A stretch of 64,000 bases of DNA from Agelas oroides. Its lineage: Eukaryota; Porifera; Demospongiae; Agelasida; Agelasidae. A program made the translations under genes and the position numbers. Location: assembly GCA_949130485.1 (NCBI GenBank), contig OX422188.1:8107443-8171442 (forward strand), read 5' to 3'. Shown one piece after another: positions 1 to 64,000 of this stretch (position 1 is its first letter; every line of letters starts with the position of its first letter). Below the pieces are notes generated by a model. It was not told the origin of the DNA and did no database searches. It was given only the letters and a program-made list of their open reading frames with translations.

Positions 1-319
1 ATGAAGTCATCCACTTGCTCTACAATGCTGAATATTCTAGACACAGGTGTGTGTGTGTGTGTGTGTGTGTGTGAGAGGCAGGGAGGGAGAGGTAGGGAGG
101 AGGGAGAGGCAAAAAGAGATGGGGAGGAGAGAGGAGAGAGGCAGGCAGGAAGTAATGATAGAGAATCAAGACTCCAACATTATATATATACATGTCATGT
201 GAGAATGGTGATATAAATATACACTTCGGTAGCTATGGTTACAGACACATCTCTAAAAACAAACAAACAAACAAACAAACAAACACTGAATTGCTGTTTT
301 TTCCCTCTATCAGACTGAC
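1..319. repeat. Low-complexity left edge: (GT)n, GA-rich tract and (AAAC)n
   Basis: A (GT)n run lies at about 46-73, followed by a purine-rich GA/GGA tract to about 150 and an (AAAC)n run at about 258-286. The open frame through the GT run encodes only low-complexity residues and is not a gene. The stretch is probably intron sequence of the minus-strand TMEM175-like gene, whose next exons lie outside the window. Confidence 0.8.
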
Positions 320-1335
320 CTGGTGTGGTTATACCACGTGTCGACCACTACGATGAAGGAGAAGATGTAGATGAGGTACTTGGGGTACTGCTGGTAGAGG
401 TGGCTTGCAAGGTCAAACTCCTGATGAGGAAACGGATCATTCATGTACGATAACCACTATACAATATCTCCCCCCTCAAGACAATCTGACCTCGAGGAAG
501 TCAAATAGTACCGGCTTCACGTCTTATCCACTTTTCATGAAATGCTCAGTTAGTTGAAATGATGCATGATGATTCTTAAAATATTCCATACCCATTTACA
601 CATTTTGTTAAAAAAAACTCAATTCTAGGATCCCAAATAAGCAGTCCACTACACTTAATTTTTCTATGCTATTGGGCTGGTTATGTACAACTGAAGAGCA
701 TCTATTTCTCCCAGTACTGGAACTTACGCCAAATCCACCTTCATCTATTATCTCCTCTCTCTCTAACTTGAGTGGAATGACCTAGGCAGGGAAGACATCA
801 TTCATATTTATTGTAGCCAAGCACTGGTGAATTTCCAGTACATGTAAAGCCTATTGCAAGATAAACAACCTGGACTGCTCATAGCATCGTTCCCAGACCC
901 TCAGTAGGGTACACACAACTGATGTCTCACTGAAGGTCTAGACGGCTCAGAGACAGCAGACCTTCTGTCTATACCAACATATACTCTGGCACAGAAACAA
1001 ATCAATGGCTACAGTGTGACTGAACCAGACCAAGCCTCTTACCTGTTACCTCATTCGTCCTCTCTTTACTAAACAGGGTGTGGTTAGTGAGACAAGGCCA
1101 GACACGTACATTCTATCTCTGCAAGTTATTTGCAGCACTATCCCACACACAAGTGAGTGTATTGGTTACTGTGGTTCATTACTCCCATGGCACCAGTTTG
1201 CTGACACAAGTCTCATGTGGACAGACCCAAACCAAGACTATGCTGACTCACCATGATGGTGGTTATGATGGCAAATACTGCATCACTGAACGCCTGCAGC
1301 CGTTCCGCACCGAACACATGCTGACCCAACGCCAT
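320..1335 (-). CDS. TMEM175: TMEM175-like lysosomal potassium channel, 5' three exons (partial, runs off the left edge)
   Basis: Three minus-strand exons join in phase: 1252-1335, 728-781 and 320-420, each with a GT donor and, for the last two, an AG acceptor. The product starts MALGQHVFGAERLQAFSDAV, continues into ..FAIITTIM, then VIPLKLEREE.., then ..YPKYLIYIFSF..WYNHT. The FSD motif in the first transmembrane helix and the spacing to a second helix ending in W..H are the signature of the TMEM175 repeat. TMEM175 is a six-plus-six TM endosomal/lysosomal K+ (and proton) channel; only the first repeat's start is in view. The ATG at 1335 follows an in-frame TAG about 60 bp upstream, so it is the likely start. 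It is divergent to PEX16. The remaining exons should lie left of position 1. A bacterial-type single-repeat homologue is possible but less likely given the introns. Confidence 0.8.
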
Positions 1336-1436
1336 GTTGAGAGTTTCTGGACCATCGACCAAATTATCTGCAAGACGGAAATACTACATGTGACGAGAAC
1401 ATGTCAAGGGGATTCCCCCACAAGTGCACCGAGAAG
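1336..1436. promoter_or_regulatory. Putative bidirectional promoter between TMEM175-like and PEX16
   Basis: Only about 101 bp separate the minus-strand TMEM175-like ATG (1335-1333) from the preferred PEX16 ATG (1437). No TATA box or other motif is obvious, so the call rests on geometry. An in-frame upstream PEX16 ATG at 1401 would shorten the interval to 65 bp. Confidence 0.5.
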
Positions 1437-6309
<4,873 letters not shown>

Positions 6310-6321
6310 TATGTATGGTAG

Positions 6322-6403
6322 TAGCCTCGTTCCCAGGCCCCGCCCAGCTTTCCGTCGCTTGCAGTACGGAAAAGTGCGTGGGGAGAGCCTGGGAACGAGG
6401 CTA
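6322..6403. mobile_element. Hairpin MITE, TAGCCTCG family, 9-bp TSD
   Basis: 82-bp element with termini TAGCCTCGTTCCCAGGCCC and GCCTGGGAACGAGGCTA. The flanks 6313-6321 and 6404-6412 are both GTATGGTAG, an exact 9-bp target-site duplication. It lies just downstream of the PEX16 stop codon. Confidence 0.92.
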
Positions 6404-6412
6404 GTATGGTAG

Positions 6413-7498
6413 CATGTTTGTATCTCTTGCTGTATGGCTTGTGTGTTGCTACAATGTCATGTATATGAGTAGTTTTTCCAAGATATGCAATGCAAAGTTT
6501 GACTGTATTCATTCTTGTTAAACGTATTAGAATTAAGCTTCATGTCTTACTCCTTCCTTGGGCTTCCGGTGTGCAGTGAACTAGGCTCAGGAGCATCTTG
6601 TACGATGTGTACCTGATACTGCATAGGCGTCAGATACTGAGCTTAAAATCTATGATGTAATAAACTGCATGAGCCGGCCATGCAACATCCTGGGCGGGGC
6701 CTGGGAACATCCTGAGATTTATTTTTCACAATACCTATCTTTGAAACTTTCAGGGTTGTGTTCTGTCAAGCAGGGACATGGATAGTGATAATACATTTTG
6801 CTGAAGTGGGTCCAGGGAAATTGAAGAATGCTGCTGTTGTATGGGTAGATGGATAGCTATAACAGTGTCATACATATGTATCACCCATTGATTCCTGTGT
6901 TACTACTAATGACACAGTGTCTGGATGCACTGTGTTACTAGACATGGTGTCTGCATGCATACATGTAACAGAAACTAATAACAATACTAATAACAGCAAC
7001 AGCAGGCTGCTATGGAGCTAAGCCTTCCTGCCATGCATGTACGGGTTTCAGGGCTGCTACTAGCACTTGTCCCGTGCAGGCAGTGATGAAAAAAGTTCAA
7101 TCATGCAAATGCCGCATGGCTCACAGATTGCTCACAACGAGGACAAAAAAATGAATGATAGAAACTGATTCCTTTGAGGAATGTTGCAGTCTGCCCTGTG
7201 TTCTTAAGAATATTAGCTTGGTAAGCTCTCAGCGTCATTCACGTGACAAGTGTTCACAGGTCTTCCCCGTTTTACGTGCGCTCTTCCACCTATGAACGCA
7301 AACCGAAGAACAAAAAAACAGGGTAGGCCTGGGAACGAGGCTAGGGCTCGCTCACACTCGCCCCAATTATGACCATTACCCAAGCTATGTAAACCAGCAA
7401 TGTGCAAATAAAACTGCGTGTATTCAAGTATGTGAAGGTTACATATATACACTGAAACGTGAGAAATAAAAAACAAAAGTGCTATGCATATAGATGAG
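6413..7498. other. Gap between PEX16 and the MLKL-like gene, no gene seen
   Basis: Convergent 3' region. No convincing coding exon. It holds solo ends of the TAGCCTCG element family, near 6686-6715 and 7325-7345. Confidence 0.6.
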
Positions 7499-9223
7499 TT
7501 ATTCGTCATCACTAGATTGTGAACTCCACTCATCTGAGTCTCCGGCAACATTATAGTATGCCTTAGCTGCGAAAGTACCACCAACTAATGGTGCACCAAG
7601 TGTTCCAAGTACTGCTCCACCTACACCACCACCAACTCCAGCTGCCACAACCTTTTTTGCTTTGTTTTTTGCTTTGTTTCTTAGGTTCTCATTTGCTGTT
7701 TCTCCTGCCGCTACCCCCCCATACACTGCTCCAATTACTGGTGCCCCAAGAGTACCACCTACAAAAGCACTAGTTGCAGCAGCTATTTGAGCAGCTTTAC
7801 CACGTCGGGTCTTGGCTTCAAGAACTTTACTGAATTCGCTGCAATACTCTTTGCTGTTATATGCTCGTACACGAAAGTGATATCTTTCACCACTCTGAAG
7901 GCCTGTGGCTGTGGCTGAGAATTTTTCATGATCAACAGTTTTTAAGTGCTTCCATGGCCTTTTCTTGCTAGCATGTTGCATCTCAACCTGGTACCGGGAA
8001 ACAGCTTGGGGATTCACTGTTGGTTCCTTCCATCTGATTTTGAGGAGATTGCTTGTTCGCTTGCTGGAGACACGGAGTTCTTGTGGTGGACCTGGGATTA
8101 GGGGAAATGTAACAGCTTGACAGTGCTCACTTGCCTCACTCTCTCCTGCTTCATTCACCATGGCAACCCGGAAGGTATATGTTGTGTTAGGTGAGAGATT
8201 TCCAATTGGCATCCTGTCATGATGCTTGATGTCAAAAACTATGCGACTTCTATTTGATGCGTTGGTATCATTATACACAACCACACATTGGTGAACAGGG
8301 CTGCCACGCTCTTCTTCTTTACAAAGTAGTTGTGTTTGAACAATGACTTCTGTTGCCGAATATGGTGTCACTTCAGGCTTTTTGGGTTTGGCTGGTGCTG
8401 TCACATATCTAGTGATCTCTGGTTCAGCCCGAGTCCACTCTCCAGGTCCACAAGAATTTACTGCTCGAACTGAGATGGCATACTGTCGTCCACCACAGAC
8501 AATTGGAGGGCCAAGTGACAGGGTAAACATAGCCTTGTTGGTGCTATGTTGAACTTTTTGGAGATCGCATGACAAGTTACGGGCACGACCATCGTCAAAA
8601 CAGAGCTCATAGCGTTGGATGTCTTCATCCAAGTTTCTGGTGTCAGTCCACTCCACGTGCATGAAATTACTTTTTACTGACACTCTGATCCTAGAAACAG
8701 CATAGGGGCGAGACTTCCCGGTGCTTTCACCCATGTATATACCTGCATATGGATTTAAAGCATTTGCTTCAGCTCTCTCCTGCCCTTCTGGAACCATTTC
8801 CACCAGTTCATCGATCTTCCGGCCGACGTCTACCGTCAGTGCAAGCTGAAGGTTCTGTTGAGCCTTCTCCATCGACTTTTCGAGTGATTCCATTTTCTCC
8901 CTATTATCACGCACCGAACAGAACATGGCCACTCTGCTTGCAGCTTTGAGTTTGGCGCAGACATCCATGCACTCAGAAATTGCAACTTGGAAATTTTGCA
9001 AGCACACAAGGCATGACTGCGAAAAACCTCCAATTTTGGAAGCAGTCAAGTCATCTGCAATTTGCGCGAGTAGGTTGGCCTGTTGCTCAATGCGCTTTCG
9101 TTGGGCATCATTCTCATCTAACATTTTGACACGTTCACGAATTTCGCACACAGCTGTCCAGGCGAGATTTATCACACCGTTGATAGAGATAACTTCGGTA
9201 GAAAAATACTTCGAATCGGACAT
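7499..9223 (-). CDS. MLKL-type four-helix domain + 3 fibronectin III domains + glycine-zipper tail (intronless)
   Basis: A single uninterrupted frame of 574 aa from the ATG at 9223 (MSDSKYFSTEV). The frame continues upstream only through a GTG, so the ATG is the start. Residues about 8-145 are helical. The stretch FQVAISECMDVCAKLKAAS..FCSVRDNREKMESLE..LQLAL resembles the N-terminal four-helix bundle of MLKL and related HeLo-like domains, which bind or permeabilise membranes in programmed cell death. Three FNIII domains follow (about 170-280, 280-378 and 380-475; each ends in the ..Y.F.V.A.N type strand). The last 95 residues are Gly/Ala-rich hydrophobic repeats (GGTLGAPVIGAVYGG and GGAVLGTLGAPLVGG) of glycine-zipper type, plus an acidic Ser tail (SSQSSDDE). 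There is no kinase domain. The function is unknown; a membrane-active or scaffold role is inference. TATA- and NRF-1-like sites lie upstream. Confidence 0.85.
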   Translation of the reverse strand: MSDSKYFSTEVISINGVINLAWTAVCEIRERVKMLDENDAQRKRIEQQANLLAQIADDLTASKIGGFSQSCLVCLQNFQVAISECMDVCAKLKAASRVAMFCSVRDNREKMESLEKSMEKAQQNLQLALTVDVGRKIDELVEMVPEGQERAEANALNPYAGIYMGESTGKSRPYAVSRIRVSVKSNFMHVEWTDTRNLDEDIQRYELCFDDGRARNLSCDLQKVQHSTNKAMFTLSLGPPIVCGGRQYAISVRAVNSCGPGEWTRAEPEITRYVTAPAKPKKPEVTPYSATEVIVQTQLLCKEEERGSPVHQCVVVYNDTNASNRSRIVFDIKHHDRMPIGNLSPNTTYTFRVAMVNEAGESEASEHCQAVTFPLIPGPPQELRVSSKRTSNLLKIRWKEPTVNPQAVSRYQVEMQHASKKRPWKHLKTVDHEKFSATATGLQSGERYHFRVRAYNSKEYCSEFSKVLEAKTRRGKAAQIAAATSAFVGGTLGAPVIGAVYGGVAAGETANENLRNKAKNKAKKVVAAGVGGGVGGAVLGTLGAPLVGGTFAAKAYYNVAGDSDEWSSQSSDDE

Positions 9224-9314
9224 TTTCTGAGTGTTCCACTGCACTGGCAGATGTTGAGTAGCAATTAGCGACTAGCTTCACAGCTACAGACTCGTTCTCG
9301 CGAGTGTAACACCG

Positions 9315-9350
9315 CTTTATATACTCAAGTGCATATGCTTGCGCATGCGC
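9315..9350 (-). promoter_or_regulatory. Core promoter of the MLKL-like gene: TATA-like box and NRF-1-like palindrome
   Basis: On the minus strand TATATAAAG occupies 9323-9315, about 92 bp before the ATG at 9223. The palindrome GCGCATGCGC at 9341-9350 fits the NRF-1 consensus and sits at the edge of a CpG-rich stretch to about 9410. Confidence 0.6.
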
Positions 9351-9738
9351 CGGCGCGGGCAGCGCCGGGCGTGGACGGCCGGGCACGAGACTAAGCGCCG
9401 CGGCAAACGCTGTAAGAAATGATTACTGAATTGTAACATGTAAATTACACCATTTGGTGCTGTTGCTAATTCCCTTTTCTTTGCATTTGACTGTTGGGTG
9501 ACAGGTCGAAAGATAGAAATTCTTCTAGGTGCATTGCCGTGTGCCCTGTTAGTTGAATCTCACAACCAACCAACCCCACTTCAGATGACATAGGGAAGGA
9601 AGGTGCATGTTACTAAGAGTAATTTGTTGCATGAGTCTAGCTTATGATACTAGTGCTATTTATAGTTTACTGGGAACCTGGCAGCAGAATAGTTGCATGA
9701 GAACTGTTTAATGTCATGAACTCTTCATATCACACAGA

Positions 9739-9791
<53 letters not shown>
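9739..9791 (+). repeat. (TG)n microsatellite just past the MON1 stop codon
   Basis: About 53 bp of (TG)n, ending about 12 bp from the MON1 termination codon. It would be transcribed as (CA)n in the MON1 3' UTR. Confidence 0.95.
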
Positions 9792-9793
<2 letters not shown>

Positions 9794-9802
9794 CTGCTTA
9801 TA

Positions 9803-12800
9803 TCAGAATGTGTGTGAACTGGTGATAATGAGTCTCTCTTCTTCTTTCTGTGCAAGAGGAACAGACATGTGTCAGACTCAAGACACTGCTGCAGTGAAGT
9901 GCTTGTCACAACTAAAAATTTATACCTCACAAATGGGCTTTTTGTTACGGATTTTGTCTTGCCACTTCTGCAAAGCAAAATGGAAAGCTGGGCTACCATT
10001 GTGGTCTCAGCTAGTTAGAAGCTGATTGACTAAATAGCTGCTGCGTCACAAGACGCACTTAATTATGCAATATCTATGGGGAAAAAATGCTAAGCATAAA
10101 GTAGCACCCTATATATAGTTATAGCTCCACTGATATGAAACTCAATACAGCATAGCATGAGGAATCAAAGTAGCGGGTCAATTACTATCGTGTATTGCGA
10201 TATTTTGGACTGCACATTAAGGCTACATGTCTCACATTGATCCATCTGATGAGTTTGTTGCCTAGTAGTATTGCTTGTGCCTTGGCAATGAGTGGGTCAA
10301 ACACAGCATACAAGTCAAACCCTGCCGTTCTCTGGTATATGTGGATAGGGAGGGTAGAGAGCTTTCACAACTGTACATACGAACCGGTATATATATCCTC
10401 GATGTCAGCAAGTGTAAGAATGTTTATTAGCCAAGAGAGTAAACATAATAAATTAAATTAAATTGAATAAAATAATTATTATTGTGTAGTGGCATTTCCC
10501 AAATTTGAGGATCTCTTCTTGTTAATCACAAAACTTTACTTTAATTATCAAGCATAAATAATCTGTCCCAAAATTCTCATCATGCAACAAAGTCTCCAGA
10601 AACAAAAATACTACAGTAGTTTTTATGGATAACCACTGTTCCCAAATTGCAATAGAGGTTATACCTTCACATGTAGTTTGATTTAGTTGAGTTCCTTATG
10701 ACTTTCAGTCTCAGCTTTGAACATAACTCACCCATCCCAGCAGTGCCTCCTTGTCTCCGACATGGTACAGTATTTTGATTGGCCAGGAGTGGGAATGAAG
10801 TTTCTGGTGCATCAACATGTAGAGCTCAAATAATCTATAGCAGAGAGTAGGAAATTACAACTATACATGTTTGAAGAATCACCATATAATGCAACTCCAG
10901 TCATGTCCAACTTTGCCATCAGTGATCCCGTGAATCCTCTTTGTCCCATGGGATTGTACAGAATTCTTCAGGATTGTATGTCCTACTGCAGGATAGGTAG
11001 GACTGTCCCAGGAATTCCCTTACATCCTCCCATTCTAACCCCCAAAACCCAGTGTCCCATTACGTCCCACAGTCCCATGGGATGGACAGGTGCTGTCTAT
11101 AGGATTCTCACACGTCCCATTCTCAGACAAATCCCAGAGCCTGTCCTACAGTCCCATGACAATGTTGCAAAAACAAGAGATTGCCACACTTGGTAAGATA
11201 AAGACGATTTACCTGTCTTTGTCTTCTTTGTCGTGGTATATGATGGGGACCTTGGGAGATGTGATACAAGATGTCTTCCTTGACTTGTAGAGAAAATGTC
11301 TGATCTCGGGCGCTTGAAGGTGATCTGAAACAGCACAAAGTACAGAACCAGTTATTTGGAGGAAGAAACGAGACAGAGAGGGAGAAAAATACCAATGGTG
11401 TAGGGTGACTCCAAAACTGCTTGCTTGATTGCCTCCAAACAGTTTTGCTTTTCCAACCTCTGCAGAGAAAATACGTCATTACTGCCTCGATCATGACAAA
11501 GGGAAATAAAATATCAGTGTCTCATAGTTTAGTTAGTCAATGCTATTTATTTATTTTGGTTCCAAGAGTTGCTGGCCAGCTCAGGTCGAGTAACTAGGCT
11601 GAAAATAGCTGTACACAGACATACATCTGCATGTATACACACTGACATGGCTAACCTCAAATATCTTTTGTTGGCACTCTTGTAGTGCAAAGAACTTTTC
11701 TTTGTCGGTTGAGATCAGCAGCAGGCAGGCTGGTGAATCATAGGGCAGGTATGACACATGGGCATGGAGGAATCCAGTATCATTGAACTTGGGCAGACAA
11801 AGAGGTGTCCAGCTTTCAGCAGAGCGGAAGCTGGTGGAGGCATCCACCAAATTGAATATCAGGTGAACATCTGATGAGGAAAGAGGAGGGGGAGGTGGAG
11901 TGGAGGAGGTAGAAGAGGGAGGTGGAGTGGAGGAGGTAGAAGAGGGAGGTGGAGTGGAGGAGGGGGGAGAGGGAGGTGGAGTGGAGGAGGGGGGAGGATT
12001 ACTAATATTTACTATCAACACTACTGCATAATTACATATCTATAGTTGCGCAAAGTACTGGGGAGGGCAGTCCGCTAGTTAGCAGGTTACCGTAATTCCG
12101 GAAATTAATACGGTATTTTATAAATACATGTTAGCATTGTGTTGTATAATGCACCAGGATTGATGATGACCTTGAACAGACATGTTAGCATTGTGTCGTA
12201 TAATGCACCAGGATTGATGATGACCATGAACAGACATGTTAGCATTGTGTCGTATAATGCACCAGGATTCCAATCAGGGTTTACTTTTGTCAAGGAGTTA
12301 CTACGATTGTGACATTCAAGAACACTGATGATCTTAATATTTGCAATGATTATATTGTGTTTGGAGCAAGCGGAATGGGTTCTGAACCATTTGTTTGTGG
12401 TCGTCTTTTGGTGGTTTTGCAATTCCAAGTTCAGCCGATCCCAAAAGGTGGTGAGGATTACTCCCTTTCCACTGGTATTGCATTGGCTTCGTGTCTTAGC
12501 AAGGTTATTGAACTATGTATTCTTGGCCAACACCTGCTCTCATCTCAACCTCAATTTGGTTTTAAACCTGGACTTTCCACCACCATATGCACAGGCATAC
12601 TTAAGGCAGTGGTGTCCCAATATTTACAGGAGGGTTCAATAGTGTAGGGCTGTTTGATTAATGCCTCAAAAAGCTTTTGACACTGTTGATTACAACATTC
12701 TAGTTGATACTGTAATTCCGGAGATTAATGTGCCGTTAAAGTAATGCGAATCAGTTGAATGTAAGGGTTTTGCATAATAATGCCATTTAAATAATGCGAA

Positions 12801-15800
12801 TTAAGACTGCTGATATATACCAGTAATAGTATCCAAAAAAAATACCATTTTTGAACAATGCGTGTGTAAAATGCCTCGCAATGTTTGTCTGTTCAAGGTC
12901 ATCATCTATCCTGGTGCATTATACGACACAATGCTAACATGTCTGTTCAAGTCGTTATCAATCCTGGTGCATTATACGACACAATGCTAACATGTCTGTT
13001 CAAGTCATTATCAATCCTGGTGCATTATAGGACACAATGCTAACATGTCTGTTCAAGGTCATCATCAATCCTGGTGCATTATACGACACAATGCTAACAT
13101 GTCTGTTCAAGGTCATCATCAATCCTGGTGCATTATACGACACAATGCTAACATGTCTGTTCAAGGTCATCATCAATCCTGGTGCATTATAGGACACAAT
13201 GCTAACATGTCTGTTCATGGTCATTCAATTGTATTCCTATGCATACCACCATCAGCAGTAATGTTGCTAGGCAGGTGTCCAGATACAGCCCTAGACTTGG
13301 CATTGTTCGCTTTCCAATCTTCTGGGGGGTATATCTTCATGAAGAAATATCTGCGCATCGGTGAAACCTCTCAGCCTGTACTTAGTACTCAACAGCAGCT
13401 GCCAATCCCACAGCTTGACAAGTAATGTTTGGCTCTTTACTTGACCTTGTGAATACTTGCCAAGTCGGTGACAGTCAGCTAATTCAATTTTCCTTCCGAC
13501 TGCAAATTCAAATGCTCGGCTAACCAGGCTCTCAGTATTAAGCAAGGTCTTACTCTAAGGAACCCCAAACACAATGACATTACAGCTGTGATTGACCGAT
13601 TTAGGTTTCACATTAGTATGATCAACTTTAGGGGAATCACTGGGAGGTGTCAACACAATCACAGTATGCGAAGCTCCATGCGTCTTGCGGGAGAAATTTT
13701 ACTAGTAGTCTCGTAAGCCACAAAGGATGCGGCTTGTGACTTTGTTAGCCAAAAGTGAGAAAGACCTGTGTAGCTCTTCTCATGTTTGACTTCAGGATGA
13801 GCATCGAGTGTATTGCATGCACATGCGCTTAATAAATGATAACATGTACTATGATGGACGCATGTGCTGATAACTAATATGTGCCTAATCAACTTGGAGT
13901 GGTGTAAACACAATATATAGCTTGTTGCACTTGGGCCTTCTAACCATGGCATTTTTTTGCTGCTTGCAGCTCGCGTGAAGGATAAAATCCTTCTCATGCA
14001 GGGATGTCATTAGACCTGGAGACATGGTACATTCCTGAAAAATCATGTTTGAAGTTTGTTGCCAATGCTTGACTGCCAAGCAAGTTAAACTTTGAGAACA
14101 AAAGGTGGGGTGAAGGCACAGTGTACATGTTCAGCTTCAACTTGAACCATACAGTGTATGTTTGCTAACCGAGGGGCAGGAGGTTATGTTCCTTGGGTTT
14201 GAGGTAGGTGATAAGCTGGTTGCACGCCACCAGAACTGCAAACAGCACATCCTGCAGAGCAAAGTGTGTGTATGTGAGTTGAACTATAAGCAAATGCATT
14301 TGACAACTAACTATATACCGTAGATCTAAAATGTTCGTGTTTGTGTAAAATATCTTTGTGGTCTGGGATTACCCATGAAAATTTTGTAAGGGTAAATTGA
14401 TTCTTCGTTCCCAGGTTTAGTGGTCCGGAATGAGACTACACACCTCAAAACGATATGGAATAAGAAACTGACAAATAAAGTTGGCTGTGTTTGTGGCTGC
14501 CATGCTGGCTGCCATGCAGCTGTTAGCAAAATACTAGTGTGCGAAAGAGAACCAAGCAGCGCTGTAAACAACTAGTTTGGCAATAAAAACAAACGATTAT
14601 CAGACACTGAGAAAGTTGTACGATCTACAGTACGATCTACAGTACGATCTACAGTACATGTACAGTACGATCTACAGTACGATCTACAGTACGATCTACA
14701 GTACGATCTACAGTACGATCTACAGTACATGTACAGTACGATCTACAGTACGATCTACAGTACGATCTACAGTACGATCTACAGTACGATCTACAGTACA
14801 TGTACAGTTATGACTAAGTTTCATGACTGGACATGTACATTGTTTCCCCATTTATCTATGTATCAGCAGCTTATGGATCCGCTGTTTTTTCCCCGATCTC
14901 AACAGACTAACTCCCTAGACTCTTACTGAGAGGGGTCACAGTTTTCAAATCAAAATTCAAATGTGTGGCAGTGTGAACACACGGTAGTTCATATGCTCCT
15001 GTGTGTATGTACCTTGGTTCTGCACTGCATCAAGGTAGTGGTGATTGTCTGTCGTACGTTGATGGGCATGGCCAGACACCGCACCTAAGAAACAAACAGT
15101 ACAATATAGTCTAACATTCTGTAACTTGACGGTGCATTATAAATGACCAACACACAGGGCTGTTACTGGTATGGGCAATGATACAAACTTTGCGGTATAA
15201 GGATTATTGCATGCCAGTAGTGGTAGCAATTTCCATAGCTATTTTTTCGGATATAATGACAAATCTTTCTAAATTTGACTGGAGAACAGATAGCTAGCTT
15301 CATCCCTAGGCCCCTCCGGGAATGTGAGGTTAAATCTGAATATTGGTGTCTGACTGTTAGCCTAGCCTTAGCCTCATTCCCAGGTCTTCACTACCATCCA
15401 GTTTTTGATCGCTTACAGTATGCAAAAACGGAGAGGGAAGGCCTGGGAGCATTTTTTCACGTGTATGGTGATGTGATGTAATGGTAGGTTAAACACATGG
15501 GGGCGGTGCCTCACAAAGAATCTCAAGGACTTTCTTGTCATATCTTGTCCAAGAACTGGAGACCGGAACATTCAAAAGACAGCGTTAATACAGCTATTGT
15601 TTGGTAGATTCCAGGCTGATCAACACAAAGTTTGCGAGTTACACAACGATCAGGCACCGCCCCCCGTCTGTCTAATAATATCCTCTGTTTACATCATCAC
15701 ATGTGACTAAATTTCCCAGGCCTTCCCTCCGTTTTTGCATACTGCAAGTGATCAAAAACTGGAGGTGGGAACAGCCTGGGAAAAAGTCTAGCCTAGCCTT

Positions 15801-18800
15801 GTTCCCAGGCCTTTACCATCTTCATGAGGCTTGGGAATGAGGTTACACTGAATTTCTCAGCATAGCCTCATACCCAGGCCATTCATAGGCGGCTACATCC
15901 AGTATTGAGCAACACAAGTACATATATCATTGAAACCTAATTTTTGGACTACACAATTTACCGCAGAAAACAAGAAGGATGGGTCGGTATCCACCATCTT
16001 CAGGATGTTATCTACAAACTTCTCTGATCCCTGCAGAAGGTAGCGTAGATCAAACCCTGGGTTACGCTCAAATATTTGTTGAAGCTGGGTGTTTGTGAGC
16101 ACGCTTAGGATCTGGTAGTAGGCATACATCAGTTGTAGTGCGAGCTGAGGGGGGGGAGGGGGGGGGGGGGAGGAGACAGAGGGAGGTAGGGAAGAGAGAT
16201 AGGGGTGGAGGTGGGGGGGGAGACAGAGGGAGATAGGGAAGAGAGATAGGGGGGGGAGGTGGGGGGGGAGACAGAGGGAGATAGGGAAGAGAGATGGGGG
16301 GGGGGGAGACAGAGGGAGATAGGGAAGAGAGATGGGGGGGGAGGTGGGGGGGGAGACAGAGGGAGACAGAAGAAAGGAGGGAAAAGGGAGGAGACAAAGG
16401 GAGATAGAAGAAAGGAGGGAAGAGAGATAGGAAAAGAGAGAGGGTGGAGGGTGAGAAAGGGGGGAGGTGAAAAGGAGGCAGTGAAGGGAGGAGACAAGAA
16501 AGGGGAGAGGAAAGTCGGTAATTATGAAGCTTAAATACACTTGTAACTACTCATGTAAGCACTATCATAATATTGCAAGAGAGATGGAGTCCCTGGGAGG
16601 GGAGGAGGGAGGAAGGAGAGCGAGGAAAAGAGGGAGGAGGGAGGGAGGAAAGCCATATGATGCTTCTCACCTGATTCTCTGACAGTCGTGACTTTGCGAC
16701 TGCTACAAACACAAGCGGTCCTCGACACACAAACACGATCCTGTGATCACCTGCCACAATGCTCCTGAGGACAGAAAGAAAAGACCCAATTCAGAATTGA
16801 ATTCACCTAGTCACCTTGATAGATACCCCTTCTAGCCTCATTCCCAGGTTTCCACAGAATTAGTCACTTGCAGTGCGAAATTTGTGTGATTTTTTGTGTT
16901 GCAAGTTGACGAATGCTGTGGAGGCCCAGGAGGAAGGCTATGTCTCTCTCCCGAGTTTCAGTGCAAGCTCAGAAACATTAAGACATCAAGTGGATGCATA
17001 CACACGCTCTCCCATTCACACTGCAACATGATTAAATAAAATGGACGTAATTCATATACTTTATGAAGTGGCTCATGTGCTACCATTCAAGAGGGTTTAC
17101 CCTTGTACCTTTTCCTCATACCTGAGACTGTCCTTGTTGTCTTGTACAAATGACACCAGAACCTGCATTATTCCAAACAAGTGGACCAGTTTTTCTTCTT
17201 TACCATATCTGTTGGGGTAGAGGAGAAGAAAGGAAGACGGAAGGGGGAGAAGAGGAGAGAGCCAGGAGTGGGAGTCAAAGGAAAGGGGAAGAGGGAGAGG
17301 AAAAGAAGATAATGAGAAGGAGAGGAAGGGGTGGAAGGAAGAGAGAGGAGACAGAGAGATGATTAATGATGACTGTAAAACCATGTTTGTGACTACTATT
17401 TGGTCAGTGATCATATCATGTGACACAAGCCAATTATAGCGCACCTGCTATAGACTGGTTTTCCAGATGTGCTGAGAATGAAGACATGTTTCTGGTGCTG
17501 GCTCCAAGTAATTGATTCCACATCTGAGTAACCATAGCAACAATCACTTAGCTACATGAAATATCCAACGATCACCAATTCCTGGCATACCGTATAGCGC
17601 TAAATTTTCATGGGTCTTTAATTTCGCGAATTTCACAAATTTTCAAGTGTTCGCGAAAATATTTACGAAAATTTTTGACACGCGACACAGTTTTCACACT
17701 CTGCATTGATGGTCAATATCCCATGGCTAAGCTGCCGAATCCGTAAGAAACTCTCTCCAAGGAGACACCTTCCAAGGAGACACCTTCCAAGGAGACACCT
17801 TCCAAGTAGGCATTGCTTTGCTGACAGGTGCAAGCTTGAGGGAACGACAGTGTGCCGACAGTACGGTGTGTGTTAGATAAACCGACCAGGCTTGTATGCC
17901 ACGCCCGCAGCATATTAAGTGTGCAGTGTACGCGTGCAGCAAATTCGCGAAATTATTTCAATGAAATCTTCAAAAATCGCTATTCGCGAAAATTTAGACC
18001 CTCGAAAATTTAGCGCTATTGTCAGACCTTCATCTTCATACTCTCTTGACTCTGATCCCATGCTGTCCATCCTCACCCTGGTTGCTTCTGAGGGAGGGAG
18101 TCAGGGGGGGGGAGAGGAGGGAAGGGAAGAGGGAAGGGAAGGGAGGCAAAGGAAAGGGAGGCAAAGTAAAGGGAGGGGAAAGGAGAGGGAACAGAAGGGA
18201 AGGAGAGGGAAGGGAAGATAGTTGGAACTACTCAGGTTGAAAAACTCACTCTTGAGCTTAGTGTGTACATAATACTGAATCGGCCCTCTCCCCAGTCCAA
18301 TTACATTCACCCGACATCATTCAAGTAATGAATGAGACAAGACCTTCCCCACATTTCACTGCTCTTCTACTTCAGTGTATTATTGTGACTAAAGAATAAC
18401 AAATGGAGGAGGCCTGGGAACAAGCTAAGCCCCCCCCCCCCTCCCTCTCCCTCCCTCCCTTCTTGCCTTCCTCCATCCCTTCCCCTCCCTCCGTCCATCC
18501 CCTCCCTCCCTCCCTCCGTCCATCCCTCCCTCCCTCCTCCTCCCCCCTCCCTCCCTCCCTCCCTCCCTCCCTCTCCTCCCTCCCTCCCTCCCTCCCTCTC
18601 CTTCCTCCCTCCCTCCCTCCCTCCCTCCCTCTCCTTCCTTCCTTCCTTCCTTCCTTCCTTCCTTCCTTCCTTCCTTCCTTCCTTCTCCTCCCTCCCTCCC
18701 TCCCTCCCTCCCTCCCTCCCTCCCTCCCTCCCTCCCTCCCTCCCTCCCTCCCTCCCTCCCTCCCTCCCTCCCTCCCTCCCTCCCTCTCCTTCCTCCCTCC

Positions 18801-21201
18801 CTCTCCTTCCTCCCTCCCTCCCTCCCTCTCCTTCCTCCCTCTCCTCCTCCTCCTCCTCCTCCTCCTTACTTTTAGCAATCTCCTCATTGGAGGGCAACAC
18901 CAGGTCTGACGGACCCACTCCGATGTGCAATGACTGTCTTATAGACATCTCCGCCATACTAGCTGTCAGTGACAGCAACATGTCTGACCGCAGTGTAGGG
19001 TCCGAATCCTCTTCCTTATTGCCCTCCCTGGAGGGGCTACTGCCCACACTGGATGATAATGGACTCGCGTCTCTGGATGCACAAGCTCCTGGGGGTGCAA
19101 GGGTGGAAGACTCCGGTGGGACGGAAAGAGGCTCGAGTGGAAACACCTGGGAGTTTTCATCAGCATTCAGCTAGAAAATATAACAGAAAACACTGTAAGA
19201 TATTTACCAGACACCCTGCTCATCCTTCACACCCTAAAGTCCATTTCCATGTTTCAATAAGCATAGCCCATGCAAGGCAGACAAGTTACTCACAGACAGA
19301 CAAGTCTGGTCGTTCACAGACAGACAAGTTTGGTCGCTCACAGACCGCCAAGTCTGGTCGCTCACAGACAGCCAAGTCTGGTCGCTCACAGACAGCCGAG
19401 GGTGGCAGAAGTTAGTCTAAGGTGCCTCAAGTAATGGCTATGCATGAATGACAAGCTTTGCTGCTCACAGAGAGCAGAGACTCTGCATGAATGACAAGCT
19501 AGGGTGCTTTAGCGGAGACTCTCCTACTGGCTTCATAGTCTGCTGGGTTATGAATGCTTAGCCCATGTGTAGCTAGAACACTTTAGCCACAGTAGCAGTC
19601 CCAACATCTGCATGTGTAGTCACCTATTATCTCTGGCAAGGACTGCCTCTCTTCTCTTTGACTCCTAGTTGTCAGTTGGCATACAAGCGCTCATAACTCA
19701 GTGCTGCTCTGTGACTTCTCTGTGAAGTACTAGTAAAAGCCTCTGAATTGTGTATCTCTGTTTGACGTGGTTGTCAATCATCTCCGAATGCTACACTACT
19801 GACTGTATGCACTTAGAATCTAATAGTTGTTTCGGCCTACCTGTGATATATCTTGCTGGGGCTCCATTCTGTCTCTCCTAAGCTGGGGACTAGGTGATTT
19901 CCTCAACCTTGACACTAGCCTGCTATGAGACCTGCCCTGTGATGGGGGTACAACGCCCTGGTTCCTAGTGATAAGGACGTCCGAGGGGATCTCTATGTTC
20001 ACAAACTCATCTGGGTTTTCCTCACACAACAAGTTGTACCTGCACAACAAGACACACGAGTTTAGTCACTTGTACAATGTACATACGGTTGAACCTCATT
20101 CCCAGGTCTTTCCCACCGCAGTTTCTAATTATGGGATCTGGGTATGAGAGTATGCTAAGCTAGCCTTGTTCTCATGTTCTCCAGTATTTGCAGTACTGAC
20201 AGTGATCAAATGCTGAACACCATGGAATGAGGTTGCAATTTAGCTAGTTGCAGGATCAGCCTCGGGGGGAGGAGCCCGGGGACGAGGCTAGATCAGTCAA
20301 AGCATGCATGTTCATGACAAAACCTAGCCTCGTTCCCAGGCCACTCCCAGATTTTATCTCGCAGCCGTGGTTTTTCTTTTTCCGTACTGCAAGCGACGGA
20401 AAGCTGGGCGGGGCCTGGGAACGAGGCTAGACAAAACCTACGACTACAGTATAAACTATAATCTGGAGTAGCGGAACAAATTAAATCATCTGTAAACTTG
20501 TTCAGTTACTCCAGAACAGCGGAAACACTTTAGTTTAGGGCTTCATATTTAGCAAATTGGCTTTCTATTAAAACCCACTATGTTACACTAATAAAACAGG
20601 GGAGGCCTAATATAAGTAGTCATCTTCAGTGATGTACTCGGACTTCATGTGGCCGGCCGGGGGGAACATGGGAATGAGGCTAGTTACAGTTTACATCAGC
20701 TGAACTGAAGCCATGGTGAGCAGTTCAAGAACAAAGAACAGTATGATAATAACCTGCATGTCACTCCCGGGTTCACAGAGGGGAGTCCCTGACAAAGAGA
20801 CACTGACAGACTGTGTCATTAAACTATACAGCCCTATGATACTATGATCAGCAGCCCCTTTCATTATGGTCAAAGCCAGACCTTGGCAACTAGCATAATG
20901 GCTCCAGAAACTAGGTACTATAGCCTACTAGATAAATCTCACTGCTGAAATAAGAGGTTCGTCCATGATTCAGGCTAGTAGAAAATGTCTTCTAGGAACT
21001 GTTGTTCCTAGCTTCTTGAGCCATTTAAATACAGCTTCAAGGTCTCAATTCTACTGTCCGCAGCTACGTGCAGCTTTACCCAGAGGTAATTCAACACAGC
21101 ACAGTACTTGCTACATACCCGTTCGGCTGCTCCGCTTCGTCACCGTCAGCCCACTCCTCAGAAAACTCCTCTGACCCAGCCCCAAATGCAGATGAAGCCA
21201 T
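9803..21201 (-). CDS. MON1: Vacuolar fusion protein MON1 (complete, 15 exons)
   Basis: MON1 with CCZ1 forms the guanine-nucleotide exchange factor that activates Rab7 on maturing endosomes. Exons on the minus strand, in order: 21119-21201, 19841-20039, 18870-19170, 17445-17523, 17122-17208, 16671-16764, 15962-16144, 15013-15084, 14170-14251, 11656-11870, 11393-11459, 11213-11324, 10732-10834, 10236-10331 and 9803-9847. All junctions are GT..AG and in phase; the total is 1818 nt, or 605 aa. The N-terminal 200 residues are acidic/Ser-rich and poorly conserved. Longin domains then show KHVFILSTSGKPVYSRYGKE, VFVCRGPLVFVAVAKSR, YYQILSVLT, and DLRYLLQGSEKFVDN. Later come DVHLIFNLVDASTSFR, CLLLISTDKEKFFALQEC, PEIRHFLYKSRKTSCITSP, and the terminal KLIRWIN-KEEERLIITSS. 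I cannot separate MON1A from MON1B; invertebrates normally have a single MON1. Confidence 0.95.
11880..12000. repeat. Polypurine minisatellite upstream of MON1 exon 10
   Basis: The plus strand repeats GGAGGTGGAGTGGAGG units. On the transcribed strand this is a long pyrimidine-rich tract leading to the exon 10 acceptor. Confidence 0.85.
12110..12270 (-). repeat. Minisatellite, about 54-bp unit, left arm of an inverted pair
   Basis: Three units of CATGTTAGCATTGTGTCGTA..GCACCAGGATTGATGATGACC. The same unit recurs in inverse orientation at 12890-13225. Both lie in MON1 intron 9. Confidence 0.9.
12309..12720 (+). mobile_element. Non-LTR retrotransposon reverse-transcriptase fragment (dead)
   Basis: The conceptual product includes IALASCLSKVIELCILGQHL, then QPQFGFKPGLSTTICTGILK, then, past a stop, NASKSFDTVDYN-like residues. 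This is the order of reverse-transcriptase motifs in LINE-type elements: a palm segment, the QFGF.KG.ST block, and a D-A-.-K-.-F-D-like site whose catalytic Asp is replaced here by Asn. Stops and frame changes show decay. It lies antisense within MON1 intron 9, between two inverted minisatellite arrays. Confidence 0.7.
12885..13225 (+). repeat. Minisatellite, about 54-bp unit, right arm of an inverted pair
   Basis: About six tandem units of GGTCATCATCAATCCTGGTG..ACACAATGCTAACATGTCTG, with variants. It is inverted relative to the array at 12110-12270. Confidence 0.93.
14609..14810 (+). repeat. 12-bp satellite (ACAGTACGATCT)n in MON1 intron 8
   Basis: Repeats of GTACGATCTACA, interrupted three times by ACATGTACAGT. 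Frames through it (YSTIYSTIYST..) are artefacts. Confidence 0.95.
15360..15860. repeat. Decayed cluster of TAGCCTCG-family hairpin ends in MON1 intron 7
   Basis: Several degenerate ends (AGCCTCATTCCCAGG, GGCCTGGGAGC, AGCCTTGTTCCCAGGCC, GCTTGGGAATGAGG) and internal GATCAAAAACTGGAG-type blocks, in both orientations. No clean target duplication remains. Confidence 0.7.
16147..16510. repeat. Polypurine G-rich minisatellite in MON1 intron 6
   Basis: Units of GGGGGGAGACAGAGGGAGAT.. directly precede (on the minus strand) the exon 7 acceptor at 16145. The Pro-Ser-rich frames read across it are not genes. Confidence 0.9.
17588..18020. mobile_element. MITE with TACCGTATAGCGCTAAATTTTC ends
   Basis: The left end TACCGTATAGCGCTAAATTT mirrors the right end CGAAAATTTAGCGCTATTG. 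The interior is rich in TTCGCGAA and carries a 17-bp triplication near 17757-17810. It is similar to the better preserved copy at 38661-39046. It lies in MON1 intron 3. Confidence 0.7.
18075..18220 (+). repeat. GGGA/GGAAA purine tract in MON1 intron 3
   Basis: Runs of GGGAAGGGAAG and AGGCAAAGGAAAGGG. No coding signal. Confidence 0.85.
18430..18868 (+). repeat. (CCCT)n/(CTTC)n/(CCT)n compound microsatellite
   Basis: Over 400 bp of CCTCCCT, then TTCC, then CTC units, reaching to within a few bases of the MON1 exon 3 donor (18869-18868). Read from the minus strand it is a GGGA tract directly following the 5' splice site. Confidence 0.95.
19288..19400 (+). repeat. 24-bp minisatellite in MON1 intron 2
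   Basis: About five units of CTCACAGACAGCCAAGTCTG and variants. Confidence 0.85.
20325..20429. mobile_element. Hairpin MITE, TAGCCTCG family, 9-bp TSD
   Basis: 105-bp element with TAGCCTCGTTCCCAGGCCAC..GGCCTGGGAACGAGGCTA. The flanks 20316-20324 and 20430-20438 are both GACAAAACC. It lies in MON1 intron 1. A degenerate 40-bp relative lies just upstream (20255-20290). Confidence 0.92.
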
Positions 21202-21424
21202 GTTTAAGATATCACATGAGAGTGGCTTTATCACGTGATTCAGCCAGCCCCACCCCAACTGCTCACGGTGCTGTTGCACTGTCTGTCTTGCCTCACAGGA
21301 GAATGACATGCCATTCTTTCACCTTCTTCATTCCCCACACTACCAGCTGCAAGCATTTCATTAAGCATTTGACTATAGACCAAAAGCTAGCTGTGTCTCA
21401 AAACACTTGAGGCAGGGAAGGTCT

Positions 21425-21582
21425 TAGCCTCATACCCAGGCCATTGGAACTAAGCTAGGAAGGTTTGGGAACAAGGCTACCAAAAAGTCACTTGAGCTCC
21501 ACCTAGCCTTGTTCCCAGGCCCTCGCCCCCATACTGCAAGTGATCAATAACTGGAGCTGAGAATGGCCTGGGAACGAGGCTA
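21425..21582. mobile_element. Two older TAGCCTCG-family hairpins (21425-21479 and 21504-21582)
   Basis: Both have recognisable inverted ends. The second has flanks AGCTCCACC and AGTCCCGCC, which differ by three transitions, consistent with an aged 9-bp duplication. They lie between MON1 and TXNL4A. Confidence 0.7.
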
Positions 21583-21784
21583 AGTCCCGCCTGTTCCCAG
21601 GTGAAGGTATCTTACAGTTAAAAAGTTAACCGAATGAAATGCATCCATGAGTAAGCCAGTTACTATTACAGAAAAGAAGAGAAGCAGCTTGACTAATATG
21701 AGTATGCAGATCTATTATAACTAAAACAGCAGTGCAGTCTGAATATTTTGAGATATATACAAATACATCTGTTGAGCGAAAAGA

Positions 21785-22213
21785 TCAATATCTGTACTTG
21801 GTTGAATAGTCTTTTGGGGAAACAACCAGACCACGCCCCTTCCTTGCTCCTCTGTACACTGTCTCGACTATATCAACCATCTCTTCCTGGTCCTCAAGTG
21901 GCCAGTTGATTTTATTGTTGTTTCCGGTCCCCAAGTCAATCATGATGTGTTTGTTCCGGTAGAAAAACATGACAGTACAGGGGTCATAGAGTTCGTACAT
22001 CTTATTGAAGTCTGGGACTTCAGTGACATCAACCAGGTAGATCACAGCAAAGTTTTTCACCTTGTCGGCAATTTTGTAGAGAATTTCATCCATCTGCATG
22101 CATGTTGGGTCCCAGTCGTGTCCAAACCTAATTACAACCACTCTCTCTTCTTCTCCTAAAATGGCCTGGTCCACCTGCCAGCCATTGCTCAAGTGAGGTA
22201 ACATATAGGACAT
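21785..22213 (-). CDS. TXNL4A: Thioredoxin-like U5 snRNP protein TXNL4A / DIM1 (DIB1)
   Basis: 142-aa complete single-exon frame starting MSYMLPHLSNGWQVDQAI and ending RGLVVSPKDYSTKYRY. It has the family's exact length and nearly every conserved segment (FGHDWDPTCMQMDEIL, YLVDVTEVPDFNKMYELYD, DLGTGNNNKINW, YRGARKGRG). The protein is a thioredoxin-fold subunit of the U4/U6.U5 tri-snRNP that holds the precatalytic spliceosome. A possible AG acceptor (TTTGTAG) about 27 bp upstream of the ATG suggests a 5' UTR intron. It follows MON1 on the same strand but is probably transcribed separately. Confidence 0.98.
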   Translation of the reverse strand: MSYMLPHLSNGWQVDQAILGEEERVVVIRFGHDWDPTCMQMDEILYKIADKVKNFAVIYLVDVTEVPDFNKMYELYDPCTVMFFYRNKHIMIDLGTGNNNKINWPLEDQEEMVDIVETVYRGARKGRGLVVSPKDYSTKYRY

Positions 22214-22921
22214 CGTTAGTTCCTTCCCAAAGTTGACCTACAAATAGATAGATAGAAGAATGTGTGATTAGCCAGTTGATGGTCTACATATGACAAGGTT
22301 CTGTGTCATAATTATACTGAAGATTTCAAGTTTGTTGTTACTCAAAAGTGGCCCATGTGCAGTATGGTGGACTGTCACGAAGTAAATGAAACATCCGAAG
22401 TATATTGCCTGGGGGACCAATTGCTCTGGAATAAAAGGACCGGGGGCCCATTTACTTAGTGACAGGACACGTTTTTGATTGTTCCTGGTCATCCTCAGCA
22501 CCCTCGAGTATCAGTACCCTTGTGAACAGTTATAATACTTGGTGTCTGGCAAGTGGCTCGACATTTGTCATTTCTCTCAACTGAGGCAGTGAAAAGTCAG
22601 AAAAACAACTGGTCTAGTGCTCATGCGTCAGTTTTGAGTATGACAACGAACTTGAAATCTCCAGTACCTATGGCCAGACAACCCTAGCTGGTTCCGAGAC
22701 TACACTCAACACAAATCAAACGTTCACAAAATTAATGGTTAAAAAAATGAAAACTTCTATAATGTACAGTCGGTCTTCAATACCTGTTTTGAAAGCAGTA
22801 GGGAATCTCGCGATACAGTTCTGTGCAGTTCTGATACGACGCATCAACGATTTTCTATTTAACGCACACTTTCAATTTTGAATTTACGTTGTCTGCGCAT
22901 AATAAGATCGAAGAATGCAGG

Positions 22922-22994
22922 TTTGCCTCGTTCCCAGGCCTTCCCCGGCTCCAGTTTTTGATCGCTTGCAGTATGAAGCCTGGGAACGAGGCTA
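22922..22994. mobile_element. Hairpin MITE, TAGCCTCG family (left end worn)
   Basis: The ends GCCTCGTTCCCAGGCC..GCCTGGGAACGAGGCTA enclose a GATCGCTTGCAGTA block. The left TA is altered and no exact duplication is visible. Confidence 0.75.
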
Positions 22995-23019
22995 GGTTTT
23001 AATAGGAGTGTAGTAGCCA

Positions 23020-23144
23020 TAGCCTCGTTCCCAGGCCGTTCCCGGCTCCAGTTTTGATCGCTTGCAGTACACTGCAAGCGATCAAAACTGGAGCCACTGC
23101 AAGCGATCAAAACTGGAGCCGGGAACGGCCTGGGAACGAGGCTA
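23020..23144. mobile_element. Hairpin MITE, TAGCCTCG family, 9-bp TSD
   Basis: 125-bp near-perfect foldback with an internal duplication of the GCGATCAAAACTGGAGCC arm. The flanks 23011-23019 and 23145-23153 are both TAGTAGCCA. Confidence 0.95.
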
Positions 23145-23159
23145 TAGTAGCCACACCAT

Positions 23160-24530
23160 TGCAGTATCATTGTTCAGTGATCTACTAAATCATGACATGT
23201 GGCTTTGTAACTCAGCTTGGTAACTTGCAGTATGCATAAGTCACAGCAAATCAAATCAAGTAATCTTAAAAGTAGTGAGTACTAAATTATTAGCTACATA
23301 CCATAGAGAACTCAAGCCTACTAGTCATAGGCTTGAGTTCATAAATAATGCAGTAGAAACTGAGAACAATCCACGTGGTGGAAGTGTGACAAACTGTATC
23401 ATTTAGTGAACCACAGCATCACTCACTGAGTCACTTCAGGACCATGATACATTACAGTAAAAAATTCATTTCCTTTGGGCATGAACAAGTAGCTAAATTA
23501 CAAATGTCGCACTGTCAATGCAAGTGACTAAAGGGTCTTTTAACCAGGGTATATAAAGCTAGCCCACTGAATGTATAATAAATCAAGAGAGAGGCTGAGT
23601 CGGGACAGATGAGTAGCTAGCAACTTGAAAGTCAGTGAACTGAGAGTGAGCACATTATTTACTAGCTATATACAGTCAGCAGTTTAGCTAAATAAGCTAT
23701 TCTGCAACCAGTGTGGAAAGGGGGAGAATGGCCGGGGGCAATCCGCTAAACTTGAAGTATTGCTAGGCTCTTACATCTCCGGACTGAGTCAGTTAATTGC
23801 AAACAACTTGTTGCTGTAATGTTAGCTACTATGTCAACAACTAAACTGCCAACATATATGTTGTTGACAGTGAACTGAGACAGAATGATTAACTAGTTGT
23901 CTAAAACATAGGGGGAAAACCAGACACTAAAAACATAGGTCTTTGAAATCCTGTGAGAGCAAAATCAAATACCCTGTTATGAGTGCAATTCAAATTTGTG
24001 GTTGTTGGGGAAAAACTTTATATGTATGATGATTGGTTGATTACGTAATTCTAAGTCTAGGTGTCATAGTTTCAGTCCCTTCGAACCCACAAGCTGGAAC
24101 CAAAGTAGCTAGGTAGTCAATTTGTGGTCAGTGAGCCTATACCTTTGTAGGTATTCATGATCCTTTCTTACACTAAAACCCCAATTGTTTAACAGCCCAT
24201 GAAATGTTTAGTCCGCTTTACGAGTACCTTGTATATACTATCATACACTATACGTTAAACAGACAAGCATCTTTCTTTGCTTGTAGGGAAAGATTTATTC
24301 TTAATGAAGCTTGACAGAGTTTTAGGGGCGGTTACTGGAAAATACACATTACATCAGCTATGTAGCCATGTCCAGACTAGAATATAAGCCACTTAGATCT
24401 GATTCACACCCATTACAGTGAACTATCCACTTACTTACGAAAAGCTATAACTAGCGGTACCTAGAAATCTGTTTCAACCATTAGTAGTTTCTTATGATAC
24501 AATCAGAGTGGAACTGTACCAGGTCCAAGA
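23160..24530. promoter_or_regulatory. Gene A1 5' flank (duplicated promoter region)
   Basis: No coding exon is seen. From about 23915 to 24530 the sequence recurs upstream of A3 (56577-57050, inverted) and downstream of A2 (51430-51880), so the 5' regulatory region belongs to the duplicated unit. The best preserved part is around CCACAAGCTGGAACCAAAGT and TCAATTTGTGGTCAGTGAGC. Confidence 0.6.
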
Positions 24531-27500
24531 ATGAGTCGATTGTTGTTGCTAGTTCTACTGAGCATGAATGCTCTTACTTTATACTCACTTGGAGCAGAAG
24601 AAGCAACATATCTCCACATTCTGTCAGATAATAGGAACGTGAGTGAAACTTGCAAGATGCAAAACAACTGCATCTTGTTCTCCAACTGCAGCTCTGAACC
24701 TGACCGGTGCTTTCAGTCTGACACAACCCTGCTGTTCCAACCCACAGAGTACTACCTGGAGGAACCCATAGTAGTGAGAGATGTGCACAACCTTTCACTG
24801 TGTGGGGTTAACTGTGACCAGTCTCTGTTCATTGCAACCATTCACTGTCGACCAGCAGCAGGGTTTGCATTCATCAATGTGTCATTCTTTCATATACAAA
24901 ACATAAAACTGGTTTCTTGTGGATTTCCAATCAATTTAACAGAGCTAAAAACAAGGGCTGCTTTTCCAGATGGTCAGGCATTTTTACATAACACCTTCAC
25001 TGCTGGACTGCAGATACTACTCTCTTTTCAGGTAACACTCGACAATGTTAACATCACCTACAGCAAAGGAAACGGAATTTTCTGGGTCAACCCTCTTGGA
25101 ACATCACACATTCGAAACTCCATGGTCACTCACACCAACTATGACCTCATTTCAAAACAACTGTATAAATCTGTCAACTGCACAAATGTAACAGCTGGAT
25201 GTCAAGGAGGAAATGTGTGGCTATTATTTGTTGATATAGATTGCAGTCATACAAATCACTCAAACCTAGCCTCTTTCTTTTCAATACAGCACACAGAGAT
25301 ATCTTTTGGAATTAATCTCAATAATTATATATGGGGTCCAAGGTATGCTGCAGGGCTCGGAGTAAGTTTCAGCCAAACTTCATTTGATGTCCAATTTCAT
25401 ATTGAAAATTCCAATTTTCACGACAACGTTGGTGATGCTGGAGCAAATATTTACTGTAGAATGATGAATTTTGTATCTAATTCTTCACTGGAAGTTGTCA
25501 ATACTTCCTTGAGTTATGGTAACAAACCATTCATAGACCAGCAATACATGCAATATTACGATCAAGCACCAGGCATGTACATTGATATTGATTCTGAAAG
25601 TGTGGTTCCACACCTAGAGATGTGCAATCTTCATCACAAAGCTATACACACAAACATCTCTCTTAATAATGTAACAATGCAAGACAATTTAGGAGGGGGG
25701 ATGAAAGTGTATTTTTCTGATAGTGGGAAATGGACAGTACCTTGTTGTTTTCAATTGCAAATTTCAAACACATTTATTAATGGTAGCTACATTTACTACT
25801 ACACAAGCACTGATCACAGAAGTGCCCTTGCTCTGCTTATTCAAGAGTCTAAGGAATCAAATGCGCTTCTACTGAATGTATCTCTATCAGGATTGACGAT
25901 ATCAAACTGCTATGTACTGTATGAGGATGACAGCTGGAAGTTAGCAGATTATCCCAAACTCTCGACCATGTTGGTGAGTGATGCTTTGTCTGTGTACATT
26001 CACAACTGCAGTATAGAAGCAAATGGCGCTGTGGGAATAGTAGCCCTCTCAAGCACAATGCATATGATTGGCAACAATACACTACAGAATAATTCTGGTA
26101 TTATCGGAGGAGCAATGTCACTTGATGCATACAGTACCATGTACCTTCATCCATACTCCATTCTCAGAATAACCAACAACAATGCTTCGAACTATGGTGG
26201 TGGTATTGTCATCAATCAAGGACTGGTCAGAAATTATGAAACCCCATGCTCTTACCAGCTGCTTCCAACAGGAGACATTCTGTCATCTGGAGCGCATGTT
26301 GTTATGAAGGGCAATAGAGCTGGTATTGCTGGTGGTGCCATATATGGTGGAGACCTGTTGAAGTGCTCTCAGAATTCTCAGAAGCTTGTTCATGAATCCC
26401 AGCGTGAGAAGCGAGAGAACATCTTTAATAATACCTTTATACTGGAGTCATCCTTTCCTACTGATTCTGAGCTTTCTTCTGTTGCAGTCGGTTTATGTTA
26501 CTGCACACACAACTATCGAAACTGCGACATCTCTACATTAAATGTTTCTGTCTACCCTGGTCAACACTCCACTGTCCAAGCTGTGGGAATAGGATACTAT
26601 GGAGGGACTACTCCTTCAGTTATTTTGCAGACTTTGGAGGGATCAAATGACACAGGTGTTACCCTCAAGACTAAAGGCCCACAGAGTCTGAGACCTACTT
26701 GTGAGGGCGTGAGATTTGAGGTTGAAGCACCAGAAGATGTTTCTGATATTTCGATTCGGCTAACAGCTGAAGGAAGTGCACTTCCATTTCACTTTTCAAA
26801 AATCCTGCTTCTAGCCTTCAAACTTTGCCCAGTAGGGTTCCATTTAGCTGAGAATAGGTGTACTTGTTCACCTGCACTAAGCAAGCTCTCTGTTCTCTGT
26901 GATATAAACAACCAATCATTTTATCGCACAGGGTCACTATGGATCTCCTTTACCAACCACTCAGTCTTTATTACGAACATTGCCCCTCTGAATACTGCAA
27001 GACTGCTGGTGTCCATCTCAATGCCAGTAACCCTGACACCCAATGTGACCTTAATCATTCTGGAATCCTATGTGGAAGTTGCAAAGAAGGGTTTAGCATT
27101 ACTCTTGGCTCATCCAGGTGTGCACCTTGCACAGACAAGTTTCTTGGACTTATTCCCGCATTTATACTTGCTGGAATTGTACTAGTGGTTTTCTTAACTG
27201 TACTAAACATAACTGTAGCAACTGGTACAATCAACGAACTGATATTCTATGCCAACATAATTCAAGCTGTTCGTGAAGCATTCGGACTCACAGCAAATGG
27301 CAGCAAGATTATGTCTGTATTCATAGCCTGGCTAAATCTTGACTTGGGCCTAGAGGTTTGTTTCTCAAGTAAACTTGATATCTACACAAAAACATTTCTT
27401 CAGTTCCTTTTCCCAGTTTACATTTGGATTCTTGTGTTCTGCATCATTGTTTCCAGCCACTATTCCACTACCGTTGCTCGTTTAGCAGGAAACAATGCTG

Positions 27501-28351
27501 TTCCTGTGCTAGCAACCCTTTTCCTGCTCTCGTATGCTAAAATCCAACGCGTAATCATTGCTATTTTGTCTTTCATCTTCATTCATGAGGAAGATGTTGG
27601 CTCTTTCGCAGTTTGGAAATTTGATGGAAACTTGAGATTTCTGAGTGAGAAACACATCCCACTATTTGTGACCTCCGTACTTTTCATGACGTTATTTCTG
27701 CTCCCACTGACTCTGCTACTACTCTTTGAATCCCATTTGCAGAAACTCCGTCATTTTCGTATTGTAAGGATCATGAGCTGGCTGAAGCCATTATTAGATG
27801 CATTTCAAGGCCCCTATAAGGCTAGCTTCCGATTCTGGCCTGGTTTGATGCTGGTAATACGCAGTGTACTTCTTGTTGCCTTTGCACTGAATGTCTCCGG
27901 TGATCCTGGTATCAACCTTCTTGTGATTGTCCTGCTCACGTCTGTAGTTGCAGTGGCTACTTTGTTCAAATCTGGTGGTGTTTATAAAAACTTGCCACTA
28001 AACCTTCTCAACAGCTTCTACCTCTACAACCTGATTGGATTTGCAGCTTGGACACTATTCAACAGATATCAGTACACTTTGGAGCAGGAGAGGTTTTCTG
28101 AGAACCAGTTTGTAACCTCCTACATCATGCTGGGGGCCGCTGCCTTGATCTTCATTCTGACAATCATCTTTCATGTCTACCAGAAAGTGAAAAAATCTGA
28201 AACAATTTCAACTTGCTGCAAACGGTTGCAGAGGGAAAAGCAACAAAACTTTGATGGCAGTGAAGATGAAATAATGCCTCTACCTATTAGGGTACCACCC
28301 ACTTATTCATATGTCAGTATTCGAGAATCACTTCTTGATGAGGCTGTCTGA
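24531..28351 (+). pseudogene. Gene A copy A1: beta-helix / Cys-rich / multi-TM membrane protein, one frameshift
   Basis: Starts MSRLLLLVLLSMNALT (signal peptide). The ectodomain (to about residue 750) is rich in N-glycosylation sites and in short strand-turn repeats such as NNASNYGGGIVINQG, suggesting a right-handed beta-helix. A Cys-rich segment (CPVGFHLAENRCTC and, beyond the break, GILCGSCKEGF) precedes about eight hydrophobic helices and a cytoplasmic tail ending ESLLDEAV. The frame breaks near 26966-26970: CAGTCTTTATTAC lacks one base present in A2 and A3. The first frame then stops at 27185 while homology continues in another frame to 28351. A sequencing error would make this copy intact. 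The function is unknown; the layout suggests a cell-surface receptor or channel. Confidence 0.75.
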
Positions 28352-29964
28352 TTATACACTGGCATCATGAATATTTTGTAAAGCTTAATTAATGTAATTA
28401 ACCAAGCTGTTTATTTTTTGTATGCAGGGGCCCCACTGATCATGAACAACACAGATTTATTTGTAGTAATCTTTTTTCTTGTGTTGCAAAGTTACAGTAG
28501 TTAAAATAGTAGCTAGTTGCAAAAATATTTTAACAGCTGTACTGTGACAGTAAATGCATGCCCACTGATTACAAATTATGTCATATGTACCCTAAACTCA
28601 TTTGTTTAAATAGGTATATGAGGTTTTGAGTCTTAATGGGTTTGGGGATAGACCGGTTTGAAACGGTTACGTCATCTTATTAAATATTCATAAGGCTACC
28701 GAAGCAAAGATGTTGAAGTACTATATACATTCCCTGGCCCTAGCCCTAACTCTAACCCTTAACCATTTAGCCAATGAGCCGCTTCAGACGGCCACCATGC
28801 TGTTGTATTTAACTTACGGCAGCGCGACGGATAATAATAAGGTGTGCGACGGATTATAAATAGTTATTAAGGTGACGTACCGGAAACTGTTTCAAACCGG
28901 GTGAACATTACTATACCGATATAAATTAGGTTTCTAATACAGTCAGCAGCAGGTAAATTGTTGTTCACTGCCCATGCATACAGTGACGACAATATCCATA
29001 CACGTCGATGTATGGAAGTTTATCTTCTCATCACTACCACCTTAAAGTCATGGAAGCACAGTAAATGTACACTGCAATGAACCTATGCTGTGCATCTTGC
29101 ACTCTACTTACTGCTTGAAAATGGCAGGTGACTTTCCTAGATATGTACTATATAATGGACACTGGAAGCCAGCCCAATAACTTAGGAGGCAGCTCGTTCA
29201 GTGATTCAGAAGTGTAACGCAGATATTTTTTGCTATCATGCATGTAGTCTAACAAAGATAAGTGATGTATAATACACTTACCTAAGAAGGAGCGACTTGA
29301 AAAGCAGAATTGAGTCTATATTAAAAACATTGTCAGGCTTGCATTCTTTGCATAATTTTATGTTATTGGTAACATTTTCAGAGTCCTATGTACCACTTTC
29401 AAATACTTATAATTATAGTAGCTAGGATTAGGGATTTCAGGGATGAGGAAAATTATAGTATCCAAGAATCACACATAACTTTTAAAAAAAGAAATACACC
29501 CCCCCCCCCCAAATCACCACAAGAAGAAAAAAAACACCAAAAAAAACAACAACACAAAAAAACCCCGTTACATATGGTTGCATTTTAGAAACCCACGTTT
29601 ACAAAAACAGTTCTGAATGCCACTAGTTGATGTCAATAACTGTTTAGTTGACAGCACAGATATCCTGTCTTCCCCAATAGTCACACTGCAACCAATCACT
29701 GAGGTTGCATTTTACTCTCACAATTAAGGACTGAAGGGGGATCTTTAAAAGTTCCCTCTACAGTGTGTGATGTCTTCCACTGATCATGTGGTGCTACGAA
29801 CATTTTGGAGGAATTAGTAGCTCCAAAAATCTCAGTTCAGTTTAGGTTGCTGAACTTGCCCATAGGGACTATAACAGTCAATAAGTGTGAAATAAAGTCT
29901 TGCTAACAGCTATAAATAATGACCTTTCCAGTCTTTACACATATTCCACCAAGTCAAAAAAAAA
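28352..29964. other. Spacer downstream of A1, part of the tandem duplication unit
   Basis: Matches the spacer at about 46135-47486 (between the A' 3' end and A2) for over 1 kb, including the C-run/A-run near 29488-29560. No gene. The 28640-28920 insert carries CCCTAACTCTAACCC (28750-28770), a short telomere-like stretch, and is absent from the other spacer. Confidence 0.7.
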
Positions 29965-30058
29965 AAGAACAAGTCGATTGTTGTTAGTTCTACCGAGCAT
30001 GAATGCTCTTACTTTATACTCACTTGGAGCAGAAGAAGCAACGTATCTCCACATTCCA
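29965..30058 (+). pseudogene. Gene A copy A', 5' stub
   Basis: About 90 bp matching the start of gene A (CGATTGTTGTTAGTTCTAC..GCAACGTATCTCCACATTC). It ends abruptly where the hAT-like element begins. The matching 3' stub is at 45241-46131. Confidence 0.85.
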
Positions 30059-32044
30059 GACCTGTCAAGGCCATAAACTTGATTTGAGTGAGACAACAGA
30101 CAAAAATGAGTGAGATTGCCCCCAAAATGAGGGAGACATGCAGATGGAAAGTTACACACAAGCAAAAACACAACACAAACATTATATTTTACTGTGTTCT
30201 TTATTGTATTCCCAGGTGGCTTTCTTTGATTTTTCTAGCATCTCATCAGGTGGCTCGAACCGGTAGCATGCAAGGTTCAGGGTTGTGCATTTTCACTGTA
30301 AGAATACTTGAAAGTGTCCCATCAAGGCTTAGGCTGGATCGATATGGTGTTTTATTTAAGCGAACAAGGCTGAATACGCGCTCTTCAGCAGCACTAGAAT
30401 GGGGTCGAGTTAAAACAAGCTTTGCAATTCTTGAAAGATGCTGAAATTTTAACTCACACCCATCACCAGTCTTTACTGAGCCAAGATAACCCCAAAGGAC
30501 ATCCATTCTCTCACAAAAACGGAATCTGAGCCTTTCATTCTTTCCTCAGCCATTTCCCACAAGGATTGTGGAATATCATCGTGGTCTAGGAGTTGATACT
30601 CGACAAACTCATCGAAGACTCTGTCACTGACGTTCGAACTGAAGCCAAGTACAATTTGATAGTGATCCATGAAGTAACTGATATCACTGAAGTGGCAACT
30701 TTGTCGCTTGTCAAAATCAACAAACTTTGCATGCTGTAGGACGTCATCCCTGAGAGGAAACTTGGCAATGATGTACTCAAATGCAGCTGCATAAAACTGC
30801 CTTACACCCCTAAAAAACTTTCTGGAGTCCAAGGGACTACAGTCTCCTTCATTTTCTAGCTTTGCTAGGGTTTGCCTGGTTAGGAAACCAATGAAAATAT
30901 GGCGATCAGAAAGCTGGCTGTCTATATGTTGATATTGACTTCAGAAAGAGAGTGAGCCGCTTTGATTACTTCAGTTTGTACAAATCTGCACTTTCTTCAA
31001 AGGCTCTGACAATGATCGTGTACCAAATGGATGCAAGGGCCGTTGCAGGAACAAGTGAACACCGGAAGAACTGACTGGTAAAACAGCAGGTAAACTTCGG
31101 TAAGGCCAGACCAAATTGATTTTTCTGTTTCACGGATTTTTTTCCTCCAAGTAGTTACCAGGCAGGTAGGTGAAAAAAAAATAAAAAAATTAATTATCCA
31201 ACCTTCGACTTCACACCAAAGCTGCTTTCCCACGCAACGTTCAAAATCTTTCGAGGAACAACAGTGGTGGCGCTTAACGACCACGGATAGCCACACAGAA
31301 GACGCGGATGCCATGGAGTTAGAGTGCACAGTGCGTTCTCTTTGACAGGAGACTAGCGAGGCCACGTGTTATTCTAATTAGTGCACGCTTGTCCGCACTA
31401 TATTTGCGTGCGCCTCCATCACCCACGCAATTAATGTTTTTTAATTTTCACGGCGCATTCACAATGCTGACCCGCCGGATCCGTGAAACATTTGGTCTGG
31501 CCTAAGTGGATTAGTGAACAAGCTTGCAACCTCAAATACCGTGCTTGCGGACAAGATTCTGAAGCAAAGTATGAGCGTAAGCCATTGTACAACTTCAACA
31601 CACGTTCAACTGCCGTTTCTAGGCTAAGCCACCGTGTTGAAACATGCTTTATGATCTTCCTGTACTGAACATCACAAAAGCAACAGTATTTTTCAAGCGA
31701 GCTTTTCCTCTTGGTACTTTTATCGAACCAGTAAAACATATCGACAACAAGCTCTTCCACATCGAAACCTGTCTCGTTTCTCAGCGCATCTGCAGCACCA
31801 CTAGCCGTATTGTGTGCAATATGACAAGGGCAGCCCATTAGGTATACATTATTGAGCCATCCACACTAAGTGAATAGGGTGCTTGTTGCATAAGGCTGAC
31901 TAGTTCCTCCCTAAATTGTGGTGCTACAGCTTGATTCAGTATGCATGTTGTTTTCGTCTTGGCACAAGCGTATCCCTTTACAACCTCACCATCAAATATA
32001 TCACGAATAAGTGGGCTGAGGTGGTCTGCCAGGGCCAACGGCAC
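30059..32044 (-). mobile_element. Decayed, internally deleted hAT-like transposase
   Basis: Minus-strand pieces in family order: ALADHLSPLIRDIFDGEVVK (32044-31838), then MGCPCHIAHNTASGAADALR, YWFDKSTKRKSSLEKYC and KHVSTRWLSLETAVERVLK (31838-31431), then a middle part (30832-30473). The C-terminal dimerisation segment HSSAAEERVFSLVRLNKTP is at 30506-30246. The part normally between ..SVDGS and GCPCHIAHN is missing and several frame changes intervene, so it is inactive. The right end CAGACCTGTCAAGG (30058 onward) abuts the truncated gene A. I could not find the opposite terminus. Confidence 0.75.
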
Positions 32045-33026
32045 ATTATGCTACAGAGTAAACGCATTTTGATGGGAAAGTTGCTAGATAATGGCACCTG
32101 TATGTATCCTAAATGGACGTAGAGGGAAATTTTAGGAGTAAAAGTTACATGTGAACCCATAATACCCTCCGACTCATAATACCAGCATCTACCCGTACAG
32201 CAAGCGCTAGCGGTACAACCTTCGAAATGTATCTGGTTTATTGTCAAAAATTTTCTACGTCATTTTAGCGCAATATTGCGGTGGCCATTACCCTTCCGCA
32301 AGCGACTGTAAGCCTGATCAGAATGAAACTCGCTGTGAAGGACAGTCTGTAAAAATTCAGTCCAATGAAGGTTGTTCCTTTTAGATATCTAGTATAACTA
32401 TAAGTTAATCCTTGTGTAATGCTAACAAACGCCATTTTGTAGATAGTTGCATTTCTGCATAAGTTGGAGCGAAGTTCCAATCAAAAACCTGTACCATCCC
32501 ATTGGACAACTAATCTGAATTGAATTTTTGAATTGAAATCAAGAGAAAGGGTTACACAAAAGGTATTCCTATAAAAGTGCTCCCCCTAACTGGTTGTCAG
32601 TACCTTTGTTGAATATTAAAGTAACTGTGAGCAGAATCACTAAACATGTTAATACTTCAACAATGTGCAGAAAAGTAACAAAGTGTGACATAAAATTGTG
32701 TGCATTTTCGATCGAGGCAGATATTTAAAACAGTGCAAACAAATACACCCAAGCCTCTAAGGAATCTCTGTACCCAATTTAAGACTCGTATTGTGGCTGA
32801 GAAATGGCCCGTGTAGAAGAAAATTTACACACTTGACATCACTAGTAAAACTTCAAATGATGATCGACTATGATGTCTATTCATGGAGCTCCATTCAAAC
32901 ATGATTCAAACCATCGTGTTGCGATTTTTCGAGCACTTCAGGGGGAGTGGACAACCATGGAAGTCTACTTGTGGCCTGCGTCCAGGCTCTCGCCTAGTTT
33001 CGCGAGCCGGCAGTATTTTACCATAG
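32045..33026. other. Noncoding stretch, nothing recognised
   Basis: AT-rich and without convincing frames. It may include the unseen end of the hAT-like element. Confidence 0.5.
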
Positions 33027-33835
33027 ACAAGAATATAAAAATGTAAAAAGATGTAGGGATGGCATGCCAAAAAGTATGCAAACAAGGTAGGGATGATGCA
33101 TGCAAGCAAAGGTCAACATATTGGCAAAGCCCCATCCCTACATCTTTTTCACACTGCAGTTAGACAGTGCATGGGGGTCTTCCTAAAATGTAACACAAGT
33201 ACACCCCAACCTTTACTGGCAGTTCATGGCTTAGCCTCGTTCTCAGGCCACTTCCTAGCTCCTCCCACATGGCCTGGGAACAATGCTACAAGTTCACCAA
33301 CCTTTCTGCTGTAGCCTTGTTCTCAGGTCACTTCCTAGCTCCTCCTACATGGCCTGGGAATGAGGCTAGTATGATCCAGCATTATGTAAGTGTTGTAAAA
33401 GCATGGTTTTAGCCTCATCCCAAGGCCACTTTCCTCCTCCCACCTAGCCTAGGAACGAGGCTAATATTATTTGCAGCTGTATAGGTATGTTTGCCTCATA
33501 GGTAGCTATCAGATAGCTACCAAGTAGCTTTACTGCCAACATACTACTTGTAGCGACAGTGGCACCCTTGCTACATGCCTCTGATACAACCTAGACACTG
33601 AGCTTGAGTGGGCTGCAGACTGATCAGTGTGTAAAACTCAAGTACTCATGCACAGCATTAATCATGGATGGGTGCAGATTCAGTTCTAAAGCATGCTGTC
33701 TAACTGCAGTGTGAAAAAGATGTAGGGATGGGGCTTTGCCAATATGTTGACCTTTGCTTGCATGCATCATCCCTACCTTGTTTGCATACTTTTTGGTATG
33801 CCATCCCTACATATTTTTACATTTTTATATTCTTG
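33027..33835. mobile_element. Foldback element with about 148-bp terminal inverted repeats
   Basis: 33027-33175 (ACAAGAATATAAAAATGTAA..ACTGCAGTTAGACAG) is nearly the exact reverse complement of 33690-33835. The 515-bp interior holds three worn TAGCCTCG hairpins (33232-33288, 33312-33368 and 33410-33463). It has no coding capacity, and no target duplication is obvious. Confidence 0.9.
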
Positions 33836-34348
33836 TTTCTTTCCTTTTTTGATTATAATCTCAGTTACAGTTAGACCTAAGCATCATGAAGAATGATTTC
33901 TTTCAAGTGTAACCACAACCTTAGAACTTGAAACAGCATTGACAGATTAGTAGTGGTTTCAAGCATGTAACATGCCAGCTGGAATCCGATGTAGAGCCAA
34001 CCACTCTCCACCAGATTTTTAGCCCTTTGTGAAGCAGATTTCCTAGATGATCACATGACAACTGACCAGCAAATCTGTGACCATCCCAGCTTTACTAAAG
34101 TGATGAGTATCTTTTAGTGTAGCTATAAGTAAGCAACTGAATGCACCGCCTTACCTACTTAGTGTCCATGAACCTTTCCCACTGCTACGGGAAGAGACCG
34201 TATCAGCCGTGCTTACTGGTCAACGCGCGACTGATTTCGCGTGTACACTAATCTCGTTCTTAGACCATAGATTAGCCTCGTACCCAGGCCACATGGGAGG
34301 TGGCCTGGTATCCACTGTTTGCGCATGCGCGAAAACCCCCACGATTTC

Positions 34349-34671
34349 TAGTCTCGTGCCCCGCCCGCGTGCGCCTCCCGGCGAGAAACGGTCTGGTGAA
34401 CGAAGTCGAATTTCTTGGGCTTATTACCCAAAACGGGTAATGACCAATGAGATCGCGAGATCGGTAATTATTACGTAGCACTTCCCTTACAACAGTAAAA
34501 TTTGTTAATCTCCATTCGAGTATCCGTACCTTTTTTGAGCGGGTTGGCCGCAAAATGTTTTGATCGTTGCTAGGTTACAATGTTGCAAAAGTGTGCGCTA
34601 GCCCAAGAAATTCGACTTGGTTCACCAGACCGTTTCTCCTCGGGAGAGGGTGGGGTCTGGGGACGAGACTA
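34349..34671. mobile_element. Nested TAGTCTCG-type element, 9-bp TSD
   Basis: 323 bp with inverted ends of about 75 bp (TAGTCTCGTGCCCCGCC..AAACGGTCTGGTGAAC..TTTCTTGGGCT and its complement ending GGGGACGAGACTA). The flanks 34340-34348 and 34672-34680 are both CACGATTTC. It sits inside the RecQ-carrying element. Confidence 0.9.
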
Positions 34672-34779
34672 CACGATTTCATGGGGTATCGTATACCATC
34701 GTTTACGAACCGTTAATCTTTACCGTATACTGGCGTATAGCTCCGAAGCACGTCCGTCTCGAGCTTACCCCGCGAATAT

Positions 34780-35060
34780 GGCAGGTAAAAGCGAGGACAT
34801 TGATAAAGCGCTCAAGTTCGCTCTTTGTTGTATTGGGAAAGGGAGATTTCACGTTGAAAGCAGAGCAGCTGGATGCGATCAAATGTATCTACGATGGTAA
34901 AGACGTATTCCTGTGGCTACCCACGGGATTTGGTAAGTCCGAGACTCTGCCGTTTGTTTTCAACTACAAGCACGATGACGGTGGAACCGGCGGTGGTTGT
35001 AGCGTAGTCCTTGTCGTGTCACCCCTTGTGTCTCTGATAATGGAAGCCATCGCCGCGTAA
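34780..35060 (+). pseudogene. RecQ-type DEAD/DEAH helicase N-terminal fragment
   Basis: From an ATG at 34780 the frame reads MAGKSEDIDKALKFALCCIG. After a frame shift near 34840-34850 it continues as FTLKAEQLDAIKCIYDGKDV, then LPTGFGKSETLPFVF and SVVLVVSPLVSLIMEAIAA. This is the motif 0 / Walker A (GFGKS) / motif Ia region of a RecQ-family ATPase; motifs II to VI are absent. It is enclosed by the inverted ends of a transposon. It is probably a captured host or transposon-borne gene piece rather than a working enzyme. Confidence 0.75.
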
Positions 35061-35312
35061 ACACAGCTGCCTATTTCTCCGCATAACAACCACGTGTAAC
35101 TTGTCCATAATCGGACTCATTCACGGAAGATTTCCGGAATCGTTCGCGCATGCGCAAACAGTGGATACCAGGCCACTTTTCCCTTCTCCCACGTGGCCTG
35201 GGTACGAGGCTAACCATAGATAATAGACCTACGGAGAAGGCGCCTCAAATTTATCCGGGCATGACGTCACTACCCGGCACTAGAGCGCGTTACGGTTGTA
35301 TGGTGAAATTGC

Positions 35313-35871
35313 TAGCCTCGTTCGTTCGTCGCTTGCAGTACGAAATAATTCGCTCAGAAGGCCTGGTCCATTTCATCACGTGATGTGTGCCGCAGCCGTA
35401 ATTTTACGTCACACCAGATATGGCCGCGCCGTGTTGCAGCATTGGTTGTCGAGATAACCACAAATGGAGTTGGAAGAACCTGAAACAGGTCACGCGCATA
35501 CGATAGACTACAATAGTAAACTCGAGCTGAAGAAGACGAGGAGTCGAAATCCAGGTTCGACCTAGTAACACGATGTGGCCAAGGTATCTGAATATAGACG
35601 TCTACTATCCAGCTAAACATGGCAGCTTGTGCTCTTTCGCTGCCGAGACTTTTAGCACTTAGGTAAGTTCGTACACGAACCATTACTGTGATCTCTGGGG
35701 GCCTCTTTCAACGCTGAACTGGGCTCTAGCTCATCTATGACATCATTGATTCCAGTAGAATGGTCGTGACGTAGCTGTGGCACACATCACGTGATGAAAT
35801 GGACCAGGCCTTCTGAGCGAATTATTTCGTACTGCAAGCGACGAACGCGCGAAGGCCTGGGAACGAGGCTA
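35313..35871. mobile_element. 559-bp TAGCCTCG-family element with exon-like interior, 9-bp TSD
   Basis: The ends TAGCCTCG..GTCGCTTGCAGTACGAAA and TTTCGTACTGCAAGCGACG..GGGAACGAGGCTA are inverted. The flanks 35304-35312 and 35872-35880 are both TGAAATTGC. The interior has an ATG (about 35619) opening MAACALSLPRLLALR, directly followed by a GTAAGT donor. A relative lies at 39221-39780 with the interior inverted. Confidence 0.92.
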
Positions 35872-36512
35872 TGAAATTGCCCTACCAGCACAGCATATAC
35901 TGAAGTCCTGCGAACTCGTGAAGCAACGTGCCAAGCTAGTAAGGGTCTCAAGGCATTATTTTGGTCGTGAAATTTAATTGCAAGGATGCAGCAGCGAAGC
36001 TCATGAACGTTGCTTCGTTTTCGAAGGCAAATAATGTCGTTTTTAGTGGTTTTGTAGTTTTTCCAAGTTTGCTGTTAATGGAACAACAATTCCAATTATT
36101 CTGTATGTTACCTGTGTACATGGTAAATGTCTAGATTAAAAGAAACTTTGAATAGCGCTTTACACAAAAATATTATACAGATTTAGCCTTCACGACCAGT
36201 ACTTGAGTTTGTAGTTTTTCCAGCAAAGTTCCAGCTACAAGCTGCACATACCCCACACAGATCGAACATATACTTACTGCTGTATGTCTACATTACAGTA
36301 ATGTTTCGATTGTAGGTAACAGCTGAGAGAATGGAAGGGGTAAAAATACTGGTACCATGCATAGAATGTACTGTTTTCTCACAGTTACGGGTGTTTACCA
36401 GGTACTGTACATGCTTTAGCAGCGAAGAACTGTAGAATCGCACGAATCTGCTAGATAATCGGCAGTTGTAAGTATGGCTACGCTGCACTAGAGCTCTGGT
36501 AGGTGTCTGCCT

Positions 36513-36563
36513 GTTTGTCTGTCGTCTGTCTGTCTGTCTGTCCGTCTGTCGTCTGTCTGTCTG
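36513..36563 (+). repeat. (GTCT)n microsatellite
   Basis: Repeats of GTCTGTCT interrupted by CCGTCTGTC. Confidence 0.9.
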
Positions 36564-36924
36564 CTCTCGCTACAAGACGCTAGCGCCATTTGTAGATCAC
36601 GTGACCGTAACGCGCACCGGAATGGGAAATTGCAAAAAAATTGCGCGTTTCCAATCCCTTATCCGTAGGTCTATTATCTACATGTACAGCGGTTTGCATT
36701 GATCTTGCAAAATCATACGTCTAAAACCGTAGAACGAGGGATGCGCATGCGTACACCAGGCTACCTTGAAATGGCTGCTACAGCTCTACTGATGTATCAA
36801 AAACAGTGTCTAACCTGTATTTCGCTGGAACTCAAGTTTTGGACTACAGATACTGCCGACAAATACGCCACGAGGGGTCTCAACTCCCTAAACCGCCAAC
36901 GCCAACGTTGGTACACAGCCTGTA

Positions 36925-36990
36925 GCGCTACAACACCATCAAACTGCTGGCAGGCTATAGCCTGCCAGCAGTTTGATGGTGTTGTAGCGC
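36925..36990. repeat. Perfect 66-bp palindrome
   Basis: The 33-base arm GCGCTACAACACCATCAAAC.. is immediately followed by its exact reverse complement with no spacer. It is able to form a cruciform. It does not fit the two named element families. Confidence 0.95.
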
Positions 36991-37426
36991 GGCCCTTAGT
37001 GTATCACCATCGGAGCTACTAAATCTCACGCCATGATAATATGCCAATTCCTCAGGTAAGTACATGACTAAACGTTAATAGTGCTGAGGCCTACATATTT
37101 AGATTCAGGCTGATGTGTAGGTGTATTCCAAAACCTGTTATAATCTCAGCGAAGGTCATTGTTGTATGCTTTGACATGTTTGAGGTGAGCACGACGCCAT
37201 CAGGAGCTGCTCCACTTATTCAAATTTGAACAGTTTTGCGCATGCGCGTACCTGACAGAAAGTTTGATTTTGCAAAGTCAACGCAAACGCTGTATGCTTA
37301 GACCAATGACCATGGTCTTTGGTCTGGGAACGAAACTACGTTTGCGCATGCATACAAGATGGCGTCCTACGCAACGGATAGCAGCTGGGCAGTGCTGTGA
37401 ACAGCTTGTGAAAGGTGAATTGGAGC

Positions 37427-38277
37427 ATAGATAATAGAGCACTGAAACGGGAATGGAAACGGACAAAAAATTTACAGGCAAACTCGGGCAAAACGCCGAT
37501 GACGTCACGTTGAATCCTCGTTCCGGTGTTTCAGTTAGAAGGCGGTGCCCACTAACAGGTGTACGATCGTTTATCTCCCGCGTGGGTCATCGCACTAGAG
37601 GTTCTTGTACATTTACTGATATACCACAGTATCTACAATATTCCGGTCGAAAATTGTACTATGCACAGTTGTGAATTGATTTTTATGCAATGTAGAAATG
37701 CTCGTTTCGTAGTTTTTTCTGGAAAATAAACAGGGCTACCCAATGATGCAAGCTGTCATAAAGTGTAACCATTAGCAAAGAATGTAACTGAGTGGCTTAT
37801 TTCTTTGTGATACAGTACATGGTTTGATGTGAGGTCTTGAAAAGTGTAAATAATGTGAAAACTCTTGTAGTTTTCTAGAGAGATCTGTACCCTGGTTTAG
37901 GTAAAGTCTGCTGGTACAGTATTAGCAGTACATAGGTCAATGTAATGCTGACAAAACAATGGAGCTGCAGTAATTGTGTGCAGTTTTCTCCAGCTTTCTG
38001 AACAGGTGCCTCCAGCTCATGCAGAGGGCGTATCAATCTGTCTTAGTCGTCTTCAGGCCTGCTGATAATTTTCAGGACTCGTGAATATCCCTCCATCGCA
38101 ATAGCAGTCTGCCAGAAACCACTCAACCTTCGGGGGAAAGAAGAAACGCACATAACCGCCGCTCTCGCACAGTCGTCTACTGCCAATGCAGTGTGCGTCA
38201 GATCACGTGACCGAAACGATGATTCGACGTAAAATTATTGCTGTTTCCAATCCCTGTTCGTAGCTCTATTATCTATG
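37427..38277. mobile_element. ATAGATAATAG-ended element, 8-bp TSD
   Basis: The 851-bp element begins ATAGATAATAGAGC and ends GCTCTATTATCTATG after a one-base variation. The flanks 37419-37426 and 38278-38285 are both ATTGGAGC. No transposase is encoded. The 8-bp duplication fits hAT-type (or P-type) insertion. Confidence 0.85.
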
Positions 38278-38660
38278 ATTGGAGCTACGGAGAAGGTAGG
38301 GATCAGGGGCACTTTTGCGCTGAGGTATGGATCATTTTTGTGCTACAACCACGGTGAGTACTTAGCCATTCTCCAGATATTTAGGTTGACGAAAGAAAGA
38401 AAGAAAGAATAACAAAATGGCACTTTCGTCACCGCACACTTTCGCGTATAGCTGTCTTCCGCGAGGCTTTTGGGTAAGTATATGAGTCTTGCTGATCACA
38501 AAGGCACTCAAAGAGGAAGCCTGGGCGCTTAAATAAGCTTTTAGCATATTTGTGGTGAAGTTATACGGCTTTTGCTTAAGTATTGCATATATTGCGCGTC
38601 GGCGCCATCCCTACATAGAGTCTACCGACTCTCTGATAATAGACCTACAGAAGTCTATAA

Positions 38661-39046
38661 TACCGTATAGCGGGAAATTTTCGCTGGTCCAAATTTTCGC
38701 GAAAATCCCGTTTCCCCTCCAGAAGAAATTTTCGCGGTTTTAATTTTCGCGTTTAGCGCGAGCTATTGCCACGCCCCTTTATCGTCGCCGGTCTAACGGA
38801 GGACGAAAGATGTCCCGTGGGAGAGGGTGGGACGTCGTCTACCGGTTTGAAATAGCGCTACAGTGCCATCGTCAGATCGAGCGAGCTAGCGCATAAAACA
38901 CACGTATGAAAATTTCCACGAGTTCAAAAGTTCACGTGTTCAAATTTTCCCGGTTCATATTTCGCGGTTCTTATTTTCGCGTTTTGGTCGTGGGTCGCGA
39001 AAATCGCGAAAATTTGGACCTCGCGAAAATTTCCCGCTATACGGTA
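38661..39046. mobile_element. MITE with TACCGTATAGCGGGAAATTTTCGC ends
   Basis: The 386-bp element has ends TACCGTATAGCGGGAAATTT and AAATTTCCCGCTATACGGTA. A TA on each side is compatible with a TA target. The interior is rich in AATTTTCGCGAAAA blocks. Related to the element at 17588-18020. Confidence 0.88.
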
Positions 39047-39220
39047 TATAATTATCACCATAGTACAAAGCTATACCGGAAGATATCACGAGTTTGTTGC
39101 CGTCTGTATTGTTACGAGTGCGCAGCACGAGTAACAACGCCAACAGCAACAAACGAGTGGTTTTTTCCGGTTTAGCTTGGTACTATGGTGATAATGATTT
39201 TATCGTACGAACGTTCGAAC

Positions 39221-39780
39221 TAGCCTCGTTCCCCAGGCCTTCGCGCGTTCGTTGCAGTACGAAATAATTCGCTCAGAGGCCGGATCCATTTCATCACGTG
39301 ATGCGTGCCGCAGCTTACGTCACGACCATCTACGGAAGCCGGGATCCGGAATCAATGATGTCATAGATGAGCTAGTGCCCTGTTTAGCGTTGAAAGAGGC
39401 CCCTAGAGATCACAGTAATGGTTCGTGTGCGAACTTACGTAATTGCTAAAAGTCTCGGCAGCGAAAGAGCACAAGCTGCCATGTTTAGCTGGATAGTAGA
39501 CGTCTGTATAGTATTCAGATACCTCGTGTTACTAGGTCTAACCTGGATTTCGGCTCCTCGTCTTCTTCAGCTTGAGTTCACTATTGTAGTCTATCGTACG
39601 CGCGACCTGTTTCAGGTTCTTCCAACTCCATTTGTAGTTATCTCTGCAACACGGCGATATCTTGCGGCACACATCACGTGATGAAATGGACCAGGCCTTC
39701 TGAGCATAGATTATTAACCTCACGTGAGGTTAATAATCTATGTTCTGAGCGAATTATTTGGCGACGAACGCGCGAAGGCC
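39221..39780. mobile_element. Second copy of the 559-bp TAGCCTCG element (interior inverted, interrupted)
   Basis: Terminal parts match the 35313-35871 element (GTACGAAATAATTCGCTCAG, CATTTCATCACGTGATG), but the exon-like core lies in the opposite orientation. The right end is split by a 37-bp palindrome (39706-39742), and the outer terminus is replaced by the adjoining hairpin at 39781. Confidence 0.8.
39706..39742. mobile_element. 37-bp micro-element, ATAGAT...ATCTATG palindrome, 8-bp TSD
   Basis: ATAGATTATTAACCTCACGT.. is a near-perfect palindrome inserted in the known sequence CTTCTGAGCGAATTATTT. It duplicates TTCTGAGC (39698-39705 and 39743-39750). Its termini match those of the 851-bp element at 37427-38277. 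Confidence 0.85.
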
Positions 39781-39894
39781 TAGCCTCGTTCCCAGGCCTT
39801 CCCCGGCTCCAGTTTTTGATCGCTTGCAGTATTGGTTTTTGCATACTGCAAGCGATCAAAAACTGGAGCCGGGGAAGGCCTGGGAACGAGGCTA
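39781..39894. mobile_element. Hairpin MITE, TAGCCTCG family
   Basis: The 114-bp foldback has 50-base arms (TAGCCTCGTTCCCAGGCCTT..GATCGCTTGCAGTA). The flanks differ, so it inserted beside, or recombined with, the 39221 element. Confidence 0.9.
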
Positions 39895-40061
39895 ACGGAT
39901 TCTCGCGTGATGTGTAGTATTGATGATCCATCCCGCAGTAGTTATCTAAAATGAATCTGATTGGCTAACTGCCTTGCACATGACAATTTTTCTAAAATAA
40001 ATTTGATTGGTTGAATCACGTGAGTTAAAATTTCCCAGCGCGAAGCGACGGCAGCACAGCG

Positions 40062-40636
40062 AACACCGCAAACTCTGCAAACACTGCAAACTCTGCAAAC
40101 TCTGCAAACACTGCAAACACTGCAAACTCTGCAAACACTGCAAACTCTGCAAACACCGCAAACACTGCAAACACTGCAAACTCTGCAAACACTGCAAACA
40201 CCGCAAACACTGCAAACACTGCAAACACAGCAAACATCGCAAACACCGCAAACACTGCAAACACCGCAAACACAGCAAACATCGCAAACACCGCAAACAC
40301 GGCAAACACTGCAAACACTGCAAACACCGCAAACACAGCAAACAGTGCAAACACAGCAAACACCGCAAACACAGCAAACACTGCAAACACAGCAAACACT
40401 GCAAACACAGCAAACACAGCAAACACCGCAAACACCGCAAACACAGCAAACACTGCAAACACAGCAAACACTGCAAACACAGCAAACACCGCAAACACCG
40501 CAAACACAGCAAACATCGCATGCAAACACCGCAAACACAGCAAACACAGCAAACAGTGCAAACATTGCAAACACTGCAAACACTGCAAACACAGCAAACA
40601 CTGCAAACACCGCAAACACTGCAAACACCGCAAACA
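40062..40636 (+). repeat. 9-bp satellite (GCAAACACN)n
   Basis: About 64 units of GCAAACACT, GCAAACACC or GCAAACACA. The long frames on both strands (LCKHCK.., AVFAVFAVF.., CGVCSVC..) are products of the repeat. Confidence 0.97.
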
Positions 40637-40646
40637 GTATAGTACA

Positions 40647-40733
40647 TACCTGAACCTTAACCCTAACTCTAACCCTAACCTTAAACCCTAACCCTAACCC
40701 TAACCCCAACCCCAACCCTAACCCTAACCTTTA
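40647..40733 (+). repeat. Interstitial telomere-like (CCCTAA)n
   Basis: CTTAACCCTAACTCTAACCC.. with CCCCAA variants, about 14 units over 85 bp. The (TTAGGG)n type is the animal telomere repeat. Confidence 0.93.
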
Positions 40734-41344
40734 CATATAATTGGTGGTCTAATCCCCCAGCTTCCCCACCCTCCTCCCTCATAAAATGGGCTCATGCAGT
40801 CTCAAAAATTTTGCAGGGTGTGTAGTCTGTGCATGTTTGCGTGAGTTGCAGGATGTACAGTGCTGAGTTTGAGCTTCCAAGATCAGCCAGCAGATGTGTG
40901 CATTGGCAGGTCTCCGTAATGTGGATTGGGAATTGTTACACCTTCAGGCAAACCCTCTCCCCCCGAAAAATGTGTTGCTCTGCTAGCTTTTCTTCTTATC
41001 CTGTGTGGTCAATCTGTTGATCTGCAGTCATTCGTATTGAACTATAGGGAGATGAGATTATGAAATGAAGAGAAAATACTTTGCATATTAAGGGGTATTA
41101 TGCCTGATGATGCTAGGAGTGCAGATTTGAGAGGAAGCCGGGGGTATAGGACCATAGCTGGGTGCTGAAAATTTGTGGACCATGGCCAGCAGTCATGGTT
41201 CTGGAGCTGAATGGATGTCAGTGTTGTTCTCTGCATGACCTTGTGTGATATGTTGTGTGAATTCAATCATGCAGATATTTTTCCATTTTAGAGTGTTGGT
41301 GTTTGCTTGGTTTGCTTTTTGTTTCCTGTGTTTGCTGTCTTGCT

Positions 41345-41615
41345 GCATGTGTTTGCAGAGTTTGCGGTGTTTGCGGTGTTTGCCGCTGAATGTTTGCGGT
41401 GTTTGCAGTGTTTGCAGTGTTTGCAGTGTTTGCAGTGTTTGCACTGTTGCAGTCAGTCAGTGTTTGCGGTGTTTGCACTGTTGCAGTCAGTCAGTGTTTG
41501 CTGTGTTTGCGGTGTTTGCGGTGTTTGCGGTGTTTGCTGTGTTTGCGGTGTTTGCGGTGTTTGCTGTGTTTGCGGTGTTTGCGGTGTTTGCGATGTTTGC
41601 GGTGTTTGCACTGTG
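41345..41615 (-). repeat. Inverted arm of the 9-bp satellite
   Basis: (GTGTTTGCN)n, the reverse complement of the 40062-40636 array, interrupted twice by CACTGTTGCAGTCAGTCAGT. Confidence 0.95.
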
Positions 41616-41773
41616 CGGCACCTGCACCGGCACCCTTGGTGATGATTACGTCATGCAACACGACCAATCAGATTCAGTTTAGATAAGTACTGCGGGACTG
41701 TTGGTATTGATACGGATTGTCGCGTGACTTGTAGTAAAAAATACGGCTTTTTATAAACTGCGCGCAGCTGCAA

Positions 41774-41862
41774 GCAGGGATAATATATTACGCCAGAGAT
41801 AATATATACTGCGTAGTATATGTTATCTCTGATTACGCGTACACATAATATATTATCCCTGC
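41774..41862. repeat. AT-rich hairpin upstream of gene B1
   Basis: GCAGGGATAATATATTACGC.. is mirrored by ..ACATAATATATTATCCCTGC, with an imperfect palindromic centre. Confidence 0.8.
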
Positions 41863-42007
41863 TGCAAGGCTTCCCCATTGACTCCCATACATTAGCGTGA
41901 GTTAGACGTATGATAAATATATATATTATAGTTTATGCAAGGCTTATCTACTATACTGGACGCGAGTTTCCTACCATCATCGCATGTATGCTATGGCACG
42001 CACAAAG

Positions 42008-43396
42008 ATGGTCTCCAGAATCAGGATGCTGGTCGCTTGCCTGGGGTCCCTAGAAGGTTTGGTGTGTGTGTTTTACCTCTGGTACACGCACACAGGCCCA
42101 TCCACCATTCCTGGGAATGGCAGTGAGGAGAGCCTGGTCCCTGTTACACTATCATCCCCACCTACACCACCAACATGGAAGCCAAAGACATTCTGTGATA
42201 CTTTTGTCGAACATCCTTTTCAAGAGTCTGTTCCAGTGTGTGGCTCAAGAGTGTGGCCTAACCATTCCATTAGCTGCTTTAGGACACCTAGATCTAATGT
42301 TATGGCAACGTGCACCATTCAAAACTTAGCAGTTCATCCAAAGAAATTGAATGATGCAATGTCAGACTGTGACACGTGCCATGACAGCCTTCGTAGAACC
42401 AGTTCAGTGTGGCTGCTGGAAAGTAATCAAACGCAATGTCCGGTACCAACAATGGCAAATCTTTTAAAGGCTACAGAGTCTGTTGATTACATGCGAAATT
42501 TTGTGGACAAAGTGATCCACTCCAAGGAAAAACCTCCCTCTGTGTGTGAACAATGGGTCAACAAGACTGCATATTTCTTCATGGTTAGTCACCCACATCA
42601 CATCTACTTCAGGTTTTTGGCCTATTTCAATGTTCATAGGAGCCTCATGAATAACCATGCATCCAACGAAGACTCAGTTGTGATCAGAATATCAGATGCA
42701 AAGAACTATAAGTTTGAAGAGTTTGAGAGAGCATTGTTTCCAGGAATACTCACTTTGAAAAACTTCTCAAGTAATATTACTTGTTTTCGGAAGGTGGTGT
42801 TAGTTCCATGGGCTTTTGCATGTGCTTTGTTTCGATGTAGGATAGATAAAAGCCTAAGACGTGACTGCTTGAACTGTGATGGTACTGGTTTGTATGGCAC
42901 CAGCTTCATGACATTTCGAACACGAGTCCTGAACGCTTGTTCCCTAAAGGACCGTAAAGAAAACTCGCCAGCAAAAGAACTGTTGGTTGTATCAAGGAAG
43001 CCATACGTTCGGTACCACGGAGACAGTCAGTCCAGATTCCAGAGAGTGTTGACTAATGAGAAAGAACTTCTACTATTATTGAACAGCTCTTTCCCCTTCT
43101 TGCACCAGACTGTTGTACACTTGGAGAATTTACCTCTCTGTGCACAAGTGCGTCATGCACATGAGGCTGATGTCCTGTTAGGTGTCCATGGAGCAGGTTT
43201 GGTTCATATGTGGTGGCAAAGAGAAGATGCATTTCTGTTTGAGCTTGTCCCTAAGTACAAGCTGGACACGCCCACTTTCAAGATACTAGCCAGATTGGCA
43301 GGAAAGCAGCATTATAGTGTCACAATCTCTGGTGACATAAACAGAGTCACAGCTAATTTGACTAAAGTTGTAGAGGGGTTAAGAAATGTCATGTGA
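42008..43396 (+). CDS. Gene B1: GT61-family glycosyltransferase (EOGT/POMGNT2-like)
   Basis: 462 aa from the ATG at 42008 (MVSRIRMLVACLGS). This start gives the same length as B2; an upstream in-frame ATG at 41984 adds 8 residues. A signal-anchor helix (about residues 5-25) and a Pro/Ser/Thr-rich stem predict a Golgi or ER type II enzyme. Conserved Cys residues and N-glycosylation sites follow. The C-terminal third carries the GT61 features: LLVVSRKPYVRYHG, then LENLPLCAQVRHAHEADVLL, then GVHGAGLVHMWW and FELVP. Family members transfer GlcNAc or xylose to proteins or glycans; the acceptor here is unknown. The neighbours are copies of genes C and A, the same as for B2, so the block moved as a unit. 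Confidence 0.88.
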   Translation: MVSRIRMLVACLGSLEGLVCVFYLWYTHTGPSTIPGNGSEESLVPVTLSSPPTPPTWKPKTFCDTFVEHPFQESVPVCGSRVWPNHSISCFRTPRSNVMATCTIQNLAVHPKKLNDAMSDCDTCHDSLRRTSSVWLLESNQTQCPVPTMANLLKATESVDYMRNFVDKVIHSKEKPPSVCEQWVNKTAYFFMVSHPHHIYFRFLAYFNVHRSLMNNHASNEDSVVIRISDAKNYKFEEFERALFPGILTLKNFSSNITCFRKVVLVPWAFACALFRCRIDKSLRRDCLNCDGTGLYGTSFMTFRTRVLNACSLKDRKENSPAKELLVVSRKPYVRYHGDSQSRFQRVLTNEKELLLLLNSSFPFLHQTVVHLENLPLCAQVRHAHEADVLLGVHGAGLVHMWWQREDAFLFELVPKYKLDTPTFKILARLAGKQHYSVTISGDINRVTANLTKVVEGLRNVM

Positions 43397-44175
43397 TTTA
43401 TATTATACATGACCAAGGTTCTATGCACAAAGTACTAGAGATGTATCACGGCCCACGCATGAAAACGGTGAACCATGACCACGCATATGCATGCTGTTTG
43501 ACCAAAACTTTTCAGCATAGGAAGCCAGTGCAATTGCTAAAGGTTTTGTCCAAACACAGTGTTTACACAATCAGTAGCTATAGGCTCAATCTATACACTT
43601 GGGGATCTTTCGCTCGAGATGTAATTGATAAAGTCACAAAAAAGGTTTCTGAATGAAAACAAGCGCATGTATAGGGATGGAACCCTCAAAAACCAGCCAA
43701 ACTAGATGGGAACGACACCACAATACTTCCATACCATCCCTACATCTTGTGCCATTTAATGTGGCCGCCATTTTTATTTTTTTTTGGGGGGGGGGGGGGC
43801 ATCCCTATGGCGTACTACCGTGTATTTCCTTTCAGAAAGCCTATAAATCAGGTGAAGTTATCTTACACCTGCCCCCGGAGAGTTCCTTGCATTGGTTACA
43901 TAGAAATGCCAGGAATGCAGCCAAATAGGTCTTCTGAAAAAAGAGATTAACTAATGTAAGTAAAGAAGCTCCTCAATGAACTTTCAAGCATTCCTTGGTC
44001 ACACTGATGCAACTGAGACAACCTAAAAATTTGGTCGAAGTAATACCCCTGCAGTGGAACTAAACTAAAAACACAAGCCTTTCACACAAAAACTGCAATG
44101 CATGACTTGTGTAAACATTACCATGACATTATTGCAAATTACAGATGACCAATATAAAAGTACATAGTGTTAGAA
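43397..44175. other. B1-C1 intergenic, with a segment inverted relative to the B2 copy
   Basis: Matches 59140-59915, except that about 43655-43729 is in opposite orientation to 59419-59487. A poly-G run lies at 43787-43799. No gene. Confidence 0.75.
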
Positions 44176-45240
44176 TGCAATGTCAAGCAGTGATACAAGA
44201 ATTAGCAGCAAATAAAGTGGGAAAACCGACAAAAAAAAAACTCCGCTATAATCAGGAGACATTTATGATGGGGATCATATGAACTCAAGTAGTGGACAAA
44301 CACATTGTGTGTCAAGATGCAGCTTACAATGACAGGAAGCCCTGGAATTTTCATTGATGTGTTTGTTGTTCAGACAGGATATTGTATTTCCATTGCTGTT
44401 TCCTTTGATCACTTTCAGTAGTACATCTAGCAACCTGTGTATATGTGTAAATAATTGGAGTGTTTACATGAGTGGGTGGAGGATAATTACCATTATGCAT
44501 GGCATGATTAATCACAGCACATGAATCTAAAACTTGGTCATCACTGCAACCATCACTCTCAGCTACTTTTCTCAGATCCTTGTGTTTCTTTAAGTCCGAT
44601 TGTGACTAGCAATTTCAATGCTTATGCATGTTGAAGGTCAGTGAAACAAGTAGCTAGCCACAATTTAGTTTACCTTTTGTAGTATTCTCTCCAGGGCCGT
44701 TCTGCATGTCTTGCTCTGATGCTGTAGCTGCAAGGTGCCGTATATACAGTGAAAATTCAATTCTCTGTTGATTGAAACAGAGCTCACTGCCCATTAGTTT
44801 ACTCTTGCAGCAAGGCAACCACATGAGCTGACAGGTAACATTCTGAATAATGAATGGCAAACGTGGCTGGAGCTGGCAGTAGAACTGTGGATCGACTGCC
44901 ATCAGAACTGGAGACGTAGTGACCAGGAAATTATAGAAACTAGTCTCATTTTCCTGCTCATAGGTTCGTTTGACACGGATGAGCTGTCCAGCTGGTGGCG
45001 GATGTTCCAAGTGCAATTGAGCTATTGACACAAGGAACCTCACATTCAGTGGCCTACCTTGGAGTTGAGGACTACAGAATTACCTGGAAATTTGTTCTTG
45101 GTTAGTTTCATTTGCACTAAGAGCATTAATGAGGGTTACTTCAAGTGATATTTGCTGGTCATGATGCATCCACCCCTGTGCAGGCTGGAAAGTGCTGCAC
45201 TCTCGGGCTGCAAGCAGCAGTAGGATAATTGCAAACACTG
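44176..45240 (-). pseudogene. Gene C1: broken copy of the signal-peptide/multi-TM gene C
   Basis: The first exon is present (45240 back to about 44672) but carries a TAA stop at 45082-45080, where C2 reads Tyr (RYFCS), and a one-base insertion near 44700 (CCGTTCTGC against CCGTCTGC). It is cut at 45240 by the gene A 3' stub before the signal peptide is complete. In exon 2, about 410 bp coding for the membrane helices are missing at about 44341. It cannot make the full protein. Confidence 0.88.
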
Positions 45241-46131
45241 TTTCCCAGTGGCTACTTTGTTCAAATCTGGTCGTGTTTATAAAAACATTCCACTAAACCT
45301 TCTCAACAGCTTCTACCTCTACAACCTGATTGGATTTGCAGCTTGGACACTATTCAACAGATATCAGTACACTTTGGAGCAGAAGAAGTTTTCTGAGAAC
45401 AGTTTGTAGCCTCCTACATCATGCTGGGAACCACTGCCTTCACTGTAAAAACATTTGGGTGACTTCAACCATATTTTGGTTATCTCAGTTGCATGCCTGT
45501 TGTGTAAGTGAAACATTATGGATGGGATAATGTTTCACTTACACAACAGGCATGCAACACTTCATCAAGGGATGCTTACAATTTGAATCAAAGTGTAGTT
45601 GAGAAGCTTCTCCCTTTCGTTAAATTAGGATCATCTTGCAGAAGGCCTATAAATCAGCATTTCTGGTAAGGTTTGGTGTTTCTTTGATCCTACACATCCG
45701 CCCCTGGAGGAATTCCTTGGTCGCATGGTTATGGTAGAAATGCCAGGAATGTAGCCAAATAGCTATAGGCTTTCTGCAAGAAGATCCTAAGTTAACAAAA
45801 AGGAAAAGCGTCTCAACTACACTTAAGCTTTCAATCAAATCGGAAGCATCCCTTGAAGTTTGTAACGTGTCACATACACAACAGGCATGCAACTGAGATG
45901 ACCAAAATATGGTTGAAGTAACCCAAATGTTTTTACAGTGTTGATCTTCATTCTTTTCATGCCTACCAGAAAGTGAAAAAATCTGAAACGATTTCAACTT
46001 GCTTCAAACGATTACAGAGATAAAAGGAGCAAACATTTGAAGATGAAATAATGCCTCTACCTATTAGGGTAGCTACCACGCACTTATTCATACGTCAGCA
46101 TTCGAGAATCACTTCTTGATGAGGCTGTCTG
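45241..46131 (+). pseudogene. Gene A copy A', 3' stub, interrupted by a 500-bp transposon
   Basis: Begins at ..GTGGCTACTTTGTTCAAATC and covers the last membrane helices and tail of gene A to ..GAGGCTGTCTGA, with small frame errors. An inverted-repeat element (45441-45940) splits it. It is probably the other end of the stub at 29965-30058. Confidence 0.88.
45441..45940. mobile_element. 500-bp CACTG-ended DNA transposon (non-autonomous)
   Basis: The left end CACTGTAAAAACATTTGGGT and its reverse complement at 45921-45940 begin inverted repeats of about 75 bp. The insertion point in gene A (GCCTT|GATC) shows only a TT duplication. CACTR-type ends with a 2-3-bp duplication suggest the CMC/EnSpm group. 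A perfect 71-bp hairpin (32-bp arms) lies at 45488-45558. Confidence 0.88.
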
Positions 46132-47486
46132 ATTATGCCTGGCATCATGAATATTTGTAAAACCTAATGTAATTAACCAAGCTGTTTATCTTTTATGTGC
46201 AGGTGCCCCACTGATCATGAACAACACAAATTTATTTGTTGTAATCTTTTTTCTTGTGTTGCAAAGTTACAGTAGTTAACCTAGCTAGCTGCAAAATTAT
46301 TTTAACAGCTATACTGTGACAGTAAAATTAATGCATGCCCACTGATTACAAATTATGTCATATGTACCCTAAACTCATTTGTTAAAATAGATGAGGTTTT
46401 GAGTTTTAAATTACTTTAGGCTGGTTTCTAATACAGTCAGCCGGAGGTAAATCGTTACATATTCACTGCCCATGCATACAGTGACAACAGAATCCATACA
46501 CGTTGATCATGATGTTTATCTTCTCATCACTACCACCTTTAAGTCATGGAAGCACAGTAAATGTACACTGCAATGAACCTATGTTGTGCATCTTGCACTC
46601 TATTTACTGCTTGAAAATGGCAGGTGACTTTCCTAGATATGTACTATATGATGGACACTGGGAGCCAGCCCAATAACTTAGGAGGCAGCTCGTTCAGTGA
46701 TTCAGAAGTGTGATGCAGATTTTTTTTTGCTATCATGCATGTAGTCTAACAAAGATAAGTGATGTATAATACACTTACCTAAGAAGGAGCGACTTGAAAA
46801 GCAGAATTGAGTCTATATTAAAAACATTGTCAGGCTTGCATTCTGATGAACAATTTAATGTTATTGGTAACATTTTCAGAGTCCTATGTACCACTTTCAA
46901 ATACTTATAATTATAGTAGCTAGGATTAGGGATTTCAGGGATGAGGAAAATTATAGTATCCAAGAATCACACATAACTTTTAAAAAAAGAAATACACCCC
47001 CCCCCCCCCAAATCACCACAAGAAGAAAAAAAACACCAAAAAAAACAACAACACAAAAAAACCCCGTTACATATGGTTGCATTTTAGAAACCCACGTTTA
47101 CAAAAACAGTTCTGAATGCCACTAGTTGATGTCAATAACTGTTTAGTTGACAGCACAGATATCCTGTCTTCCCCAATAGTCACACTGCAACCAATCACTG
47201 AGGTTGCATTTTACTCTCACAATTAAGGACTGAAGGGGGATCTTTTAAAAAATTCCCTCTACAGTGTGTGGTGTCTTCCACTGATCATGTGGTGCTACGA
47301 ACATTTTGGAGGAATTAGTAGCTCCAAAAAATCTCAGTTCAGTTTAGGTTGCTGAACTTGCCCATAGGGACTATAACAGTCAATAAGTGTGAAATTAAAT
47401 TGTCCTAAAATCTTGCTAACAGCTATAAATAATGACCTTTCCAGTCTTTACACACATTTCACCAAGTCAAAAAAAAAAGAAAAAGA
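46132..47486. other. Spacer between A' and A2 (duplicate of 28352-29964)
   Basis: Noncoding. Includes the same C-run/A-rich block as the A1 downstream spacer and a gene A 5' flank just before A2. Confidence 0.7.
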
Positions 47487-50400
47487 ATGAGTCAATTGTT
47501 GTTGTTATCTCTACTGGGCATAAATGCTCTTACTTTATACTCACTTGGAGCAGAAGAAGCAACATGTCTCCACATTCTACCAGACAATAGGAACGTGAGT
47601 GAAACTTGCAAGATGCAAAACAACTGCATTTCGTTCTCCAACTGCAGCTCTGAACCTCACCGGTGCTTTCAGTCCGACACAACCCTGCTGTTCCAACCCA
47701 CAGAGTACTACCTGGAGGAACCCATAGTAGTGAGAGATGTGCACAACCTTTCACTGTGTGGGGTTAACTGTGACCAGTCTCTGTTCATTGCAACCATTAA
47801 CTGTCGACCAGCAGCAGGGTTTGCATTCATCAATGTGTCATTCTTCCATATACAAAACATTAAACTGGTTTCTTGTGGATTTCCAATCAATTTAACAGAG
47901 CTAATAACAAGGACTGCTTTTCCAGATGGTCAGGCATTTTTACGTAACTCCCTAACTGCTGGACTGCAGATGCTGCTCTCTTTTCAGGTAACACTTGACA
48001 ATGTTAACATCACCTACAGCAAAGGAAATGGTATTTTCTGGGTCAACCCTCTTGGAACATCACACATTCGAAACTCCATGGTCACTCACACCAACTATGA
48101 CCTCATTTCACAACAACTGTATAAATCTGTCAACTGTAAAAATGTAACAGCTGGATGTCAAGGAGGAAATGTGTGGATAGTATTTGTCGATATGAACTGC
48201 AGTCATGAAGATGGCTCAAACCCAACCTCCTTCTTTTCAATACAGCGCACAGAAATATGATTTGGAGTTAATCTCAACAACTACCTATGGGGTCCAAGGT
48301 ATGCTGCAGGGCTAGGAGTAAGTTTCTCACAAACAGCTTTTGATGTTTGGTTTCATATAAAAAAACTCTAGTATTCATGACAATGTTGGTGATGCCGGAG
48401 CAAATTTTTACTGTAGAATGATGAACTTTGTATCTAACTCTTCTCTAAAACTTTTCAATACTACCTTGAGTTATGGCAACAAACCATTCATAGACCAACA
48501 ATACATGCAATATTGGGATCAAGCACCAGGCATGTACATTGATATTGATTCTGAGAATGTGATTGAATACTCAAAGCGTACCTTACGGACATGCAATCGT
48601 CACCACAAAGCTATTCACACACTCATATCTCTGACCAATGTAACAATGCAAGACAATTTAGGAGGGGGGATGAAAGTATACATTTCTGATAGTGGAAAAT
48701 GGACAGTACCTTGTTGCTTTCAAGTGCAAATTTCAAACACCATCATCAATGGAAGTTACATTTACTACTACACGAGTAGTGATTCACGGAGCTCCCTTGC
48801 TCTTATTATTCAAGAATTTAAGGAAACAAATGAGCCACTACTGAATGTGTCTCTCTCAGGATTGACGATATCAAACTGTCATGTACTGCATGAGGATGAC
48901 AGCTGGAAGTTAGCAGATTACCCCAAACTCTCAACCATGGTGGTAAGTGATGCTTTGTCTGTGTACATTCACAACTACAGTATAGAAGCAAATGGCGCCG
49001 TGGGAATAATAGCCCTCTCAAGCACAATGCACATGATTGGTAACAATACACTACAGAATAATTCTGGTATTATCGGAGGAGCAATGTCACTTGATGCATA
49101 CAGCACCATGTACCTTCATCCATACTCCATTCTCAGAATAACCAACAACTACGCTTCAAGCTATGGTGGTGGCATTGTCATCAATCAAGGACTGGTCAGA
49201 AATTATGAGACCCCATGCTCTTACCAGCTGCTTCCAACAGGAGACATTCTGTCATCTGGAGTGCATGTTATTATGAAGGACAATAAGGCTGGTATTGCTG
49301 GTGATGCCATATATGGTGGAGACCTGTTGAAGTGCTCTCAGAAGTCCCAGAAGCTTGTTCATGAGTCCCAGCGTGAGACACCAGAAAACATCTTTAATAA
49401 TACCTTTATACTGGAGTCATCCTTCCCTGCTATTTCTGAGCTTTCTTCTGTTGCAGTCGGTTTATGTTACTGCACACACAACTATCGAAACTGTGACGTC
49501 TCTACATTAAATGTTTCTGTCTACCCTGGTCAACACTCCACTGTCCAAGCAGTGGGAATAGGATACTATGGAGGGACTACGCCTTCAGTTATTTTGCAGA
49601 CTTTGGAGGGATCAAATGACACAGGTGTTACCCTCAAGACTAAAGACCCACAAAGTTTGAAAACTGTTTGTGATGACTTGAGATTTGAAGTTGAAACACC
49701 AGAAAATGTTTCTGATATTTCAATTCGGCTAACAGCTGAAGGAAGTGCACTTCCATTTCACTTTTCAAAAATCCTGCGTCTAGCCTTCAAACTTTGCCCA
49801 GTAGGGTTCCATTTAGCAGAGAATAGGTGTACTTGTTCAGCTGCACTAAGCAAGCTCTCTGTTCTCTGTGATATAAACAACCAATCATTTTATCGTACAG
49901 GGTCACTATGGATCTCCTTTACCAACCAATCAGTCGTATATTACGAACACTGCCCCTCTGAATATTGCAAAACTGCTGGTGTACATCTCAATGCCAGTAA
50001 CCCTGACACTCAATGTGACTTTAATCATTCTGGAATCCTATGTGGAAGTTGTAAAGAAGGGTTTAGTATTACTCTCGGCTCATCCAGTTGTGCACCTTGC
50101 ACAGACAAGTTTCTTGGACTTATTCCCACATTTATACTGGCTGGAATTGTACTAGTGGTTTTCTTAACTGTACTAAACATAACTGTAGCAACTGGTACAA
50201 TCAACGAACTGATATTCTATGCCAACATAATTCAAGCTGTTCGTGAAGCATTCGGACTCACAGCAAATAGCAGCAAGATTATGTCTGTATTCATAGCCTG
50301 GCTAAATCTTGACTTGGGCCTAGAGGTTTGTTTCTCAAGCAAACTTGATATCTACACAAAAACATTTCTTCAGTTCCTTTTCCCAGTTTACATTTGGATT

Positions 50401-51321
50401 CTTGTGTTCTGCATCATTGTTTCCAGCCACTATTCCACTACCGTTGCTCGTTTAGCAGGAAACAATGCTGTTCCTGTGCTAGCAACCCTTTTCCTGCTCT
50501 CGTATGCTAAAATCCAACGTGCAATCATTGCTACTTTGTCTTTCATCTTCATTCATGAGGAAGATGTTGGCTCTTTCGCAGTTTGGAAATTTGATGGAAA
50601 CTTGAGATTTCTGAATGAGAAACACATCCCATTATTTGTGACCTCCGTTCTGTTCATGACATTATTTCTGCTCCCACTGACTCTGCTGCTACTCTTTGAA
50701 TCTCATTTGCTGAAACTCCGTCATTTTCGTATTGTAAGGATCATGAGCCGGCTGAAGCCATTATTAGATGCATTTCAAGGCCCCTATAAGGCTAGCTTCC
50801 GATTCTGGCCTGGTTTGATGCTGGTAGTACGCAGTGTACTTCTTGTTTCCTTTGCACTGAATGTCTCCGGTGATCCTGGTATCAACCTTCTTGTCATTAT
50901 GCTGCTCACGTCTGTAGTTGCAGCAGCTACTTTGTTCAAATCTGGTGGTGTTTACAAAAACATTCCACTAAACCTTCTCAACAGCTTCTACCTCTACAAC
51001 CTGATTGGATTTGCAGCTTGGACACTATTCAACAGATATCAGTACACTTTGGAGCAGGAGAGGTTTTCTGAGAACCAGTTCGTAACCTCCTACATCATGC
51101 TGGGGGCCGCTGCCTTGATCTTCATTCTGACAATCATTTTTCATGTCTACCAGAAAGTGAAAAAATCTGAAACAATTTCAACTTGCTGCAAATTGCCGCA
51201 GAGGGAAAAGCAACGAAAAATTGATGGCAATGAAGTTGAAATAATGCCTCTACCTATTAGGGTACCACCCACTTATTCATATGTCAGTATTCGAGAATCA
51301 CTTCTTGATGAGGCTGTCTGA
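47487..51321 (+). pseudogene. Gene A copy A2: nonsense mutation plus frameshift
   Basis: Same layout as A3, starting MSQLLLLSLLGINALT and ending ESLLDEAV. An in-frame TGA at 48258-48260 (ATATGATTTGG, where A1 has ATATCTTTTGG) stops the product at 257 residues. A one-base insertion in a poly-A run near 48357-48369 also shifts the frame. From 48418 a long open frame (967 residues) resumes, covering the rest of the ectodomain, the Cys-rich stalk and the helices. The two lesions are independent, so a pseudogene is more likely than an error. Downstream, 51430-51880 resembles the gene A 5' flank. Confidence 0.88.
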
Positions 51322-51965
51322 TTATACACTGGCATCTTGTAAAGCTTAATTTTAACCAGGCTGTTTGTAATCTTTTATGTGTATGTGCCCCACTGATAAC
51401 GAACCACACACATTCATTCATTAGTATGTTCTAAAACTTGTGGGGTAATCCAGACATTAAAAACATAGGTTTTTGAAATCCTGTGAGAATAAAACAGTAT
51501 GGTTGCAACTCAAATTTGTGCACATGGTCGTTGGGGAAAAAACTTAGTATATATGATGATTGCTTGGTTACGTGATTCTAATTATAGGTGTCATTTTACA
51601 AGTAGTTTCAGTCCCTTTGAAACCCACAAGCTGGAACCAAAGTTGCTAGTTAGTCAATTTGTGGTCAGTGAGCTTATACTTTCATAGGTATTCATGGTTC
51701 TTTGCTACACTAAAACCCCAATTGTTTAACAACCCATGAAATGTTTAGTCTACTTTTACGAGTACCTTGTATCATACACTTTAAGTTAAAGCACACACGC
51801 ATCTTTCTTTGCTTGTAGGTAAAGATTCATTCTTAATGAAGCTTGACAGAGTTTTAGATCCGATTCACATCAGTGGTGGATCTAGGATGCATGGGGCATA
51901 GAAGCCTAAATTTACTTGATTTTTCATCAGCTGAGTATTTAATATCACACAACTATGTCCAGGTC

Positions 51966-52023
51966 TAGCCTCGTTCCCAGGCTCTCCCTGCTAAGGAGCG
52001 GGGAGAGCCTGGGAATGAGGCTA
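51966..52023. mobile_element. Hairpin MITE, TAGCCTCG family, 9-bp TSD
   Basis: 58-bp foldback TAGCCTCGTTCCCAGGCTCT..AGCCTGGGAATGAGGCTA. The flanks 51957-51965 and 52024-52032 are both GTCCAGGTC. Confidence 0.95.
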
Positions 52024-52032
52024 GTCCAGGTC

Positions 52033-52748
52033 ATCATGAATGAAAGGTAGCAAGTTTGAGTGGCTTGCACGGGGCAGAGTATAGTGTGCAAACACACTGT
52101 GCATGGTTCAAAACTGCCTGATTGGTTTATCAACATATTTACAACAGAAAATGACACCACACTTAGCTACATACACTACCACTGAGGCCCCCCAAAATAA
52201 GGAAACATGTAATGTTTTGAGCTCCATAGGTCATAATGGTTAGCCTTGTTACAATTGGTCCTTTCTGAAAACTGATAAAAATGTGGTCTATGTGACTCAT
52301 CAACCAATCATGCATTTCTTAACAATTTTATTATGTTGAAGACTTAGCACAACCTCATATACCATATAAGGAATTAATGCAGAGTTTAGGGTACAAGGGT
52401 AAAAGATATGTACACCATGTGCTAAATTTTCTACTCACAGTAAAATAAAATAAAAATAGCAAGCAAGCTACAAAACATGTTGTAATCAGTGGGCACATAT
52501 TTACTTTCAGAGTATAATAGCTGTTAAAACACTAATTTGCAACTAGCTAGGTTAACTACTAGGTATATAACATTCACAACACTAGAAGAAAAGAGATTGC
52601 AATATAAGATTTTCTAGAACATACTAACAAATGAAGTGTTTTACATGTGTGGTTCAAGATCAGTTGGGCACCTACTTATTATAAGATAAACAGCTTGGTT
52701 AATTACATTAATTAAGCTTTACAAAATATTCATGATGCCAGTGTATAA
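52033..52748. other. 3' flanks of A2/A3, no gene seen
   Basis: AT-rich. The stretch nearest A3 matches the 3' flank of A1 in inverse orientation. Confidence 0.6.
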
Positions 52749-55700
52749 TCAGACAGCCTCATCAAGAAGTGATTCTCGAATACTGACATATGAATAAGTG
52801 GGTGGTACCCTAATAGGCAGAGGCATTATTTCGTCTTCATTGCCATCAAAGTTTTGTTGCTTTTTTCTCTGCAACCGTTTGCAGCAAGTTGAAATTGTTT
52901 CAGATTTTTTCAGCTTTTGGGAGACATGAAAAATGATTGTCAGAATGAAGATCAAGGCAGCGGCCCCCAGCATGATGTAGGAGGCTACGAACTGGTTCTC
53001 AGAAAACCTCTCCTGCTCCAAGGTGTACTGATATCTGTTGAATAGTGTCCAAGCTGCAAATCCAATCAGGTTGTAGAGGTAGACGCTGTTGAGAAGGTTT
53101 AGTGGCAAGTTTTTATAAACACCACCAGATTTGAACAAAGTAGCCGCTGCAACTACAGACGTGAGCAGGACAATCACAAGAAGGTTGATACCAGGATCAC
53201 CGGAGACATTCAGTGCAAAGGAAACGAGAAGTACACTGCGTACTACCAGCATCAAACCAGGCCAGAATCGGAAGCTAGCCTTATAGGGGCCTTGAAATGC
53301 ATCTAATAATGGCTTCAGCCGGCTCATGATCCTTACAATACGAAAATGACGGAGTTTCAGCAAATGAGATTCAAAGAGTAGTAGCAGAGTCAGTGGGAGC
53401 AGAAATAACGTCATGAAAAGTATGGAGGTCACAAACAATGGGATGTGTTTCTCACTCAGAAATCTCACGTTTCCATCAAATTTCCAAACTGCGAAAGAGC
53501 CAACATCTTCCTCATGAATGAAGATGAAGGATAAAGTAGCAATGATTGCACGTTGAATTTTAGCATACGAGAGCAGGAAAAGGGTTGCTAGCACAGGAAC
53601 AGCATTGTTCCCTGCTAAACGGGCAATGGTAGTGGAATAGTGGCTGGAAACAATGATGCAGAACACAAGAATCCAAATGTAAACTGGGAAAAGGAACTGA
53701 AGAAATGTTTTTGTGTAGATATCAAGTTTGCTTGAGAAACAAACCTCTAGGCCCAAGTCAAGGTTTAGCCAGGCTATAAATACAGACATAATCTTGCTGC
53801 CATTTGTTGTGAGTCCGAATGCTTCACGAACAGCTTGAATTACGTTGGCGTAGAATATCAGTTCGTTGATTGTACCAGTTGCTACAGTTATGTTTAGTAC
53901 AGTTAAGAAAACCACTAGTACAATTCCAGCCAGTATAAATGCGGGAATAAGTCCAAGAAACTTGTCTGTGCAAGGTGCACACCTGGATGAGCCGAGAGTA
54001 ATGCTAAACCCTTCTTTACAACTTCCACATAGGATTCCAGAATGATTAAAGTCACATTGAGTGTCAGGGTTACTGGCATTGAGATGGACACCAGCAGCTT
54101 TGCAGTATTCAGAGGGGCAGTGTTTGTAATATAAGACTGAGTGGTTGGTAAAGGAGATCCATAGTGACCCTGTGCGATAAAATGATTGGTTGTTTATATC
54201 ACAGAGAACAGAGAGCTTGCTTAGTGCAGCTGAACAAGTGCACCTATTCACTGCTAAATGGAACCCTACTGGGCAAAGTTTGAAGGCTAGACGCAGGATT
54301 TTTGAAAAGTGAAATGGAAGTGCACTTCCTTCAGCTGTTAGCCGAATTGAAATATCAGAAACATTTTCTGGTGTTTCAACTTCAAATCTCAAGTCATCAC
54401 AAACAGTTTTCAAACTTTGTGGGTCTTTAGTCTTGAGGGTAACACCTGTGTCATTTGATCCCTCCAAAGTCTGCAAAATAACTGAAGGCGTAGTCCCTCC
54501 ATAGTATCCTATTCCCACTGCTTGGACAGTGGAGTGTTGACCAGGGTAGACAGAAACATTTAATGTAGAGATGTCACAGTTTCGGTAATCATGTGCGCAG
54601 TAACATACACCGACTGCAACAGAAGAAAGCTCAGAATCAGTAGGAAAGGATGACTCCAGTATAAAGGTGTTATTAAAGATGTTCTCTCGCTTCTCACGCT
54701 GGGATTCATGAACAAGCTTCTGAGAATTCTGAGAGCACTTCAACAGGTCTCCACCATATATGGCATCACCAGCAATACCAGCTCTATTGTCCTTCATAAT
54801 AACATGCGCTCCAGATGACAGAATGTCTCCTGTTGGAAGCAGCTGGTAAGAGCATGGGGTCTCATAATTTCTGACCAGTCCTTGATTGATGACAATACCA
54901 CCACCATAGCTTGAAGCATTGTTGTTGGTTATTCTGAGAATGGAGTATGGATGAAGGTACATGGTGCTGTATGCATCGAGTGACATTGCTCCTCCGATAA
55001 TACCAGAATTATTCTGTAGTGTATTGTTACCAATCATATGCATTGTGCTTGAGAGGGCTACTATTCCCACAGCGCCATTTGCTTCTATACTGCAGTTGTG
55101 AATGTACACAGACAAAGCATCACTTACCAACATGGTCGAGAGTTTGGGGTAATCTGCTAACTTCCAGCTGTCATCCTCATGCAGTATATGACAGTTTGAT
55201 ATTGTTAATCCTGATAGAGATACATTCAGTAGTGGCTCATTTGTTTCCTTAGACTCTTGAATAAGCAGAGCAAGGGAGCTCCGTGAATCACTACTCGTGT
55301 AGTAGTAAATGTAACTTCCATTGATGATGGTGTTTGAAATTTGCACCTGAAAGCAACAAGGCACCATCCATTTTCCACTATCAGAAAGAAACACTTTCAT
55401 CCCCCCTCCTAAATTGTCTTGCATTGTTACATTGGTCAGAGATATGTTTGTGTGAGTAACTTTGTGGTGAAGATTGCACGTCTCTAAGGTGTGATTCCTG
55501 TCTTCAATCACAGAATCAATATCAATGTACATGCCTGGTGCTTGATCCCAGTATTGCATGTATTGCTGGTCTATGAATGGTTTGTTACCGTAACTCAAGG
55601 AAGTATTGACAACTTCCAGTGAAGAATTAGACACAAAGTTCTTCACTGCACAGTAAAAATTTGCTCCAGCATCACCAACATTGTCATGAAAATTAGAATT

Positions 55701-56576
55701 TTCAATACGAAATTGGACATCAAATGAAGTTTGTGACAATCTTACTCCGAGCCCTGCAGCATACCTTGGACCCCATATGTAGTTGTTGAGATTAACTCCA
55801 AATGATATCTCTGTGTGCTGTATTGAAAAGAAAGAGGTTGGTTTTGAGCCATGTTCATGACTGCAGTTCATGTCAATAAATACTATCCACACATTTCCTC
55901 CTTCACATCCGACTGTTACATTTGTACAGTTGACAGATTTATACAGTTGTTGTGAAATGAGGTCATAGTTGGTGTGAGTGACCATGGAGTTTCGAATGTG
56001 TGATGTTCCAAGAGGGTTGACCCAGAAAATACCATTTCCTTTGCTGTAGGTGATGTTAACATTGTCAAGTGTTACCTGAAAAGAGAATATTATCTGCAGT
56101 CCAGCAGTTAGGGAGTTAGTAGGAAAACGCTGACCATCTGGAAAAGCAGTCCTTGAGTTTAGCTCTGTTAAATTAATTGGAAATCCACAAGAAACCAGTT
56201 TAATGTTTTGCATATGGAAGAATGACACATTGATGAATGCAAACCCTGCTGCTGGTCGACAGTGAATGGTTGCAATGAACAGAGACTGGTCACAGTTAAC
56301 CCCACACAGTGAAAGGTTGTGCACATCTCTCACTACTATGGGTTTCTCCAGGTAGTACTCTGTGGGTTGGAACAGCAGGGTTGTGTCGGACTGAAAGCAC
56401 CGGTGAGGTTCAGAGCTGCAGTTGGAGAACGAAATGCAGTTGTTTTGCATCTTGCAAGTTTCACTCACATTTCTATTGTCTGGTAGAATGTGGAGATATG
56501 TTGCTTCTTCTGCTCCAAGTGAGTATGAAGTAAGAGCATTCATGCCCAGTAGAACTAACAACAACAATCGACTCAT
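52749..56576 (-). CDS. Gene A copy A3: intact beta-helix / Cys-rich / multi-TM cell-surface protein
   Basis: A single uninterrupted frame of 1275 aa from the ATG at 56576 (MSRLLLLVLLGMNALTSYSL, a signal peptide). The ectodomain to about residue 760 has dozens of N-x-S/T sites and periodic short strands (HIRNSMVTHTNYD, SSYGGGIVINQG, ISNCHILHED) typical of parallel beta-helix (pectin-lyase-like) folds. A Cys-rich segment follows (CPVGFHLAVNRCTC..GILCGSCKEGF..RCAPCTDKF, about 765-870). About eight hydrophobic helices (870-1230) then include FLQFLFPVYIWILVFCIIV and RFWPGLMLVVRSVLL. A short basic/acidic tail ends ESLLDEAV. It is the only undamaged copy here and is inverted relative to A1 and A2. 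Intronless. The helical part may be distantly related to TRP-like/Flc-type channels or GPCRs; I cannot decide. The biological role is unknown. Confidence 0.85.
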   Translation of the reverse strand: MSRLLLLVLLGMNALTSYSLGAEEATYLHILPDNRNVSETCKMQNNCISFSNCSSEPHRCFQSDTTLLFQPTEYYLEKPIVVRDVHNLSLCGVNCDQSLFIATIHCRPAAGFAFINVSFFHMQNIKLVSCGFPINLTELNSRTAFPDGQRFPTNSLTAGLQIIFSFQVTLDNVNITYSKGNGIFWVNPLGTSHIRNSMVTHTNYDLISQQLYKSVNCTNVTVGCEGGNVWIVFIDMNCSHEHGSKPTSFFSIQHTEISFGVNLNNYIWGPRYAAGLGVRLSQTSFDVQFRIENSNFHDNVGDAGANFYCAVKNFVSNSSLEVVNTSLSYGNKPFIDQQYMQYWDQAPGMYIDIDSVIEDRNHTLETCNLHHKVTHTNISLTNVTMQDNLGGGMKVFLSDSGKWMVPCCFQVQISNTIINGSYIYYYTSSDSRSSLALLIQESKETNEPLLNVSLSGLTISNCHILHEDDSWKLADYPKLSTMLVSDALSVYIHNCSIEANGAVGIVALSSTMHMIGNNTLQNNSGIIGGAMSLDAYSTMYLHPYSILRITNNNASSYGGGIVINQGLVRNYETPCSYQLLPTGDILSSGAHVIMKDNRAGIAGDAIYGGDLLKCSQNSQKLVHESQREKRENIFNNTFILESSFPTDSELSSVAVGVCYCAHDYRNCDISTLNVSVYPGQHSTVQAVGIGYYGGTTPSVILQTLEGSNDTGVTLKTKDPQSLKTVCDDLRFEVETPENVSDISIRLTAEGSALPFHFSKILRLAFKLCPVGFHLAVNRCTCSAALSKLSVLCDINNQSFYRTGSLWISFTNHSVLYYKHCPSEYCKAAGVHLNASNPDTQCDFNHSGILCGSCKEGFSITLGSSRCAPCTDKFLGLIPAFILAGIVLVVFLTVLNITVATGTINELIFYANVIQAVREAFGLTTNGSKIMSVFIAWLNLDLGLEVCFSSKLDIYTKTFLQFLFPVYIWILVFCIIVSSHYSTTIARLAGNNAVPVLATLFLLSYAKIQRAIIATLSFIFIHEEDVGSFAVWKFDGNVRFLSEKHIPLFVTSILFMTLFLLPLTLLLLFESHLLKLRHFRIVRIMSRLKPLLDAFQGPYKASFRFWPGLMLVVRSVLLVSFALNVSGDPGINLLVIVLLTSVVAAATLFKSGGVYKNLPLNLLNSVYLYNLIGFAAWTLFNRYQYTLEQERFSENQFVASYIMLGAAALIFILTIIFHVSQKLKKSETISTCCKRLQRKKQQNFDGNEDEIMPLPIRVPPTYSYVSIRESLLDEAV

Positions 56577-57052
56577 TCTTGGACCTGGTACAGTTCCACT
56601 CTGATTGTATAACAAACAGATTTCTATGTACAGCTAGCTACGGCTTCTAGTAAGTAAGTGGATAGCTCACTGAAATGGATGTGAATCAGATGTAAGTGGC
56701 TTATATAGCTACTAGTCTGGACATGGCTGAATAGCTGACATACTAAAACTTGTCTCCCAAGTGTATGATAGTATATACAAGGTATATACTCGTAAAGTGG
56801 ACTCAACATTTCATGGGTTGTTAAACAATTGGGGTTTTAGTGCAAGAAAGGATCATGAATACCTACAAAGGTATAAGCTCACTGACCACAAATTGACTAC
56901 CTAGCTACTTTGGTTCCAGCTTGTGGGTTTCAAAGGGACTGAAACTATTTGTAAAATGGCACCTATAATTAGAATCACGTAACCAAGCAATCATCATACA
57001 TATAAAGTTTTTCCCCATTGACCACAAAATTTGGACTGCAACCATAAGTGTG

Positions 57053-57331
57053 ACCACGCCTCAAAATCGTGCGTGACCCTGTAACCGCACCTGATCACAC
57101 TTCAAAATCATGCGTGACCCCGTGACTACACCTCAAAATCGTACGTGACCCTGTAACCGCACCTGATCACACTTCAAAATCGTGCGTGACCCTGTAACCG
57201 CACCTGATCACACTTCAAAATCATGCGTGACCCCGTGACTACACCTCAAAATCGTACGTGACCCTGTAATCGCACCTGATCACACTTCAAAATCATGCGT
57301 GACCCCGTGACTACACCTCAAAATCGTACGT
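57053..57331 (+). repeat. Minisatellite, about 72-bp composite unit, upstream of A3 and B2
   Basis: Alternation of CCTCAAAATCGTACGTGACC and CACTTCAAAATCATGCGTGA with CTGTAACCGCACCTGATCA. About four to five units. Confidence 0.92.
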
Positions 57332-57333
57332 GA

Positions 57334-57453
57334 AGAATCTGCAAAGTATTTATTACAGAATGACAAAGATTAGACTTCAAACTGTGCCTTTAGGCTAAGG
57401 CACAGTTTGAAGTCTAATCTTTGTCATTCTGTAATAAATACTTTGTAGATTCT
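57334..57453. repeat. Perfect 120-bp hairpin (57-bp arms, 6-bp loop)
   Basis: AGAATCTGCAAAGTATTTAT..GGCACAGTTTGAAGTC: the right arm repeats the left arm inversely with one difference or none. It abuts the minisatellite on its left. No target duplication is seen. Confidence 0.93.
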
Positions 57454-57750
57454 TTTCTACACAGATCACATAAACAATTTGACTTGCTTGACTAAGTTGC
57501 GTTCAGGCTTTTCGCGGTACGGATCTCGGAACAAAAATCGGAGCGATTCCATTCCATATTTTGATTAATATTCCTCGATATTCCTTGATCGACACGACAG
57601 CAAATCATAGTGCCACATGGCTGGTGGGTAAGTAACCTTACGGGGTGTTATATATATATATATTATAGCTTATGCAAGGCTTATCTACTACTGGACGCGA
57701 GTCAGTTCATACCATCATCGCATGTATGCCATGCCACGCCCCTCACAGAT

Positions 57751-59139
57751 ATGGTCTCCAGAATCAGGATGCTGGTCGCTTGCCTGGGGTCTGTAGCGAC
57801 TTTGGTGTGTGTGCTTTACCTCTGGTACATGCACACAGGCCCATCCACCACTCCTGGGAACGGCAGTGAGGAGAGCCTGGTCCCTGTTACACTATCGCCC
57901 CCACCTACACCACCAACATGGAAGCCAAAGACATTCTGTGATACTTTTGTCGAACATCCTTTTCAAGAGTCTGTTCCAGTGTGTGGCTCCAGAGTGTGGC
58001 CTAACCATTCCATTAGCTGCTTTAGGACATCTAGATCTAATGTTATGGCAACGTGCACCATTCAAAACTTAGCAGTTCATCCAAAGAAATTGAATGATGC
58101 AATGTCAGACTGTAACACTTGCCGTGAGAGCCTTCGTAGAACCAGTTCAGTGTGGCTGCTGGAAAGTAATCAAACGCAATGTCCGGTACCGACAATGGCA
58201 AATCTTTCAAAGGCTGCAGAATCTGTTGACTACATGCGAAATTTTGTGGACAAAGTGATCCACTCCAAGGAAAAACCACCCTCTGTGTGTGAACAATGGG
58301 TCAACAAGACTGCATATTTCTTCATGGTTAGTCAACCACATCACATCTACTTCAGGTTTTTGGCCTATTTCAATGTTCATAGGAGCCTCATGAATAACCA
58401 TGCATCCAACGAAGACTCAGTTGTTATTAGAATATCAGATGCAAAGAACTATAAGTTTGAAGAGTTTGAGAGAGCATTGTTTCCAGGAATACTCACTTTG
58501 AAAAACTTCTCAAGTAATATCACTTGTTTTCGGAAGGTGGTGTTAGTTCCATGGGCTTATGCATGTGTTTTGTTTCGATGTAGGATAGACGAAAGCCTAA
58601 GACGTGACTGCTTGAACTGTGATGGTACTGGTTTGTATGCCACCAGCTTCATGACATTTCGAACAAGAGTCCTGAATGCTTGTTCCCTGAAGGACCGTAA
58701 AGAAAACTCGCCAGCAAAAGAACTGTTGGTTGTATCAAGGAAGCCATACGTTCGGTACCACGGAGACAGTCAGTTCAGATTCCAGAGAGTGTTGACTAAT
58801 GAGAAAGAACTTCTACTATTATTGAACAACTCTTTCCCCTTCTTGCACCAGACTGTTGTACACTTAGAGAATTTACCTCTCTGTGCACAAGTGCGTCATG
58901 CACACAAGGCTGATGTCCTATTAGGTGTCCATGGAGCAGGTTTGGTTCATATGTGGTGGCAAAGAGAAGATGCATTTCTGTTTGAGCTTGTCCCTACGTA
59001 CAAGCTGGACACGCCCACTCTCAAGATACTAGCCAGATTGGCAGGAAAGCAGCATTATGGTGTCACAATCTCTGGTGACACAAACAGAGTCACAGCTAAT
59101 TTGACTGAAGTTGTAGAGGGGTTAAGAAATGTCATGTGA
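57751..59139 (+). CDS. Gene B2: GT61-family glycosyltransferase (EOGT/POMGNT2-like)
   Basis: 462 aa from the ATG at 57751 (MVSRIRMLVACLGS). The longer upstream frame lacks a shared start and is read from a non-ATG codon. It is nearly identical to B1 with scattered substitutions (for example PTYKLDTPTLK for PKYKLDTPTFK) and keeps all the same features: signal anchor, VSRKPYVRYHGDS, and GVHGAGLVHMWW. Neither copy has a lesion, so both may be active. It is divergent from A3 with about 1.2 kb between the start codons, and convergent with C2. Confidence 0.88.
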   Translation: MVSRIRMLVACLGSVATLVCVLYLWYMHTGPSTTPGNGSEESLVPVTLSPPPTPPTWKPKTFCDTFVEHPFQESVPVCGSRVWPNHSISCFRTSRSNVMATCTIQNLAVHPKKLNDAMSDCNTCRESLRRTSSVWLLESNQTQCPVPTMANLSKAAESVDYMRNFVDKVIHSKEKPPSVCEQWVNKTAYFFMVSQPHHIYFRFLAYFNVHRSLMNNHASNEDSVVIRISDAKNYKFEEFERALFPGILTLKNFSSNITCFRKVVLVPWAYACVLFRCRIDESLRRDCLNCDGTGLYATSFMTFRTRVLNACSLKDRKENSPAKELLVVSRKPYVRYHGDSQFRFQRVLTNEKELLLLLNNSFPFLHQTVVHLENLPLCAQVRHAHKADVLLGVHGAGLVHMWWQREDAFLFELVPTYKLDTPTLKILARLAGKQHYGVTISGDTNRVTANLTEVVEGLRNVM

Positions 59140-59916
59140 TTTTGAACCATGTTATACATGACCATGCAAGGTTCTATGCACAAAGTACTAAAGATGTATC
59201 ATGGCCCACGCATGAAAACAGTGAACCATGACCATGCATGCTGTTTGACCAAAACGATTCAGCGTATGTAATCATAGGAAGCCAGTGCAATTGCTACAGG
59301 TTTTGTAAACCTTCCAAACACAGTGTCTACACAAGCAGTAGCTAGAGGCTCAATCTATACACTTGGGATCTTTCACTTGAGATGTAATTGATAAAGTCAC
59401 AAAAAGGTTTCTGAGTGAAAGTATTGTGGTGTTGTTCCCATCTGGCTAGTTTTTGAAGGTTCCATCCCTACATGCGCTTGTTTTCATACCGTCCCTACAT
59501 CTTGTGCCATTTAATGTGGCTGCCACTTTTTTTTCGGGGCCTTCCCTACATATGGCGTACTACCGTGTATTTCCTTTCAGAAAGCCTACATGTATAAATC
59601 AGGTGAAGTTATCTGCCCCTGGAGATTTCCTTGGTTACATGGTTGTGGTAGAAATGCAGCCAAATAGGTCTTCTGAAAAAAAAGAGACTAACTAATGTAA
59701 GTAAAGAAGAAGCTCCTCAATGAACTTTCAAGAAAACCTATTTGGTAGCGTTCCTTGGTCACCCTGATGCAACTGAGACTACCTAAAAATGTGGTCAAAG
59801 TAATACCCCTGCAGTGCAACTAAACTAAAAGCATAAGCCCTTCACACATGACTTGTACAAACATTACAATGACATTATTGCAAATTACAGATGACCAATA
59901 TAAAAGTACATAGCTG
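59140..59916. other. B2-C2 intergenic (convergent 3' region)
   Basis: Homologous to 43397-44175, with a segment of about 70 bp in opposite orientation. No gene. Confidence 0.7.
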
Positions 59917-61394
59917 TTAGAATGCAATGTCAAGCAGTGATACAAGAATTAGCAGAAAATAAAGTGGGAAAACAGACAAAAAAATCTCCGCTATAATCAG
60001 ATCATCTGAACTCAAGTAGTGCACAAATACATAGTGTGTCAAGATGCTTAAAATGACAGGAAGATATATGAGGAATACAGCATTTACAACTGAACTTAAT
60101 GCAATCATCTGTGGCAGAAATGCCACCAGTGAAAACATCATGTATTGCGCAAACACCAAAAAATTCCAAACAGACAGAATGCTTGCAATCCTTTTAACTA
60201 TACTGTCTGTTTGAAAGAAGCAGCTTACAAGACAGGTGATCAAAAATAGAATACCACATGTCAACAGCTTGAAAGCGATCACGATCTCTCTGTTCAACAT
60301 TAGTACACAGAGTTCTCCTGCAATGATGACAGTATTCCAAGCTCCAACGACACAATTCATTGACCTTAACAGGCTGCCTTCTTCCATCAAAACATGGCTT
60401 ACTTTGAGAAAAATGCAAAGCAGTGGTATAGAAAGCAGAAAAATACAGGTTTCAAATACTATTAATAAAAGGAAACCCTGGAATTTTCGTTGATGTGTTT
60501 GTTGTTCAGACAGGATATTGTATTGCCATTGTTCTTTCCTTTGATCACTTTCAGTAGTACATCTAGCAACCTGTGTATATGTGTAAATAATTGGAGTGTT
60601 TACATGAGTGGGTGGAGGCCATTATGGCATGATTAATCACAGCACATGAATCTACTCAATTAAAAACTTAGTCACCACTGCAACCATCACTCTCAGCTAC
60701 TTTTCCCAGATCCTTGTGTTTCTTCAAGTCCGATTGTGACTAGCAATTTTCAATGCTTATACATGTTGAAGGTCAGTGAAACAAGTATATAGCTAGCCAC
60801 AATTTAGTTTACCTTTGGTAGTATTCTCTCCAGGGCCGTCTGCATGTCTTGCTCCGATACTGTAACTGCAAGGTGCTGTATATACAGTGATAATTCAATT
60901 CTCTGTGGATTGAAACAGAGCTCACTGCCCAATCGTTTACTCTTGCAGCAAGGCAACCACATGAGCTGACAGGTAACATTGTGAATAATGAATGGCAAAC
61001 GTGGCTGGAGCTGGCAGTAGAACTGTGGATCAACTATCATCAGAACTGGAGACATGGTGACCAGGAAATTATAGAAACTAGTCTCATTTTCCTGCTCGTA
61101 GGTTCGATTGACACGGATGAGCTGTCCAGCTGGTGGCAGATGTTCCAAGTGCCATTGAGCTATTGACACAAGGAACCTCACATTCAGTGGCCTACCTTGG
61201 AGTTGAGGACTACAGAAGTACCTGGAAATTTGTTCTTGGTTAGTTTTATTTGCACTAAGAGCATTAATGAGGGTTACTTCAAGTGATGTTTGCTGGTCAT
61301 GATGCATCAATCCCTGTGCAGGCTGGAAAGTGCTGCACTCTCGGGCTGCAAGCAGCAGTAGGATAATTGCGAACACTGTTTCCAACAATGTCAT
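59917..61394 (-). CDS. Gene C2: signal peptide + ectodomain + multi-TM protein, two exons
   Basis: Exon 1 (61394-60813, ATG at 61394; three codons upstream the frame opens on a TTG) encodes MTLLETVFAIILLLLAA, a signal peptide. A Cys-containing ectodomain of about 170 residues follows (FLVSIAQWHLEHLPPAGQLI, MWLPCCKSKRLGSELCF). The donor AAG|GTAAAC joins in phase 0 to the acceptor at 60571, and exon 2 (60570-59917) begins VARCTTESDQRKEQWQY. Exon 2 contains five or six hydrophobic helices (FQGFLLLIVFETCIFLLSIP, LLTCGILFLITCLVSCFF, ending LLILVSLLDIAF). The total is about 411 aa. I recognise no family. Its repeated co-occurrence with genes A and B suggests a local cluster rather than a proven functional link. 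Confidence 0.75.
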
Positions 61395-61472
61395 ATTCTG
61401 CAATCTAGAGATACATCACATAATTATATTCATGAAGTATTGATACTGTATATAGTTAGTCTGCAGTATGGG

Positions 61473-61979
61473 TAGGCCTTGGCAAATTATGCTCAAAAAC
61501 TTTGTTATTATGCTATGCTCCAATGCTCTCAAATGCTTTGATTATGCTTCCAAGAATTGTTATTATGCTCACATTATGCTCGCTTATAATATTATTCATG
61601 AGCACGTGGTCACGTGGTGGTTAACTACCACGTGTCACTAAGTAAACGTGCAATGGTCGATTGTCCTGCGGTACACTCTAGTCTCGGAACCAGACCAGGG
61701 TCTGGATCCGAGACTAGGTACACTCCACTGTAGAGCCTGTGGAGAGTGAGTTGGCCCGTGAAATTAGCCCTGTACCAGTAGCTAGTGGAGTCAGTCTAGT
61801 GCTTGTTTTGTCCTAGATAGCTAAACTAACTTTCTTTTTGTTGTAGTTGATGAATGTTGAAATTCTCCTAAACAGTACAATTATGCTCGTAACAGCTCTT
61901 CATTAAGCCAGCATATGCTCCTATGCTTCCACACTACATTATGCTCAAAATTATGCCAGCATAATTCGCCAAGGCTTAA
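61473..61979. mobile_element. TAGGCCTTGGC-ended MITE, 8-bp TSD
   Basis: 507 bp with ends TAGGCCTTGGCAAATTATGC and GCATAATTCGCCAAGGCTTA. The flanks 61465-61472 and 61980-61987 are both AGTATGGG. The interior is studded with ATTATGCTC words. It contains the 38-bp element below. The 8-bp duplication fits hAT-type insertion. Confidence 0.85.
61679..61716. mobile_element. 38-bp TAGTCTCG-type micro-hairpin, 9-bp TSD
   Basis: TAGTCTCGGAACCAGACC with its inverse, ending GGATCCGAGACTA. The flanks 61670-61678 and 61717-61725 are both GGTACACTC. Its ends match the element at 34349-34671. Confidence 0.9.
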
Positions 61980-61987
61980 AGTATGGG

Positions 61988-64000
61988 AATCAACAATGCA
62001 TGCTCAGCACACTGAGGTTTTGTAATGAATAGAATTATCCACTATGATTGTGCTCAGCATGAATTCATGTGGTGAAGAAGAATGTTACAATGATGCAACC
62101 ATGAGCTTTAGAAACAGATTGCACAATACCTGTATGCACATGGTACAATGTGTGAATGCCATACAACCTGCATGGTGGTTATTCCCCAGGGTATCTACCC
62201 ACAGCATGTCACATGTGGCTGATAATACAATATTTGGGTGCATGAACAATCAACGAACCACATCTCCCTAAAAAAATAGGCCTATAGGTGTTATGTAAAG
62301 TCACCCACTGTGCAGGGCGTGTTTCAGCTGCGCTGGGGTGACCGGGAGATGGGGACTGCTATCTCATGCACAAAATGCAGTCAGGTGGCTGGCCTTTTTC
62401 AAAAGGTCTGTAGAAGCTCTTCGAAGGCAGATTCTCTTCGTGCAGCTGTCTTTTGTTCAAAGATTGTATGCATCGGCTATCGTTGATTATATGTAGGTCT
62501 ATATCTAAGCTGTACAGTAATATATGCACACATGCACCCTCTTGTGCTATCATGTAAGACATAAAAAGCCTTATGCAGGTTGTTCTCACTGCAAGTTGTA
62601 GTATTCATAATTACTGCAATCTGTATAGAGCATAGTCATCCAACCTTGTCTTGCAAACTGTAGCTACAATCATATATGCCAGAAGCTATAGCACTATATA
62701 GTTGGTATTATACATGAAGTGTAATAGTACATTAGCTAAGCCATATATATAAAACGTACTGTATTTATGGACTTTTGCAACAGCAGACCAATAACTTCAG
62801 AACGTAACCTGCAACCAATGTAGCATACCAGTAATACACTAGAAATAAGTATGCTAGTTACTTATTTTTAGCCAAAGACCACAAAAACTTACACATGTAC
62901 TTCAAAACATCACTTGAACAACAGCTGGGTGGCCACAAAACTAACACTCTGCAACCAATGCATAGCTTTTATAACATCATTATACTAACAAAGACAGTCA
63001 TAGTTAGGTGAATAGCTTTGTTGTATGATGAGGGATTTCCCCATATAAACACATGCACACATTCCTGGTATAACTAGAGATCAGAGTGGCAATGCCAAGT
63101 GACACCAAGTACACTAATTGGCAATGTTAAAGTCAACTGCGCAATTACCATAATTATAGCAGCTACAGCTGCAATTTTATTAGAAAAACTTATGGGTACA
63201 TATACAAGTAAGTTTTTGCAACAGCCAAGGTCGTGTACAATTGTCGGCTTTTAGCAAATTTAGCAAGTCTTGCTAGTGAATATGATTTATTTTGAAGGAA
63301 TGTTTAAGGGACTTTCCCAATTTAATGACTGGTATTCCTAATATGTGTATCATTCTGATTGGCTAACATAAATGATGTCATTTTATCTATTTTTATAACT
63401 CCATGCAAGTACCTTGCAACATCATGTACTTTGATCAAATGATGTATTCCTTTTAAGGAAAACTAGCTACTGCATGAATGACTGATCATTCAGCAGTCAC
63501 ATACACTGACAAATTGGTTGGCTGGCAAAGTAGCCTTAGACTTAGGTAAGTCTCCACTTTCAACTATCCCTGTAATGTGTGTTTACGCTAGTCATGCAGC
63601 TATATAAGATCAGAGTTTCTGAGTATGTGGTATATACCTGAGCAGCCAAACACGATCACTCATAGTACATGATGCAAAGCTGGGTCATGTGTACAAGGAT
63701 TGAAAGATTTTCCACTCTCACTGCTTTCATCATCACTTGCAGTATCCTCCAAATTTTGGAGGATACTCCAAGTGATAAAAGCTGAGATAGGAGTATGAGA
63801 GATGAAAATTAGTTGAAAATGAACTGTGCTATCAGTGGGGCTGTAACAACTGTTATCAGTACAAGAGATGCTAGCATAATAGTAACTGTTATCTGAATAC
63901 AAAATGTTCAATTAGTGCAGTCTTGAAAGATCTTCAATCAACTTCAAAACATCTTCAACTTGAACATCAACTTCTGAATTTTGTGCATCTGTTATCTACA
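61988..64000. other. Right end of window, no gene recognised
   Basis: AT-rich, with only short unsupported frames. A short palindrome, AGTATCCTCC.. with GGAGGATACT, lies at about 63742-63767. An exon of a gene beyond the window cannot be excluded. Confidence 0.5.

Follow-up and report, generated by a model that had tools for sequence, protein, structure and literature searches.

AcademH belongs to the Academ superfamily as one of its lineages (Kojima 2020, Mob DNA 11:15, cited in PMC10045372, PMC10799480, PMC8290104 and PMC12210899). According to the passages of PMC10045372 that treat these elements, AcademH generates target duplications of 9 or 10 bp and AcademX, in the same superfamily, duplications of 3 or 4 bp, a difference related there to the presence of a helicase versus a nuclease. 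AcademH occurs, by the title of the cited paper, in animals and fungi, and PMC3627910 refers to a 'RecQ Helicase in Academ'; elsewhere the same source describes MuDR-type elements with 9-bp duplications. A RecQ helicase is also carried by the DNA transposon KolobokH, which the relevant passages of PMC9587614 place in fungi only, with Kolobok duplicating TTAA. Literature searches on Mutator MITEs in sponges, on Academ in sponges and on the smallest transposons returned nothing relevant.

Here we analyse a family of inverted-repeat elements in a 64,000-nt stretch of the genome of the sponge Agelas oroides, referred to as the window. Target duplications, coding content of long copies and genome-wide linkage together lead us to regard the window elements as probably non-autonomous members (MITEs) of an AcademH-like group of DNA transposons that produce 9-bp duplications and carry a RecQ helicase gene and a DUF6589 gene in convergent orientation.

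Window elements and their 9-bp target duplications

The initial annotation of the window listed nine elements with shared termini and flanking duplicated 9-mers, the ninth being described as aged with three transitions in its duplication. We cut all nine from the window with their flanks and found each of them in place, with the outer of two nested elements extending one base further on each side (34273–35212) than had been listed. The exact 9-bp duplication holds for eight of the nine. The ninth, an old element of 79 bp at 21504–21582, keeps 6 of 9 positions (AGCTCCACC/AGTCCCGCC), and all three differences are transitions. The termini are indeed shared, except that the 8-base terminus is one base off at the right end of 51966–52023 and at the left end of 21504–21582.

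The elements, treated here as unstranded features, differ widely in length and in the extent of their inverted ends. An 82-bp non-autonomous element at 6322–6403, with the duplication GTATGGTAG at 6313–6321 and 6404–6412, has left and right ends that diverge after bp 17. The 105-bp element at 20325–20429 (duplication GACAAAACC) has perfect inverted ends of 18 bp, followed by subterminal sequences that differ between left and right and give it a chimeric look. The 125-bp hairpin element at 23020–23144 (duplication TAGTAGCCA) has perfect inverted ends of 49 bp. Palindromic elements are found at 51966–52023 (58 bp, duplication GTCCAGGTC) and at 61679–61716 (38 bp, duplication GGTACACTC), the latter consisting of two 17–18-bp ends back to back. 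A 559-bp element at 35313–35871 (duplication TGAAATTGC) has, as judged by eye, ~14 bp at its right end that are missing from the left end. The nested pair is formed by a 940-bp outer element, TAG...CTA, at 34273–35212 (duplication ACCATAGAT) and a 323-bp element of the TAGTCTCG type at 34349–34671 (duplication CACGATTTC) that inserted into it later; removal of the nested insertion together with one copy of its duplication leaves an outer element of 608 bp. In six single-strand folds of the shorter window elements, z scores lie between −5.7 and −17.8, and none of 200 shuffles equals them in stability.

The exact 8-base end occurs 28 times in the window, with 16 copies in the nine elements and 12 outside them. 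A further pair of family ends lies face to face at 33232–33463 between unlike flanks and represents either a rearranged or an unrelated pair, and a 114-bp pair with matching inverted ends at 39781–39894 is without a target duplication, its flanks matching at 4 of 9 positions. Both are likewise unstranded.

We determined the length of the target duplication in a flank-blind scan of 264 kb, comprising the window and 20 stretches of 10 kb taken at fixed positions from five contigs of the same genome. Each TAGYCTCG end (≤1 mismatch) was paired with every opposite end 30–1200 bp away, on condition that the two inverted ends agreed in ≥75% of up to 24 bp. Flanks were inspected only afterwards; the window elements at 34349 and 35313 fell under this similarity limit. 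The scan yielded 34 end pairs, 17 in the window and 17 in the 20 stretches. Flanks were exactly identical at 9 bp in 12 of the 34 (six in the window, six in the stretches) and at 4, 5, 6, 7, 8, 10, 11 or 12 bp in none. The six window pairs among these 12 are elements already named in the initial annotation, and two of the six exact stretch pairs (L027) represent one duplicated locus. Three of the remaining pairs match at 8 of 9 positions and one at 6 of 9; the other 18 pairs, cross-pairs between neighbouring elements among them, show no duplication. Among 2000 shuffled flank pairs, identity at 4 bp occurred in 8 cases, at 5 bp in 4 cases and at greater lengths in none.

We also tabulated 27 elements, the majority chosen with knowledge of their flanks. 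Of these, 20 match at 9 of 9 positions, six at 8 of 9 and one at 6 of 9, and the six elements picked by helicase content (L029–L032, C21 and C1) all have a duplication of at least 8 of 9. Elements between 34 bp and 10 kb long thus have ends and 9-bp duplications in common. In the sampled genome copies 9-bp duplications exceeded chance and duplications of another length did not occur, so that neither of the outcomes named in the initial annotation as refuting it was observed.

The terminal consensus was searched in the whole 259-Mb genome, as the initial annotation had proposed. The 17-base consensus TAGYCTCGTNCCCAGRC is present at 26,906 places (13,233 and 13,673 matches on the two strands) against 0 and 0 for the reversed pattern. 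For the 8-base end the corresponding figures are 31,434 and 31,355 against 3,853 and 3,910; all are counts that take in local arrays and solo ends and therefore do not give the number of insertions. In the 54 ends of the 27 tabulated elements, positions 1–17 are mostly conserved and those beyond about 20 are not; position 10 is free and positions 4 and 16 are two-fold. Only the first ~17–18 bp are common between elements, several of which differ beyond that point at their own two ends.

Helicase-encoding relatives and convergent DUF6589 genes

The 940-bp window element contains an open reading frame on the plus strand (34617–35060) that encodes, in broken form, the N-terminal portion of a RecQ-type helicase with the start of the DEAD domain (PF00270, E 4.6e-6); its first residues are encoded within the nested element 34349–34671. 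Scoring 150 of 1331 candidates gave at least 152 genomic matches to this fragment. Three loci (L029–L031), chosen for a long open frame, are elements of 627–653 bp with the same kind of ends and exact 9-bp duplications. Longer copies were reached via a longer relative (P0105). One of them, L032, is a 2,609-bp element with a duplication of 8 of 9 positions and a helicase in three reading blocks, in which DEAD and Helicase_C score above and the RecQ zinc-binding domain below the cut-off. The first block matches 37 PDB sequences at E ≤ 0.001, named as RecQ-family helicases, and near the other end of the element a second gene starts on the opposite strand.

The 608-bp core of the window element aligns with L032, positions 1–434 on 2609–2166 (88.6% alike) and positions 432–608, in two pieces, on 205–1. 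This alignment with both ends of L032 shows that the 940-bp window element arose by internal deletion from an L032-like, helicase-encoding element. The unlinked 646-bp element L030 has the same junction region as the window core, so the same deletion form is present at a second locus.

The initial annotation had proposed to look for a long member with the same ends that encodes a MULE transposase. The two complete long copies that we found, of 6.7 and 10.1 kb, both start with TAGCCTCG and encode instead a RecQ helicase and a DUF6589 protein from convergent genes. In the longer copy (C21:4555477–4565583, 10,107 bp) the two ends agree at 58 of 60 bases and the duplication, CTTGCTTGC, is exact. 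Its helicase blocks (DEAD with E 1.9e-15, Helicase_C with E 9.2e-12) run from one end towards the interior and its two DUF6589 blocks (E 4.2e-34 and 3.5e-17) run inwards from the opposite end; the frame nearest this other end resembles zf-AD with an E value of 6.1e-4, under the cut-off. The shorter copy (C1:3610194–3616939, 6,746 bp) has a duplication of 8 of 9 positions, is 93–98% alike the C21 copy over the aligned parts and contains RecQ and DUF6589 on opposite strands, as placed by genome-wide searches. Its counterpart of the zf-AD-like frame is linked to the frame preserved in L032 by 18 matching residues in a short stretch of 31. In the long copies, no more than a few hundred bp separate one end from the start of the helicase coding region.

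We extended the comparison to a list of 39 RecQ loci, obtained with 150 of 504 candidates scored. The 400 bp upstream of nine further RecQ loci contain an outward-facing family end in all nine, ~247–311 bp from the conserved helicase stretch. Eight of these ends are exact 8-mers and one has one mismatch, and both the TAGCCTCG and the TAGTCTCG versions occur; random 400-bp windows contain the exact 8-mer in 144 of 5000 cases and, if one mismatch is allowed, the 8-mer in 313 of 2000. A DUF6589 match lies within 12 kb downstream at 27 of the 39 listed RecQ loci against 0.15 expected, and 26 of these pairs are convergent, the remaining one not; at the other 12 loci no DUF6589 was found ≤12 kb downstream. 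Conversely, 84 DUF6589 loci entered the comparison, and 57 of them have no partner among the listed RecQ loci. Some of these may have unlisted RecQ partners and others may stand alone, and the unpaired loci slightly lower our confidence in the AcademH-like explanation. Among the DUF6589 relatives listed (120 of 356 in one listing and 11 in another), a single one carries an organism name, that of the sponge Halichondria panicea.

Class assignment and candidate transposase

The elements had initially been called Mutator-like, with the 9-bp duplication taken as the hallmark of that group. If this were correct, they would be moved by the genome's own MULE transposases, and several properties suit such a reading: the elements share with MULEs the 9-bp duplications, also present in the MuDR-type elements of PMC3627910, the inverted ends and the non-autonomous copies, and the genome has 119 listed matches to the MULE domain PF10551, several of them equal in score and frame length, like a recent multi-copy family. 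The hallmark, however, is not unique to Mutator, since AcademH as described in PMC10045372 makes duplications of the same length. The elements differ from MULEs in their helicase, and neither the long copies nor the DUF6589 relatives that we scanned yielded a MULE transposase domain; for four such relatives no PF10551 match was obtained at E ≤ 5, with HMMER filters dropping most matches above 0.1. MULE matches lie near 1 of the 39 RecQ loci versus 0.21 expected, about chance level. On the coding content of the two long same-end copies and on this linkage we rejected the Mutator reading, which we consider highly improbable.

KolobokH resembles the family as a DNA transposon with a RecQ helicase inside it (PMC9587614). 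We rejected this assignment on the duplication, which is 9 bp of free sequence here and TTAA in Kolobok; given also the restriction to fungi stated in that source, the probability that the elements are KolobokH is practically nil.

The 9-bp duplications and the helicase together lead to AcademH. Set against its published description, the family fits AcademH by duplication length and by the presence of a helicase in the element, and we infer from this fit that DUF6589 would be the Academ transposase. The ~13,000 matches per strand to the 17-base end and the units of 34–44 bp described below set the A. oroides family apart, both being absent from the passages on AcademH in the cited sources.

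Judged by position, DUF6589 is likely the transposase of these elements, and the convergent pairing at 26 loci makes it a testable candidate. Pfam labels the family (PF20231) 'Family of unknown function', and the literature searched contained no mention of DUF6589. Structures predicted for a DUF6589 relative in search of a DDD/E transposase fold have mean pLDDT values of 70.9 and 63.2, with low values around the conserved acidic motifs. The lack of an assigned function and the weak predicted fold at these motifs would also suit a system in which RecQ and DUF6589 are passengers or accessories and another, unseen protein is the transposase. RecQ helicases are accessory in other transposons (KolobokH, in the passages of PMC9587614), and the 57 DUF6589 loci without a listed helicase partner point in the same direction. 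Against passengers stand the open frames >140 aa of the C1 copy, which are the helicase, the DUF6589 gene (to which one 242-aa frame was given by eye, against relatives) and the zf-AD-like frame, and the convergent arrangement, which recurs in diverged families and would be unexpected of passengers. We therefore regard an unseen transposase as improbable.

With DUF6589 as the candidate transposase, transposition can be pictured as follows. The DUF6589 protein would recognise about 17 bp at each end, cut with a 9-bp stagger and then join, and the helicase would help to separate the strands or to repair them. Mobilisation of the short window elements would take place in trans, as had been proposed at the outset; this is a fair reading of inverted-repeat elements that have no transposase and carry exact 9-bp duplications. 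Elements with mixed ends would arise because the outer ~17 bp alone matter.

Ultra-short units of 34–44 bp

We searched the genome for two 17-bp ends head to head with 0–10 bp between them, counting each place once on either strand. This pattern is found at 182 places (34–44 bp), compared to 0 for the reversed pattern. Three of these places were read with their flanks: a 34-bp perfect palindrome has the exact duplication TAGCTGTAC, a 36-bp perfect palindrome has the exact duplication TGGCAAGCA, and another 36-bp palindrome (L048) has flanks that match at 6 of 9 positions only, which counts against every ultra-short unit being an insertion. A 44-bp pair from the flank-blind scan (L028:3342–3385) shows no duplication.

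Two origins of these units can be considered: (i) units of 34–44 bp, essentially two 17-bp ends head to head, transpose complete with 9-bp duplications, or (ii) the ultra-short units are immobile as such and derive from longer hairpins that were trimmed at the palindrome centre after insertion, with the 9-bp duplication left intact. The sequence of the 38-bp window element at 61679–61716 occurs just once in the genome when 2 mismatches are allowed, in keeping with trimming after insertion, and a length of 34 bp corresponds to two 17-bp ends with no spacer, which is also consistent with trimming. A 43-bp unit with a non-palindromic centre, in contrast, is repeated: six copies are identical and a seventh differs by a single mismatch, and they are spread over five contigs in both orientations. 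These repeated copies suit movement as a unit, although a larger shared repeat may explain them. Weighing these observations, we give trimming a somewhat better than even chance and consider transposition of complete ultra-short units possible but rather doubtful. A double strand of 34–44 bp is too short for looping, so synapsis would need another geometry. If such units do transpose, two copies could each contribute an end to the synapse, or the helicase of the element could generate a hairpin or single-stranded form.

For the classification of DNA transposons, these data correct a common shortcut, in that 9-bp duplications alone do not give Mutator identity. The convergent pairing ties DUF6589, a Pfam family without assigned function, to helicase-carrying transposons. 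If the units of 34–44 bp move whole, they would rank with the smallest DNA units known to be mobile, and the minimal sequence for insertion with a proper target duplication could be read here as ≤17 bp per end, provided that the shortest units moved as such.

Target preference and dispersed family ends

The 9-bp targets show a weak bias towards G at the first base and C at the last (18 of 38, counting both strands of the 19 exact target duplications). Outside the nine short AcademH-like elements of the window, 12 further exact family ends are present at positions 2594, 7343, 9393, 13706, 20290, 22702, 22994, 33232, 33463, 39221, 39781, and 39894, for which a search within 1200 bp returned no partner with a matching duplication.

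On contig C1 of the same genome, tandem repeats have taken up the family ends (C1:524626-524985 and C1:566175-567281): among the matches listed, the 8-base end TAGYCTCG recurs every 32 bp in one of these arrays and mostly at multiples of ~15 bp in another. Over about 180 kb of this contig (C1:1247289-1429500), the 17-base end, the longer consensus of the same terminus, is spaced in a regular repeating pattern among the matches listed, and these spacings suggest a long tandem or segmental duplication.

Duplicated genes within the window

The window holds a long gene in three copies (24531-28351, 47487-51321, and 52749-56615), one of them inverted, which combines an extracellular-looking part with an end resembling a multi-pass membrane region; a Pfam scan of the first copy returned no family above the cut-off. 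Two similar genes (41984-43396 and 57610-59139), the first of which the Pfam scan assigns to glycosyltransferase family 61 (PF04577), are interleaved with these membrane-type genes, and because the two types alternate, the whole block seems to have been duplicated. The same type of scan detected fibronectin type III domains in an ORF at 7499-9244 (-), which also carries an MLKL N-terminal-like domain.

Host site of the long copy and further DUF6589 genes

The 10,107-bp helicase-carrying copy on contig C21 is flanked on both sides by long open frames (L033:2-1173 and positions 11810-15109 of the combined stretches L033 and L034 read at this locus), and its host site seems to be another large coding region.

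Among the genome matches listed, certain matches to DUF6589, the candidate transposase domain, lie within open frames of 1,000–1,900 aa (for example C2:19766780-19767832, C17:3662260-3663312, and C18:6756821-6757873), and three of these long-frame matches have equal scores. They represent another kind of DUF6589 gene, which is apparently multi-copy as well.
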